Part shown: one piece after another, positions 1 through 64,000 of the stretch
How the letters are laid out: each line of letters opens with the position of its first letter
Position numbering within the stretch: the first letter of the stretch is position 1
NCBI GenBank assembly: GCA_021018995.1
Contig: CM037590.1
Coordinates: 100,317,097 to 100,381,096 of the forward strand
From: Chloranthus sessilifolius
Lineage: Eukaryota; Streptophyta; Magnoliopsida; Chloranthales; Chloranthaceae
Direction: 5' to 3'
Length of the DNA: 64,000 nucleotides
Translations under genes and position numbers: made by a program
Notes under the pieces: model-generated
The model's input: only the letters and a program-made list of their open reading frames with translations
Told to the model about the DNA's origin: nothing
Databases searched by the model: none

Positions 1-91
1 AATATCAGAAAATGTTTACAAAGCGCCAATAAGTTGGCATACAAAATATACATGTACACAATACATGACTGATACAAAATAACTATACGAC

Positions 92-1649
92 TCAGGCAGT
101 CCCCTCGTCAGGCTGGTCGGGTGCTACGGGAGCTGGTGTGTCTGCTGGAGCTGACTGTGGCTGCGGTGGTGGAGACTGTGCTGGCTGAGTGGTCGGCTGT
201 GGCTGCGGCGTCTCGGTCGGCGGAGCGGATGTAGATGTGGAAGGAGCCGCGTCTGTAGTGGTGGGATGGAAGACGGGTCCTCTGTGGAAGGCGGTGCGTC
301 CAGCGGTCCACTCCTCCTCCTGGGCGAGGTAGCGGCGGTAGTCGGTAGGATAGATGTGGCGGAGGGTGTGAAATAGGAGGAAATCTATCCTCCGGTTCAT
401 CCTTTCGTTGTTGGCCTCCATGCGAGCCAACACGTCCTCGATGGTAGGACCGGGTGGAGCGGCGCGCCGGCGGTATGATGAGGTGGGTGTCGCGGGCGCG
501 GAGTGGGCAGGTGGTGTCAGTGAGGTTGTGGTGTGGGAGGGAACCCTCTCCACTGATAGCTCGGCGGGAATAGGGTGTGCTCCACCCACGGGTGGGTCCT
601 GCTGAGGTGGTGGGGGTGGTGGCGGTGTTACTGCTGCTGCGGCTGGAGCGGGACCCGGAGTTGGTAGGGTCCGCTTGAGCAGATTATAGCTACCGGTCCA
701 TGAAGACTTCGTAAACGTCTTCACGCGATCCGTAGCCCTCACCTCGTGAGGCGAGATGCTGTAGGAGGGCTCGTCGGAGTAGCACTCCAACATGCTCGAG
801 ATGAGCCGAGCATACGTCATCTTCTCCTTGGGCCGCATGTTGCCCTTCATCAGTTTTCCCTTGATGTACTTCATCCATTCCAGGATGACTAAAGTAGCAT
901 CAAACCATCGGCCACAGAAGGCCGCATAAAGTGCATGTTGCACTTTGTCCACGCGCTCGGTGTCGTGGCGCATCGGGTAAAGGTTGCACTTTATCACCGA
1001 GTCGAGCATCCACATATAGTGTGGAAGGTCAACCCTCTTAATGGAGGAGCCCGACCCCTTTTTACCATTGGTCATGCGGGTCATGACCTCCTCGAAGCGG
1101 GGGTCCTCCTCGAAGGGTGGGAATAGGGTAGTCTCTGGGGTAAAATCGAGGTAGCATTCGAGTACCTCGTGGATGTGACGACGAGTGATCGTGTATAGAC
1201 GACCCTCGATCTTGGTCAAAATGCAATCATCGGTAGGGCCATCAATTAGCCCTTGGTAAAACAGTCTAACCAATCTAGGGTAGTAAGAACCCCGGATTGG
1301 TTTGAGAAGGTTGCCGAGGCCGGCGTTATTGAGGTAGTTTCGAGCCCATTGGGTCTCGCCCGGCACATCGGGATCGGTGAATAGGGTAGGGTCGATGACG
1401 TACTCGACCTCAAAGGTCTTGGCCGCCCACCATTCGTTTGGTTGTATTACATTAGTGGGTGGTGGGGGCATGGGTGTGGACTTGTGGGAAGACTACAGAG
1501 ACGCTCGTCGAACCGGAGGTGGTCTCCGATGCCGACGGTGATGGAGTCCTCACCGGCGATGGGGTAGGTGGTGGTGGTGCGGCGTTCTTACGCCTAACCG
1601 GCAACTTAGAAGTCGCCTTCTTCGAAGATAATCGGGTTTTGGGCGGCAT
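92..1649 (-). pseudogene. Accessory ORF (plant-transposon domain protein), one frameshift
   Basis: Two overlapping frames (1452-1649 and 92-1471) make one gene of roughly 520 codons with a frameshift near 1455-1471. The N-terminus is basic (MPPKTRLSSKK, then a Pro/Ser run). The middle (NEWWAAKTF through RLVRLFYQ and beyond) resembles the domain databases call 'putative plant transposon protein' (Pfam PF20167, from memory). A Pro/Ala-rich linker follows, then a helical stretch (IEDVLARMEANNERMNRR) and a Pro/Thr/Gln-rich tail. Two homologues of the same layout occur at 20465-23285 and 51770-54455; all share the sequence LVRLFYQ/LVKLWYQ after a short hydrophobic motif. Biochemical function is unknown. 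It lies downstream of pol, separated from it by a word island and a TATA box, so it may have its own transcript. Confidence 0.75.
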
Positions 1650-1866
1650 TTTGGGTGAAATAGGACGAATCTAGGGTTTTTAACTAACTCAAATTGAAAG
1701 AAAAGCGGAAATCTAGGGTTTACCTTAAGTTTCGAAGGCGAATTCGGAAGCGAATCAACGGAAGATCCAAACCCTAGACCACTCGGTTGGCTGGAGAAGA
1801 AGGAGAAGATGAAACGCCCAAAATCCCAAGCAAGAAAATTTTTGAATGGGAAATGAAATCCCCAAT

Positions 1867-1880
1867 TTTATATATATAGG
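1867..1880 (-). promoter_or_regulatory. Candidate TATA box for the chromoviral accessory ORF
   Basis: Minus-strand CCTATATATATAAAA lies between the word island (ends at 1888) and the accessory ORF start (1649), about 220 bp before the ATG. Seen directly; promoter function is inferred. Confidence 0.45.
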
Positions 1881-1887
1881 CCTTGGC

Positions 1888-2536
1888 TCGATTAATCGAA
1901 ATTCTGTTTCGATTAATCGAAATTCAAAACTAGGTTAAGCCGCATAAAATCGATTAATCGATTTCCCAAATCGATCAATCGAAAGTTAAATTCGATTAAT
2001 CGAAAACATTTCGATTAATCGAAATCGCATCCGTTTAAAAATTTAAGTTTTTGAGCTCACTGGCGCGAGCCAGTCGATTATTCGAAATCCATTTCGATTA
2101 ATCAAAAATTCAAAATCGATTAATCAAAATTGTGTAGTAACTTCTATATTTCCAGAATTCATTAAGTATTCGATTAGTCGAAATCCATTTCGATTAATCA
2201 AAATTTCAAAATCGATTAATCGAAATTCACTTTGATTAATCGAAATCGTCTATCTGACTTCAATTTCTTCCAAGTCCCATAAGTAAATCGATTAATCGAG
2301 ATTCCAGTTCGATTAATCGAAATCCAATATCGATTAATCGATTCTCAAAATCGATTAGTCGATCCCAAATCGATTAATCGAGATTCCAACTCGATCAATC
2401 GAAATTTGCCTTCTATGTATATTCTAACTCTCCTTTCAATTTCCAGTCACTGGTACATGCCAGTCGACTAATCGAACAAAATCGATTAATCGAAATTCCA
2501 AATCGATTAATCGATTTGAAATTCGATTAATCGGTT
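1888..2536. repeat. Island of TCGATTAATCGA words upstream of the accessory ORF
   Basis: About 23 units of TCGATTAATCGA or one-base variants (ATTAGTCG, ATCAATCG, ATTATTCG) sit at irregular 20-40 bp spacing, separated by AAT/CCA-like filler. The word is a perfect palindrome, so the island reads the same on both strands. Two longer hairpins with ACTGG/CCAGT arms and 6-bp loops lie within it (2059-2074 and 2449-2464), each followed by CGA. The same word fills 9231-9893 in the LTR of this element. Spacing is too irregular for a simple tandem satellite. Confidence 0.9.
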
Positions 2537-2754
2537 TTGCCCAATTTCTGCAGAATTTCAATCTCTTTGTTTCTTTGATTTCTTTTGGTAGTTTATGACA
2601 TCAAGTGGTTCATGGTTCCATAAAAATACATACACTTGGTCATATATACACAAGAAGGAAAATATTCCTTTAATCATACAATCGAGCAAAATTTTCATCG
2701 AATTACAAGGATCGTGGAGATTCTACGAACACGTTCGTGGTTTACATTGAATTC

Positions 2755-4215
2755 TCACGTCGTTGGAAACAAGGCTGGATATTGTTCTTTCACATCGGCC
2801 TCTCGTTCCCAAGTAGCCTCTTCTTTAGGATGGTTGTTCCACCGAACAAGCACTAAGGGAATCACTTTAGTGCGCAGTACTTGTTCTTTTCGATCCAAGA
2901 TTTCCACTGGTTCCTCTATCATGCTCATGTCCTCACACATCTCTATAGGTTGCTTTCCTAATACATGAGACGGATCATTCACGTACTTCCTGAGCATCGA
3001 TATGTGGAAAACATTATGTACTCGATCAAACAGCGGTGGTAAACCAATGCGATATGCAACTTCACCTACTCGTCCCAAAATTTCAAATGGTCCAACATAA
3101 CGTGGACTTAACTTCCCTCTCTTGCCAAATCTCATTACACCTTTCATAGGTGATACTTTCACAAACACGTGCTCGCCCACCTTATAGTCGACACTAGTCC
3201 GCTTCATGTCGGCGTAACTTTTCTGTCTACTCTGTGCTGTCTTCAACCTTTCTCTGATAATTTGAACGACGGTAGCGTTATCTTCAAGTAGTTTTGGTCC
3301 TAACACAAACTTTTCACCTGTTTCCTCCCAATTGAGGGGTGACTTGCATCGTCGTCCATATAGAGCTTCATACGGTGCCATGCCAATGCTCGTTTGAAAA
3401 CTGTTATTATATGCGAACTCGAGCATCGGTAGATACTCATCCCAATATCCTTGCATATCAAGCATGCAAGCCCTGAGCATATCTTCTATTACTTGGTTCA
3501 CTCGCTCTGTCTGCCCATCAGTTTGAGGATGGAAAGCTGAACTAAAGTCTAGTCGTGTTCCCATTCCTTCTTGAAATTTCTTCCAAAACTTGGACGTATA
3601 TAGTGGATCACGATCTAAAACTATGCTGCTTGGAATCCCATGTAATCTTACAATCTCCTTCATGTATAGATCTGCCAGTCTTCCTGCTGTATATGTAGTA
3701 TTGTACGGCAAAAAGTGCACTGATTTGGTTAATCGGTCTACGACGACCCAAATGGCATTGTGTCTCTTGGCAGTACAGGGTAATCCAACAATGAAGTCCA
3801 TTGAGATCGATTCCCACTTCCATTCTGGTATTGGTAAAGGTTGCAATAGTCCAGCAGGATGTCTATGATCAACCTTCACTTGTTGACAAGTCAAACACCG
3901 TGACACGTACTCGGCCACGTCTTGCTTCAGTCCTCTCCACCAGTAGTTCTTTTTCAAATCTTGGTACATTTTGGTGCTACCGGGGTGGATAGCATAATTT
4001 GACTTATGGGCCTCATCAAGAATCGTTTGTCTTAGATCGGCATTGTCCGGAATGCAGAGACGGCCTTTAAACAACAAAGAACCATCTTCTTTTACTGAGA
4101 AGTCCGACCTAATGCCTTCACTCACGTCTTGATGAATCTTTGTTAATGTCGGATCTTTCATCTGTAGATCGTGGATATGCTCAAATATCACCGGCTTTCT
4201 TGATATGTTAGCCAA
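2755..4215 (-). CDS. Chromoviral integrase with C-terminal chromodomain-like region
   Basis: An open 486-codon frame with the integrase region of a gypsy polyprotein. Visible features: HHCC zinc-binding residues H70, H77, C107, C110; the DDE core at D140 (ISMDFIVGLP), D201 (VLDRDPLYTS) and E237 (GQTERVNQ); a GPY/F module near residue 375 (RYVGPFEILGRVGEVAYRIG); and a chromodomain-like tail at about 433-483 (EEPVEILDRKEQ, VRWNNHPKEEATWE). This combination is typical of Tekay/Del chromoviruses, whose chromodomains are thought to guide integration into heterochromatin. The start shown is only where the frame opens; the true polyprotein continues from RNase H. This is the best-preserved part of the element. 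Confidence 0.92.
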   Translation of the reverse strand: MANISRKPVIFEHIHDLQMKDPTLTKIHQDVSEGIRSDFSVKEDGSLLFKGRLCIPDNADLRQTILDEAHKSNYAIHPGSTKMYQDLKKNYWWRGLKQDVAEYVSRCLTCQQVKVDHRHPAGLLQPLPIPEWKWESISMDFIVGLPCTAKRHNAIWVVVDRLTKSVHFLPYNTTYTAGRLADLYMKEIVRLHGIPSSIVLDRDPLYTSKFWKKFQEGMGTRLDFSSAFHPQTDGQTERVNQVIEDMLRACMLDMQGYWDEYLPMLEFAYNNSFQTSIGMAPYEALYGRRCKSPLNWEETGEKFVLGPKLLEDNATVVQIIRERLKTAQSRQKSYADMKRTSVDYKVGEHVFVKVSPMKGVMRFGKRGKLSPRYVGPFEILGRVGEVAYRIGLPPLFDRVHNVFHISMLRKYVNDPSHVLGKQPIEMCEDMSMIEEPVEILDRKEQVLRTKVIPLVLVRWNNHPKEEATWEREADVKEQYPALFPTT

Positions 4216-4665
4216 AAGGATCCGGTGTCCTTTGACTCAATATTAGCATCATAGAATGCCGTGTCTTCCAAAAATTTCCATGCATTCCCAAAATCAAAGA
4301 AGCTAATCGAAATGAACCTTTCCGACTCAATGCATCGGCTACTACATTCGCCTTGCGGGATGGTATTGTATGGAGCAATCATAATCCTTGAGAATTCCAT
4401 CCACTGCCTTGTCTCATGTTGAGCTCTTTACGTAAAGCAGATATCGGAGGCTCTTATGATCGGTGAAAATTTCAAAGTCTCACCATACAAGTAATGTCTC
4501 CAAATCTTGATAAAAATGTGCTAGCTCCAAGTCATGCGTCGCGTAATTTTTTTCGTGTTCTTTCTGCTGTCTTGATCCGTAAGCTACCACCTTCTTGTGT
4601 TGGTTGAGTACACATCCAAGGCCATTGTATGACGCGCGTCATCAGTACAGCGTATCCTCCATCGC
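4216..4665 (-). pseudogene. Decayed RNase H segment of the chromoviral pol
   Basis: Between the end of the RT frame (4666) and the INT frame (4215), minus-strand fragments in several frames still read as RNase H: a GYAV-like start, KVVAYGS, a DLELA stretch, FTDHKS and QYHP. Small deletions and stops break it repeatedly. RNase H removes RNA from the RNA:DNA hybrid during reverse transcription, so this damage alone would make the copy dependent on others. Confidence 0.7.
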
Positions 4666-6126
4666 TCAAGTGAGTCTCATTTTGAGTTCTTGAAAACTCT
4701 TCTCGCATGCCTCACTCCACTCAAACCTTGAATCTTTTCGTGTCAGCTTTGTGAGAGGTCCTGATATCTTTGAAAACCCCTCGACGAAACGTCGATAATA
4801 GCCTACTAAGCCCAGAAAACTTCGGACATCGGTCACTGTCCTTGGTTGCTCCCATTTAACTACTGCTTCTATCTTTGCTTGATCCACAGTGACACCATGC
4901 TTTGAGACAACATGTCCCAAAAAGCTAACCTCTTCCAACCAAAACTCACCCTTGCTGAGTTTGGCGTACAATTGGTGTTCACGTAGCGTCTGTAGAGCAA
5001 TCCTCAAATGTTCTTCTTGCTCCGTCTTGGATTTGGAGTATATCAGTATATCATCAACAAACACTACGACGCAGGAGTCCAAGTGTGGTTTAAACACTCG
5101 GTTCATTAGATCCATAAACGACGCCGGAGCATTCGTCAATCCAAACGGCATCACAAGGAATTCATAGTGTCCATACCGTGTCCGAAAAGCTGTCTTCTGA
5201 ATGTCCTCAGCTTTGACTCGCAACTGATGATACCCAGATCTCAGGTCGATCTTAGAAAAATACCTTGCTCCTTGCAGTTGGTCGAATAGATCGTCTATTC
5301 TAGGCAAAGGGTAGCGGTTCTTCACAGTGAGTTTGTTTAATTGTCGATAGTCAATGCATAGCCGCATTGACCCATCCTTTTTCTTGACAAACAAGACCGG
5401 TGCTCCCCATGGAGGCACGCTCGGTCTAACAAACCCCTTGTCCATAAGCTCTTGTAGTTGTTCCTTCAACTCCTTTAACTCAGCGGGAGCCATTCTATAA
5501 GGTGCTTTCGAAATAGGCTCCGTTCCTGGTGCTAAGTCAATGGCGAATTCTACTTCTCTTTCTGGAGGTAATCCAGGCAATTCCTCTGGAAACACGTCAG
5601 CGAAGTCTCGCACAACTGCTATCTCAGAAATGACATTCTTTTCTTCCTTGTCCTCCTTTAAGAAAGCCAAGTATCCACTGCAACCCTTTCTGATCATTTT
5701 CTCGGCCCTTACTGCCGAGATCAGTGGCACAGATGACGACCTCACTCCTTGAAACCGAAATGCTCTTCTTGTGTTGGGTCTGAAAATGACTACCTTATTC
5801 TTACAATCGACGATTGCACAATGCTGCGCCAACCAGTCCATGCCAAGGATCACATCAAACCCTTGCATATCTAACAGTATCAACTTTGCTTCCAATTCAT
5901 GCACCTCTAAGTCTCGAATTGCTACAATGATGGATTTGCAAGCTAACTCCGTGTCTACTAACTCTCCAGTCGGAATAGACACAGATAGGACGAAATCCAA
6001 CGTCTCTGGAACAATCTTCATCTTCTTGGCGAAACGTGGAGTGACGAATGAGTGGGTAGACCCTGGGTCTATCAACACTCGAGCGTCATATCCACCGAAG
6101 CATCCTTTTTCATATATATTTAGAGT
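4666..6126 (-). CDS. Chromoviral protease and reverse transcriptase
   Basis: The open frame runs from 6153 to 4666, but homology starts at about 6126, just after the intron-like segment. The aspartic protease motif is [11 protein letters not shown] (residues 27-36 of the open frame), with Pro where most relatives have Ser or Thr. A typical linker follows ([16 protein letters not shown]), then [12 protein letters not shown]303 in [10 protein letters not shown], the PFGLTNAP motif and the catalytic [10 protein letters not shown] (D367, D368). RT ends with the usual [11 protein letters not shown] region and stops at 4666 where RNase H should continue. It reads in frame with gag only if 6129-6303 is removed. 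Confidence 0.9.
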
Positions 6127-6128
6127 AC

Positions 6129-6303
6129 CTATTTTATACATACATACATACATACAATAATTTACACATCAATTTAAACTCTTAATTCACATACAGCTTT
6201 TTGTATTAGGAAAAAAAATCTATATAATTTCCAATGCATGCTCCTTCTCTATTTAAAATTTTGATGAAATGAAAACTTTCTTTAATTTTTAAAAGGGTCT
6301 CAC
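6129..6303 (-). other. 175-bp intron-like segment at the gag-PR boundary
   Basis: Minus-strand sequence with a strong donor (AAG|GTGAGA at 6304/6303) and acceptor (AAATAG|GTACT at 6129/6128), very A/T rich like plant introns and with no similarity to polyprotein. Length 175 is not a multiple of 3, so unspliced RNA puts gag and PR in different frames. Removal joins codons for DVI, a TAA stop, then GTLN in one frame, matching the usual chromoviral DVxxGTL junction. AGGT occurs at both edges, so an insertion that duplicated AGGT is an alternative origin. Splicing is inferred only. Confidence 0.55.
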
Positions 6304-6304
6304 C

Positions 6305-7682
6305 TTATATGACGTCATGCACGTTCCCTGCTTCCTGAGCAGTGACTGCATAGGCTCTCCCCTGAACGATCGGCTTCCTTGCTTGAATTGGTCGTGGTGC
6401 TGCAACTGAAACCGTCTTTCTCTTATCCGTCTCGGGGCAATCCTTGATCAAGTGGCCCACCTTGCCACATCGGAAACAACCCCTAGTTCCCATTCTACAA
6501 TCCACCGTCCTATGAGGCTTGCCACACTTTGCGCAAGTCTCCCGAGGTGCGGAAGAAACGACGAGAACCCCTGTGGACAAAGGGCGCCAGATGAACATGG
6601 CAGGCTCTCATAGCGAAAAAGGTCTCCGACGCAAGTAATGGAAACCTCTGGTGTTGTTGTTCGCGGTCTTTCCAAACCCTTGAACTGTGGTCTCTGATTC
6701 TGGGCTACGAACCTCGGCTTCTTGTTCACCGGTTCGTAGGCCCTCGTCCTTCCTTGTTCATTTCCTCCTCTCTATTGTTCCCTCTGTCTATATCTATTCG
6801 TATTCTCTTCCTCTACAACCAACGCCTTACTCATGACCTCTTCATAGGTCCTCAGCTGAAATGGAGCTACGCCTCCCCTAACCTCAGGCTTCAAACCTTG
6901 CTGAAACCTCTTGGACTTCATCACTTGATGACGTGAATCCGGAGCAAAACGGGCAAGCCGTAGAAACTCTACCCCATATTCTCTCACTGTCATCCTCCCT
7001 TGTACTAACTGTAGGAATTGTATTTCTAGTTGGTTCCTCACCACTTCTGGAAAATATTGGTTGTTGAACTCCTCAACAAACTCCTCCCAAGTCCAAGGCA
7101 ACTCTGGGGTCTCCTGAGCCCGAGTCCGTATCACGGACTTCCACCAAGGCCCAGCCTCCCCATCCAACATGTAAGCTGCCCATCTCACACTCTCATCTTC
7201 CGTGCAAGTTAGCATGCTAAAGACATTTTCCATCTCCATTAGCCAATTCTCAGCGGCCATTGTGTCTGCCTGCCAGAAAATGAAGGAGGTCTCATCCTCC
7301 TAAACTCTGTAAAAGATGAGGGCACAGGCAATGCAGGTCCTACAGGTGGTGTAGGTGGCTGCTGTTCTCTTGATGCATGAGCTGCAAAGGATGCGGCTTG
7401 CTGTGCCATGGCAGCTGCCATAGTCTCCATAGTGTGCATCAACCTTTGTCACTCTTCTCTGTCCTCTTGTCTTTCTCTCAATCTTTCTTGTTCTCTTAGA
7501 TCTTGATCTTGATGATCTCGATCTTCTTCATCCCGTTGTCTACTACTACTACCCCCTGGGGCCTCAGTACCTCCTAAAGGCACTCTATTAGTAGGAGAGA
7601 TGTAATCATCTCCACTACGTAGACTCCTCTGCTGGCCTCCCCTTGGTCGGCCTCTTCCTCTAGATGACATTTGCGGCTGCAT
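6305..7682 (-). pseudogene. Chromoviral gag with two CCHC knuckles, broken
   Basis: The pieces are 7449-7682 (start MQPQMSSRGRGRPRGG), 7239-7442 (same frame, after an in-frame stop), 6772-7260 (shifted frame, the retrotransposon gag domain with WLMEMENVF, GPWWKSV, FVEEFNNQYFP, EYGVEFLRLARF), 6448-6729 (same frame after a stop) and 6305-6598 (shifted again). The last piece carries CAKCGKPHRTVDC and CFRCGKVGHLIKDC, two nucleocapsid zinc knuckles. Gag packages the RNA in virus-like particles. At least two stops and two frameshifts make it a pseudogene. It ends in TAA directly before the intron-like segment. Confidence 0.85.
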
Positions 7683-7758
7683 TTGAAACTAAAGTTTCGT
7701 TAGCAGAAGCCCCTATGTTCTGACGAAAGAACCCTTGTCAGAATTGCTAAAAGAAAAT

Positions 7759-7772
7759 CGCTTTGATACCAA
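7759..7772 (-). other. Primer binding site, tRNA-iMet type
   Basis: Minus-strand TGGTATCAAAGCG one base inside the LTR end. It matches the 3' end of plant initiator tRNA-Met (TGGTATCAGAGC) apart from one base, the normal primer for chromoviruses. It fixes the LTR boundary at 7774 and the minus orientation. Confidence 0.85.
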
Positions 7773-7773
7773 C

Positions 7774-10470
7774 TGTGACAGCCTGGATTTCGGCACCCCG
7801 AAACTCATGCCATCAGCACGATCATCTTGACCGTGCCCTTTAGCTAAGCACGGAACACTGGAATATCAAGCATCAAAAAGTATAATAACGAAATTGCGGA
7901 ATTTAAATCTATATTAATCAACTCTCCAAAAGACAGTTCTACCCTCATGCCTCTGCATGAATGGAGAACCGATCCGAACCATCGATGATAGAAATCATCA
8001 CGGATGGTTCGTCCCAAAAGAATAATCCCAACTCCTTATATACATGGTTTTAAACAAAATCAAGGCTTGACATACCAAGCCGTACAAAATCCCTCTAAAA
8101 GCCCTCAAAGTGGCACAACGGAGTCCTCTAGAAGAAGTCCTCAGGAGGTGACTCCAATTCTTCGCCGGCCGCAAGGTCCGACTCGCAGGGATCAGCGTCT
8201 CCTGAAGCCTCGGCAGCTGCTAGTAGTGGACCTGCGACGTATAGTCTATAGGGTGAGCTACATCCTAGCTCAATAGGGAACAAACACGGTTGAACATATA
8301 AATTATAACTCACATATATTCCATGATATGCCATGCATGATGTGTCTATGCAGTTATTGATGAAAACAGTTAAAAGCATTTCATTTTACTGTTCATTACT
8401 TATGTTTTCATTTATTCATGAATGATGCTGAAAAGGCCTAAAGCAAAACTTAAACTTTCAACTTAAGTAATCCCCGAGCAATATAGCATCGAGCCCCGAT
8501 GAGATACCCTTCATCGTCATCTATATAGAGCTTTTAACGTATTCCACAGGAATACAAATATAGTACCAAGCCCCTTTCCACAGGGATTGGTGGCGGGTTT
8601 CACTTGTCTCAAATCAACACCCTGGGTGTACTTACTATGTCGGATAAGCCTCACGGCCTACGGTTTTTTTCGCCAGATCGGGTCACGGATATCCCGCCGT
8701 GTCGGGTCGTGGATATCCACGTCACCTATCAAACCTCAAATAACAAAAATATCGGTGCCTTACATATAGTTATTCACCGTGTAAGTGTGCTATCTTATAT
8801 CAGTTAGGCCCTATCAAACATGATTCAATCATTGGATACATCCTTAGGATGTATCCATTTACTTGCATCACACCTGATGCTCTCATCTCTTTACTTCTTC
8901 ATCCCTTGGGGATGGCTCATCATGATTACTCTTATGGATGTCACACACACACACTTTTCACAAATTCTTAAGAAATAAACATTTGAATTGAATTCTATAT
9001 CACTACATACATGCTCTTGTAAAATAAAGTACATGTTCAAGGTGTTCCCTACCTCAAGTCTTCATTTGATCATTGCATCAAGGTCCCACGTGGCTCCTTG
9101 TACACTAGTCCACACGTACCACCTATGGTACCACATAACAGGTGAAACACATCCCAAAGGATGCAATAAAGAAGGTCTAAGACCCTCCAAGAATCTTAAA
9201 GTCAAACTCCAAGGTCAACATAAATTTTCTCAGTCGATTAATCGAACTCCAAAATCGATTAATCGAATCTGATTCGATTAATCGATTTCCAAAATCCATT
9301 AATCGAAAGTCAATATCGATTAATCGATTCTCAAATCGATTAATCGAGATTTTCATTCGATTAATCGAAATGAATTCGATTAATCGAAATTCTCTGTTTC
9401 GCAAAGTCGATTCTCAATTCGAGTAGTCGAGTTTTCATTCGATTAATCGAATCCTAATTCGATTAATCGAAATTCTCAGTTTCGCAAAGTCTTCTCAATT
9501 CGAGTAGTCGAGTTTTCATTCGATTAATCGAATCCTAATTCGATTAATCGAAATTCTCGGGCCATAAAGTCGATTCTCGATTCGGTAGTCGAGTTCTTAA
9601 AATCGATTATTCGATCCCAAATCGATTAATCCAAAATTGAAATCGATTAATGGAAATCCCATTTCGATTAGTCGATTTCCTCAAGTCCTTTCCTCCAACC
9701 CCCGGGTCCTTTGGAGGTTCCAATGATTAATCGATACCCAAATCGATCAATCGAAATCCCAGGTCGATTAATCAAACTCCAATTCGATTAATCGAAATCG
9801 GGGTCTTCTGACCTTTCAACTTCCTGGCCAATTTCGATTAATCGAAACCCAATTTCGATTAATCGAAACCCAATTTCGATTAATCGAAATTGTCAGATTC
9901 AGCCCCTTTCGAGCTGTTCTTCTCAATCTTCTTCCATACTTTTTCCTCTATTTTTCTAAGCCATTATCCTATGATTCTAACCATTTTCAACTACAACTTA
10001 GCCTCTATGATCTATGTATTTTATTCACAAAAATTTTTACCTTGAATCAATCTCAAATTGATTTCAAATCAAATGGTTGGAAGGCTAGGGTCCCAGCTTT
10101 GCTTTTAGCGGATCCCTCGCGTTGAATCCGACATTTATTGCTCGAATCTCCCTTCCTCAACTAGCATTTACTCCTCTCTTTACTTCCTCTCTCTCTCTCT
10201 TCTTTACTTCTCTCTCAACCACCAAAAACACACATTTAGGGTTATTAAACCCTTTTATCCCTTTCCTCACTTGTGTGTTGAGCACCTACACAGCGATAGG
10301 TGTATGCGACTTCACATTTACAACACACACCACGTGGGCATTCAATTTATCACATCCCATCCGTTCATCACACCTCATGCTAACTATTGGACTTTCATTT
10401 GGTCAAACCTATGACCGATCGGGCACGGATCCTGAGGTTATAGTTTAGCGTGATTTTTCGGGCTATTACA
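7774..10470 (-). repeat. 5' LTR of the chromovirus (2697 bp)
   Basis: On the minus strand it begins TGTAATAGCCCGAAAAATC (10470) and ends GGCTGTCACA (7774), the usual TGT...ACA ends of Tekay LTRs. It contains a 26-unit TCGATTAATCGA island (9231-9893). Inside that, a block of about 78 bp is duplicated in tandem (about 9404-9480 and 9483-9560). A region with repeated ATCGGG/GGATATCC-like text lies at 8640-8740. The matching 3' LTR lies outside the window. Right flank at 10471 is GCTGT; the left copy of any target duplication cannot be seen. Confidence 0.85.
9231..9893. repeat. Island of TCGATTAATCGA words inside the chromoviral LTR
   Basis: About 26 units of the same palindromic word as at 1888-2536, with variants such as TTCGAGTAGTCGA. 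Irregular 20-35 bp spacing. On the minus strand the island lies in the upstream half of the LTR, where plant LTR promoters usually sit. Confidence 0.9.
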
Positions 10471-12722
10471 GCTGTAAAGACATCGCGAAGATCTCACAGA
10501 TTAAAATCCTCAAAATTTATGGTCACAAAGCTCTCACGAAGATCAGGGCTTAAAGCAGCCACGCAAAGAACATAGCGAGTCCTTGTGTGAACTGGACTAT
10601 AATTCACCTCGCGGAGTTCGTGCATGGCCCTGGAAGAGAGAGACACCCAGAATTCTCCTCGCGTAGATCTTGCGCACTCTGAAGCCTTACAAATTACTAT
10701 GCGAGCGCAAGAGCATAACTGCGTGAGTACCTAGTGAGAGAGAGAGCTTTTGAAGCTTTACTGCGTGAGAAGTATAAGCACTCTAGATTATCTCTGCGAC
10801 AGAATTACAGCGCAAAGGAACTGTACGATTAACTGAAGATTCACTGTGCAAGTGAGCACTTCCCACCAACCAAAAGCTACTCCGCGAAGGCCCTGCAACT
10901 GTGCAAATGAGTAAATGCATATGCCAGCCCCGCGAAGCACGGGCTCCCCACTTCTTAGTTTAACTCAAGGACCTTTTGAGAATTTCCCAAGGCTAGGGCA
11001 CACATGCTGAGGTATAAATTTTGAGGCACACAACTCAAGACATTCAAGGGATGTAATAGAGCCACGTTTGCTGGAAAAATTAGGGTTAATCTCTTCATAG
11101 CCAAGGCAGTACGGACAGAGTATATAAGCTACACTTAGAGTCTAGTTTTATCATCAACCCTTCTTTTCATCCTCTGTCGGCTGCAAGCTCCAGCAGGCTA
11201 GGGTTAGGGTTTCATCACCTATTTTTCCCCTTTTTCTTCTCTCTTAGCCTAGCACTTGCTAGCTAATCCCCCTGTAAGCAGCTAGGTTTAGTTTTATTTT
11301 AGTTTATAATAGGTTTTTGTATACATTGGGATTATAGATGAGCAGTTATATATAGGCTACAGCCTGGTGGCAGTTCGTTGTAAGTTTTGTGTTTATCAAT
11401 AGATTATTATTTTAATGCCTAATCGAATATAAAGATCTTATGATTTTTTTAGATGTCTATGGGATCCATGTATTTGGGACTAGCCCATTCAGTTTCTAGT
11501 AGATCTATTATTTACCATCTGATTTCCCTTAGGTTGATAGCCCCATGGAAAGAAATGCTGGATCTGTAGTGAGATCTAGGGAGCTCGGAGGCCTGTGGAC
11601 CATGGTGGTTGCAGCAGTTTTCATGTTCTTTCTCAGGCCTTTGTGGTATGGACAGACCAATGGGATACCCTGTGACCATTCAAGTGGACAGAGTATAGCC
11701 CTAAGGTTGTGTCCATTCACATGTTTTAGAAGGATTCTTCTCCCTTGCACATGAGCTTCTAGAGCCTTGTGAGGAGGTTTGTATAAGAACTGGCTCCCCT
11801 CTGTTTTAGCTAGTCGACATCAGATGTTAGATCTGATTTCTTTGTAGTAATTGCAACTTGAGGCTGAGTCATTACAGACCGTTTGTAGTAATGCCCAGCT
11901 GAGTCTAAAGCCCTATTTAGTCTGTTGCATGGTCCTTTTTGTGGGCACTAGTGAGTAGTTGGCCTTAGCAAAGCACTTAAAATCTTATGGGTTGGAATAC
12001 CTATGGATGTCAGCCAGATCGGTGCATAGATCTGGGGAGCTTGTAGCACTGGCATTACATAGTACTGCAATAGTATTCACGACTTAATCTGGTCTAGTGG
12101 CTAGGGAAATGATCAGTCCACTCCTCTGGACTAGATGGGCAACTTCTAGTTTAACTAATGGGATTTGACAGACTCTATAGGATAGGTTGTGACCATTTGA
12201 GTGGACAGCCTATAGCCTTGAGAGCACCCCAAATGACATGAGTTAAACTAGATATTTCTACCTTATTGAGGCTTTTGACAGTGTCTCAGCAAGGAGCACT
12301 GCAGAGACAGACTAAATCAGAGTTACATTACTATTTTAACTCTGAACTTAACCTGCTTACTTCTCACTATTTTTTATATTTTATTTTGGTACAAACCATC
12401 ACCATCTTGTTCTTAACCCTTTCTTTAGGATAGGGTTACATTTTATTTCTCTATTTTAAGAATTAATTTAGTGTGGTCATGGCACCCAACTCCCTTTCTT
12501 TAGGATTGTCAGATCTGGAGGCCTACTATTATAGTCCATTTTTGGATTCTAGATCAACTTATCTATGGGACAAACTCTTACTTATCAAAACTTGCTACAA
12601 TAGGCCCTATATCTTGCAGGTCTAGGAGTACTCTAGTTGTATTGAATCCATTCTTTTATTTTATTTTATTTTTAATTGGTTTCCACCACACAATAAACTA
12701 AAGCACAGTTATACCACCACCA
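10471..12722 (+). repeat. LTR of Athila-type family B, copy L1 (5' part cut off by the chromovirus)
   Basis: Aligns by eye along its whole length with the LTR at 15273-17662 (from about 15705) and, inverted, with 34798-37471. It starts inside the LTR because the chromovirus inserted there; the first 430 bp or so lie beyond the left window edge. It has a CGCGAAG-type island (10480-10930), a TATA box (11121-11128) and a decayed end (ACCACCA at about 12722) followed by AGTTTTTGG, the usual start of the inner region. Many CGCGAAG words read CACGAAG or TGCGAGT, as expected from CpG deamination. Confidence 0.8.
11121..11128 (+). promoter_or_regulatory. TATA box of LTR copy L1
   Basis: TATATAAG in context GAGTATATAAGCTACAC, about 190 bp after the CGCGAAG island and followed by a C/T-rich leader (CATCCTCTGTCGGCTGC). 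The same box is TATATAAG in the inverted LTR (36383-36390, minus) and GTATAGAA in L2 (16353-16360). Confidence 0.6.
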
Positions 12723-12730
12723 AGTTTTTG

Positions 12731-15272
12731 GTCCACAGGCCTTCGAGCTCCCCAGATCTCACTACAGATCCAGCATTACTTTCCATGGGGCTACCAAACC
12801 AAGGGAAATTAGATGGTAAACAATAGATCTACTAGAAGCTGAATCTTTTACCTTTAGTGCGCGAGGCCATGTGTTGCCTCAAAAATTTATCTCACGTGCT
12901 CACGTAGAGCAACACTAAGCCATGCTTCTCTTACACCATGAGCTTGAGGAGTAAAAAGGCAGCTCCACGAGGCATTTTGATAGCCATTGCTCAGGCTTTT
13001 AGTGTGCGAGGAAGCCAAGTGATGGCTCGCGCATCAAATTTAAGCATTCTACCTCTATGGGACAACATATCTTCTTAACCTTGACTCATTGGCTCTGTGC
13101 GGCACAGTGGTTAGTGCATTCATATTGTTGTGCACCCAACCATTGTGCATTGGCACCAAACCTCAGACAGGTAATTCACTTCAATCATTAAACACGTCTG
13201 TCCATTTAAATCAACAAATCATTAACATTGTAGGATTCTAAAAATAATTTTTCAGATCAAGTTCAATGCAATTATGATGAGAGCACCTCAACCAATCATC
13301 CACAATCATAAACAACAAACACAAATGACAAAAATGTACATGTATCCAACACAAAATTCACCACAAAATTCAAAAATAGATAAAGCAAGACAAGTAAACC
13401 ATCGTAACACTAAAAACACCACTGACAGAATTCTACAGAACACAAATCAAAATAGAATTTTCATATATATGATACACTTATTACCAATGTTTAGATCATT
13501 GAGCACTAGCTTCCTCCTGAGTAGAGGATGCATCACCAATCATATACTGACCTTTCGGATTTGTCAGAGGCTGACTAGGTAATTTTCCTTCTTTCCTCCT
13601 ATTCAAAGTATTACAAATCTGTCCCAGCTGATCCTCAATCTTCTTGATGCTCTGTTTATGAGAATTGATAGTTTGCACCAAGCTCCTCAAATTCTATATT
13701 GAAGCCACCATTTACTCTTCAAATGAAGAGGATTTGGGCTGTTGTGGGGGCAGGGCCAACTGGTTAGACTGTGGGGTAGGTAACAGAAAATTTTACCTTG
13801 GTGGGTAATCTTGATTAAACTAGTGTTGAGGTATGTAAGGAGCTACGATTTGATGTTGCTGGGGTTAAGGATAAGAATCTTTTCTCCATCTCAGATTTGG
13901 GTGGTTCCTCTAAGAATACCTAGTAGGCTGCTGCCCAAAAGTTTGAGCACCACTGGCTTGCTCTATAATAAAATCTAAAAATTGAGTGCCAGATGGACAA
14001 TCATGAATAGAATGTGTGGGAAACCGGCATATCAGACATGCTTCCTCCACCTGTGCAACCACCCGGGGCTGCATCACAATTCATGAGTTTGTCAAATTTC
14101 AAGCTCAGGTTGTCCACCTTTCTCTCCAAATCACCATGCACTTTCACTTCATATATTCCACTTCTAGGGGTGGCCTCTTTTACCATTTTAGCTGGAGTCT
14201 GGCTATCATTGCGAGACAGACTCCTGCTGCATAGAATTTTCCCCTACTATGTCAAACAGCTCCCATGCTTCCTCAGCTATCTTATGGAGGTAACTACCAC
14301 CATAGGAAGCCTCCACTATATTCCTGCTCTTGGCATTAATTTCTTGATAAAATACTTTGACAAGCTGCCACATTGGGATTTGGTGGTGGGGGCATTATTT
14401 TAACATCTCCTGGAATCTTATCCAAGCTTCATAAAAATCTTTAGTTGAGGACTGAGTGAATGAATTTAGCCAGAAATTTAGTTTGAAGGTCACTCCATGA
14501 CTGTAAGCTGTTGGTTGAGAGCTTTGATAGCCATGTGCTGGCTTTGTCCTTTGGTGAGAAAGGAAAAAGTCTCAGTTTGGTGGCCTCTGGCCTCAAGCCA
14601 GCAATATTGAACGTAGTGCAAAGTGCCAAAAATTGGTCTATATGCTTGTAGGGATCTTCTTTACTAAGCCCATAAAACGAAGGCAGGATATTGATGGTGG
14701 AAGATTTAATCTCATAATTCCCATCAGCAGAGGGGAATTGAATGCAGAACGGAAAGGTGTACTCCCCAGGTGCATTGTACTCCTTCAATGTTCTCTACCT
14801 CTCATCCATGATAGCTGGTTCAGTTTCAATAGCAGGGCCCTGTGGGGTGCGTCTAGGTCTAAGGATCCTTTCAATCTCTAGATTTAAAAGTTCTAGCTCA
14901 AGGTTTAAAGACCTTCTATCATGCATATACTCACACCCACAGTAAGTATAGAAAATGCTCACAAGCACACACAAAGAATAGTTCAAACAAAAATTAACAA
15001 CTACACAAATTTACACTAAATAAAAATAGGGAAGTAAACATAAATGGACTAAGATTTTAGGAGAAAGTAAGTGCTAACAGAGCAAGCTTCACTCCAAATG
15101 CAGCTCTAGCTTTTTGTTTCTTTTGCTGTCCATTTATGTAAATTTCCATAAAGAATCAGTAGTACTTTTATTCTAGTTTAGGTACAGGTACAAAGAATTT
15201 ATAAATCTAAATTATAGTACAACTCATGTCTACTAAAAAGATCAGCATTCCCCAGCAGCAGCGCTAAAACCT
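12731..15272 (-). mobile_element. Inverted, internally deleted family-B fragment (X)
   Basis: Minus-strand copy of family-B inner sequence. From 15272 leftward it has a decayed primer site, gag (to 13496), non-coding sequence with CGCGAG words (13040-12856), then a jump at ATTCAG (about 12845) into the middle of an LTR (12844-12731). The plus-strand homologues are 17663-19990 and about 16715-16830. A 6-bp ATTCAG is present at both parental sites, so the accessory ORF and the first part of the 3' LTR were probably lost by microhomology-mediated deletion. At 12722-12731 it is fused to L1; at 15272/15273 it meets the start of L2 in inverted orientation. Confidence 0.7.
13496..14986 (-). pseudogene. 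Athila-type gag remnant in fragment X
   Basis: Minus-strand pieces 14795-14986 (CEYMHDRRSLN), 14441-14788 (EYNAPGEYTFPFCIQFPSAD and a gag core), 14001-14186 (EVKVHGDLERKVDNL) and 13496-13690 (GQYMIGDASSTQEEASAQ, ending in a stop). It is homologous to the plus-strand gag at 17965-19412 but has more frameshifts. It keeps about 20 C-terminal residues that the plus-strand copy has lost, so gag in this half-family seems to end in a stop before non-coding sequence rather than continue into pol. Confidence 0.75.
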
Positions 15273-17662
15273 TGTTAGGACTATGTTATTCACTAAAAAG
15301 AACCACTTTTTACCTCTTAACATAGCCTTTGATAGACCTTGAAGTAGTCTAATAATCATTTGTTAGGTGTGTTTTGTAGTTAGCAATAATCTGTGCAGCT
15401 TAACACAAAATCCATCCTTATTGGCCCAAAGAAGAGGAAGAAGACATGCAAAGATGACAGCTGATCGAAAGCCTAATGGAACACTCTGGTAGTGCTCACC
15501 ATGGTGACCAGGTGCTGATCATCATTGACCAAAAGTCTAGCAGATGAATGAAGTTGGCTGAGAGTGGAGAAATTGTAAAAGCAACAAGTGCAATGCAGCA
15601 GAGCATTGAAAGATAGATCTCGCAGAGTTGAGAAGCCCCCTCACGAAATTAAGGATGCAATGGAAGATGCCTTTGCGCAGATAGGATGCGCAGTTAAGAG
15701 GAGAGCTATAAAGACATCGCAAAGATCTCAGGGATTAAAATCCTCAGAATTTGTGGTCGCGAAGCTCTTGCAGAGATCAGGCCTTAAAGCAGCCGCGCGA
15801 AGAACATAGCGAGACCTTGTGTGAACTGGACTAAAATTCACCTCGCAGAGTTCCTGCGTGGCCTTGGAAGAGAGAGATGCCCAGAATTCTCCTTTCATAG
15901 ATCTCACACACTCTGAAGCCTTACCAATTACTACATGAGCGCAGGAGCATAACTGTGCGAGTACCTAGCGAGAGAGAGAGCTTCTGAAGCTCTACTGTGC
16001 GACAAGTATAGGCACTCCAGATCATCTTCGCGACAGAATTACAGCGCAAAGGAACTACGCGATTAACTAAAGATTCACTACGCGAGTGAGCACTTCCCAC
16101 CAACCAAAAGCTACTCCGTGAAAGCCCTGCAATTGTGCGAATAAGTAAATGCATATGCCAGCCCTGCGAAGCACTGGCTCCCCACTTCTCATTTTAACTC
16201 AAGGCCCTTTTGGAAATTTCCTAAGGCTAGGGCACACATTTCGAGGTGTGAATTTCGAGGCGCATGACTCAAGACATTTAAGGATTTAACAGCGCCACGT
16301 TTGCTAGAAAAATTAGGGTTAATCCCTTCAGAGCCAAGGCAGTATAGACAGAGTATAGAAGCTACACTTAGAGTCTAGTTTTATTATCAACCCTTCTTTT
16401 TATCCTCTGTCGGCTGCAAGCTCTAGCAAGTTAGGGTTAGGGTTTGATCACCTCTTTTTCCCTTTTTTCTTCTCTCTTAGTTCAGCACTTGCTGGCTAAT
16501 CCCCCTGTAAGCAGCTAGGTTTAATTTTATTTCAGTTTGTAATAGGTTTTTATATACATTGGGATTGTGGATGAGCAGTTGTGTACAGACTGCAGCCTGG
16601 AGGCAATTCATTGTAAGTTTGTGTTTATCAATGAATTGCTATTTTAATGTCTAATCGAATCTAAAGATCTTATGATTTCTTTAGATGTTTATAGGATCCA
16701 TGTATTTGGGACTAGCCCATTTAGTTTTTAGTAGATTTATTATTCACCATCTGATTTCCCTTGGTTTGATAGCCCCATGGAAAGTAATGTTAGATCTGTA
16801 GTGAGATCTGGGGAGCTCGGAGGCCTGTGGACCATGGTGGTTACAGCAGTTTTCATGCTCTTTCTCAGGCCTCCGTGGTATGGATATACCAATGGGATAC
16901 CCTGTGACCATTTGAGTTGACAGTGTATAGCCCTAAGGTTGTGTTCAGCCACATGTTTGAGAAAGGTTCTTCTCTCCTGCACATGAGCTTCTAGAGCCTT
17001 ATGAGGAGGTTTGTACAGGAACTGGCTCCCCTCTGTTTTACCTAGCTGACATCAGATGTTAGATCTGATCTCTTTATAGTAATTGCAGCTTAAGGCTGAG
17101 TCATTATAAGCCATTTGTAGCAATGCCCAGCTGAATCTGAAGCCCTATTCAACCTGTTGCATGGTCCTTTTTGTGGGTACTAGTGAGTCGTTGGCCTTAG
17201 CAAAACACTTAGGATCTTATGGGTTGGAATACCTATGGATGTCAGCCAGATTTGTGTGCATATCTGAGGAGCTTGTAGCACTGGCATTACATAGTGTTGC
17301 AATAGTATTCACGGCTTGATCTGGTCCAGTGGCTGGGGAATTAACCCTTTCTTTAGGATAGGGCTACATTTTATTTCTGTATTTTTAGGAATAATTTAGT
17401 GTAGTCGTGACACCCAACTCCCTTTCTTTAGGATTGTCATATCTGTAGCCAGATCTGGAGGCCTACTATTATAGCCCATTTTTGGGTTCTAGATCAACTT
17501 CTCTGTGGGATAAACTCGTACTTTTTAAAACTTGCTACAATAGGCCCAGTATCTTGCAGGTCTAGGAGTACTCTAGTTGTGCTGAATCCATTCTTTTATT
17601 TTATTTTGTTTTTAATTGGTTTCCACCATACAATAAATTGAAGCACAGATGGCGTACCAACA
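15273..17662 (+). repeat. 5' LTR of Athila-type family B, copy L2 (2390 bp)
   Basis: Begins TGTTAGGACTATG and ends GTACCAACA, followed by AGTTTT and a tRNA-Asp primer site. It has the CGCGAAG/GCGCGAAG island at 15600-16145, a TATA-like GTATAGAA at 16353-16360 and a C/T-rich leader. It is the 5' LTR of the composite element reaching to 34781. Confidence 0.85.
15600..16145. repeat. CGCGAAG/CTCGCGAG word island in LTR L2
   Basis: Roughly 22 words built on CGCGAAG, GCGCAG, TGCGAG and similar, spaced 15-40 bp. The same words occur in the inverted LTR (36590-37140), before the accessory ORF (19780-20110) and before the small 3' ORF (28745-29160). Many have one CpG turned to TpG or CpA. Confidence 0.75.
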
Positions 17663-17668
17663 AGTTTT

Positions 17669-17686
17669 TGGTGTCGTTGCCGGGGA
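17669..17686 (+). other. Primer binding site, tRNA-Asp type
   Basis: TGGTGTCGTTGCCGGGGA, seven bases after the LTR end. It differs from the usual Athila site TGGCGCCGTTGCCGGGGA by two C-to-T changes. It supports classification in the Athila lineage. Confidence 0.8.
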
Positions 17687-17964
17687 ATGTTGATCTTTTT
17701 AGTAGACCTGAGTTGTACTATAATTTAGATTTCCAAATTCTTTATACCTGTACCTAAACTAGAATGGAAGTACTACTGATTCTTTGTAGAAATTTACAGA
17801 AATGGACAGCAGAAGAAGGGACAAGCTAGAGCTGCATTTGGAGTGAAGCTACCTCTGTTTGCACTTACTTTCCCCTAAAATCTCAGTCCATTTATGTTTA
17901 CTTTCCTATTTTTGTTTAGTGTAAATCTGTGTAGTTGTTAATTTTTGTTTGAACTATTCTTTGT

Positions 17965-19412
17965 GTGCTTGTGAGTATTTTCTGTACTTACTGTGGGTGT
18001 GAGTATATGCATGGTAGGAGGTCTTTAAATCCTGAGCTAGAACTTTCAAATCTGGAGGTTGAAAGGATCCTTAGACCTAGACGCACCCCACAAGGCCCTG
18101 CTATTGAAACTGAACCAGCTAGCATGACTGAGAGGCAGAGAACATTAAAGGAGTACAATGCACCTGGGGAGTACACCTCTCCCTTCTGCATTCAATTCCC
18201 CTCTGCTGAAGGGAATTATGAGATTAAATCCTCCACCATTAATATGCTGCTTTCGTTTCATGGGCTTAATAAAGATCCCTACCAGCATATAGACAAATTT
18301 TTAGCACTTTGCACTACCTTCAATATTGTTGGCTTGGGGCCAGAGGCCACCAAACTGAGGCTTTTTCCTTTCTCACTAAAAGATAAATCTAACACATGGC
18401 TATCAAAGCTCCCAGCCAATAGCATACAGTCATGGAGTGACCTTCAAACCAAATTCCTGGCCAAATTCTTTCCCATGAATAAAACATACCAGATGAGGAT
18501 AAATATTTTGTCATTCACTCAGTCCTCAACTGAAGATTTTTATGAAGCTTGGGAAAGATTCCAGGAGATGTTAAAACAATACCCCCACCACCAAATCCCA
18601 ATGTGGCAGCTTGTCCAAGTTTTTTATCAAGGAATTAATGCCAAGAGCAAGGATATGGTGGATGCTTCCTATGGTAGTAGTAACCTCCATAAGAAAGCTG
18701 AGGAAGCATGGGAGCTGTTTGACATAATAGGAGAAAATTCTATGCAGCAGGAGTCTCTGTCACGCAATGATAGCCAGACTCTAGCTAAGATGGTAAAAGA
18801 GGCCACCCCTAGAGGTGAAATATATGAAGTGAAGGTGCAAGGTGATCTGGAGAGAAAGGTGGACAACCTGAGCTTGAAATTTGACAAACTCATGAATGTG
18901 ATGCAGCCTCGGGTAGTTGCACAGGTAGAGGAAGCATGTCTGATATGCTAGTCTCCCACACATTCTATTCATGATTGTCCATCTGCCACCCAGTTTCCAA
19001 ACTTTGTTATGGAGTAAGCCAATGCCGCTCAAACTTTTGGGCAGTAGCTTGTTGGTTATTCTTGGAGGAACCACCCAAATAGGAGGTGAAGATAAGATTC
19101 TTATCCTCAACCCCACCAACAGCAAATGGTAGTTCCTTACAGACTCCAGCACCAGTTTAATCAAGGGTACCCACCAAGGCAAAATTTTTTGTTACCTTCC
19201 CCACAATCTAACCAGTTGGCCCTGCCCCCACAACAGCCTAGATCCTCTTCATTTGAAGAGCAAATGCTGGCTTCAATGCAGAATTTGAGGAGCTTGGTGC
19301 AAAATATCAATTCTCATGGACAGAGCATCACGAAGATTGAGGACTAGCTGGGACAGATTTGTAATACTCTGAATAGGAGGGAAGAAGGAAAATTGCTTAG
19401 TTAGCCTTTGAC
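17965..19412 (+). pseudogene. Athila-type gag, first copy
   Basis: Open from 17965 to 18951; the natural start is probably the ATG at 18007 (MHGRRSLNPELE), since the shorter minus-strand copies share it. The gag core spans about residues 70-230 (HIDKFLALCTTFNIVGLGPE, WLSKLPANSIQSWSDLQ, FYEAWERFQEMLKQ, VFYQGINAKSKDMVDASYG). A CCHC knuckle (C-x2-C-x4-H-x4-C) is cut by TAG in place of CAG right after CLIC. Homology runs on to about 19412 with several TAG stops, all explained by C-to-T change. After CAAATCTG it leaves gag homology for non-coding sequence. A second gag C-terminus at 23627 duplicates 18790-19412. Confidence 0.85.
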
Positions 19413-19779
19413 AAATCTGATTACGATGATTTGCTTGTCTTGCTTTATCTATTTTTGAATTTTGTGTTGGATACATGTACATTTTTGTCATTTGTATTTG
19501 TTGTTTATGATTGTGGATGATTGGTTGAGGTGCTCTCATCATAATTGCATTGAACTTGATCTGAAAAACAAACTTTAGAATCTTGTAATGTTGATGATTT
19601 GTTGATTTAAATGGACAGATGTGTTTCATGATTGAAGTGAATTACCTGTTTGAGGTTTGGTGCCCATGCACAATGGTTGGGTGCACAACAGCATGAATGC
19701 ACTAACCACTGTGCTGCATTGAGCCAACTGAGTCAAGGTTAAGAAGATATGTTGTCTCGTAGAGGTAGAATGCTTAAAT

Positions 19780-20110
19780 TTGATACGCGAGCCATCACTT
19801 GGCTTCCTCGCACACTAAAAGCTTGAGCAATGGCTATCAAAATGCCTCATAGAGCTGCCTTTCTACTCCGCGAGCTCAAGCTGTAAGAGAAGCATGGCTG
19901 AGTGTGTTCTGCGCGAGCACCACGCGAGATAAATTTTTGAGGCAACACATGGCCTCGCGCACTAAAGGTAAAAGATTCAGTTCCGCGAGTTTTCAATGTG
20001 AGGCAGTTTGTTCTTCAGCACGATAGCACGTCTCACGGTCTTAAATGCCAACTACGCGAGAATTTTACTCCGCGAGCTCCTCTTGTCAACTCCGCGAATC
20101 GTGAGATTTG
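19780..20110. repeat. CGCGAG word island upstream of the family-B accessory ORF
   Basis: About 12 words such as ACGCGAG, TCCGCGAG, TACGCGAG and CTCGCGC, ending less than 10 bp before a TATA box. Same vocabulary as the LTR islands. Confidence 0.7.
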
Positions 20111-20113
20111 CTC

Positions 20114-20119
20114 TATAAA
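20114..20119 (+). promoter_or_regulatory. Candidate TATA box for the family-B accessory ORF
   Basis: TATAAA in context GCTCTATAAACTC, about 350 bp before the ATG at 20465. The following leader is C/T rich. Function inferred from position and from likeness to the LTR promoter. Confidence 0.5.
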
Positions 20120-20464
20120 CTCAGCGAAGCCCCTCATTTTCTTCATTTCCTCTGTCTGCCCTAGTTTCTCAGTACAGGAACCGATGCCCCTTTCCCCTCC
20201 TTTCTTCTATACTTTGTAATCCTCATTTTCTTCAGTTTCCTCCCATCATTTTGTTCCCCAGCTACTCTTGGTTACTTTGAACGAGATTTGGGGGGATTTG
20301 AGCTACTTTACACAATTTCAAGTGGAACCCTAGCTCTCAACTGGTATGATCTCCATTTTTCTCTCTGCCCTGTATTTGATTTATTTAAAAGAAGAGAAGA
20401 AGGGAAAATTTTAAAGCTTTTGTGTTTACTATGAGTGGGTGGTATTTTGCTAATCTGAGCACCT

Positions 20465-23285
20465 ATGCCCACGGGTTCAAAATTTATAGATATCCTTCCT
20501 GCGATGCTGAACCCATCTGTCAGTGGCAGCCCTGTGGCCACTAGAAAGTTGGCTAGGATTGAAGAGGCCTCCACATTGAAGTCCTCTGATGCTCCCTCAC
20601 CTGTTGTTTAGCCCTCCATTCCAAAAGAAAAGAAGAAATCTGCTCCAAAGAAGAGGGCCAGAGAGCACTCACCTTTTAAGAGCCCTGATAAATCAAAGAA
20701 GAAATAGAAAAAGGGCAAAGTTGTGGCCCCTGAGATCCCTGAGGTTGAGGAAGAAGAGACTACTAAACACCTCAGCGTCCCTTCTGAATTTGTGGAAGTA
20801 ATTCAGCTGGAGGTTGAAACCATTTTCGATAAAGCCTATTTTGAGGAGCTACCTGAAACTTCTGCCTCCATTGAATATCTGGTGAAGGCATCACTACTGC
20901 CCCTGTTGAGACCCTCAATGTAGCTAGTTTTCCCAAGGTTGGTAAGATTATTTTATCAGAATATGAAGTTAAAAATTAGTGATGATGGGAACCCAACACT
21001 GTTAGTTTTAATTGATGATTTTGAGATGCTATTCAACCAGGCAGACATTGCAAGGATACTAGGGATACCAGTCAGGTATAACCCTAAGCGGGGTGTGGGT
21101 CCTCCTTTGACAGCCACCATTATTGAGATAGCCAAGGAGTTAATTGGAGGGATCACTGCCTCAGGTGACTCAATCAGAAAGAGGGATCTGCACCCCAACC
21201 TCAGGCTAATAGATGTTGTGTTGCGAAAAAATATATATTGCTCTGGGCATGAGCAGGAGAGGAGGTACCCTATAGCTGATGCCCTCTTATCATTTAACAA
21301 AAACCACTACTTGGATGCTGCCAAGTTAGTTTTTTAAGGGATTAGAGATTTATGTGAGAAGGTGAAGATAATGAAGAAACCTCATGCCCTTCCCTACTGC
21401 AGATTGATTACTGCATTGTTGAAGTGGGGGAAGCACCCATTTCAAAGGAAGGAGACTGTGGCACTGAACTCCAAACAGAATGGGAAGAAATAATGGGAAA
21501 TCAGTGGAACCATGATGGAAAAGAAGAAGAAGAGGGAGGAGTTACTGAGAGATGCAGCCCCCACCATTCAAGAAGTAGCTGCTACTGCTGCAACCTGTCC
21601 CTCACTTGGGCCAACCAGCACCACACTCACCCCCTCATCCATTACCTTGACCTCCATGCCAGCTCCACCTTCAACCCAGACATCACAGCCCATCACAAGC
21701 CCACTACTCTTACCTGACCCTATACCACCAACCACCATAGCCACAACCACCCTACCTAGGTCTATCCCCCTACCTATTTTTCCAGCCCACCCTAGCCCAC
21801 CTGTCAAGATCCCATTCCAGAAGAAAAGGAAAACTTCCAAAACCCCTACTGCACCCCCAACCCACCTATATAACCTAAACAATTCTAATCCCTGAAACCA
21901 CTACCATTCTAGAACCCATACCCACACCTTATGAACACGAAGCCCACACCTTTGAAGTCCCACATTATTCCATTGAGACTTTCCCACCTTTTATATCTGT
22001 CACTAGTGAGCTTGAAGACCAATCCATTCCCTTCTCCCATGATCGTGAGCCATTTTCAGGAGAGAAATTTTCAACTATGATGTCAACTATCCTAGGTGAC
22101 ATCAACCTTGAGTATACACCTCTCCAGACCCACGTCACCCTCCACACTTTACCCCTCCACATCCGACACCACCACAGACAACTACCTTCACTCATAGACC
22201 CACATCTCCCTTCCAACCAGTTTTACCTATCCAACTCACACCCAATACCATACCAGACCTCTTACCCTAAATCCTACACCTCTTACTTTCCCTACACTCC
22301 CAAATGTTGGCCAATACCTAAACCCAGCCACAATTGAGGCCAATGTACATTCACTTCACTCCACCTTACCAAACCCTACCTCCATCCCAAACATTTTACT
22401 ATCCATCCAGGCAACTTTAACCACTCTCACCCAACAGCCCCAATAGTCAACTGTCCCTACATCAATCCATAACCCCCCACCAGCTCTTACACCCATTGAA
22501 CCTATCCTGAAAACTTCTCTCAACACCTTTAGAGATATCTCCACTCAAACCGAACTTGACCCTCAACTACTTCCACCGGAGCCTACCCTCCATGTCCCTC
22601 ACCCTCTGCCCTCCTCCCCACTTTTGTCCTCATCTGGTCCCCTTCCATTACAGGCTGGCCCTTCTTCTATTTTTGATCTACCCATATATCCTATCTTTTC
22701 TACCCCCCATGCCCCCTTACTCCACCCTCATCAGAGCCATGAAAGCCAATGCCTACATACAAAGAGATAGTGCGACAACCCCTCCTTGAAGAACTTAGGC
22801 TCCTGAGGCTCAGTCATAAGGTCGAGAAAAAGGAAATCAAGAAAGGATGGAGAGAGATTATGATACAATACAATGAGGCACAGAACAGAGTAGAGAGTCA
22901 GGAAGATGTCATTAAGGAACTGAAAGAGAAACTGCAATTGACTGAGGAGCGAGCTTATGATTATAAAGTGATTATTACACCTTTAGAGAAAAGGGAAAAT
23001 GCACAAACTGATCGAGAGTTGGCAGAGGCTCTTTTTAAGGAACTAAACCCAGATGTACCTCTCCAACAAACAGCTCTGGATGCAACAGGTCCCAGCCCAG
23101 TCAAACCTGGACTCAAAATCAAGGACCCTACATAAAAACCTTCCCCCACTCCAACAAGAAAAAGCTTAGCCAAGCCTAGTAAAGCTACTTCCAAAAGACC
23201 ACTGTCTAAGGCTGCCACTTTGAAGCAAGAAAAGGGAAAGGGAATCCAGGAACCACCTGCAGAGGCCAATGACTCAGATGGCTAA
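20465..23285 (+). pseudogene. Accessory ORF of family B (plant-transposon domain protein), decayed
   Basis: Starts MPTGSKFIDILPAMLNPSV at 20465 and stays mostly in one frame to about 21895, with several in-frame stops. The N-terminus has a nuclear-localisation-like stretch (KKKSAPKKRAREH). The conserved domain (20760-21420) includes YLVKASLLPLL, PRLVRLFYQNMKLKISDD, RDLHPNLRLIDV, EQERRYPIADALL and CRLITALLKW. A long Pro/Thr/Ser linker follows with frameshifts, holding the peptide ISTQTE. The end (22749-23285) is a predicted coiled coil (KEIVRQPLLEELRLLRLSHK, ESQEDVIKELKEKLQLTEER) with a Lys-rich and acidic tail (EANDSDG). Full size about 900 residues. No catalytic motif is visible. Function unknown. 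Confidence 0.75.
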
Positions 23286-23518
23286 TCAATTTTGTACATG
23301 TATTTAGTTAGGAAGTAGTGTGTCATTTTTTTTTTATGTAGTTTACTTTCACTTACTTTGTACATACTTTAGCTTTTATAATAATATATTGCTCTTGGTT
23401 TGTTTTGTTTACTTTCCAATCTGTCTTGCTTTATATCTATGCGTTTGCTGTTATGTTATTTGTTATGTGTTTTTCTCTCTTGTAGATCCTATTTTGTTAA
23501 TGTCTATGTCTTGAGCCT

Positions 23519-23590
23519 GCTGCACATCCACCTTTGAATCAGTGAGGACACTACTCCTCATAGGTTTGGGAGTGTGGCAGGCTCTACCAA
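23519..23590 (+). other. Internal PPT-like block after the accessory ORF (copy 1)
   Basis: CTGCACATCCACC...AGTGAGGACACTACTCC...GGTTTGGGAGTGTGGC. Close copies lie at 29889-29960 and, inverted, at 51427-51492. The purine core resembles the true polypurine tract of family C (AGGTTTGGGGGTA at 49802-49813). A short GAGGA/TCCTC stem can form in the copies. Confidence 0.6.
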
Positions 23591-23626
23591 TGAAGTAGTT
23601 AACTTTAGTGCAACAGTGCTGGTTTA

Positions 23627-25316
23627 AAAGAGGCCGCCCTTAGAGATGGAATATATGAAGTGAAGGCGCAAGGTGACCTGGAGAGAAAGGTGGACAACCT
23701 GAGCTTGAAATTTGATAAACTCATGAATGTGATGCAGCCTCGGGTGGTTGTACAGGTAGAGGAAGCATGTTTAATATGCTAGTCTCCCATACATTCTATT
23801 CATGATTGTCCATCTGCCACCCAGTTTTCAGACTTTGTTATGGAGCAAGCCAATGCTGCTCAAACTTTTGGGCAGCAGCCTGCTAGGTATTCTTGGAGGA
23901 ACCACCTAAATTTGAGGTGGAGACAAGATTCTTATCCTCAACCCCAGTAGCAGCAAATGGTAGCTCCTTACAGACCTCAGTACCAGTTTAATCAAGGTTA
24001 CCCATTAAGACAAAATTTTCTGTTACCTGCCCCACAGTCTAACCAGTTGGCCCTGCCCCCACAACAGCCCAGATCCTCTTCATTTTAAGAGCAGATGCTG
24101 GCTTCAATGCAGAATCTGGGGAGCTTGGTGAAAGCTATCAATTCTCATGGACAGAGCATTAAGAAGATTGAGGACTAGCTGGGCCAGATTTATAATACTC
24201 TGGATTAGAGGGAAGAAGGAAAATTACTTGGTCAACCCCTGACAAATCTGAAAGGGCAGCGTATGATTGGAGAAACACCCTCCACCAATAAGGATGCCAA
24301 TGCTATCACTACCCTTAGGAGTGGGAGAGTGGTTGATAATCTAGTGGGCAAGGTAATAGAATAGGTCACGAAAAATGAAAATAAAAATGAAAGAAGTGTT
24401 AGTGTTACAGAGCCAAGGATTGTACCCCCTGCTGTGGATCAGCAAGGGTAGAATAAGGGGGCTGATGCTAAGCCCTAACATAAATAAATAAATAAAAATA
24501 AAAGAAAAAGATAAAAATATGACCATGAGGTCAATGGGCATGCAGCAGTGGCACCAGTAGTGCCACAACTGCCATTCCCTCAAGTTCTAACTTACCCATC
24601 CCCTCCTGATAAAGGGAATGCTCAAATGAAGGAAATGTTTGAGACCTTCAAGCAGATTAGAATCAATTTGCCTTTGCTTGATGCCATAAAACAAGTCCCT
24701 GCCTATGCTAAGTTTTTAAAGGACCTTTGCACCCAAAAGAGTTTTTACTGTCAAGCATGTTGAGTCAGTCCTGTCCATTGCCACACCAGAAAAATTACAA
24801 AACCCAGGGGTACTTACTATCCCCTACATAATTGAAAACCACACCATTGGTAATGCCCTTTTAGACTGGGGGCCAGTGTGAACTTACTCCCCTTTTTAGT
24901 GTATGAGGAGCTAGGTTTGGAGGAGCTTAAACCTACCTTAGTTGTGCTCCAACTGGCTGACAGGTCTGAGAAGAGGCCTGTGGGTGTGGTAGAGGATGTC
25001 TTGGTGGGGGTGGACAAATTCTATTATCCAGCTGATTTTCTTATTTTAGACAGTGCAAAAGCAAAACCCCAATTTTGTTATCCTTGGCAGACCATTCATG
25101 GCTACTGCAATTGCTTGCATACAATATAGGTCAGGGGTAATGGAGGTCACCTTTGAGAATATGAAGGCTCATTTAAATATGTACCATGCTGCTATAGTAC
25201 CTCAGATTGACATTGAGGACTATTGTGCAGTAGATGTACTAGATGGCCTGATAGAAGGAGAATTATCCAATCTGCTGAATTGGGATAATCTGACTGAAAG
25301 CTTGGAAAATGTTTGA
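23627..25316 (+). pseudogene. Athila-type gag C-terminus and protease, decayed
   Basis: Starts abruptly inside gag (IYEVKAQGDLERKVDNLSLK), repeating 18790-19412, and continues through the knuckle, a Gln/Pro-rich stretch, GQRMIGETPST, LRSGRVVDN and LPLLDAIKQVPAYAKFLKDL. The protease region reads LGASVNLLPFLVYEELGLEE and LQLADRS, then VLVGVDKFYYPADFLILD and a second-motif remnant near 25080 (VILGRPF in the proper frame). About ten stops and shifts. Athila protease is unusual in using LGASVNL rather than DSGA. This is the 5' edge of the autonomous-type half of the composite. Confidence 0.8.
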
Positions 25317-25651
25317 AGTCTGGTTGTGAAAGGGGCCCAAATTCCCATGACAGAAGACAACACAAATGCTGAGTCTTCTGTGGGCCTAATGCAGCACACA
25401 TTGCTGCCCCTTCCTCAAACCACTAAGGAACCTTTGTTGCCCTCAACTGAAAGTTCCCTTGAGCTGGAGCTGAAACAGCTCCCAGCCACATTGAAATATG
25501 TCTTCTTGGGGCAAGATAACAAGCGTCCCATGATTATCTCCTCCTCTCTCACTAATGAGCAGGAGGAGGAACTACTGAATGTTCTTAGAAAGCACAAGAA
25601 AGCAATTGGTGGACAATAGCTGACCTTGGAAGCATTGATGCCTCAGTTTGT

Positions 25652-27110
25652 ATGCACAAGATTCACCTGGATGAGGGTGCAAAACCCTCAAGGGAGATGC
25701 AGAGAAAATTAAATCCTCACATGCAGGAGGTGGTCCTCAAAGAAATAGTAAAACTGTTGAATGCAGGGGTGATTTACCTCATTTCAGATTTCGAATGGGT
25801 GTCACCTATCCAGGTGGTACCTAAAAAATTAGGCATCAGCTTGTTGCTTCATTCTCGAGAATGCGGGAGAGACCATCGGCCGAGTGTGCATTGATTATAG
25901 AAAGCTCAACTCCAGGACCAGAAAGGATCATTTCCCTCTCCCTTTTATTGACCAAATTCTAGATAAGCTGGCTGGAAAGGCTTATTACTGTTTTCTTGAT
26001 GGATACTCAGGGTATAACAAAATCCCTGTAGATCCTCAAGATCAGGAGAAAACTACTTTCACATGTCCCTTTGGCACCTTTGCTTACAGAAGGATGCCTT
26101 TTGGATAGTGTAATGCCCTAGCCACTTTTCAGAGGTGCATGTATGTAATTTTTTCTGACATGATTGACAAATTCCTAGAAATCTTCATGGATGATTTCTC
26201 TGTGTATGGGGATAACATTAGTCAGCGTCTGAGTCACCTTGAAAGAGTTTTACAAAGATGTGAAGAGACCAACTTGGTCCTAAGTTGGGAAAAGAGTCAA
26301 TTTATGGTGACACAAGGTATTGTACTAGGCCATGTGGTCTCTCACAAGGGAATTGAGGTTGACAAGGCTAAAGTAGACTTGATCTCACATCTGCCCCCAC
26401 CCAGGACTGTCAAGCAAATCAGATCATTTCTTGGACATGCTGGATTTTACAGGAGGTTCATCAAGGACTTCAACAAGATTGCCAAACCATTGTGCCACCT
26501 ACTTTTCCAGGATGTACCATTTGTATTTACTGCTAAATGTCTTGAGGAATTTGAGGCTTTGAAGAAGTGCCTTACTATTGCCCCTGTAATCCAGGCCCTA
26601 AATTACTCACTCCCCTTTGAACTGATGTGTGATGCATCAGACTTGGCCTTAGGTGCTGTCTTAGGACAGAGGAGAGATAAGCTGCCTGCAGTGATATATT
26701 ATGCCAGCAAAACACTAGCTGATGCTCAACTGAACTACACCACAACAGAGAAGGAGCTATTAGCAGTAGTGTTTGTTGTGGACAAGTTTAGACCCTATTT
26801 ATTGGGATCTAAGATTATGGTTTTTACAGATCACTCAGCCCTGAAATACCTACTGGCTAAGAAGGATGCAAAGCCTAGATTGATCAAATGGATCCTCATC
26901 TTGCAGGAGTTTGATCTGGAGATAAAAGACAAGAAGGGAGTTGAGAATGTGGTGGTTGACCACCTCTCTAGGATTATTCTGGATGAATGTGTAGCAACAC
27001 CTGTTAATGAGTTGTTCCCTGATGAGCAACTTTTTGCTCTGCAATCTAATGTGCCCTGGTTTGCACACATTGTCAATTTTCTTGCTACTAGTAGGACCCC
27101 TCTACACTGA
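25652..27110 (+). pseudogene. Athila-type reverse transcriptase and RNase H
   Basis: HKIHLDEGAKP opens at 25652, with a frameshift near 25880. RT shows CIDYRKLNSRTRKDHFPLPF, FLDGYSGYN and the catalytic [10 protein letters not shown]. One TAG (26106) interrupts [14 protein letters not shown]. RNase H shows [27 protein letters not shown] and TDHSALKYL, ending VVDHLSRI. 26139-27110 is open for 323 codons, a well-preserved stretch, with only two visible breaks in the whole region. Confidence 0.88.
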
Positions 27111-27116
27111 TTTAAG

Positions 27117-28348
27117 ATGGACAAAGACCTGTTCTTCTCTCAGGTTAGACATTTTCTGTGGGAGGATCCATACCTTTACAAGCATTGTGCAGATCAGGTC
27201 ACTAGGAGATGTGTGCCTGAAAGTGACTTCCATAACATTCTTTCAATGTGCCATGAGCAAGCATGTGGAGGTCACTTCAGTGGCAAAAAAACTACAGTAA
27301 AAGTGCTCCAATGTGGGTTGTTTTGGCCTTCTTTGTTCAGAGATGCAAACTTACATTGCAATGCCTGTGAGAGATGTCAAAGGATGAGAGGCATTTCCAA
27401 GAGAGACTCCATGCTATTGTAGCCCATCCTAGTTGTTGAACATTTTGAGATTTGGGGCATTGATTTTATGGGCCCCTTTCCTTCATCTATGAGATTTAAC
27501 TTCATATATGTGACAGTGGACTATGTGTCCAAATGGGTGGAAGCCATTGCCACAAGGACCAATGACCACATAGTTGTCCTTAACTTCTTAAAGGATAATA
27601 TTTTCTCACGATTTGGCATCCCCAGAGCTATCATCAGTGATGGGGGGAGCCACTTCTATAATAGACCTTTCATGAACCTACTCAAGAAGTATTCTGTTAC
27701 ATATAGAATTGCAGCTCCCTACCACCCACAGACCAGCGGGCAAGTAGAAATTTCCAATAGAAAAGCTAAGCATATTCTGGAGAAGACTATAAAGACTGAT
27801 AGGAAGGATTGGACACAAAAACTAAATGATGCTTTGTGGGCTTATAGGACTGCCTACAAGACCCCTATTGGCATGTCCCCATTTAGGCTGGTGTATGGCA
27901 AGGCCTGCCACCTACCTGTAAAGTTAGAACATCGAGCCTATTGGGCTATCAAAGCAATGAATTTAATGCTAACTTCTACTGGTTCTCATAGGAAGTTGCA
28001 AATGGCAGAACTTGATGAAATGAGGCTAGAAGCTTATGCAAATGCCAGAATATACAAGGAGAGATCAAAGGCATTCTTTGACAAGAAGCTGTTAAGAAAG
28101 GAATTCAATGCTAGCACTAAGGTTTGGCTTTTCAACTCCAGACTTAAATTTTTTTAGGGAAATTGAAATCCAGATGGGATGGACCTTACACTGTCATCAA
28201 AGCTTCCCCATCTGGTGCTGTGGTAATCCTTGATCCATTATTAGGGCAGATCATGAAAGTAAATAGTCAGAGGCTCAAGATTTGTATAGAACAACCAGTG
28301 GAGCTTTCTCAGACCATTCACCTACATGAACCTCCCACTGTTCAATGA
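27117..28348 (+). pseudogene. Athila-type integrase
   Basis: 27117-28157 is one frame with a single TAG at 27420. Zinc-binding residues are in CHEQACGGHFSGKK and HCNACERC. The DDE core reads [22 protein letters not shown] and [14 protein letters not shown] (E present). [20 protein letters not shown] is the typical Athila C-terminal portion. The end (28163-28348, KSRWDGPYTVIKASPSGAV) is the GPY/F module in a shifted frame. No chromodomain, as expected for Athila. Confidence 0.88.
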
Positions 28349-28744
28349 TCCACAGCTTTGTATTATGTGTGTCATATTTGTTTCGAATTGCTGTTTGTTT
28401 TTGTTTGATTAGGAACTTGTCATTTACTTTTTTTTATGGATATTTGTTTCTTTTCATCTGCTTTATTTATTCTACTTTGAGTACTTGTTCACTTATGTCG
28501 GTAACATGGGAGATGAACGCTTATTACTGCTGGGTGATTGAGGTACTAGCACTATAACTGTATAGAATTTGTTTGCATGAAGGAATTTTATCATTTGAAT
28601 CTTTGATATGCATGTGTTGGTATGAGGGAGGTCATGATCATTTGGAAAGGGGATAAATATACCAAGATAGATGCTGATGGCCGCAGAATGGGTGCCTAAC
28701 ATTGTACAAGCGCAGGCCAGGGCACAAATTATGAAAAGAGGTGG
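28349..28744 (+). other. Non-coding spacer after pol
   Basis: T-rich sequence with no ORF that resembles a known protein and no visible repeat. It leads into the word island at 28745. Confidence 0.4.
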
Positions 28745-29160
28745 AGTGTTGGTCTCTCGCGGGGTCCTATGGCCTAATTTTCACAATCGTGAGCCATTTC
28801 AAAGCTTTCTCGCGAAGTCATGAGGGCGCGAAAAGTAGATTTCAAAATATTCTATTGCGCGAGACCTCTGAAACTCAAATGGTTGTTCTTCGTAGAGATC
28901 ACCAGTTAAGCTGCGTGAGAAATGAGAAACCGCTTAGCGCGCTCAGTCCCAACGTCTACTCCGCGAAGTAACTTCGCGAGGCACACACAGTTCTGATTCT
29001 GTACTAGCGCAGCTATATTCTTCTGCGCGATTTTCCTTCTTATTACTGTACATTTGGTATGCGCGAGAATTCCACTCCACGAACACCTGTGGAAAGCTAC
29101 GCAAAACGCGAGATTGCCTTAAATCCTATTGCTAAAAATAGACCAACATTTACTGTGCGA
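28745..29160. repeat. CGCGAG word island upstream of the small 3' ORF
   Basis: About 15 words (CTCGCGGGG, TCGCGAAG, GGGCGCGAAAAG, TTGCGCGAG, TTCGCGAGG, ATGCGCGAG and so on). Better preserved CpGs than in the LTR copies. Followed by TTTAAATA at about 29284 and an ATG at 29359. Confidence 0.7.
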
Positions 29161-29358
29161 CTTACCATTCCCGATAACAATCATAATTCATTGCCAACTA
29201 ACTTCCTTTAATTTCTTTATGGCAATTGAGCTTGGAAGGAGGCGAGATTTAATATGCCGATTCACATTCCACCGCCCAAGTACTTTAAATACAAGGGTAG
29301 TTCGTCTTCATCTCATTCATTCTCCTCTAACCTCCGCAGTCCTTCCCTACTCTCAACT

Positions 29359-29711
29359 ATGGCGGATGGCAAACCCACTGATCTGCCAAACAATTCTACT
29401 CGATGTGGTTAGACCCACCACCGCCTAAGGAGCTTGACCCACTACAATTCCTCTGGGATGAGTACGAGGAGGTCCAGAGGATCTTGGCCAAGGAGGAGAA
29501 GCAGAAAAGGCAAAAGACCGAACCACCTGCTTCTCCCCCCATCCTCTTCAACCCCCCCACCACCTGCTTAGCATCCTTCTCCCTGATCCCCATTCTTTCC
29601 CCCTCTCCTAGAATGTAGTTCCTCTTCTACATGCAGCAGGTTGAGGATATCCCTGAGCCAGGAGGAAGAACCATTTTGTTTCGACAGGATATTTTCTTGT
29701 TGTGTATTTAG
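29359..29711 (+). pseudogene. Small unrecognised 3' ORF of family B
   Basis: ATG at 29359 (MADGKPTDLPNNSTR) closes after 17 codons; a shifted frame from about 29400 continues as WLDPPPPKELDPLQFLWDEY, VQRILAKEEKQKRQKTE and a Pro-rich end to 29711 with one TAG. It would give roughly 110 residues with a charged helical centre. I do not recognise it and it lacks the plant-transposon domain. It holds the same place as the accessory ORF in the other half: island before, PPT-like block after. Confidence 0.4.
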
Positions 29712-29888
29712 ATTGTCCTTAGGTTTATAATTTTTTATCTCTTTGTAATCTTTTTATTTTTTTTACTTATAATGAAATGTCTTCTTCTAATGTTCTTTTT
29801 GTATATCTGTGTGTTTATTTTTATCTGATTTGTTATGTATTTTCCCATCTCAATGTTTTTGTTCTGTTAATCTCTAAGTCTGGAACCA

Positions 29889-29960
29889 GCTGCACATCCA
29901 CCTTTGAATCAGTGATGACACTGCTCCTCATAGGTTTGGGGGTGTGGCAAGCTAGGTCTG
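29889..29960 (+). other. Internal PPT-like block (copy 2)
   Basis: Nearly identical to 23519-23590: CAGCTGCACATCCACC, TGACACTGCTCC, GGTTTGGGGGTGTGGC. It follows the small 3' ORF. Confidence 0.6.
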
Positions 29961-31065
29961 CCAATAGAACAATTAACTTTAGTGTAGAAGTGTTGGTTTA
30001 ATTGGGATGAATAAAATTAATTCCCACCTAACTTGTTAGAATGAGAAAATTTGTGAAAAATTAGAAATTTTTGCAGACATGTTGAAACTAAAAATTTCAA
30101 AATCTTTGCACCACCATGAAGCTAACATCAGAAAAAAAATTTAGTTAGTACTTAGTGAACCTAAGAGGAGAGAAAAAGGTGAAAATACACCCCATGGGTT
30201 AATTTGAGGACCATACCTAGTGAGATTTGGGCCCATCATTTTTTTTTGAAGAGTGTTTTTTTGGCATTATTTATGCTCTAAGGCTAAAACTTTTCACTAG
30301 AAGTTAGGCACCTCCAAATCAAAACTAATTAACAGTATTCATGACACTAAGGAAATGATCCAAGGCCTTCATTTGGACAGTTTGAGCCTGAAAATTCAAC
30401 CTTTTAAAATTACCCTTTTGCATACACTCGTTGAGCCTTAAAAATTCTACTTTTCTTTGACAAACACTGGAGTACTTGCAACTTAACCTTTTAACCTGAT
30501 TCAACTGTACCCTCGCTCTGGGAATTCAGAAGGTAAAGGAGGAGTTGAAGATAGTGAGAGTAGTCCAACATTTGGTGGAAGGAGAAGAAAAGCAACATAT
30601 GAGCAACAGTGTATCAGTGGTTTTGTGTGGCAATTCATCCTAAAAATAAAATAAAAAATAAATTTTAAAAAAAAAAAGAGAAAAAGAAAGAGAAGTCTAG
30701 AGAAGGACATCATCTGAAAATTAAAAAGAAGAGGAGAAGCTGGCCACTTTGATTCTGAAATATATCAAGTAAGATGAAGTTATGCTGAAATGAAGGTAGT
30801 AAAGTCATCAATCACTCCTTACCTTGCTGATTTCTCAGTTTTTGAATCCCTTTTTACCCCTTCATTCTTTATATCCCTCACCCATAAGCCACATTACAAC
30901 CCATTCAAAAAGACCTTGTAGATCCAAAGTGAAATGAGCTGTCATGTGGAGATGAGAAATTGTCTAATCTATGGTGAAAAGCCATGAGGATGTCAGAAAT
31001 CAGAAGTTTGCCTATGCTCATGCTTGCAGGCCCATTTGGGGTCTGTAACTGCTCTTGAGCTGATG

Positions 31066-33491
31066 TGTGACGACCCGACTTTTCCAATCCCTCAGGTATA
31101 GGAAAGGCCGGTTCGCCAACCTATCGAATAAACGATAAGCCGGACAAACAGGGCACATATCAGAGTAAAGCGTAATAAATATCCATAGCTAAAATAAATG
31201 CGGAAGCAATTAAAAGTAAAGAACCACCGATGATGGCCGACCATCATCGAAACATGGCTCATAACAGAAATCAACGTCAAATATAAAACTATGGTATCCA
31301 ACTAAAATGGGCCCACAAATTCAAGTCTAACTCTCACCACAAATAAGAAAATCAGTAAGTTCTATACTGGGAAAAACTCCTCAGGAGGAACCTCAAGCTC
31401 TTCCTCAGGCACGTAGTCAAGATCATCTCACGATACGAATAGCCAGTCGATTACAGAACTTGTGACGTATAGTCGGAGTGAGCTAACCAACAAAGCTCAG
31501 TAGAAGAAAGACATCTACGGCATTTTACTTTAACTAATATGGTTTCAAAACAAATATCGGAATATAGCTTGTCAAACATATAAGCAGATAATAAACTGAA
31601 TTTAGGTGCAGAAATCATATGTAAGATTTATTTCTAAATGTGTGAAAACAGTTTCAAGAATAGATCGATGTTTAAAGGTCTTAGTTTCTCTAACTTCTAT
31701 ATGCAAAGTTCAGTAATTCATGACTTAATCCTCAACTTAAAATACCTCCCGAGTAAACTATATCTCGAGAGCAGGAATATAGCCGATGGGAACCCCTACC
31801 TACCATCGTCGTTCATGAACCCTTTTTCAGGATGCAACAAGCCCCTACGTAATGAGGGAAACTTGTGCCAGGAAATTGTTCAGGAATTTTTGAGGGGTCG
31901 TTCAGGTCAATCATAAAACAAATACAGATACTAATATAAATCAGATGTAAGTCTCTTATACATAGTTCAGGTTCTTGATTTCAGATTTTGAGCTTAAGCA
32001 TGATTAGTTTGTGATTCAGGTAGATTTAGATTTTCAGTCATTCATATCAATTTCAGTTTACAGATGTGATTTCAATGGCATATGCAAGTTTGAAGATTTT
32101 AATTCAAAATATCCATGCGAATTAAAATAAAATACTGTAAAGATGAGATTCTCCTACCTAAAACTCAGAGTTATGCGAAGTCAAGCAAGGTCCTATTGAT
32201 GGCCTCTCGCCCTCAATCTACATCACAATATACGTTCATGCATTAAGATAAACTCTAATTACTAATAATATAGACCTATTTAAGCGTTTCCTCAAAAACA
32301 AGTCAAAACAGGCAAGTTGCGCCAATACTAGAATTTGACGTAACATTCTCATATATTTTTGACTATCAAGACGATTGATCCATGAGTTGGTCAAAACATA
32401 AAAGTTGTAGATTTTTCTATTAGCTTTCCAACGTAAAAAGAATCGTCTCAATCGGAGTTCGGGATAAAACGTTATGACTAAAATACCAAGGCAATATCGA
32501 AGTTCGACAATACCTCGCTCGAGCGATGATAATAGCTCGCTTGAGCGATTTGACGTAACATTCTCATATATTTTTGACCATCAAGACGATTGATCCATGA
32601 GTTGGTCAAAACATGAGCATTGTAGATTTTTCTATTATCTTTCCAACGCAAAAAGAATCGTCTCAATCGGAGTTCGGAATAAAAAGTTATGACTAAAATA
32701 CTAAGGCAATGTTGGAGTTCGGTGATACCTCGCTCGAGCGATGATAATAGCTCGTTCGAGCGAGCTACAGCGACGCGATTTCGCTGGTTTTCACCCGAAT
32801 CGAAACCCATACATCCCAAAGCAAAACCCATGGCTAATCTAATGATTTAATCAAAAAGTTTAATTAAAACGTACCTTTAATCTAAGGATTCCTAGATTAG
32901 AAATGAGTCACGCGAATGGAGCTTCGGAACGAAACCGACGGGTTTCCTCAACGATTCGCGCCGCGATCGATCCCACGAGTTCACAGAGACAACTCCAACA
33001 CGCCCCCAAGGATCTCAGCCTCTCCCAATAGCCAACTACGAATCCAAGGTTGATTCAAGTTCTTTCTAAGGTTTAAGTGCTTTCAACAAAGAGGGTTCTA
33101 GAGAAGGAGGTTTTCTAAACCGATCTCCTACGATGATTGAAGAAGAGAGAAGACGGAGTTTCACACGGTTGGGTAACTATCCTCTCTTAACAAAACCTAG
33201 TATAATACGGGAATGCAATTCCTTCTTATAATAGGATTGCTCACAAAGTAAAATACACACACACATCTTATGTATTATACACTTCTAATTTTAAAACTCA
33301 AGTCCGGTGTTGAGCGGCTACACCGAGGTCGGTGCACAACTTTCACACGAGGGTCCAAATGGGCTCTAAATTAAAATCTATCCGCACAATCACATCTAGA
33401 TAAAAATCCAAAACAAATGGTGACGTCAGTTGCCGAGCCGAATACACACACAGGGTCAGTCTAACTCGGGTTCAAAATACGGGTCTTTACA
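31066..33491 (-). repeat. Solo LTR of a chromovirus (family D) with perfect 5-bp TSD
   Basis: On the plus strand it runs from TGTGACGACCCGAC to GGGTCTTTACA, the inverted form of a Tekay-like LTR. TGATG lies at 31061-31065 and again at 33492-33496. The homologous empty site in family C (about 50330, inverted) reads GAGCTGTGAGAATT against GAGCTGATGAGAATG here, confirming insertion and later LTR-LTR recombination. No inner region remains. It contains the CGCTCGAGCG repeats described separately. Confidence 0.92.
32334..32763. repeat. 215-bp tandem duplication with CGCTCGAGCG words
   Basis: Unit 1 (32334-32548) and unit 2 (32549-32763) start with TTTGACGTAACATTCTCAT and end with CCTCGCTCGAGCGATGATAA plus TAGCTCGCTTGAGCG or TAGCTCGTTCGAGCG. 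The unit-final words are palindromes around CTCGAG. Confidence 0.85.
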
Positions 33492-33884
33492 TGATGAGAA
33501 TGTATCACCCTTTTGATTTTCATGATTGAGAGATAGCCCTGGTGAGAATCGGGTCTGAATTTTAACTTCTTTGGAGTTGTATCCAACCTGATTTTTGAAT
33601 TTAAGGCAAACTTTGTATTGATTATATGCACATTGTATCCCTGATGTGAACTAATTGGTGGTGATGCAAATGCATGTTGATTTGAGTTTTAAATGGCTGC
33701 ATTACTACTGTAATTTTCTTTGATTTTAAAAGGACAGGTGTGGACTGAGACTTTATTCATTGAAATTTGTTGTCATTGATTGAACTACTTTTAACTGTTT
33801 TAAGGGTGAAGTTTGTGGGTACCTTCACTAAAAAGCCTCAGGAGACTTCGATCCTCCACTAGGGATCACCTAAAGCCTTATCAA

Positions 33885-34781
33885 TTGTAATGTGAGCATA
33901 ACCGCAAAAGTAGATTTAAATTTTATCAATGAGAAGTATAAGCACCTGCATCATCTACACGATAGAATTACAAAGGAATTGTGTGATTAATCAATCAGAG
34001 TGTCACTATTCACTGCAAAGAACACATCAGTAAATGCATATGCAGCCATCGGCTAAAGATCTCATTAGGTTTCAGACTCATCGAAGATCAGCCTTTCTTT
34101 CATCTCTCGGAGGAGTGTAGCTAGGCTTGATCACCTCCCCTTTCTCTTCAGCTCAGCATGAAGCCGGCTAAATCTCTCCTCAGTTTGCCAAGGTTGTAAA
34201 GTTGGGATTGCTGGATTAGCAGCACAGTGCAGCCCCAGGCCATTGAGAAGTTTTATGTTTATCAATGGATTATCCTTTAATGCCTAATCTAATTCAAATC
34301 ATGGTTTCTAGTAGATGTTCATAAGATATCTAGCACTAGCTCATTCAGTAGTAGACCTATTTACCATCACCATTTGCCTGATAGCCCCATGGAAAGCAAT
34401 GTTCTCAGCCTGAGCATCTTCCTCACTGACCATTGAGCAGAGAGGCAGAGTTCTTTCAGTATATGCCAGATCATTGATCAGCAATGTCCACTGAATTTAG
34501 CCCTGCTATCCAGTTCTCATATTCATGTAAGGATTATTCACATAAGCACCTTTCTGGTTTTAAGATTACTAGACTTAACTTTCACTCATTTTATGATTAT
34601 CTCCTTTTCTTTCATTAGTTCATTTTAGATTCTGATCAACTTATGACAAACTCATTACTAAAACTTGTTATCCCTCAGATCTGTCTAGGTCTAGGAGTAC
34701 TCGTTGTGTTGAATCTATTCTTTATTTCATTTTGTTTTTAATTCACTACACAACAAATCAAGCATACTGCAAATCCCAACA
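33885..34781 (+). repeat. Heavily deleted 3' LTR of the family-B composite
   Basis: About 900 bp aligning in order with L2 (for example AGTATAAGCACCTGCATCATC, AGTAAATGCATATGC, AGCCCCATGGAAAG, CTAGGTCTAGGAGTACTC) but with many internal deletions. It ends CCCAACA then AGTTTTT. The TATA region and the island are largely gone. Confidence 0.7.
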
Positions 34782-34801
34782 AGTTTTTACAAAAACTTGT
34801 T
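34778..34801. other. Palindromic joint between two inverted LTRs
   Basis: AACAAGTTTTT, one A, then CAAAAACTTGTT. Left arm is the plus LTR end and the spacer before its primer site; right arm is the same for the minus LTR that follows. The two LTRs meet exactly where the primer sites should begin. Confidence 0.8.
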
Positions 34802-37471
34802 GCTACGCCAGTTGTGCTTCAGTTTATTGTGTGGTGGAACCCAATTAAAAATAAAATGAAATAAAAGAAAGGATTTAGCACAACTAGAGTACTCCTAGAC
34901 CTGCAAGATACAGGGTCTATTATTGCAAGTTTTGATAAGTAAGAGTTTGTCCCACAGAGAAGTTGATCTAGAACCCAAAAATGGGCTATAATAGTAGGCC
35001 TCCAGATTTGGCTACAGATCTGACAATCCTAAAGAAAGAGAGTTGGGTGTCACGACTATCCTAAATTAATCCTAAAAACAGATAAATAAAATATAGCCCT
35101 ATCCTAAAAAAAAGGGTTAAGAAGAAGATGGTGATGGTGTGTACCACAATAAAATATACAAAATGGTGAGAAGTAAGCAGGTTAAGTTTAGAGTTAAAAC
35201 AGTAATGTAACTCAGATTTAGTCTGCCTCTGCAGTGCTCCTTACTGAGACGCTATCAAAAGCCTCAATAAGATAGAAATATCTAGTTTAACCCATGCCAT
35301 TTGGGGTGCTCTTAAGGCTATAGGCTATCCACTTAAATGGTCACAACCTATCCTATAGAGTCTGCCAAATCCTATTAGTTAAATCAGAAGTTGCCCATCT
35401 AGTCCAGAGGAGTGGATTGATCATTTCCCCAGCCACTGGACAAGATTAAGTCGTGAATACTATTGCAGCACTATGTAATGCCAGTGCAACAAGCTCCCCA
35501 GATCTGGCTGACATCCATAGGTATTCTAACCCATAAGATCCTAAGTACTTTGCTAAGGCTAACGGCTCACTAGTGCCCATAAAAAGGACCATGCAACAGG
35601 TTGAATAGGGCTTTAGATTTAGTTGGGCATTGCTATAAATGGCCTGCAATGACTCAGCCTCAAGCATAATTACTACAAAGAGATCAAATCTAACATCTAA
35701 TGTCGGCTAGGTAAAACAGAGGGGAGCCAGTTCCTGTACAAACCTCCTCACAAGGCTCTAGAAGATCATGTGTAGGGGAGAAGAATCCTTCTCAAACATG
35801 TGAATGGACACAACTTTAGGGCTATACTCTGTCCACTCGAATGGTCATAGGGTATCCCATTGGTCTATCCATACCACAGAGGCCTAAGAAAGAACATGAA
35901 AATTGTTGCAACCACCATGATCCATAGGCCTCCGAGCTCCCTAGATCTCACTTCAGATCCAGCATTGCTTTTCTTGGGGCTATCAAACCAAGGGAAAACA
36001 GATGATAAATAATAGATCTACTAGAAACTGAATGGGCTAGTCCCAAATACATGGATCCTATAGACATCTAAAGAAACCATAAGATCTTTAGATTCAATTT
36101 GGCATTAAAACAACAATCCATTGATAAACACAAAACTTATGCCTCTAGGCTACAGCCTGTACACAACTGCTCATCCACAATCCCAATGTACACAAAAAAC
36201 TATTACAAACTGAAATAAAACTAAACCTAGCTGCTTCCAGAGGGATTAGCCAGCAAGTGTTGGGCTAAGAGAGAAGAAAAAGGAGAAAAGAGGTGATCAA
36301 ACCCTAACCCTAGCCTACTGGAGCTCGCAGCCAACAAAGGATGAAAAGAAAGGTTGATGATAAAACTAGACTCTACGTGTAGCTTATATACTCTCTCCAT
36401 ACTGCCTTAGCTCTGAAGGGATTAACCCTAATTTTTTCAGCAAACGTGGCACTGTTACATCCCTTGAATGTCTTGAGTCGTTTACCTCAAAATCCATGCC
36501 TCGAGATATGTACCCTAGCCTTGGGAAATTTCCAAAAGGTCCTTGAGTTAAACTGAGAAGTGGGGAGCCCGTCCTTCACGGGATTGGCATATGCATTTAC
36601 TTATTCATGTAGTTGCAGGGCCTTCACGGAGTAGCTTTTGGTTGGTGGGAAGTGCTCACTCGCACAGTGAATCTTCAGTTAATCGCGCAGTTCTTTTGTG
36701 CTGCAATTTTGTCACGGAGATGATCTGGAGTCCCTATACTTCTCGCGTAGTAGAGCTTCAGAAGCTCTCTCTCTCGCTAGGTACTCGCACAATTATGCTC
36801 TTGCGCTCGTATAGTAATTGGTAAGGCTTTAGAGTACGCGAGATCTGCGTGAGGAGAATTCTGGGCGTCTCTTTCTTCCAGGGCCACGCACGAACTCCGC
36901 GAGGTGAATTTTAGTCCAGTTCACACAAGGACTCGCTATGTTCTTCGCGCGGCTACTTTAAGGCCTGATCTCTGTGAGAGCTTCGCGACCACAAATTCTG
37001 ATGATTTTAAGTCGCGAGATCTTTATGATGTCTTTACAGCTCTCTTCTTAACTGCGCATCCTATCTACGCGAGGGCATCTTCCACTGCAATTTTAGCTTC
37101 GCGAGGGAGCTTCTCAACTCCACGAGATTTATCTTTCTATGCTCCGATGCATTGCACTTGCTGCTTTTACAGTTTCTCCACTCTCAGCCAACTTCATTCA
37201 TCTGCTAGGCTTTTGGTCAATGATGATCAGCACCTGGTCACCATGGTGAGCACTACCAGGGTGTTCCATTAGGCTTTAGTTCAGCTGTCATCTTTGCATG
37301 TCTTTTTCCTCTTCTTTGGGCCAATAAGGATGGATTTTATGTTAAGTTGCATAGATTATTACTAACTACAAAATATACTTAACAAATGATTATTAGACTG
37401 CTTCAAGGTCTATCAAAGGGTAGGTTAAGAGGTGAAAAGTGATATTTTTCAGTGAATAACACATACCAACA
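34798..37471 (-). repeat. Complete inverted LTR of family B (2674 bp)
   Basis: On the minus strand it starts TGTTGGTATGTGTTATTC at 37471 and ends GTAGCAACA at 34798. It contains a CGCGAG island (36590-37140), TATA box TATATAAG (36383-36390) and an insert near the 3' end that L2 lacks (about 35150-35450, also present in L1). Its outer end lies inside the MULE-like remnant (37472 on), so it entered that sequence. No inner region follows on its other side. Confidence 0.85.
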
Positions 37472-38525
37472 GTTAATGGCCTCCCTTCATGCAGTTCTTT
37501 ATTATCCGAATCTCTAAACTCGCCCTCTGAGTTATTAAGATCATAGTCTTCGTCCACCAGAGGTTGATCAATTCCCCTATTAGTATCAACACACGAAGTG
37601 GGCGATGGCGGTGCTTCATTATTTTCAGGATCACTATCACTGTCATCGACTGGATGATTATTACGTGATTGAGATTGAGTCCATCGAGGTACGTTTGGTT
37701 GAAGAGCAGTTGTTTGGATTGAGGTTGGTCTAGGTGGAAATGTTTGAGGTGCGAAAGGCTATTTTGTTGAAGGCTCGACCATCGTTTGCTCGGATGCTAT
37801 TTGTTCGAAAGGCCATTGATATGGACTAAGGCCTCCTAAAAATGTTTCCCACTGATTCCAGTCAAGTATATTATTTATCAATTCGAAGTTGAGCTGAGAT
37901 GTATCATGCATCATATTCATTTAAAGATAATATCCTTGATCTTCATCGCCTTCTCTCATTCGAATGTCTGAAGAAGGTTGCTCCAGAGGCCTATGATAGG
38001 GGCGAAATCCTATATTTATGTTTCTATCATCGTCGACTATCATCGGTGCATCGAAGTTCTCCTCTTCAAATCGTATTCCTTGATTTTTAATTGAATGTTC
38101 TAGTTCTACACTATCATCATCTTCTAATCTGACATTTTCCTTAATTTCTTTATCATCTTCATTTGTTTCCTGCTGGAACAGTTGAAATGCTTCAATAGAC
38201 GATAAAATTTATGTCATAAGAGTTGCTAATGATTTTTCGATATAAACATTTATCACACTATCACCAATATGATATGCTTTAAATAAGTTCGCAAGATCAT
38301 CAGAGTCGGACAATTCGGCAAACACTAACTCCTTTCCTATGCGCAAAGAAACCGATAGTGTAATTAAATGTTCTTCCGGTTGAGTCCTACTGACATTGTA
38401 CTATTCTGCTTAAATTGATCAAATGATATCTTCTCTCTAACAACGACAATCTTTCGATGTCTACCGTTGTAAGTATTATCGCCGACTCGGACACCATCAA
38501 AATGATAAAGTACGAGAACATCCAT
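37472..38525 (-). pseudogene. N-terminal part of a MULE-type transposase-like ORF, truncated by an LTR
   Basis: Minus-strand start MDVLVLYHFDGVRVGDNTY at 38525, followed in broken frames by RHRKIVVVREKISFDQF, HLITLSVSLRIGKELVFAEL and DSDDLANLFKAYHIGDSVINV, then an acidic stretch with DSDSDPENNEAPPSP. This layout (short start motif, then a PB1-like fold, then acidic linker) resembles N-termini of plant Mutator-like transposase proteins; the catalytic and zinc-knuckle parts are absent. Four or more frameshifts. Cut at 37471 by an Athila-type LTR. Family assignment is from general resemblance only. Confidence 0.5.
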
Positions 38526-38592
38526 TTCATTTTAAAATATAAAAAATAATAAATAATAAATCGTCAAACTAACTTCTTCATATTATTCAGTA

Positions 38593-38845
38593 ATGCAGCG
38601 GATCGCTATCTTAAGATAGCGGTGCTAACATAAGGTAGCGGGTTGCTATCTTAAGGTAGCGCCGCTATCTTAAGTTAGTAGTCGCTACCTTAAGATAGTG
38701 ACCCGCTACCTTATGTTAGCGTCGCTATCTTAAGATAGCAATCTGCTACCCTAAGATAGTGATTTGCTACTTTAGGATAGCGGTGCTAATGTAAGGTAGC
38801 GATACTCTACCTTATGTCAGCGGCATGCTACCATAAGGTAGCGGA
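38593..38845. repeat. Array of CTATCTTAAGATAGCG words
   Basis: About 15 units of (G)CTAtCTTAAGaTAGC(G), many palindromic, with variants CTACCTTATG and CTAACATAAGG. It lies directly upstream (minus direction) of the MULE-like ORF start. It could be the subterminal repeat of a DNA transposon. Confidence 0.8.
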
Positions 38846-38859
38846 TATGACCATTCTTT

Positions 38860-41800
38860 TCTTATTTTATAATTTTTTATAACTACTATCAAAAACGGTA
38901 TCTTACCATAGCTCGTTGTATTACAGCTTACAATCTGGTCTGTACTGGTACAAAGAAAACAAACTACAGAAAATTTTTATATTGGAGGAGAATTCTCATA
39001 TCAAGAAGAATTATCATATGGATATATAAAGAAGAGGATATATGTGTGCTAACGTGGAAACGGCTTGGCTTGTAGCTGGCCTTTTGGACAAAGAGTGAAA
39101 CTACATGGCTGTTTTTGCAAAGAAGCAAAATTATAGGGTCGAAAGTGCAAATTTTCCAAACAAGAGGGTTTTAGCGGCAGCACTCCCATAGAAATGCTGG
39201 CCCAGTTATGTAAACCGCTAATCCAAATGATACCACTTGGTAAAATAAAAGCATTTGAAGTGATACAAACCCGCTAAAGCTATAAATTAGAAACAAGCAG
39301 AATTTATTTCATTTTCCCTCTCCCTCTCGCACGCTCTCTCCCACTCTCCCTAAATCACAATCTCGATCCAGGCTATAAACCCTAGAAACAAAACCTGATC
39401 TAGGCTATTATAGCAAAACCACGATATCGATTCAAGCTAAAATCCCTAGAAACGAAACCCGATTCAAGCTATGATATGAATAAACTATCATTGTGGTTGA
39501 TGGTGGCATTTCCATTTTCTGACGAACCCTAGAAATAAAATCCTATAAAGGTGTTTCAATATGTTTACAAAATCTCAAACTCGTGATTCAAGCTATGGTT
39601 CGATATCGATTCTAGATACATGTAGATTTTGATTCAAGTTGTACGAGATCGGGAGCCGGTGAATGCTGATCTATAAATGTCTTATGGCTTTGATTTTGTG
39701 GAGAAGAGGATTTGAGATAGATTGGAAGCTGGTGAATACAGATCTAGGTATGTTATATGATTTTTTATTACATTTTCGTTGATTTTGAGTAGGATTTTGG
39801 AAGCTCCTACTATTTTGAAGCAATCAGCTAGGGTTTTTGAAAATGCTAATCCGTTTTAATTTTTATCCTTTTTTTTATTCTGTTTGAAGTTTCAGATATG
39901 GAGTTCTAGAGACTCCTATAGGCCCCTCCTTTCTCCATGTTACTTTCAAAGTTGCAGAGACACAAAAAATGTGCTCTTCGATTTCAGTGTTTTGGTAGAA
40001 CTTGTGTCTACCATTTTTGTATAAGTTCTCGATTTGCCGATTATAAAATAAGTCGTCGATTTTCATGATGGTTTTTTTGTATAAGTTCTCGATTTGTCAG
40101 TGTTCTTATCTATGATTTTTTCTCTGAATCTTTTATTTTGTTTGTAGATCTGGTTTGAATGATCTAAATAACGACAACGAGAACAATAAATTTTTGCTAT
40201 TAAACACCTCTCCGATTCGATCCCTCTCCTCTTTGGTTGTTTTCAATTAGTAGTATTAAAATTTCCCATCAGATGTTCGATGTATTGCCTATAATGTTCT
40301 ATTTTTTTGCTTCGTTTTTTCCCCCAATTATTTATTAATGTTCTATTTTTTCTTCATTCATATGATGAATTTGTGGAACTTGATGCTGTTTGTGTTTTGG
40401 GGTTTTGCTTCATGCTTGTTAGGTTTTTTTTTAATTGAAATTTTAGATCTGATGGTATCATATGAGAGCTGAGTTTTGCATTACCAATACTTATTAGCAA
40501 GTTGCTTGCTGAATGTTTGATAAAATGCTTAGGAAAAAGGTGGGTTTGGGTTTGTTTGTTTGTTTGTTTCTATGTTAAGCCACTATTTATATGCATATTA
40601 GTTGTTTTATCTTATTATATATCAGATTTATGATGAAATGCTTAAGGGCATAGTGAAAATTTTCGTTTTCGGTAGATGTTCATAGCCTCTTACATGTTTG
40701 ACTTACCAGTAAGTTAGATGTTCATAGCCTCTTTCTAATTTTAGGAATGTGAACCAAAAAGGTGTTGAAGGCTAGAGAGGACGTATGGATGAAATGAAAC
40801 TCTTCTTAGGCCCTTTAGTCAAAATTCTTAAAAAGGAACTATGAGGTGGTTGATATTGGTACTGGCCCACCATCATTTAAGTCAGGGCTAAGAGTGCTAA
40901 GAGTTCAGGAATGATGGACTGGGCTAAGCCTAAATATGAGCCTAACTAGTATATGGGCTGGTATTGGGCTTAAATATGACTGGTTCCGATGCAAGGTAAT
41001 GACACAGGTCTGAAACCATGTCCCTTAGTTTTGCAAGCCTTTTTGGAAAACCGTTGTTACCTCCACACCATCGATAAAAGGCTTGTGTTAATTACCGCGC
41101 CCATAGTCATATCCGAGGGGCTTCTAGTGTTGCTCATTTAATTAAAGGTGTGATTTTTTTTATTTATATGTGCATATAGACATAACTTTTGGGTGATGAA
41201 CTATTTCATTAGTTGATGCATGATAAACAAATGTGTAGCAACTCTGTTTTTTTTTTTTTTTTTATAAATAATGTGTAGCAGCTCTGTTGGAAAGGTGATA
41301 GCTGGTAATTCAGATTATATAGACATGGAATTGATTGCATTTTTTATTCTACTGTCATATGTGATCGATCATTGTAGGGAAGACTTTGGAATCCTACAAA
41401 TTCATCAAATGAGGTGAATTCATCGAAGACTCTGCTGCCTTGAGTTACGAGAAAATGATAGTTTCGATCTCGAGGCCCTGGAATTTTGTAAATTAAATGG
41501 CGATCCAATGTGGTGTGGTGAAAGAAAAAAAAAATTCAATTTGCATTGGCTGATAACTAGATACTTGGAGGGTTCTTATATGCATCCTTGAATGATCTGT
41601 ATAATTCTAATAATATTATTGTACTGATCTATATAATTCTAATATTATGATTGCAAGCTTTTTTTTTCTCACATTTGCCTTTTAATAATTTTTTAGATTA
41701 TTGCATTTACCCAGCAATGTTAATTAATCCATTAATTAATTAAGTTGTTATACATGATAATAATTATATCATGGAACTACTATAGTCTATTATGATCTAG

Positions 41801-41880
41801 TGTCATGCACAACAACCAAATTTGGTGTATCTAAGTTTTATTTGACAGTTGTCATATATATATATACTTTTTCAATGCAG
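38860..41880 (+). other. Non-coding region, partly like a captured gene promoter and 5' leader
   Basis: No ORF is supported. 39290-39560 has a C/T-rich leader (CCCTCTCCCTCTCGCACGC) and several telo-box-like CCCTAGAAA elements (AAACCCTAG at 39386, ATCCCTAG at 39452, GAACCCTAG at 39524), typical of promoters and leaders of translation-related plant genes. 39165-39290 has a few CCGCTAA words like those at the CACTA end near 45440. The rest is A/T-rich with no visible repeat. Confidence 0.35.
41229..41288. other. Poly-T micro-insertion between 19-bp direct repeats
   Basis: AATGTGTAGCAACTCTGTT and AATGTGTAGCAGCTCTGTT flank a run of about 18 T plus ATAA. This is the footprint of a LINE-type, target-primed insertion consisting almost only of a poly-A tail on the minus strand. 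Confidence 0.55.
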
Positions 41881-41967
41881 AGTGGCTAATGTGGCACCTT
41901 ATGTCGCCTGCAAAAAATTGTCTGAGTTAGCTCTTGGATCTGATGGTGTAGATTTGTCCACAAGGTA
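41881..41967 (+). pseudogene. Exon-like fragment, unrecognised
   Basis: Bounded by an acceptor (TTCAATGCAG|AG) and a donor (CACAAG|GTAGG), reading VANVAPYVACKKLSELALGS and DGVDLSTR. I cannot name the protein. It sits about 110 bp before the CCT1 fragment and may belong to the same gene-capture event. Confidence 0.4.
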
Positions 41968-42074
41968 GGCCAAGTAAAATGGGGTGCCTAGAATAAAATA
42001 GTAAATACCATTGATATGTGTGTGCTGCAATGTTAAAAAGATGATAGAATATAGCTCATAATTCCTCATTCTTG

Positions 42075-42382
42075 TTGTGGTGGTAGTGCAGTTGAGGTCG
42101 CTTTTATCTCAGATACTTGAGTACCTTGCAACAATTTGGGATCTCGAGAACAGTTGGCAATTGCAGAGTTTGCTGAATCTCTTTTGGTTATACCAAAGGT
42201 ATTATCCGGACTCTTAATTTTCTATCTCGTTGTTTTTTTCCGGAGTGCAGTGTTTGAGGATAGTGATGTTCAGCAGGTTCTTGCTGTGAATGCGGTGAAG
42301 GATTCTACTGAGTTGGTCACAAAGCTTCGGGCATATCACCATACTGCACAAATTAAAACCAATAAGCAGCATCTTTCAAGGT
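42075..42382 (+). pseudogene. CCT1: Fragment of chaperonin subunit CCT1 (TCP-1 alpha)
   Basis: Reads GSREQLAIAEFAESLLVIPK, then a gt-ag intron of about 80 bp, then VLAVNAVKDSTELVTKLRAY and HHTAQIKTNKQHLS, ending at a donor (TCAAG|GTAATT). This is the ATP-domain return region of the CCT alpha subunit, a cytosolic actin/tubulin-folding chaperonin. Upstream, GGSAVEVA and LEYLAT-like codons are frame-broken by at least two single-base losses. Only about 85 of some 545 residues are present, so it is a fragment. Introns are kept, so it came from genomic DNA, not from mRNA. Confidence 0.85.
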
Positions 42383-43084
42383 AATTGTAGTCCGATGCCA
42401 CTTCATACTTGCATAAATCTTATTGAAGTATGAATTCAACTGATTAGCTATTCCAACTGGTTATTTTTACTGACGAGTTCTTGTATTCTTAATTTCTTTT
42501 GATTCTGTATACAACCAAGGGTTATGAGCCCTTTATATATCATAAAAAAGATATGCTGGTCGAATGGGATCATAGAACACTTGTATTTAGGGGTTGTAAG
42601 TTTTGACCCGAAAACTGACCCGAAAATTGAGCGAACTGAACCGATCTAAACCAGCTGGAAAACCGATTTGGACCGAACCGATTCTCGTTCGGTTTGGTTT
42701 CACTTTGGCGTGGCAAAAACTATAAATCGATTAGGTAGGATGAGCAAACACAAAAAATCCAAAAACCCAAAAAAATAGCTTGAAAATACAAAACCCGAAA
42801 GCACTAAAACTTTCAGGTTTCGATTTTGAAAAAAAAACCTGTTAAATGGATCATTGGTTTGGGTATTCGAACTTGCACCCCTACTTGTATCTAAGCTACT
42901 ATAAGTGAATCTAGAACCATTCAATGGACCATTAGATGGTGTTAAATTCATATATATCTTTCTTTGTTACATCTTTCTATAATGAATTATAAACTTTCCC
43001 TCGTTATTCCCACCAACCAAAGAAGCCTGTCATCATCTCTTGTTCTTTGCAAATATTTTATTTTTGCATCACATTGTCACCAGT

Positions 43085-43165
43085 TAGGGTTGTTCCCATA
43101 GCTCACCTAGAAGGTGCACCATGACGCAACCTTGAGGTCGCATGTTCGATACCTGCTTACCTAAT
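43085..43165 (+). mobile_element. tRNA-derived SINE-like unit
   Basis: GTTCCCATAGCTCACCTAG has an A-box-like TAGCTCAnnnnG and GCATGTTCGATACC a B box (pol III internal promoter), about 45 bp apart, as in plant tRNA-derived SINEs of the Au kind. The tail is A/T-rich. Too far from a tRNA fold to be a tRNA gene. Confidence 0.5.
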
Positions 43166-43800
43166 ATATAAAAAGGTCATCACTGGCTTGCCACTTCAGC
43201 AGTACCCTCACCAATATCTACAGTCATAGAGACCAGCCCCAATTGCTGCCCTTCTTACTTGTCTAGTTCCCATTTAGCTTCTTCAATAGCAGCAACAATT
43301 CCAAAATGAATAAACTTGTCCATTTTTTAAAACCGATTTTTCCTACTAATTCTTCTATTATAAAATTGCTGAGTTTGCTCTAAATTATCCCAACTGCAAG
43401 ATAAAATATTCTTTTAGCTTTTGCAACTAGAGAAACTCAGACCGCTATTGAAACCACTAGATCCACCATTTTAAAATCATCATCTCAGCAATGAAACCTA
43501 TATCTCTGTCAACTTTCTTGTTTGTTTTGGATTATTTTTTTTCCTCTAAACCACTTTATTCTGTGCATAACCACCATGTTATTAAAATCACTCTAAAACC
43601 CACCATTAACACACCACATAACCAACCACCACTAAAATCGTTCATCTCACCTGTGAAACCTATTATTTCTCCTTGAAGTTTCTCTTTACTTTCTGTTGAA
43701 ACCATTTTATTGTGCAATTAAAGGGTAATGGGTATACTCTTTGTGGATCATGTTCTGGTTCTTTTATCTTTGCATTAAACCATTACCCTAATAGAGTCAT

Positions 43801-43802
<2 letters not shown>

Positions 43803-43857
<55 letters not shown>
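43803..43857. repeat. TA microsatellite
   Basis: About 26 TA dinucleotides in a row. A shorter TA run follows the MITE at about 44133. Confidence 0.95.
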
Positions 43858-43861
<4 letters not shown>

Positions 43862-43867
43862 CTATAT

Positions 43868-44132
43868 AGGGAGAATTAGAGAAACATGCTTCAAAAATAA
43901 ACTTTTTAGCAAAAAAGACTTGACTTCAAACGTTTTAGAAAAATGGTGCTTTCATGGATTTTGGAACTTCAGAAACCCACGAAAGCACTGGTTTTTCAAA
44001 AAAAATTATGCTTTCACGGTTTTCTGAAGTTCCAAAATCTGTGAAAGCACCATTTTTCTAAAACGTTTGAAGTCGGGTCTTATTTGCTAAAAAGTTTGTT
44101 TTTGAGGCATTGTTTTCTAAAGTGCCCATATA
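43868..44132. mobile_element. Hairpin MITE inside a TA repeat
   Basis: Long inverted repeat: left arm from GGGAGAATTAGAGAAACATG, right arm (inverted) from GGGCACTTTAGAAAACAATG. Arms of about 115-120 bp with an A/T loop near 43998-44012. TA runs lie on both sides, consistent with a TA-target Tc1/mariner-like MITE. No ORF. Confidence 0.75.
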
Positions 44133-44423
44133 TATATATATATATTCCAATTCTCTATTGAGGATAAATTTTCAGGGGCTGACTTAGCAAAATTGAATTC
44201 ATTCATGGATTTTTCACACATTCCAAATTGTGCAAAACCCTTGGGATGTCATACCATTTTCTGGCAATGCACAAATTCACATGGATTCCTTCTTATCTGT
44301 TTTCAATATATCTAGGCTCCCAGAGGAATTCTATTACAACAGTAAGATGGTCACCTAATTTCTCTTCATAATTTTGGTCTACTTACTACTTTTTAATGAA
44401 TAAAATTTGCGTTACTGTACAAG

Positions 44424-44601
44424 CCGGTTATCAAATGGAGAAGATGGTTTCATTGATGGTGTGGTTATAGCAGCGACACGTATGTTGCCCACATGGTCAG
44501 ATGGGGATATACCACCGATCCCAAGCATAGAAAGAAAAGCTGAGTTGCAGGAAGAATGCCAACAGATGTTTGCAGAGTTTCCTACCAAATCTGATCAAGA
44601 T
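44424..44601 (+). pseudogene. Exon fragment, possibly of a plastid SET-domain protein
   Basis: Acceptor before CCGGTTATC and donor after CAAGAT|GTTAGT. Reads RLSNGEDGFIDGVVIAATRM, LPTWSDGDIPPIPSIERKAE and LQEECQQMFAEFPTKSDQD. It resembles my memory of the C-terminal part of plant Rubisco-methyltransferase-like SET proteins, but I am unsure. Open, with no stop inside the exon. Confidence 0.4.
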
Positions 44602-44730
44602 GTTAGTTAATTTTAATGTTTTGCAGGGTAGTTTTCTACTTCTTCAAAGTTTAAACTTTAAAGTGTTTTTTTTCTATTGGTGCGGCCATTGTGAAACTTT
44701 TTTTGCTAAAAGAAGCTACATGCTTTGCAG

Positions 44731-45236
44731 GCAGCCTACTTGAAGCAGAACAAGAGCAATTCAGGAAGCATTTTATCAAAGATCGCCAAACCATTGGACA
44801 TCAGCAGTTTAAACCCATTAAATGATTCAACTGAAAGAAAAGGCAACTTATCAGCTAGTGCCGAAGATTTTGAAGATGACGAAGAGAGGGATAGTGATGC
44901 CGATGTAAGCAAGGGACTGGCTGGTTTTCAGAATATCTTGCAAGATATGATTCCTGCTGTGTTGGGTGCAGGAAAAGTGTTGAAAATGGCGACACCAGGG
45001 AATGTAGATAAGGATTTGGTCTTGATGGAACAGATCACAGAGGAAATTATGAAGAAAACGATTCTGAGTTAGAGAGTGTAGAGTTGGAAGATGAAATTAG
45101 AGCCGAGGGTGACAGACATGGCGCTGAAACAGATGATGGAGGGAGGCTTAGTGATATTAGTGAAGAGCAAAGGGAAATGGCATTGAAGATTGTAATTGGG
45201 GGCCTCAGTACAAAAATTGTCAACCAATCGACATAA
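44731..45236 (+). pseudogene. EX1: Fragment of EXECUTER1 (plastid singlet-oxygen signalling)
   Basis: Begins after an acceptor (CTTTGCAG|GCAGCC) and reads AAYLKQNKSNSGS, SAEDFEDDEERDSDADVSKG, LAGFQNILQDMIPAV and TPGNVDKDLVLMEQITEE. After a single frameshift near 45045 it continues NYEENDSELESVELEDEIRA, SEEQREMALKIVIGGL. Known EX1 proteins have SGFQSFLRDMIPG, APGRVDKDF and EENDLDIEDI in the same order. EX1 is a thylakoid-associated protein that relays singlet-oxygen stress to the nucleus. Only the acidic middle part is present; N- and C-terminal domains are missing. It ends about 180 bp before a CACTA terminus. Confidence 0.8.
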
Positions 45237-45414
45237 CATAGATCATGTTTCAGATGTTGTTGATGTGTGTTTTTTATATGCACATGATTGTATAAACAGA
45301 TGTATAGCTTTCATTTTTAAGGAGATTTATGATGATGATGCGTCTTTTATCAGAAGCTCTACATCAGCAAAACTTTCAGTGGACATCTCCCTGTTTGTAA
45401 TGCCGGTATAAACA

Positions 45415-45640
45415 TGACAGCGGCAATTTTTTAATTGCCACTACTATTGACAACTTAGCGGCAATTGTAAAAACTGCTGCTAATATCCTCACTGGCAGTT
45501 GTAAAAACTGCCGCTAAAATAAAGTAGTGACAACACTAGTAGTAGCAGTTTTTACAAGTGCCAGTGAGGGTATTAGCAGCAGTTTTTTTGTTATTAGCTG
45601 CAGTTTTTGGCTACCTCTAATGGTCTAATTTTTTGTAGTG
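45415..45640 (-). mobile_element. End of a CACTA (En/Spm) transposon with subterminal repeats
   Basis: The minus strand at 45640 begins CACTACAAAAAATTAGACC, the classic CACTA terminus. The next 220 bp carry GCGGCAGTTTTTACAA-type repeats in both orientations (GCGGCAATT, ACTGCCGCTAA, AGCAGTTTTTACAAGTGCC). The other end was not found; CCGCTAA words at 39165-39290 are a possible hint. No transposase is visible, so any such element is non-autonomous. Confidence 0.7.
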
Positions 45641-47507
45641 GATCTTGCCAATATGGAATGAGTCCTAAAGGACTCAATTTGCATAAGGAGGGGTTAGTGT
45701 CGGTAATGGGTTGAGTTAGTGTGTTGGACACCAATATAACCTCCAAAGAGCGCATATCTATTAGCTCACTCCTCTCTCTATATAACTTGCTTATTTATTT
45801 ATTTACTAAAATTGCACAACTAAAGAAATGGCTTGGATTGGGTGTGACATATACTCCACTAATTTTCCAAGGTACACGCATATATGGCTACTCTCACCTA
45901 TGTACCCTTTTATTTTAGCCCATGTGTTCCCACATCATAGTACATTGAAAAGTGGGCTCAAGCTTGATTCGGTCTCGGGTTCGTGTGTGACTTGTTGGCC
46001 TATGACTATAAACAAAAAGGGTTGAATGTGAGCACGGGTCATTTGGGTTCTAGCAAATTATTCACAAAGTCCTAGTTTTGACTCTAGTTGATGGTTGGTA
46101 TTTTAGTAGCTTGGAATGGGTGCCAATACTAACCCATCATTGCACCCATATCTAACACTACACACAAATAAATAAGAGTTTGAAGATTGGGTATGCCACA
46201 TGACACATTCTTATAACCGTAGGTGATCTAGGCAACCACGTTTTGGAATTTGTTTGAGTTAATATCTTTTTATCGATATTTTTTAGTAATAATAATAATA
46301 ATTTAATATATATATATATAATCACGAGAGAGATTGGGTCGTGGCATGCATGGCTGCACACATCCTACAAGCAAAATAGTGAGCCTGACGCCATGTCACA
46401 CCAGTCTAAGGTTTGACTAAGGTCAAACTAGTCAATACAGTCACGTTTTCATTAATTATCAATGATTCAACATTAGAAAAAATTAGGGTGGTTACAACCA
46501 TAAAGTTACAAAGGTTGTACCTGGGAAACAACCTCCTAAAGTGAAATATCACACAAGGAAAGAGCAATAGGGTGGATCAACATAGCTACAAAAACGAAAT
46601 GGTCCCTTCATAATCAATCATCCATAATATCAAATAAATCATTTTCTTCTTTGGTAAATCTACCTGTGGCAGAAGAGTTCGGTAAAAGACTCTTAGCAAG
46701 CTCGATAATCTTATGACTTCATAGTAAGTCAAATTTTGTGTTTGATTCAAATAATTATAATGTGGTTGAGACTAACTTTCATGGGCATTTGGCTTATAAG
46801 AAAGTTAGGAGAGAAGGTTAATATAATGAAAAAAATTAGAGCCACCTATCATCATATCCTTATATGTGAATGAGCAAAATGAGCAAGTGCAAACAATGAT
46901 CTAAACTATCTAATAAATTGACGACCTCGTGGATGGCTCATTGCTTTATTTAAGATCTGGTTATTCAAAGTCAATCTTTGTTGGGTTTTTGGCATTGACC
47001 TCTTTCGGATATGTCTTGTTTCCACTCCACCCTTCGTTGTTTCACTTATTTACATTACGGCCCTTGCTTTTGTCTTTTCTTTACTTATTACCCCTACAGT
47101 GAGTCAGTGATAAACTCTCCAACAAGATAAATTTTGACTACTTTAAATCAAATGATGAAGGATGTTTTTCACCCTGATCTTTAACCTAATGGATCTTGAG
47201 ATCATGGACCAACAATCAAAAGCTCAAATTTTGGTTGACACGACACATACCTCGAAAAGTGATGCAAGTATCATATTTGATGAACAACTATGATCATATT
47301 CACTTTGTGGGTTGTCTACAATGTAGAATCAAAATTTGAACACTTTATCTTAGCCTCCCAACCCCAAGATTTATTAGGTGGAAGATTGCAGTGAAAAACA
47401 ATCTCCGTCTTCCGATTCAAAGGAGTCAAAGGCTAGTTCTCTAACAGTCAATGATGGATCCTTCATTGTAGGGGGCAACAAGTAAACGAGATACAAAAGC
47501 AAGGGAG
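45641..47507 (+). other. A/T-rich intergenic sequence
   Basis: I see no gene, repeat family or structured RNA here that I can support. A weak inverted similarity exists between about 45695-45740 and 46110-46160. Confidence 0.4.
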
Positions 47508-47656
47508 CTTATGGAGGGTACCCAGAAACGGGGCCAATCCTCCTTAGCATAACGAGCGATAACCCCCATTTCTTAATTAGAATCAGAGTAGAATTAGAAG
47601 ATCAAACTAGTTAGATCTTAGGCAACTTACAGCTGCTGAAGTTGGCAGACCGATGC

Positions 47657-49801
47657 GGTTGTCCTGCCTGCCTCACAATTATTAAGGGGTTAAAACAGTG
47701 AACTACAACAAAAATGGTCTCAAGGCAAACAGGTAGTCCTGCAAGATTCAGGTCTGTTGCAGCAAGTTTTGATAGGTAAGTAAGGGGATGTCCACAGGGA
47801 AATGTATTCTAAATGATGGTAAATCTCCAGATCTATGCTAAATCTGACACTCTATCCTAAATTAAGCTAAACTCAAAGCAGGAAGGAGGAGAGGTTTCTA
47901 GGATTTGTCACTTTACTACAGCTATAAAAATTAAATGCTATTGATCCAAACTTGACTAAACACAAAGATGAGAAAACAAAAATAAAGTGAAACTCAAAAG
48001 ATGGAGAACAATAGCTAGGGGTTTTGGTCTTTTACTGAAAATCAAAGGAATCAAAGGCAGTGCATAGGATAGATTTGCTACAATCCTCCATCTGGCTACA
48101 AGCTCCCCATTTCTCGCAGATGCAAGGTATAAGAATCCAATCTCAACTAGAGAATTGAAGTAATTCTAAGGCTATGATCTGTCCACTTTAATAGCCACAG
48201 ACCATCCCAGAGATTGTTTCACTCCAAAGATCTTGATTAGAACAGGAAAGCTATTGCAGATGCTACGAATGTCAGGCTACCAGCTCCCCATTTCTGACTG
48301 GCATCCACAGGAATATCTGATCCAGGTAAATCAAATACGAAAAAGTAAAATATAGATTAGAATCACCTTTAAAATTCACAATTATATTGCAATCATAAAA
48401 CTTACAATCCTATTGTGCTCAAATCTGTAATATGTGCAACATACAAACTTTTACAAGCCTCTGAAACTCTCAATTTATAGCTCTAGACCTCACCCTAACT
48501 ACTGAAAAGAGTTTAGCCAACCATGATTGGCTAAAGAGAGAATGGGAGAAGAAGGAAGAGAGAGGGAGTTTAGAGAAGATGGATCTGGAATTAGGTTGTG
48601 GTTCTCTCGAATTCTGGATCATTGTTCTATATTTTCTTCAAGCTTTTATACTCTCCTCCTCGGTCCTAAGCTTTGTTTCAGCTAATCAGAGCGCAAGGGA
48701 ATAATTCTGTTATGCTAATGTGGCTGATTTCTCTTCTAGAAGCTCTCCTCCCATTGGTTCTCAACTGGAAAATATATGTGAAGTAGCTAGGGTTTCCATT
48801 CGTGCCCAACTATGTGCTAAAAATATTCCTAGAGGTCACTGATGTACTTTGGAACTCATGCACAAAACTTTGAAATTGGCACTTACTGAAGAAAGAAAGC
48901 TGAGAAGTTGCCAGTTCGATTGTCGAGAGGTTTAGGGAACCTCTCGACAAGTTCTCTGTTTGCTTTATATTCACATCGACAGGGTGCATTGGCTTTCGAC
49001 AACTTCACAAACTTCTCGACAGGATTGAAGTAGCTAGTCGATAGGTTTGGCAACATCTCGACAGGACTGGGAGTAGCTCTCGATAGGATTGGAAACTAAA
49101 TTAATCCTGCTATCCAGTTCTGCATTCATCCTGTCGACAAGTTATAATCAACCTATCAACTTGTTATATAATTCACCACTGAGTTCTCGACAAGTTGTCT
49201 TGGACTGCTCAACAGGTTCTATCATCCTCTCGAAATCTTCATTATTTCACTCTCAAAACCTCTCGACGGGTGTGGGGGAGTTCTCAACAGCTTCTTTATC
49301 TCAAGGTTCCTCTTGATAGGATCGATATCTATACTTTCAACCTCTCGATAGCCACTGGAATCCTCTCGGCAGCTAAATTTACCCTCTCGACTGCTTCATT
49401 CCTTGTTCTCAGAGCTTCTCGACAGCTCTGCTTTGTGCTTCCACAGCTAGCACACATCTCTAGTGTGTTGGTCTTCATTTGTTCAATACTCAACAGCCTC
49501 TTGGTAGGATTCATTCCTCATTCCTTGCAGTGCAGTCATCCTCAAGCATTCACAGTTGAGATTAAGGTAATCTCATGAACTTCCAAGGCTCTGTGGACTG
49601 CTTGATTGGGTGGCCTTTGGGCTGTAAGGTCACATGTTGAGCAGCAAATTGCTTCTTTGACTCTTTTAAGTGGAAGTCTGTATTAAGCTTACAATTTATT
49701 ACTTAGCTATGAAATATACTCAAAACACATTATTAGTCAGCTCAAGGGTCCAACAAAGGTTAGGTTAAGAGGTGAAAAATGATATTTTTCACTGCTTAAC
49801 A
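47657..49801 (-). repeat. 3' LTR of family C (2145 bp)
   Basis: On the minus strand it starts TGTTAAGCAGTG (49801) and ends GCAGGCAGGACAACC (47657). It has a CTCGACAGG-type island (48905-49420) followed, on the minus strand, by a TATA box TATAAAAGC (48642-48651). Confidence 0.88.
48905..49420. repeat. CTCGACAGGTT word island in the family-C 3' LTR
   Basis: About 20 words of the type CTCTCGACAGGTT, CCTCTCGATAGG, CTCGACAAGTT. Same vocabulary at 61440-61985 and 54835-55215. Confidence 0.85.
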
Positions 49802-49813
49802 TACCCCCAAACC
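49802..49813 (-). other. Polypurine tract of family C
   Basis: Minus-strand AGGTTTGGGGGTA directly before the LTR start TGTTAAGC. This primes plus-strand synthesis. Confidence 0.8.
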
Positions 49814-50736
49814 TAAGCTTTGCTAGCCCCTGAGCAAAGGAGAAAATAAAAATAATTATTAAAAATGAAAATTTCCACTTTTGTAGGGAACACAGATGCA
49901 TTTAGCATATGCATCAAGCCTTTTGAACCCCTAGGTGATCCCTAGTGGAGGAGTGAAGTCTCCTGAGGGTTTACAGTGAAGTTACCCACAAACTTCTCCA
50001 ATGATTCAGTTAATATTAGTGCAGCAAGTTAAAACAAAATTTAAGCAATATAAAATATTCATTCCACCCCTTGTCCATTCAGTTTTAGAGGATTCTCAAC
50101 AAAAATATGACAGTTTAAAACTAGATTCTGCTATAATTCCTTCACAATTAATCAGCTCATGTCAATGTATTTTGTATGAAAATTAATGCACAACTTACCC
50201 TCAAATTGAGAATCTTGTTTTGATAATGCCCCCATCAATCCTAATTTCAGACCCAAAGCTTACCAGGGCCGCCACTCTCAATAAAAATAGAAGGGTGTAT
50301 CAATTCTCACAGCTCAAGAGCAGTTGCAGCCCTCAAATAGGATTGCAAGCATGAGCATAGGCATTGCTCCAATTTCTAAAATTTTTTAGCTCTTTTTCAC
50401 CATAGATCAAACAAATTCTCATCTCTACATGACAACTCAATCAATTTTAGATCAGTAAGGACTTTTTATTGGGTTGTAATGTGACTTATGGGTGAAGTTT
50501 ACAAAGAATAAAAGGGTGGAATGAGATTCAAAATTGAGAAATTAGTAAAGTAAGGAGGTGATTTGCAACTTCACAACCTTCATTCCAGCATAGTTCCATC
50601 TATTTCTTGAATTTTCAGAGCCAAAGTGGCCAACTTTTTCTCTTCTCTTTAATTTTTTCAATGAAATGACTTCTCTTTCTCACTCTTTTGTTTTACTTTT
50701 CTGTTTTTCTTTTCTTTTTTTGTATGCTTTTTCTTC

Positions 50737-50769
<33 letters not shown>

Positions 50770-51426
50770 ATTTTTTTTTCTTTTCATGGGCTGGGATGCC
50801 ACAAATGTATTTTCTTCTCTTTCAACCACTGTCAATCCTTGCTTCTTTAACCTCAATTCTCCTTCCATTTCCTAATTTCTCAGGTTGAGGGTGAACTGAA
50901 ATAGGTCAAGAGGTTTTGAGTTTAAATTTTCTAGTTTTCATCAAAGAAAATTGAGATTTTGAAAGGTTCAAAAGGTGTGTATCAAGGGCAGCTCAAAGGT
51001 GGGAAGTTTTAAGCTCAAACTGTCCAAGGGATTGCCTTACTTCATGTCCTCAATGTCATGAGTGCTGTCAAGCTGTTTCAATTTGGATTTGCCTAACTTC
51101 TAGTGCGCAAAGGTAGGTTAAATTAGTCCTTAGAGCAGAAGAAATTGCCAAATACTCTTCAAAGAAAAAATTTTACTGGGTATGGTCTTTCATTAGACTT
51201 CTGGGGTATATCCTCACAATTTCCTCTCTTCTTAAGTTCACTAAGCATTAAATTTATAAAAAATTCCTGATCTTTGCTTCATAATAATGTTAGAGCTATA
51301 GCATGTTTTAGTTTTAAAAAGTTTTTAATTTCCTCTATATAAAAAATATCAAGTGTGAAATTATTTTGTTTTCTCAATTTCTGTTAAAACCTTGTTGTAC
51401 TACCGTTAACTATTCAATTGGCAAAC
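49814..51426 (-). other. 3' non-coding region of family C
   Basis: No supported ORF. It aligns by eye with 29961-31060 and 33492-33884 of family B. A TATATA/poly-T run lies at 50738-50790. Confidence 0.6.
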
Positions 51427-51492
51427 TGCCACACCCCCAAACTTATGAGGAGCAGTGTCCTCACTGCTTGAAATACAAAGGGATGTGCAGCA
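51427..51492 (-). other. Internal PPT-like block (copy 3)
   Basis: Minus strand: CTGCACATCCC, GTGAGGACACTGCTCCTC, AGTTTGGGGGTGTGGC. Best example of the GAGGA-CACTGC-TCCTC stem. It follows the accessory ORF by about 280 bp. Confidence 0.6.
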
Positions 51493-51769
51493 TGAGAAAA
51501 ACAGAGACAGAGAAGCAAGGAAAGCAAAACAAATAAACTATAGCTAAACAAAGAATATCAATGCACAAACAAAACAAGAACCAGTAGGAAACACAGAACT
51601 AATGACAAGAAAGCAGACAATAAAGTAGAAAGAAAGAAAGAAAAGCACAGTAACTAGACAAAAGAGAAATTTATTGATAATACAAAAAGATGGAGAAAAA
51701 TACAAAAGAAATCTAAGCAACTCTAGAAAGCCTATAAAACCAGGTAAAAATCCTAAACACAAACTAAAA

Positions 51770-54455
51770 CTACTCAGAGTTAGAGTCAGAGTCAGTGGTG
51801 AAGAAGTTAGCGAATCCTTGTTTAGCAGCATAAGCTTTTAACATAGCTCTCCTCTTAGCCTTGGTCTGCGCTATAGTAGCTACCTCCTTAGACTGGGTAG
51901 TTGTCTCCTCTTTGATTTGTAGGGCAGGCTCAGTGGCTTGGGCAGGCTGGCCAGCAGTTAAGTGAGCAATTTTTCTTTCAAAGATTTCAATCTTCTTATC
52001 AAACAGTGCAACTTGAGTGTCATACAATTCCTGGGCTGCCTTGTTGTGAGCTTTGGAGACAGCCAACCTCTCCTCTAATCCATCAGCTCTTGATTTCTTA
52101 GAGGCAGAAATGAGCTTTCTAACTTCATAGTGGAGTAAAATTCTTTGGCAGCCCTTGGATATCTGCATCATCTCATAGTTGTAGTCCACAGTCATTTGCT
52201 TGATCTTTGCTTCATAGGGCATCTCAATTGATCTGCGGAGGGCAGCCATTCCTCGCACAACATCCCTTTTGAGGTAAGGATTCTGTTGCATGACATGGAG
52301 GAGAGTGGAGTATGGAGGGGGGTGGGGAAAAGAGGAGGCAGGGAGTATGGACTAAGGAAATTGAAATTTAAGAATTGGGTAGGTTGAGGTTGGGGTTGGG
52401 ATTAGGTCCTCCACATCTATGGCAGCATCAGAGGTAGCTACCAAAGGTGGGAGATTAGGTTGGGATTGTGGGAGGATGATTGGCAGAGGTAAGGGAATGA
52501 TGGGAGGTTGGATAGGGTCAGGCTGGGGTCCTGGTTCAGGTTCAGCTTGAGTAGAGTTATCGGTGTAGGTAGGAGGAGTGATGGCTGGTTGTTGGGGAGG
52601 TTGGGTTAAAAGTGTCAAGATGGAGTGGATGACTTGGAGGCTAGTTGGCAAGGAGGATTGACTTTAGAGTGTGGAGTTCATGGGTTGGAGTGTGGCCTTA
52701 ATTGATGATTGGGTTTGGGTGTTGGCCATCACTTGGGATTGGAGGGCAAGTAATAGGTTGAGGATATGGGATAAAGGGTCAGGTGTGACAGGGGTTGTGG
52801 GTTGGATTGGTGGAATAGGTTGGAAAGAGGGAGTGTGAGTATGGGTAAAAGGTGCGGTGGGTGAGGTGTGTAAATGGGTAGGCTATGGAGAATCTGGTAG
52901 TGGGGTGTACTCATGCCCAATATTGTCCACACTGGACTTTATTAGAGATGAATAACCCTCATTAGAGATCTGGGCTTGGGTATGTGGAGGTGAGATGGAG
53001 AAAATGGGGTCAAATTCAAAGGGAATGGATGGAGGGGAAGAAGTGGCTGGGCCAACTGATGAAGCTGGTGTAGGGCTCAAAGGTGGAGTGGCTAATATGG
53101 ATGGGCTGGCTGGAATGGTGAGTGAAGGTAAGGTAGGGATTGGGTTAATGGGAAAAGGGGCAGATATAGATGTGGATGTGGTGATGGTGGAAAGAGAAGC
53201 TGAGGTGCTGGAGGGTATGAAAACTGAAATGGAAGGCAAAGGAAATGAGGTGGATGGTAGACAGGCTGATGGGATAAAGAAACTAGGGATACCAATTAGG
53301 ATGGAGGGGATGACTGCAGATGCTGAGAGAATTAAAGGAGTAGCTACAGAGCTGGCCATTTAAGGTGCCTCCCTTTCAGGACTCAGCAGATTTACTCTTG
53401 CTTTTTCCAATCAGAGTCCTACTAGCTGACCAAGCCCTCTTCCCAAAAACTTTAGGGGTCACCTTTATCACTGGCTCATCTATTGAACACAAAATTCTTT
53501 CTCTTTAGCAAGGCAGTGATGAGCCTGCTGTGAGGGAGCCCAGGTAGGGGTTGAGACTTCCTACACTGGTCATTCACATCCACCATGGCCTCAAACACCA
53601 AATGAGCAACATTTATGAATTTGCCCTTGGAGAAGAAATATAGGGCATCCACTATTGGCACTCTCCTCTCTTGTTGGTGCCCACTCACATAGATATTTTT
53701 CCTTTAAATTGAATCAAAGAAATGCATGTTGGGGTGTAAATCTCTTCTCATAATTGACTCCCCAGTCCCCATAATGCCTTGAGTGAGGTGCCTAGCCATT
53801 GCTTTGAAAGGCCTAGTCTCAAGCTCAGGCAATCCATAGGATGGATCAAACATAGAGGGGACTCCAAGAACTAATCCTATATCTCTGTAGTCCACCACCA
53901 TCTCCACATGATCAATTAAAATGACAAGGCAGGGCTCAATTGAATTTGGCTTGGTTTGTTTCCTAAGATTCTGATACCACAACTTAACCAGGCTTGAGTA
54001 AGATTTTTCATTCAGTGGGCTCAACATGGGAGTTAGGCCTGCCTTCACCAAATAATTCAAAGTGTCTTGACACTCCTCTACCTTAGAGCAATAGGGGGTG
54101 TCAACAATAGTCTCTAAGATCACACCTAATGCATCCACAAATTCATTGAGTGTGGATATGAGCAGAGGGACTTCAGGCTCCAATTTAGGGTTAGGCTCAG
54201 CCTCAGGAATTTCAGGCACTAGGTTAGGTTGTGTCTCAGGGGTCTCCTCCACAATGTCTGCACTGACTTGGGCCTTCTTAGATTTCTTGGCCTTCTTGGT
54301 TTTGATAGTTTTCTCAGCTTCATCCATGACAAGCTTCCTTTTTACAGGTAGGTTTCCTTAGGCTTTGTGGTTTGCCTACTGGACTTCTTAGTGGCTTTAG
54401 TGGCAGATTTAGAAGGCACTTTGAAAAGATTAGCCAAGGTATCCTCTTGACCAGC
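51770..54455 (-). pseudogene. Accessory ORF of family C (plant-transposon domain protein)
   Basis: Lys-rich N-terminus (SATKATKKSS and, after a frameshift near 54330, KTKKAKKSKKAQ). The domain 54327-53476 is in one frame with a single stop near 53700: YLVKAGLTPMLSPL, SSLVKLWYQNLRK, RRDLHPNMHFFD, QERRVPIVDALYF, HSRLITALLKR. The linker 53359-52352 is Ser/Pro/Thr-rich in two frames with NSTQAE, cognate to ISTQTE in family B. The C-terminus 52291-51770 is open for 173 codons, helical (EAKIKQMTVDYNYEMM, DKKIEIFERKIAHL), ending acidic (FFTTDSDSNSE). About 850 residues in total. No enzyme motif is visible. Breaks are few compared with the family-B copy. The start codon is uncertain. Confidence 0.78.
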
Positions 54456-54834
54456 TATTACTCAATCAACACAATATCAATCACCACTAATTCAATAGCA
54501 ATCACCACAAATACCTCTTGAATGCTCAAATGACCCAGACAAACTAAAGATTGAAATGCCAAGCTTGGAAATCACAAAGAGGAGCTTAAAAGAAGCCTTA
54601 CCAATAGAAGACTAGGGTTTCTCAGATCACGCTGTGCAAGACGCCAAATCAACTCAGACTAGGTGCAAAATGTAGCCCTGAAGAAATTAAAGTAGTTAGA
54701 GTAGTGGCAACATGTTTAGAGTAGCAACCAGTGAAGTAGAGAGAGAAAAATAAAAATGGATAGATCGCCAGAGAAGCCTTAGAGCTTAGAGAGAAGCTGT
54801 CGAATGGCAAAAGTAGAGTTGTCGTTAGGTTAAA

Positions 54835-55215
54835 AACAATGGGGAATGAGCTTCGACAGGATTGGGGCAAGTCGTCGATAGGTTGATGCATCCTGTCGAG
54901 AAGTGCAAAGTGATAGACCCTCGCGAGAGGTCCACACAATCCTGTTGACAAGTTCAAGAAGATAGAAGCCAGCTTTTCGAGAGGTTCAAGGTTGCAAAGA
55001 GGATCATTTTGAGAGGTTCAAGAACCTCTCAACAGGTACTTTAAATCCAACACGTAAACCTCTCGATAAGTGTTCTGATCCTCTCGATAATCAACTTTAC
55101 AGCTTCAGAACCTATCGAGAATTAATTTACACCTCTCGACAACTTCTAGAACTTGTTGAAATGAAAATTGGGAACTCTCAGAACCTATTGACATGTTCAA
55201 GGAACCTATCGACAG
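54835..55215. repeat. CTCGACAGGTT word island upstream of the family-C accessory ORF
   Basis: About 16 words such as CCTGTCGAGAAG, CCTCTCGATAAG, CCTATCGACAGG between the end of the protease remnant and the accessory ORF. Same vocabulary as in the LTRs of this element. The 380 bp between island and domain start contain no clear TATA box; CCATTTTTATTTTTC (minus, about 54745-54760) is the nearest A/T stretch. Confidence 0.85.
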
Positions 55216-55458
55216 GTTGTATTTCAGTTAGAACAAGCTTATACTCAGTTCCCAGTTCATTCCCCAACAGATTTGACACTCCAACTCTATTCACTTCACA
55301 ACTTTGACTCATTTTCCTACCTGAGGTACTAACACACATGGCAAATTTATGTCCAATACCACATAGAATTGAAACAAAAACAAAAAACATCAGCAAATAT
55401 AAATAACCAAAGACATAAGTTATTATACATAGTATACATTTGTTGAAGCTTAGTCATG

Positions 55459-57990
55459 TCATGGAGGTTCATGATAGCGGATGGTCAGTACAGGCTCGAC
55501 CACATTTTCAAAAACATCACCAACATTGTCACAAAGATCATTGCAATGCAGTAACTTGGGTAAAGTTCCTTCCACAAGTTTATCCAATACATCAATTGAA
55601 AAATAGTGCTCCTTATTCAAATGAGGTGGATGGGCTGCATCATACACATTCAACTTAACTTTCATATTGCCAAAAGTTACCTCCATTTCCCTTGATCTAT
55701 ATTGTAGACATGCATTTGCAGTGGCAAAAAATGGCCTGCCCAAGATCACAAGAATGGAGGTAGCACACTTACATGGTTCCATATCTAGCATAAGAAAATA
55801 AGCTAGATAAAAGAATTTATCAACTCCAACTAACACATCCTCTATCATTCCCACAGGCTTCCTTTTAGATCTGTCGGCTAGTTGTAGCACCACATGTGTG
55901 GGATTCAATTCAGCCAGCCCTAATTTCTCATAAACAAAATATGGAAGTAGGTTTACAATAGCTCCCAGATCTAATAAGGCCTTCTAATTAGTATGATCGC
56001 CAATGATGCAGGGGATTGTAGGCACTCCAAGGTCTTGATGCTTGGTTGGGATTGCAATAGACAACACTTGGTTCACCTTTTCAGCTGAAAAGACCTCCTT
56101 GGATAAATGTATCCTAGACTATCTTTTGTGGGTGCACAATTCTTTTAAAATTTTTACATAGGCTGGAACTTGTTTGATGGCATCAAATAAAGGCAAGTTG
56201 ATCTTTACTTGTTTGAAAGTTTTCATCATTTCCTCAACCTTAGCATTCCCCTTGTCAAAAGGAGAAACTGCTTTCAATGCATTAGGAAATGGCAAATGAG
56301 GAACTGTCCTCCCAGCTGCAGCCTTAGCAAGTTCATCTGAATTTTCTTTATTTTTATTTTTAATTTCCTGTTGGGGTACATCACCCCCCTTATTTTTATA
56401 TGCTGCTCCTGCTGTATATTTTCATGGGTTGTTTCTTCATTTTCTTCACTTGACTCATCAGGCTCAATACAAACTTTTTTATCCACCAGCTTCCCACTCC
56501 TCAAGGTGGTGACAAATTTTACTTCCTCATGGGAAGGAGTCTCACCAACCATGTACTGCCCCTTTAGATTGTTCATGGGTTGGGCAGTCTCCCCTCTTCT
56601 CTCCTAGCTAAAGAATTAGATAGCTGACCAAGGTGGTCCTCTATCTTCTTGATGCTTTGACTGTGGGAGTTAATAGTTTGAGATAAAGGGCCCAAATTCT
56701 ATAGTGAAGCCAGAAGTTGCTCTTCAAATGTGAGGGACCTAGAGGGTGCTGGGGCTGGTGCACTTTAATGCACAGGTTGAACCATTGGTTGGACCATAGG
56801 TTGTTGGTATTGGGGCCTTGGAAAATAATTCTGCTGGTATGGCTGGGCATTCCTATAGGGCATGGACTTTAGTGGCTGTTGCTGCTGCTTTTGAAAATTA
56901 TCTTGTCTCTACCTCAAGTTGGGGTGGTTTCTCTAATGATAGCCAGCAGTAGACTGTTGTCCATAGGACTGAGCAGCATTCACATGTTCCATCATAAAAT
57001 CTGAAAATTGGGCAGCTGAGAGACAATCCTCAAGGGAGTGAGTGGGGGATTGGCATATGACACATGCCTCCTCCACTTTAGCAGCCATTGGAGACTGCAC
57101 TGCTCCCATGAGCTTATCAAACTTTTGGGTCAAGCTGTCCACTTTCCTCTCCAAATCATTATGTCTACTCACCTCATATATTTTCCCTCTGGTAGTATTT
57201 TCTCTCACCAATCTAGGGGTCTCAACATCTCTTGCCCAGGTCTCCCTTTGCATTGAGTTTTCACCGATGATATCAAATAACTCCCAAGCCTCATTTGTTG
57301 TCTTGTGGAGGAATGTATCACCATAAGAGGCATCAACCATATCCTTGCTTTTATGATTAATTCCTTGATAGAAACTTTGGACAAGTTGCCATTCAGGAAT
57401 TTGGTGATGAGGACATTGCTTCAAGAGTTCTTTAAATCTCTCCCAGGCTTGGTGAAAGTCTTCAGTTGGGGCTTGAGCAAATGAAATAATGATCTTCCTC
57501 AGCTGACTTGTTTTAAACATGGGGAAAATTTTGGCTAAAAATTGATATTGAAGATCATTCCAAGACTGAATACTGTTGGGTGGGAGCATTGACAACCATG
57601 TTCTGGCTCTATCCTTTAGTGAAAAAGAAAAGAGTCTCAACTTGGTTGCTTCCTCCCCCAAACCTATAATATTGAAGGTAGTACACAGTCTTAAAAATTC
57701 ATCAATATGCTTGTATGGGTCTTCTTTGCTCAGGCCATGGTATGAGAGTAACATCTGTATGATAGAAGATTTGATCTCATAGTTCCCTTGGACAACAAGA
57801 AATTGAATGCAGAAGGGAGAATTATAAACCCCTGGTGCATTGATATCCTTTAAAGTCTTAGGTTGCTCACCCATTAAAGCAATTTCAGAATCAACTAAAT
57901 GTGTGTGTATGGTTTTCTTAGGTCTAAGAAGTCTTTCAACTTCAAGATCTAAGGGAGCAATCTCAGGATTAAGAGATCACCTCCCAAGCA
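55459..57990 (-). pseudogene. Athila-type gag and protease of family C
   Basis: gag probably starts at about 57990 (MLGR then TGA, where family B has MHGRR) and is open from 57874 to 56933: INAPGVYNSPFCIQF, HIDEFLRLCTTFNIIGLGEE, WLSMLPPNSIQSWNDLQ, FHQAWERFKELLKQCPHHQI, VDASYGDTFLHK. An intact CCHC knuckle reads CVICQSPTHSLEDC. A Gln/Pro stretch and LRSGKLVDKK follow (56274-56576), then a decayed part and the protease end 55459-55908 (VVLQLADRSKRKPVGMIEDV, VILGRPFFATANACLQYRS). It stops at the edge of the word island; RT is absent. A pol deletion just after PR defines this non-autonomous type. Confidence 0.85.
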
Positions 57991-58454
57991 TACACAGCAG
58001 AAACCAAATTCAAAGCAAAAAATCACAGCACAAAATTCAATCAAAATAATCATAAAATACACAACTAATGTTGCAGATCTACAAAGCTACAGATCTAGAA
58101 ATATAAATAGAGTTAGGAAATGCAAACTTAAGCAAAGCTTGCTCCTCCAATTGGTACAATGCTCTCTTCAACACCATAGATCCAGATCTGAAACAGACAA
58201 TTAAACTATAAAAAACTACAACAGCAACTGTTGAGAACTGGAAAATACCATTTTTCACCCCTTAATCTGGGCCTTGATAGACCCTTGAGAGAACTAAATA
58301 AGTGTTTTAAGTGTTTGTTTTACATCTAACAATAAAGGTAGGCTTAACCTTGAAAGTAGCTCAAAAGTGCCAAAAAGATGACATTCCATGTCAATCCAAA
58401 AGAAGAAGAAGAAGAAACAACCTCACTAGCTGTTGAAAGGTCCGAATTGAAGAG

Positions 58455-58745
58455 GCAAAGACGTGGTCTCAACCCAGAAAAGAAGTATGGAGCAATTCAA
58501 TGAAAAATGCACTCTGATAGTACTTTTCAGAAAGAACCCGAACTGCTCAAAGAACCCAAACGCGAAAAGAACAAAACCTGTGCTTAGCTTTCAAGAGCAT
58601 CCGAACTCTTCAAGAGGTGATTTACCTTTTCAAAAGAAGAAAACTCAATTCAATGTAACCGTAACCTTGCGAAAAGAGCTCAGAGTTACAACACCTTGCG
58701 AAAAGCCCCCTAAACTTTACGAAAAGGTATTCTGGAGGTTCTCAG
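58455..58745. repeat. GCGAAAAG word island in solo LTR F
   Basis: About 8-10 words such as CTTGCGAAAAG, ACGCGAAAAG, TTACGAAAAGG and CTTTTCAAAAG. Fewer units and looser than the other islands. Confidence 0.55.
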
Positions 58746-58940
58746 CTTTTGCAAGGGCAATTTAGTAATCTATTTCACGCGTCCCAATGCATTTAAAAAC
58801 CTAGGGACATTCCAGAGAATTCTAAGCATAAAGCGAAGGCATATTCCACCCCACGTGAGCACCCAGAGATGAAATAACTTGGCGAGAACTTCTAGAAACT
58901 CTAACAGATTGCATAACAGAATTGATGCCTTTTTCACCTG

Positions 58941-59082
58941 ATTGGCTGAACCAGATCGAGGAATTCTGATTGGCCAGAACAGATCTGGATCCTCGTGCTC
59001 GACCACCATTGGTCAATACAGATCTGAGAACCTCTGATTGGTTGATACACATCTGAGCTGGACTTGGGGAAAACTATAAATA
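58941..59082 (+). promoter_or_regulatory. LTR F promoter: four CCAAT-type boxes and a TATA box
   Basis: ATTGG at 58941, 58969, 59008 and 59037 (spacing 28, 39 and 29 bp), then TATAAATA at 59075-59082. The island lies just upstream. A textbook plant core promoter layout; the family-C LTR has ATTGG/CCAAT boxes in a similar place (about 61032, 61208, 61278). Confidence 0.65.
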
Positions 59083-60161
59083 GATGAACCATTTGCCCAA
59101 TTGGGGCATCCAGATTTTGAGTTTCATTCCTATTCCCTCATTTCCAAATCAGATAGTTTGTCTGAAATCCCTGTAATAGCTTCACTTTGACTTGCAATTG
59201 AGAGCTGTGAGATATTTCTGTAATTCAAAAGAGAGTTGTATTCAAGACTACAAATCTGAGAGCTGTTTAAACTGTGCTCTGTAATTGTAATGGTGGATTC
59301 GAACAGGTTGTTGTAAACCGTATATTCTCAATTGGACTCATGTTAAGGGTTTCCTCTGATCTCCTTATTGCATTAGACTCCTTTAGATTTACTGTTTTTC
59401 ATGTAATTTCCCTTGATTCATTAATCCTGTGAGAATTAGTGTTGGTAACCTAATCTCTCACGGCATTTGTAGTGATGCTTCTTGTTCTAAACTAAGGCTT
59501 TGGATTAAAGACTATTGGATGGTTTGTGGCCATTAAAGTGGACAGACCATAGCCATAAGCTTAAACCTAATCCTTAAATTAGATTTATTTCTCTTACATC
59601 TGCACTTGTAGCCAGATGAAGATTGGATCATCTCTCAGTTGAGTTGCAGTCATTCTCATTAGTTTTCAAGGACCAAATCAAAGTTAGATATTACTTCTCC
59701 ATTTTTTGTATAAGTTTACCTCAAACGCTTCCCCAACTCAGATCTGGATCACTTAGTTTAATCTTTACTTTTATCATTTAGTTAATGTGACAAATTCAAC
59801 CTCCCATCTTATGTGCTTTGTAGATAGGATCAGAGGTCAGATCTGGTAGCTCAGATCTAGAGGTTTATCTTGCATTTTAGACAAATTCTCTGTGGACGAT
59901 CTTTCACTCACTTACATTTAAAACTTGCTACAATTGGCCCTGATCTTGCAGGCTAATTCACTTCTACCTGTGCTGATATTTCTTTACTCTTTATATTCTA
60001 GATTCAGTATAATTTAGCAGTAACAAACCTGTTTTCAAAACACACATAAATCACGCACACTAAGAAGCAACAACAGCAACTAGTCAAACACTTAACAAGC
60101 AATTAAAACTAAACATCTAGAAATGAGAAAAACTTAGATCTACCACTTTTAAAAACACAGG

Positions 60162-60179
60162 TCCCCGACAGCGGCGCCA
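60162..60179 (-). other. Primer binding site of family C, tRNA-Asp type
   Basis: Minus-strand TGGCGCCGCTGTCGGGGA, six bases after the LTR end. It differs from the usual TGGCGCCGTTGCCGGGGA at two positions. Confidence 0.8.
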
Positions 60180-60185
60180 AAAACT

Positions 60186-62324
60186 TGTTGTCTTGCCTGC
60201 CTCACAATTATTAAGGGGTTAAAACAGTGAACTACAACAAAAATGGTCTTAAGGTAAACAGGTAGTCCTGTAAGATCCAGGGCTGTTGCAATAAGTTTTG
60301 ATAGGTAAGGGTATGTCCATGGGAAAATGTGTTCTAAAGGATGGTAAATCTCCAGATCTATGGTAGATCTAGTACTCTATCCTAAATTAAGCTAAACTCA
60401 AAGCAGGAAGGAGGAGAGGTTTCTAGGGTTTGTCACTTTACTACAGCTATAAAAATTAAATGCTATTGATCCAGACTTGATTAAACACAGATATGAAAAA
60501 ACAAAAATAAAGTGAAACTCAAAAGCTGGAGAACAACAGTTAGGGGTTTTGGTCTTTTACTGAAAATTAAAGGAATCAAAGGCAGTGCATAGGATAGCTT
60601 TGCTACAATCCTATATTTGGCTACAAGCTCCCCATTTCTGGCATATGCAAGGTATAAGAATCCAATCTTGACCAAAGAATTGAAGCAATCCTAAGGCTAT
60701 GATCTATCCTCTTTAATGGTCACACACCATCCCGGAGATTGTTCCACTCCAAGGATCTTGATTAGAATAGGAAAGCTATTACAGATGCTGTGAATGTTAG
60801 GCTACCAGATCCCCATTTCTAGCTGGCATCCACAGGAATATCTAACCCAAGGAAATCAAATACGAAAAAGTTAAATATAGATCAGAATCACCTTTAAAAT
60901 CTATAATTATATTGCAATCATAAAACTTACAATCCTATTATGCTCAGATCTGTAATCTGTGTAACATACAATCCTTTACAAGCCTCTGAAACTCTCAATT
61001 TATAACTCTAGACCTCACCCTAACTACTGAAAAGAGTTTAGCCAATCATGATTGGCTAGAGAGAGAATGGGAGAAGAAGGAAGAGAGAGGGAGTTTGGAG
61101 AAGATGAATCTGGAATTAGGCTTTGGTTCTCTTGAATTCTGGATTGTTGTTCTGTATTTTCTTCAAGCTTTTATACTGTCCTCCTCTGTCCTTAGATTTG
61201 TTTAAGCCAATCAGAGTGCAAGGGAATAATTATGTTATGCTGACGTGGCTGATTTCTATTCTAGAAGCTCTGCTCTCATTGGCTCTCAACTGAAAAATAT
61301 ACATGAAGTAGTTAGGGTTTCCATTCGTGCCCATCTATGTGCCAAAAATACTCCCAGGGGTCGCTAACGTGCTTTGGAACTCATGCACAAAACTCTGGAA
61401 TTGGCAGTTGTTGAGGAAAGAAAGCAGAGAAGTTGCCAGTTCGATTGGTGAGAGGTTCAAGGAACTTCTCAACAGGTTCTCTTTCTACTTTATATTCACA
61501 TCGATAGGTTGCATTGGCTTTCGACAGCTTCCCAAACTTCTCGACAGGATTGAAGTAGCTAGTCGACAGGTTTGGCAACATCTCGACAAGACTGGGAGTA
61601 GCACTCAATAAGATTGGAAACTAAATTAATCATGCTGTCTAGTTCTGCATTCATCCTGTAGATAGGTTATAATCAACCTGTCGACTTGTTATACAATTCA
61701 CCACTGAGTTCTCGACAGGTTGTCTTGGACTGCTCGACAAGTTCTATCATCCTCTCGATCTCTTCATTATTTCACACTCAGAACCTCTCGACAAGTGTGG
61801 GAGAGCTCTCGACAGCTTCTTTATCTCAAGGTTCCTCTTGACAAGATCCATATCTGTACTTCCAACCTCTCGATAGCCACTGGAATCCTCTCGGTAGCTT
61901 AAGTTACCCTCTTGACTGCTTCATTCCTTGCTCTCAGAACTTCTCGACAGTTCTGCTTTGTGCTTCCACAACTGGCACACATCTCTAGTATGCTGGTCTT
62001 CATTTGTTACACTCAGCCACCGCTTGATAGGATTCATTCCTCATTCCTTGCACTGCACTCAGCCTCAAGCATTCCCAGTTGAGCTTAAGCTAATCTCATG
62101 AACTTCCAAGGCTCTGTGGAGTGCTTGATTGGCTGGCCTTTGAGCTATAAGGTCACATGTTGAGCAGCAAATTGCTTCTTTGGCTCTTTTAAGTGGAAGT
62201 CTGTATTAAGCTTACAATTTATTGCTTAACTATAAAATATGCTCAAAACACATTATTAGTCAGCTCAAGGGTCTAACAAAGGTTAGGTTAGGAGGTGAAA
62301 AATGATATTTTTCACTGCTTAACT
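60186..62324 (-). repeat. 5' LTR of family C (2139 bp)
   Basis: Minus-strand start at 62324 (AGTTAAGCAGTG, first base changed from T) and end GGCAAGACAACA at 60186. Word island 61440-61985 (CTCGACAGG), then on the minus strand TATAAAAGC at 61167-61176 (GTATAAAAGCTTGAAG). It differs from 47657-49801 by scattered transitions. Confidence 0.88.
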
Positions 62325-62631
62325 GACGTTCAGTAAAGGAGTTTAACCCATGCCCCGCAACATATCCGTGCGCGATCAGTGACGAGTTACAACGTCGATA
62401 AATATCTGTAGCTAGCGATCGCTAAAACCCATATATTCTCCATTTAAAATTTGCCTTCTTTTATTTTCTGCAGTTAAATATTGCCCTTTTATTATCCTAT
62501 TATATCTCTACAGGAGCACATAAATATTCCCCTATTATTATTTTGATGGTATGGTCCACAAGTTGATGGTCCAAATTAAAAAATGATTTGGATGAAAGTT
62601 CAGCCTAAAATCAAATCAAGCTACCAACAAT

Positions 62632-63362
62632 AAGGTGATATTGAATGGCAAAAATTTCAAAAATTGCTCTATTCATATTAGTATGTATGGATGAGTAAAA
62701 TTTCTTCATACAAATTGTTTTATGCCCAACGGATGTATCGTCTCGAGCTACTCCAAAATGATATATAATAGTAGTCATTCAAACATTTCTATCAAAAGTT
62801 ATGGCCATCTAAAGTTCAAGAGCCACACAACATCATGAATCTGTGAAATACAATCTTTTGGGGTGGTCTCGAGCCTTCATGGGCTGACTTTGGGACTATG
62901 TCTTTGCATGGTCAGCCCGAAGTCAACCCATGAAGGCTCGAGACCCAAAAAGATTGCATTTCACGGATTCATGATGTTGCATGGCTCTCGAACTTTTGAT
63001 GACCATAACTTTTGATAGAAATGCCCGATTGACTACTATTATATATCGTTTTGTGGTAGCTAGAGACGATATATCCTTTGGGCATAAAAATTTGTATGAA
63101 AAAATTTTACTCATGCGTACATACTATATACGCATAAAGCAATTTTTGAAATTTTTGGCTATGCATATATAGTATGTACACAGCCAATTTGGAGTTTTTC
63201 CAGCATGGGACTGAACTTCTTATGTTTGAAAATCATTTTTTTATATATTTGAGGGTTTAACTTGTGGATCATCCCAACTATCGAGGTGTATTCCATTAGG
63301 ACCCTTATACCCCTCCCAACCTTCCATTTCACCCTTTTGCCATTCAACTCATCACCCTATTG
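62632..63362. repeat. Inner hairpin of the foldback element
   Basis: An inverted repeat centred near 62900: left arm about 62650-62890 (TGGTCTCGAGCCTTCATGGG), right arm about 62910-63175 (CCCATGAAGGCTCGAGACCC), loop about 20 bp. The outer part (CCAACAATAAGGTGATATTG at 62626 and its inverse near 63360) continues it, but the right arm has about 165 bp (63170-63337) that the left arm lacks. Transcription would give a long double-stranded RNA. Confidence 0.8.
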
Positions 63363-64000
63363 TTGGTACACGCTTTTTCTAGGTTTCTTTCGGTCCTTGA
63401 AAGAAGTGACCCAATTCAGTCCGAGTGGACTCTGTCTACTATGATTGGCGGAAAGCGATATAATAATAATAGGGGAATATTTATGTGCTCCTGCAAGGAT
63501 ATATTAGGATAATAAAAGGACAATATTTAACTGCAGAAAAATAAAAGAAGACGAATTTTAAATAGACAATACCTGAGTTGTTGCGATCGCCAGTTACAAA
63601 TATTTATTGATGCTGTAACACGTCACTGATCACGCACGAATATGTTGCAGGGCGTAGGTTAAACTCCTTTACTGAATATCGGTCTGCCAACTTTAGCAGT
63701 TGTGGGTTGCCTAAGATCTAACTAGTTTGGTCTTCTAATCTTACTCTGATTCTAATTAAAAAAAGGTGGTTGTGGCCCGTTATGCTAAGGAGGATTGGCC
63801 CCATTCTAGAATACCCTCCGTAAGCTTCCTAGCGTAGGGCTAGCTTTGGGCATATCCAAGCCTGAAAATAGTAAAGCTAGGCTAGTCCTTAGCTTGGCCC
63901 CGTATGCACGGGCTTGACAGAGGGTGGCTGGCACTAAGCCAATTGACACTTGACAGCCGTAATTTATATAGATGATCCGAATGGTGAGCATGCAAGCTCA

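Follow-up and report, generated by a model that had tools for sequence, protein, structure and literature searches.

Each of three retrotransposon families (A, B and C) in the 64,000-nucleotide stretch of Chloranthus sessilifolius DNA analysed here (the window) carries two arrays of one family-specific short word, one in the long terminal repeat (LTR) and one before a 3′ accessory ORF (aORF). The arrays are candidate sites for a double-stranded DNA-binding protein, and we judge it fairly probable that such a protein reads them, most likely the aORF product acting in a VANC-like manner. From the organization of the sequence we infer that a protein binds, that the aORF protein is the binder, and that its effect is activation or anti-silencing.

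The islands placed in A, B and C by the original prediction proved real. An unbiased 7-mer scan (424 windows) flagged those of A and C where expected, and those of B, whose words are too degenerate for such a scan, were recovered by word density and motif discovery. Element A lies on the minus strand. Its 5′ LTR (7785–10466, ends read) is 95.5% identical to the 3′ LTR at L018:5121-7803, so that not all copies are decayed. The LTR island (9234–9887) holds 25 sites of TCGATTAATCGA at ≤3 mismatches and the pre-aORF island (1888–2534) holds 23, both identified by 7-mer scan, motif discovery and held-out test; at ≤2 mismatches, 48 of the 49 window-wide matches fall inside these two islands. A TATA box directly downstream of the second island (1866–1878, pattern search) precedes the aORF (92–1650, Pfam and reading), which has PF20167 (Transposase_32) similarity. 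Its ATG was read at 1650, and the frame is broken between about 1553 and 1492, the listed ORF being 92–1471. Pfam also identified protease and RT (4669–6168) and an integrase with a chromodomain (2758–4236; PF00385, 1.8e-05; score 25.0 bits, cut-off 25.1). A is thus a chromodomain-bearing Ty3/gypsy element, probably a chromovirus of the Tekay type.

Family B was represented by three LTRs, found by LTR comparison: copy 1 (10470–12730, plus strand), whose first 424 bases lie on the other side of element A (L018:4682-5105), copy 2 (15284–17670, plus) and copy 3 (34790–37461, minus). Their islands of AACTNCGCGA, on the same strands, span 10480–10930, 15600–16180 and 36560–37145. Also on the plus strand are gag (17953–18948, Pfam), the pre-aORF island pre1 (19780–20125) with a TATA box, CTCTATAAAC, read by eye at its end (20111–20120), and a broken aORF (20467–23286, Pfam and reading) with a PF20167 stretch at 20924–21334. 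These islands were identified by word density, motif discovery and held-out test; a further one, pre2 (28740–29165, plus; motif discovery and held-out test), follows the integrase (27423–28154) of a pol-bearing B element. Element C, on the minus strand, is bounded by 5′ and 3′ LTRs (60187–62323 and 47658–49800, LTR comparison) that are 90.6% identical. Its word, TCGANAGGTT, forms islands at 61430–61990 (spacings 20–22, 29–33 and 55) and 48900–49430 in the LTRs, and at 54810–55230 before the aORF, all by 7-mer scan, motif discovery and held-out test. The aORF (51760–54357) is broken, and protein alignment showed 53707–54357 to be homologous to the B and A aORFs; gag lies at 56936–57976 (Pfam). 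Within element C sits LTR F (58229–60060, plus; LTR comparison and motif discovery), with a weak island of a ACTTTNCG-type word at 58500–58900 and a TATA box at 59075. A looser island expected in LTR D was dropped: its self-trained motif reached 15.4/kb in LTR D alone, and its word formed no cluster of four.

Motif discovery performed separately on LTR and pre-aORF islands returned the same motif in each of A, B and C, as had been anticipated. In a held-out test, the motif was learned in a family's LTR island only and then scored on the pre-aORF island. Densities were 34.8/kb for A, 17.4–20.3/kb (pre1) and 18.8–21.2/kb (pre2) for B, and 47.6 and 54.8/kb for C, compared with 0.2–0.9/kb in the remainder of the window (13 matrices). 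All LTR-to-pre densities (17–55 sites/kb overall) exceeded every one of 6476 non-homologous null pairs from 60 random training windows, for which the maximum was 11.1/kb. Once the words were masked, comparing LTR with pre-aORF islands by blastn in A, B and C produced nothing better than E = 0.028; a pair of true LTR copies still aligned, at 1e-46, under the same masking. Two further families, G and H, came from flanking DNA that had been retrieved regardless of words; after masking, a 14-bp residual match between LTR and pre-aORF islands remained in G (E = 0.001). A pre-aORF island copied from the LTR is thus unsupported in A, B, C and H.

The words might instead have arisen from satellite seeds by neutral tandem amplification, gene conversion having exchanged them between the LTR and the interior of the element. 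The A arrays do contain tandem blocks (their periods include 81, 102 and 118 bp), array length differs between copies, and Retand, in the part of that source considered here, has tandem repeats that are family-specific and of no assigned function (PMC11963269). Tandem arrays were absent from the B islands, however, and C islands held one, of 2.1 copies. C sites occur in both orientations with flanking letters near background, the masked islands are not alignable, and the words are kept in a diverged A sibling whose LTR DNA is 69–74% identical. An ordinary tandem satellite is therefore rejected for B and C and is partly true of array growth in A; as a general account it is highly improbable.

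Spacing provided further evidence. The sites had been described as irregularly spaced at 15–40 bp, but in A and C the distances fall close to multiples of 10.5 bp, most of them around 21, 31.5 or 42 bp, which correspond to whole helical turns; in B this tendency is weak. Phase at 10.5 bp gave R = 0.84 for C_LTR1 (smooth-null p < 5e-5), R = 0.73 for C_pre (p = 4e-4), and R = 0.82 and 0.76 for word centres in the A islands; none of 80 random windows reached 0.73 (maximum 0.55). When half-sites were used rather than palindrome centres, phasing in A_LTR was not significant (p = 0.13). For B, the pooled p was 0.009, made up of B_LTR3 (0.012), B_LTR2 (0.076), B_pre1 (0.27) and B_pre2 (0.78). Genome C-word pairs, among the 100 matches listed, peaked at 21 bp (35), 32 bp (17) and 42 bp (6) with R = 0.75; these include nested and related copies, and not all are independent.

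Palindromy, which had been thought common among the words, holds for TCGATTAATCGA of A and not for the B and C motifs, which are asymmetric and present in both orientations. The G and H words are also palindromic. Palindromes in A, G and H would suit words acting in RNA, through hairpins, dimerisation or packaging, and the best-fitting periods of 10.25 to 11 bp are compatible with A-form RNA (about 11). The non-palindromic B and C words, occurring in both orientations, do not fit such a role, to which we assign only a very slight chance.

CpG content itself could be the point of the islands, through methylation-dependent control, nucleosome placement or siRNA decoys. The observed/expected ratio is 0.58–2.85 in the A, B and C islands against 0.02–0.09 in three B and C coding stretches; in element C, 48 of 83 CpGs fall within 1513 of 12,834 bp. 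CpG positions also change more than others. Within the words, nevertheless, many letters outside CpG are as constant as CpG itself, in A nearly all, and an unassigned element at 38.6 kb in the window (a Pfam scan of two of its pieces gave nothing useful) carries an 8-wide motif, GCTANCTT, without CpG, though C often precedes it. CpG clustering for methylation control, as originally proposed, is thus improbable as the primary cause. CpG decay between LTR copies was high within the islands too, so the copies concerned have probably undergone methylation since they inserted.

The words recur across the whole genome (2.17 Gb). Exact matches to the A word number 241,617 (55 for the reversed control), so that an A-word reader would have a very large target set, and a C-word pair occurs 38,236 times (control, 38). 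Of the C-type loci that were fetched, four had an aORF, and in all four the cluster lay between integrase and aORF; these loci were chosen by word matches, and only cluster position is independent. Ten flank loci (L018–L023 and L038–L041) were fetched regardless of words. Three of them (L019, L020 and L041) contained aORF relatives by tblastn, and all three had a same-word array both directly upstream of the aORF and in an LTR-like repeat. One A-type copy (L009/L010) had an aORF with no island before it. Families G and H showed the LTR and pre-aORF pairing of the window families; their words differ in flanks, GT versus TT, around a common core, GATCGATC, and within each family the LTR and pre-aORF words are the same. 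The proposal of clustered protein-binding sites is strongly supported by the occurrence of one word at two non-alignable places, the A and C phasing, the B and C orientations and this recurrence.

LTRs often bear host transcription factor sites; CGCG boxes resemble CAMTA sites, and TGTC words resemble ARF sites. Each family could have brought a host factor of its own to its two promoters, and some islands do lie upstream of TATA boxes. We consider this unlikely, though worth weighing: a co-evolving, element-encoded reader better fits arrays of 6–25 sites, near-identical but distinct G and H words kept apart by family, and related motifs in B, C and F.

With a null keeping the CGA triplet, motif likeness was p = 0.01–0.02 for B–C, 0/2000 for B–F and 0.0005 for C–F; the p-values are uncorrected over 21 comparisons, and the B–C likeness alone would therefore fail correction. 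C matrices scored on B islands gave ≤3.4/kb. The A motif showed no relation to B, C or F (p = 0.39–0.86). The view that the families share no sequence thus stands for the A motif; for B, C and F, unrelatedness is rejected on motif likeness, and the three aORFs are homologous (B–C 3e-21, A–C 9e-13, A–B 3e-13). Convergent design, as first suggested, is accordingly only partly right, since homologous aORFs together with related Athila-type words fit descent with diverging specificity better. Athila elements are marked by long LTRs, an Asp-type PBS behind the LTR and an aORF that follows pol; B and C may belong to this lineage, and PBS-like stretches were read near 17670 (B) and 60180 (C).

PF20167 scores were 5.7e-07 (30 bits) for A and 1.2e-04 (22.5 bits) for B, both below the Pfam gathering score of 45; the C aORF had no match to this profile and aligns to that of B at 3e-21. 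An alignment search found seven relatives, four named as Camellia sinensis, with PF20167 in two of the seven, while two single-query protein searches found none. An NCBIfam scan gave chance-level matches only, Pfam scans gave no match to DUF1985 (VANC), and no PDB sequence match was found. An AF2 model from 10 sequences had low confidence (pLDDT 57.0; 39.6 with three sequences) and no Foldseek match in the PDB at E 0.001. To our knowledge, PF20167 is not among known DNA-binding domains.

TATA boxes follow several pre-aORF islands. In A the box directly after the island is also present in the diverged sibling L011; that of B_pre1 (CTATAAAC), seen by eye, was missed by the TATA pattern, and relative L041 has one too. 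Within 700 bp after the island, the pattern had no match for C_pre, B_LTR2, B_pre1 or B_pre2, and a single match, at 698 bp, for the LTR A island. The pre-aORF array would resemble an internal promoter of the aORF, paired with an LTR array of the same word lying upstream of the LTR TATA where one is found. We suggest that a sequence-specific double-stranded DNA-binding protein may occupy the words, always on the same side of the helix given the whole-turn spacing; neighbouring molecules could then cooperate, and dense arrays would be favoured. The aORF product, of the PF20167 family, would switch on its own promoter and the LTR or relieve them of silencing, and the sites that it prefers would change along with the family word, as in VANC of VANDAL. 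We put at about even the chances that LTR retrotransposons of two lineages carry such a self-encoded circuit, a counterpart of VANC/VANDAL in which a PF20167 aORF protein cooperatively reads phased arrays, counters silencing family by family and co-diverges in specificity with its word.

In En/Spm, too, an element-encoded protein, TnpA, reads clustered short motifs and affects methylation; En/Spm is a CACTA DNA transposon, with sites at the element ends that are needed for transposition. The binding sites of VANC21 and VANC6 are short motifs packed densely into non-coding regions; they differ between related families, and those of VANC21 are reported in one orientation (PMC5735166), whereas B and C sites occur in both. 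The Arabidopsis VANDAL system shares with ours dense family-specific words in non-coding parts, read there by an accessory protein and here, we propose, by the aORF protein. VANDAL is a Mutator-like DNA transposon with a VANA transposase, and its VANC is a DUF1985 anti-silencing protein that binds the motif and removes DNA methylation, whereas the present elements have the LTR-retrotransposon set of gag, RT and integrase together with a PF20167 aORF. Two arrays, in LTR and before the aORF, with helical phasing, are also unlike VANDAL. Retand, as far as the consulted part of the source goes, likewise has an extra ORF, and repeats particular to each family lie between its pol and 3′ LTR (PMC11963269). 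Its aORF (TRP28), with predicted DNA-binding capacity, is antisense and PF04195, in contrast to the sense PF20167 aORF here, and in that part neither an LTR array nor a common word is connected with its repeats. Sunflower Athila also has a sense aORF, which is similar to PF20167 and for which a nuclear signal is predicted; the portion of that paper considered neither describes word arrays nor assigns an aORF function (PMC11728184). A literature search found no account of LTR and pre-aORF pairing, in agreement with the original prediction.

If true, the proposal would give a concrete job to an aORF family that Pfam names 'putative plant transposon protein', and possibly account for family-by-family silencing escape by abundant LTR retrotransposons. 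It would predict one word and one reader per family, and is hence testable.

The window, 64 kb of contig C7 in a 2.17-Gb assembly, is made up of nested LTR retrotransposons. Element A, a chromodomain-bearing Ty3/gypsy element on the minus strand, runs in the order LTR (7785-10466), gag, protease-RT, integrase with chromodomain and accessory ORF (aORF). Its 3′ LTR lies just beyond the window edge (L018:5121-7803, in an adjoining locus) and is 95.5% identical to the 5′ LTR; A is thus a full-length, fairly young insertion. It splits a family B LTR into two pieces (L018:4682-5105 and window 10470 onward). The putatively Athila-type family B is represented in the window by three LTR copies, an element with gag, island and aORF (15284-23286), and a piece with pol (from 23625). 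The LTRs of element C (47658-62323), also putatively Athila-type, are 90.6% identical, and only 232 bp separate the end of its protease frame from its island, leaving no room there for RT and integrase. In two B-type copies (L041 2548-9162 and window 15284-23286), pol was not found between LTR and aORF; both keep the LTR, gag or a gag-sized gap, the island and the aORF. Window 12839-15276 is an inverted copy of 17659-19980 (B LTR end, gag and pre-aORF region), head to head beside LTR copy 2. Inverted repeats 86-87% alike flank element C on both sides (62329-62542, 63462-63676, 47499-47654 and 63678-63833), and may represent a foldback element that C inserted into.

The original prediction was that each family fills its LTR and the stretch before its aORF with its own short word. 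This observation is right, and the arrangement is more general and more ordered than had been seen. Islands of A and C stood out when 424 windows were compared with their dinucleotide shuffles, and those of B were detected by word density and by motif discovery. When each island was analysed on its own, motif discovery returned ATTAATCGAATT for A, AACTNCGCGA for B and TCGANAGGTT for C, with the same motif from the LTR island as from the pre-aORF island in all three families. Motifs trained in one compartment and counted in the other gave 13.8 (first pre-aORF island of B to second LTR island) to 71.1 sites/kb (A, pre-aORF to LTR), above the null maximum of 11.1 sites/kb (6476 non-homologous window pairs, 60 random training windows); in the remaining window they gave 0.2-0.9 sites/kb. 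The islands are not due to chance. Between families, three of five B matrices matched C islands at 7.1-19.0 sites/kb, the lower values lying within the null range, and the matrix from LTR F matched them at 10.7-23.8 sites/kb; C matrices on B islands gave at most 3.4 sites/kb.

Unmasked, the LTR and pre-aORF islands aligned through their words (A, 1e-29; C, 1e-07). With words masked, blastn of LTR against pre-aORF islands in A, B and C gave no match better than E 0.028, while two C LTR copies, likewise masked, still aligned at 1e-46. The two pre-aORF islands of B showed a weak alignment before masking (54 bp, E 2.8e-06) that was lost after it (E 0.74). The two islands of one family have the word in common and little besides.

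Across the genome, TCGATTAATCGA occurred at 241,617 exact sites, against 55 for the reversed control, and AACCTNTCGA pairs numbered 19,264 + 18,972 (control, 22 + 16). In nine A-type loci picked by word matches (L009-L017, some overlapping or adjoining), the island lay between the two LTR parts in 9/9. Two A-type elements among them carried an A-like aORF. One (L011/L012; LTR DNA 69-74% identical to that of A) carried an island in the stretch from integrase to aORF, with a TATA box after it; the other (L009/L010) had no island before the aORF and also lacked the second half of integrase. Of six C-type loci picked likewise, two (L032, L037) were LTR-type, and all four with an aORF (L033-L036; aORF pieces 52-76% identical) had an array between integrase and aORF. 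In a further relative, L014, roughly four GCTCGCGCGAGC-like words were seen by eye before the aORF, together with a TATA box; the words fell short of the cluster threshold.

Ten loci adjoining the window were taken irrespective of words (L018-L023, L038-L041). Three contained aORF relatives by tblastn (L019, L020, L041), and in 3/3 an array stood immediately upstream and its word recurred within an LTR-like repeat. Two belong to further families: G, with GTGATCGATCAC arrays at L019:8390-8785, L020:5090-5270 and L020:7842-8200, and H, with TTGATCGATCAA arrays at L019:1624-1912, L019:4457-4597 and L021:2044-2331. The outer arrays sit in direct repeats, taken as LTR pairs (G, 2.4 kb, 94%; H, 2.2 kb, 91%). 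With words masked, a 14-bp LTR/pre-aORF match was left over in G (E 0.001) and none in H. Both words contain the core GATCGATC; the two flanking letters were GT in G (39/54 LTR and 12/16 pre-aORF half-sites) and TT in H (33/34 and 8/8). The difference between the families had p=2e-17 for the LTR arrays and p=4e-5 for the pre-aORF arrays; these values are too small, since the half-sites within a palindrome depend on each other, as do the two LTRs of an element. The third locus, L041, has an array (2883-3438) in a 79% identical LTR and a second (7441-7818) upstream of a TATA box and of an aORF with 76% identity across 114 residues; since the region aligns with the first pre-aORF island of B, it is another B copy and no separate family.

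The original prediction described the spacing as irregular. This did not hold for A and C, whose sites are spaced by helical turns. In C (LTR1 and pre-aORF islands, not alignable once masked), neighbour distances were 20-22 bp in 19/32 cases and 29-34 in 10/32, the remainder being 27, 52 and 54, with sites in both orientations (11/9 and 7/7). Periodicity at 10.5 bp was strong (R 0.84 and 0.73; smooth-null p <5e-5 and 4e-4); R 0.73 was reached by 0/80 random windows (maximum 0.55). Word centres in A were 18-22 bp apart in 36/46 cases (otherwise 41, 41, 43, 50, 54, 56, 59, 63, 63 and 73), with R 0.82 and 0.76; with half-sites instead of centres, the LTR island was not significant (p 0.13) and the pre-aORF island gave p 0.016. 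Phasing in B was weak (pooled p 0.009; LTR3, 0.012; LTR2, 0.076) and not significant in its two pre-aORF islands. Among the first 100 same-orientation C pairs listed genome-wide (permitted distance 15-45 bp), spacings were 21 (35), 32 (17), 22 (8), 20 (6), 42 (6) and elsewhere (28), with R 0.75, or 0.61 when thinned to one value per spacing per Mb (n=57). The best-fitting period was 10.25 to 11 for C, A by centres and the genome list.

All three window aORFs are homologous to one another (B-C, 3e-21; A-C, 9e-13; A-B, 3e-13), with relatives in Camellia sinensis. Those of A and B matched PF20167 (Transposase_32), both under the gathering score, and those of B and C have lysine-rich N-terminal stretches by inspection. 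A sunflower Athila PF20167 aORF has a predicted nuclear signal, according to PMC11728184. TATA-like boxes lay 2 bp past the pre-aORF island of A, at the end of the first such island of B (read from sequence), and 170-255 bp past the LTR islands of B1, B3, C1, C2 and F, with B1 also at 73 bp. LTR A had a single match, 698 bp past its island, and no match fell within 700 bp past the LTR2 and second pre-aORF islands of B or the pre-aORF island of C. Single matches are weak evidence at a density of about 1.7 such boxes per kb and strand; recurrence (A pre-aORF island and L011; first B pre-aORF island and L041) is stronger.

The paired arrays are best explained as sites for a cooperative dsDNA-binding protein, which would occupy the words in both: one word stands at two unrelated places, it agrees within each family and drifts from one family to the next, and in the clearest families sites lie on one helix face in either orientation. 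The natural candidate for the reader of the words is the product of the homologous aORF that follows the second array, which would bind them and may act as an anti-silencing factor. The analogy is with VANC21 and VANC6, whose targets are densely repeated short motifs in the non-coding parts of their own families (PMC5735166, PMC10398659). The overall mechanism is likely, its protein step being a prediction. We found no description of a paired LTR and pre-aORF array in the open-licence literature, an absence that is weak evidence, subscription papers being mostly outside its scope. PMC12844716 does not decide whether Athila and Tork have ORFs that modulate their epigenetic state, and PMC7264820 (a review) and PMC11963269 deal with aORFs and tandem repeats without known function.

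CpG observed/expected was 0.58-2.85 in the A, B and C islands and 0.02-0.09 in the gag genes of both B and C and in the B-family RT. B and C coding stretches were nearly CpG-free (17953-18948, 26109-27107 and 56936-57976), much of the remaining CpG lying within islands; in element C, 48/83 CpG fall in the 12% of its length formed by islands. Between LTR copies, CpG positions differed in 23-42% and other positions in 8-10%, inside and outside islands alike; these copies were probably methylated.

Further features were noted. At 38605-38842, a GCTANCTT-type array of 12 sites 19-21 bp apart lies in a further element, near a minus-strand frame (37924-38208); its motif had no significant similarity to the others. 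Clusters of the word CTATCTTA occur in the left flank as well (L023 7801-8550 and 9451-9900). A host gene remnant is possible, by eye, at 42000-45250, within which frame 44710-45069 had no Pfam match. The solo, Tekay-like LTR D (31066-33490) carries CGCTCGAGCG-like words in a 215-bp tandem duplication, and an array of AAGCGACAACGCTTC-like palindromes (L039 1200-1650) adjoins a C-type LTR.
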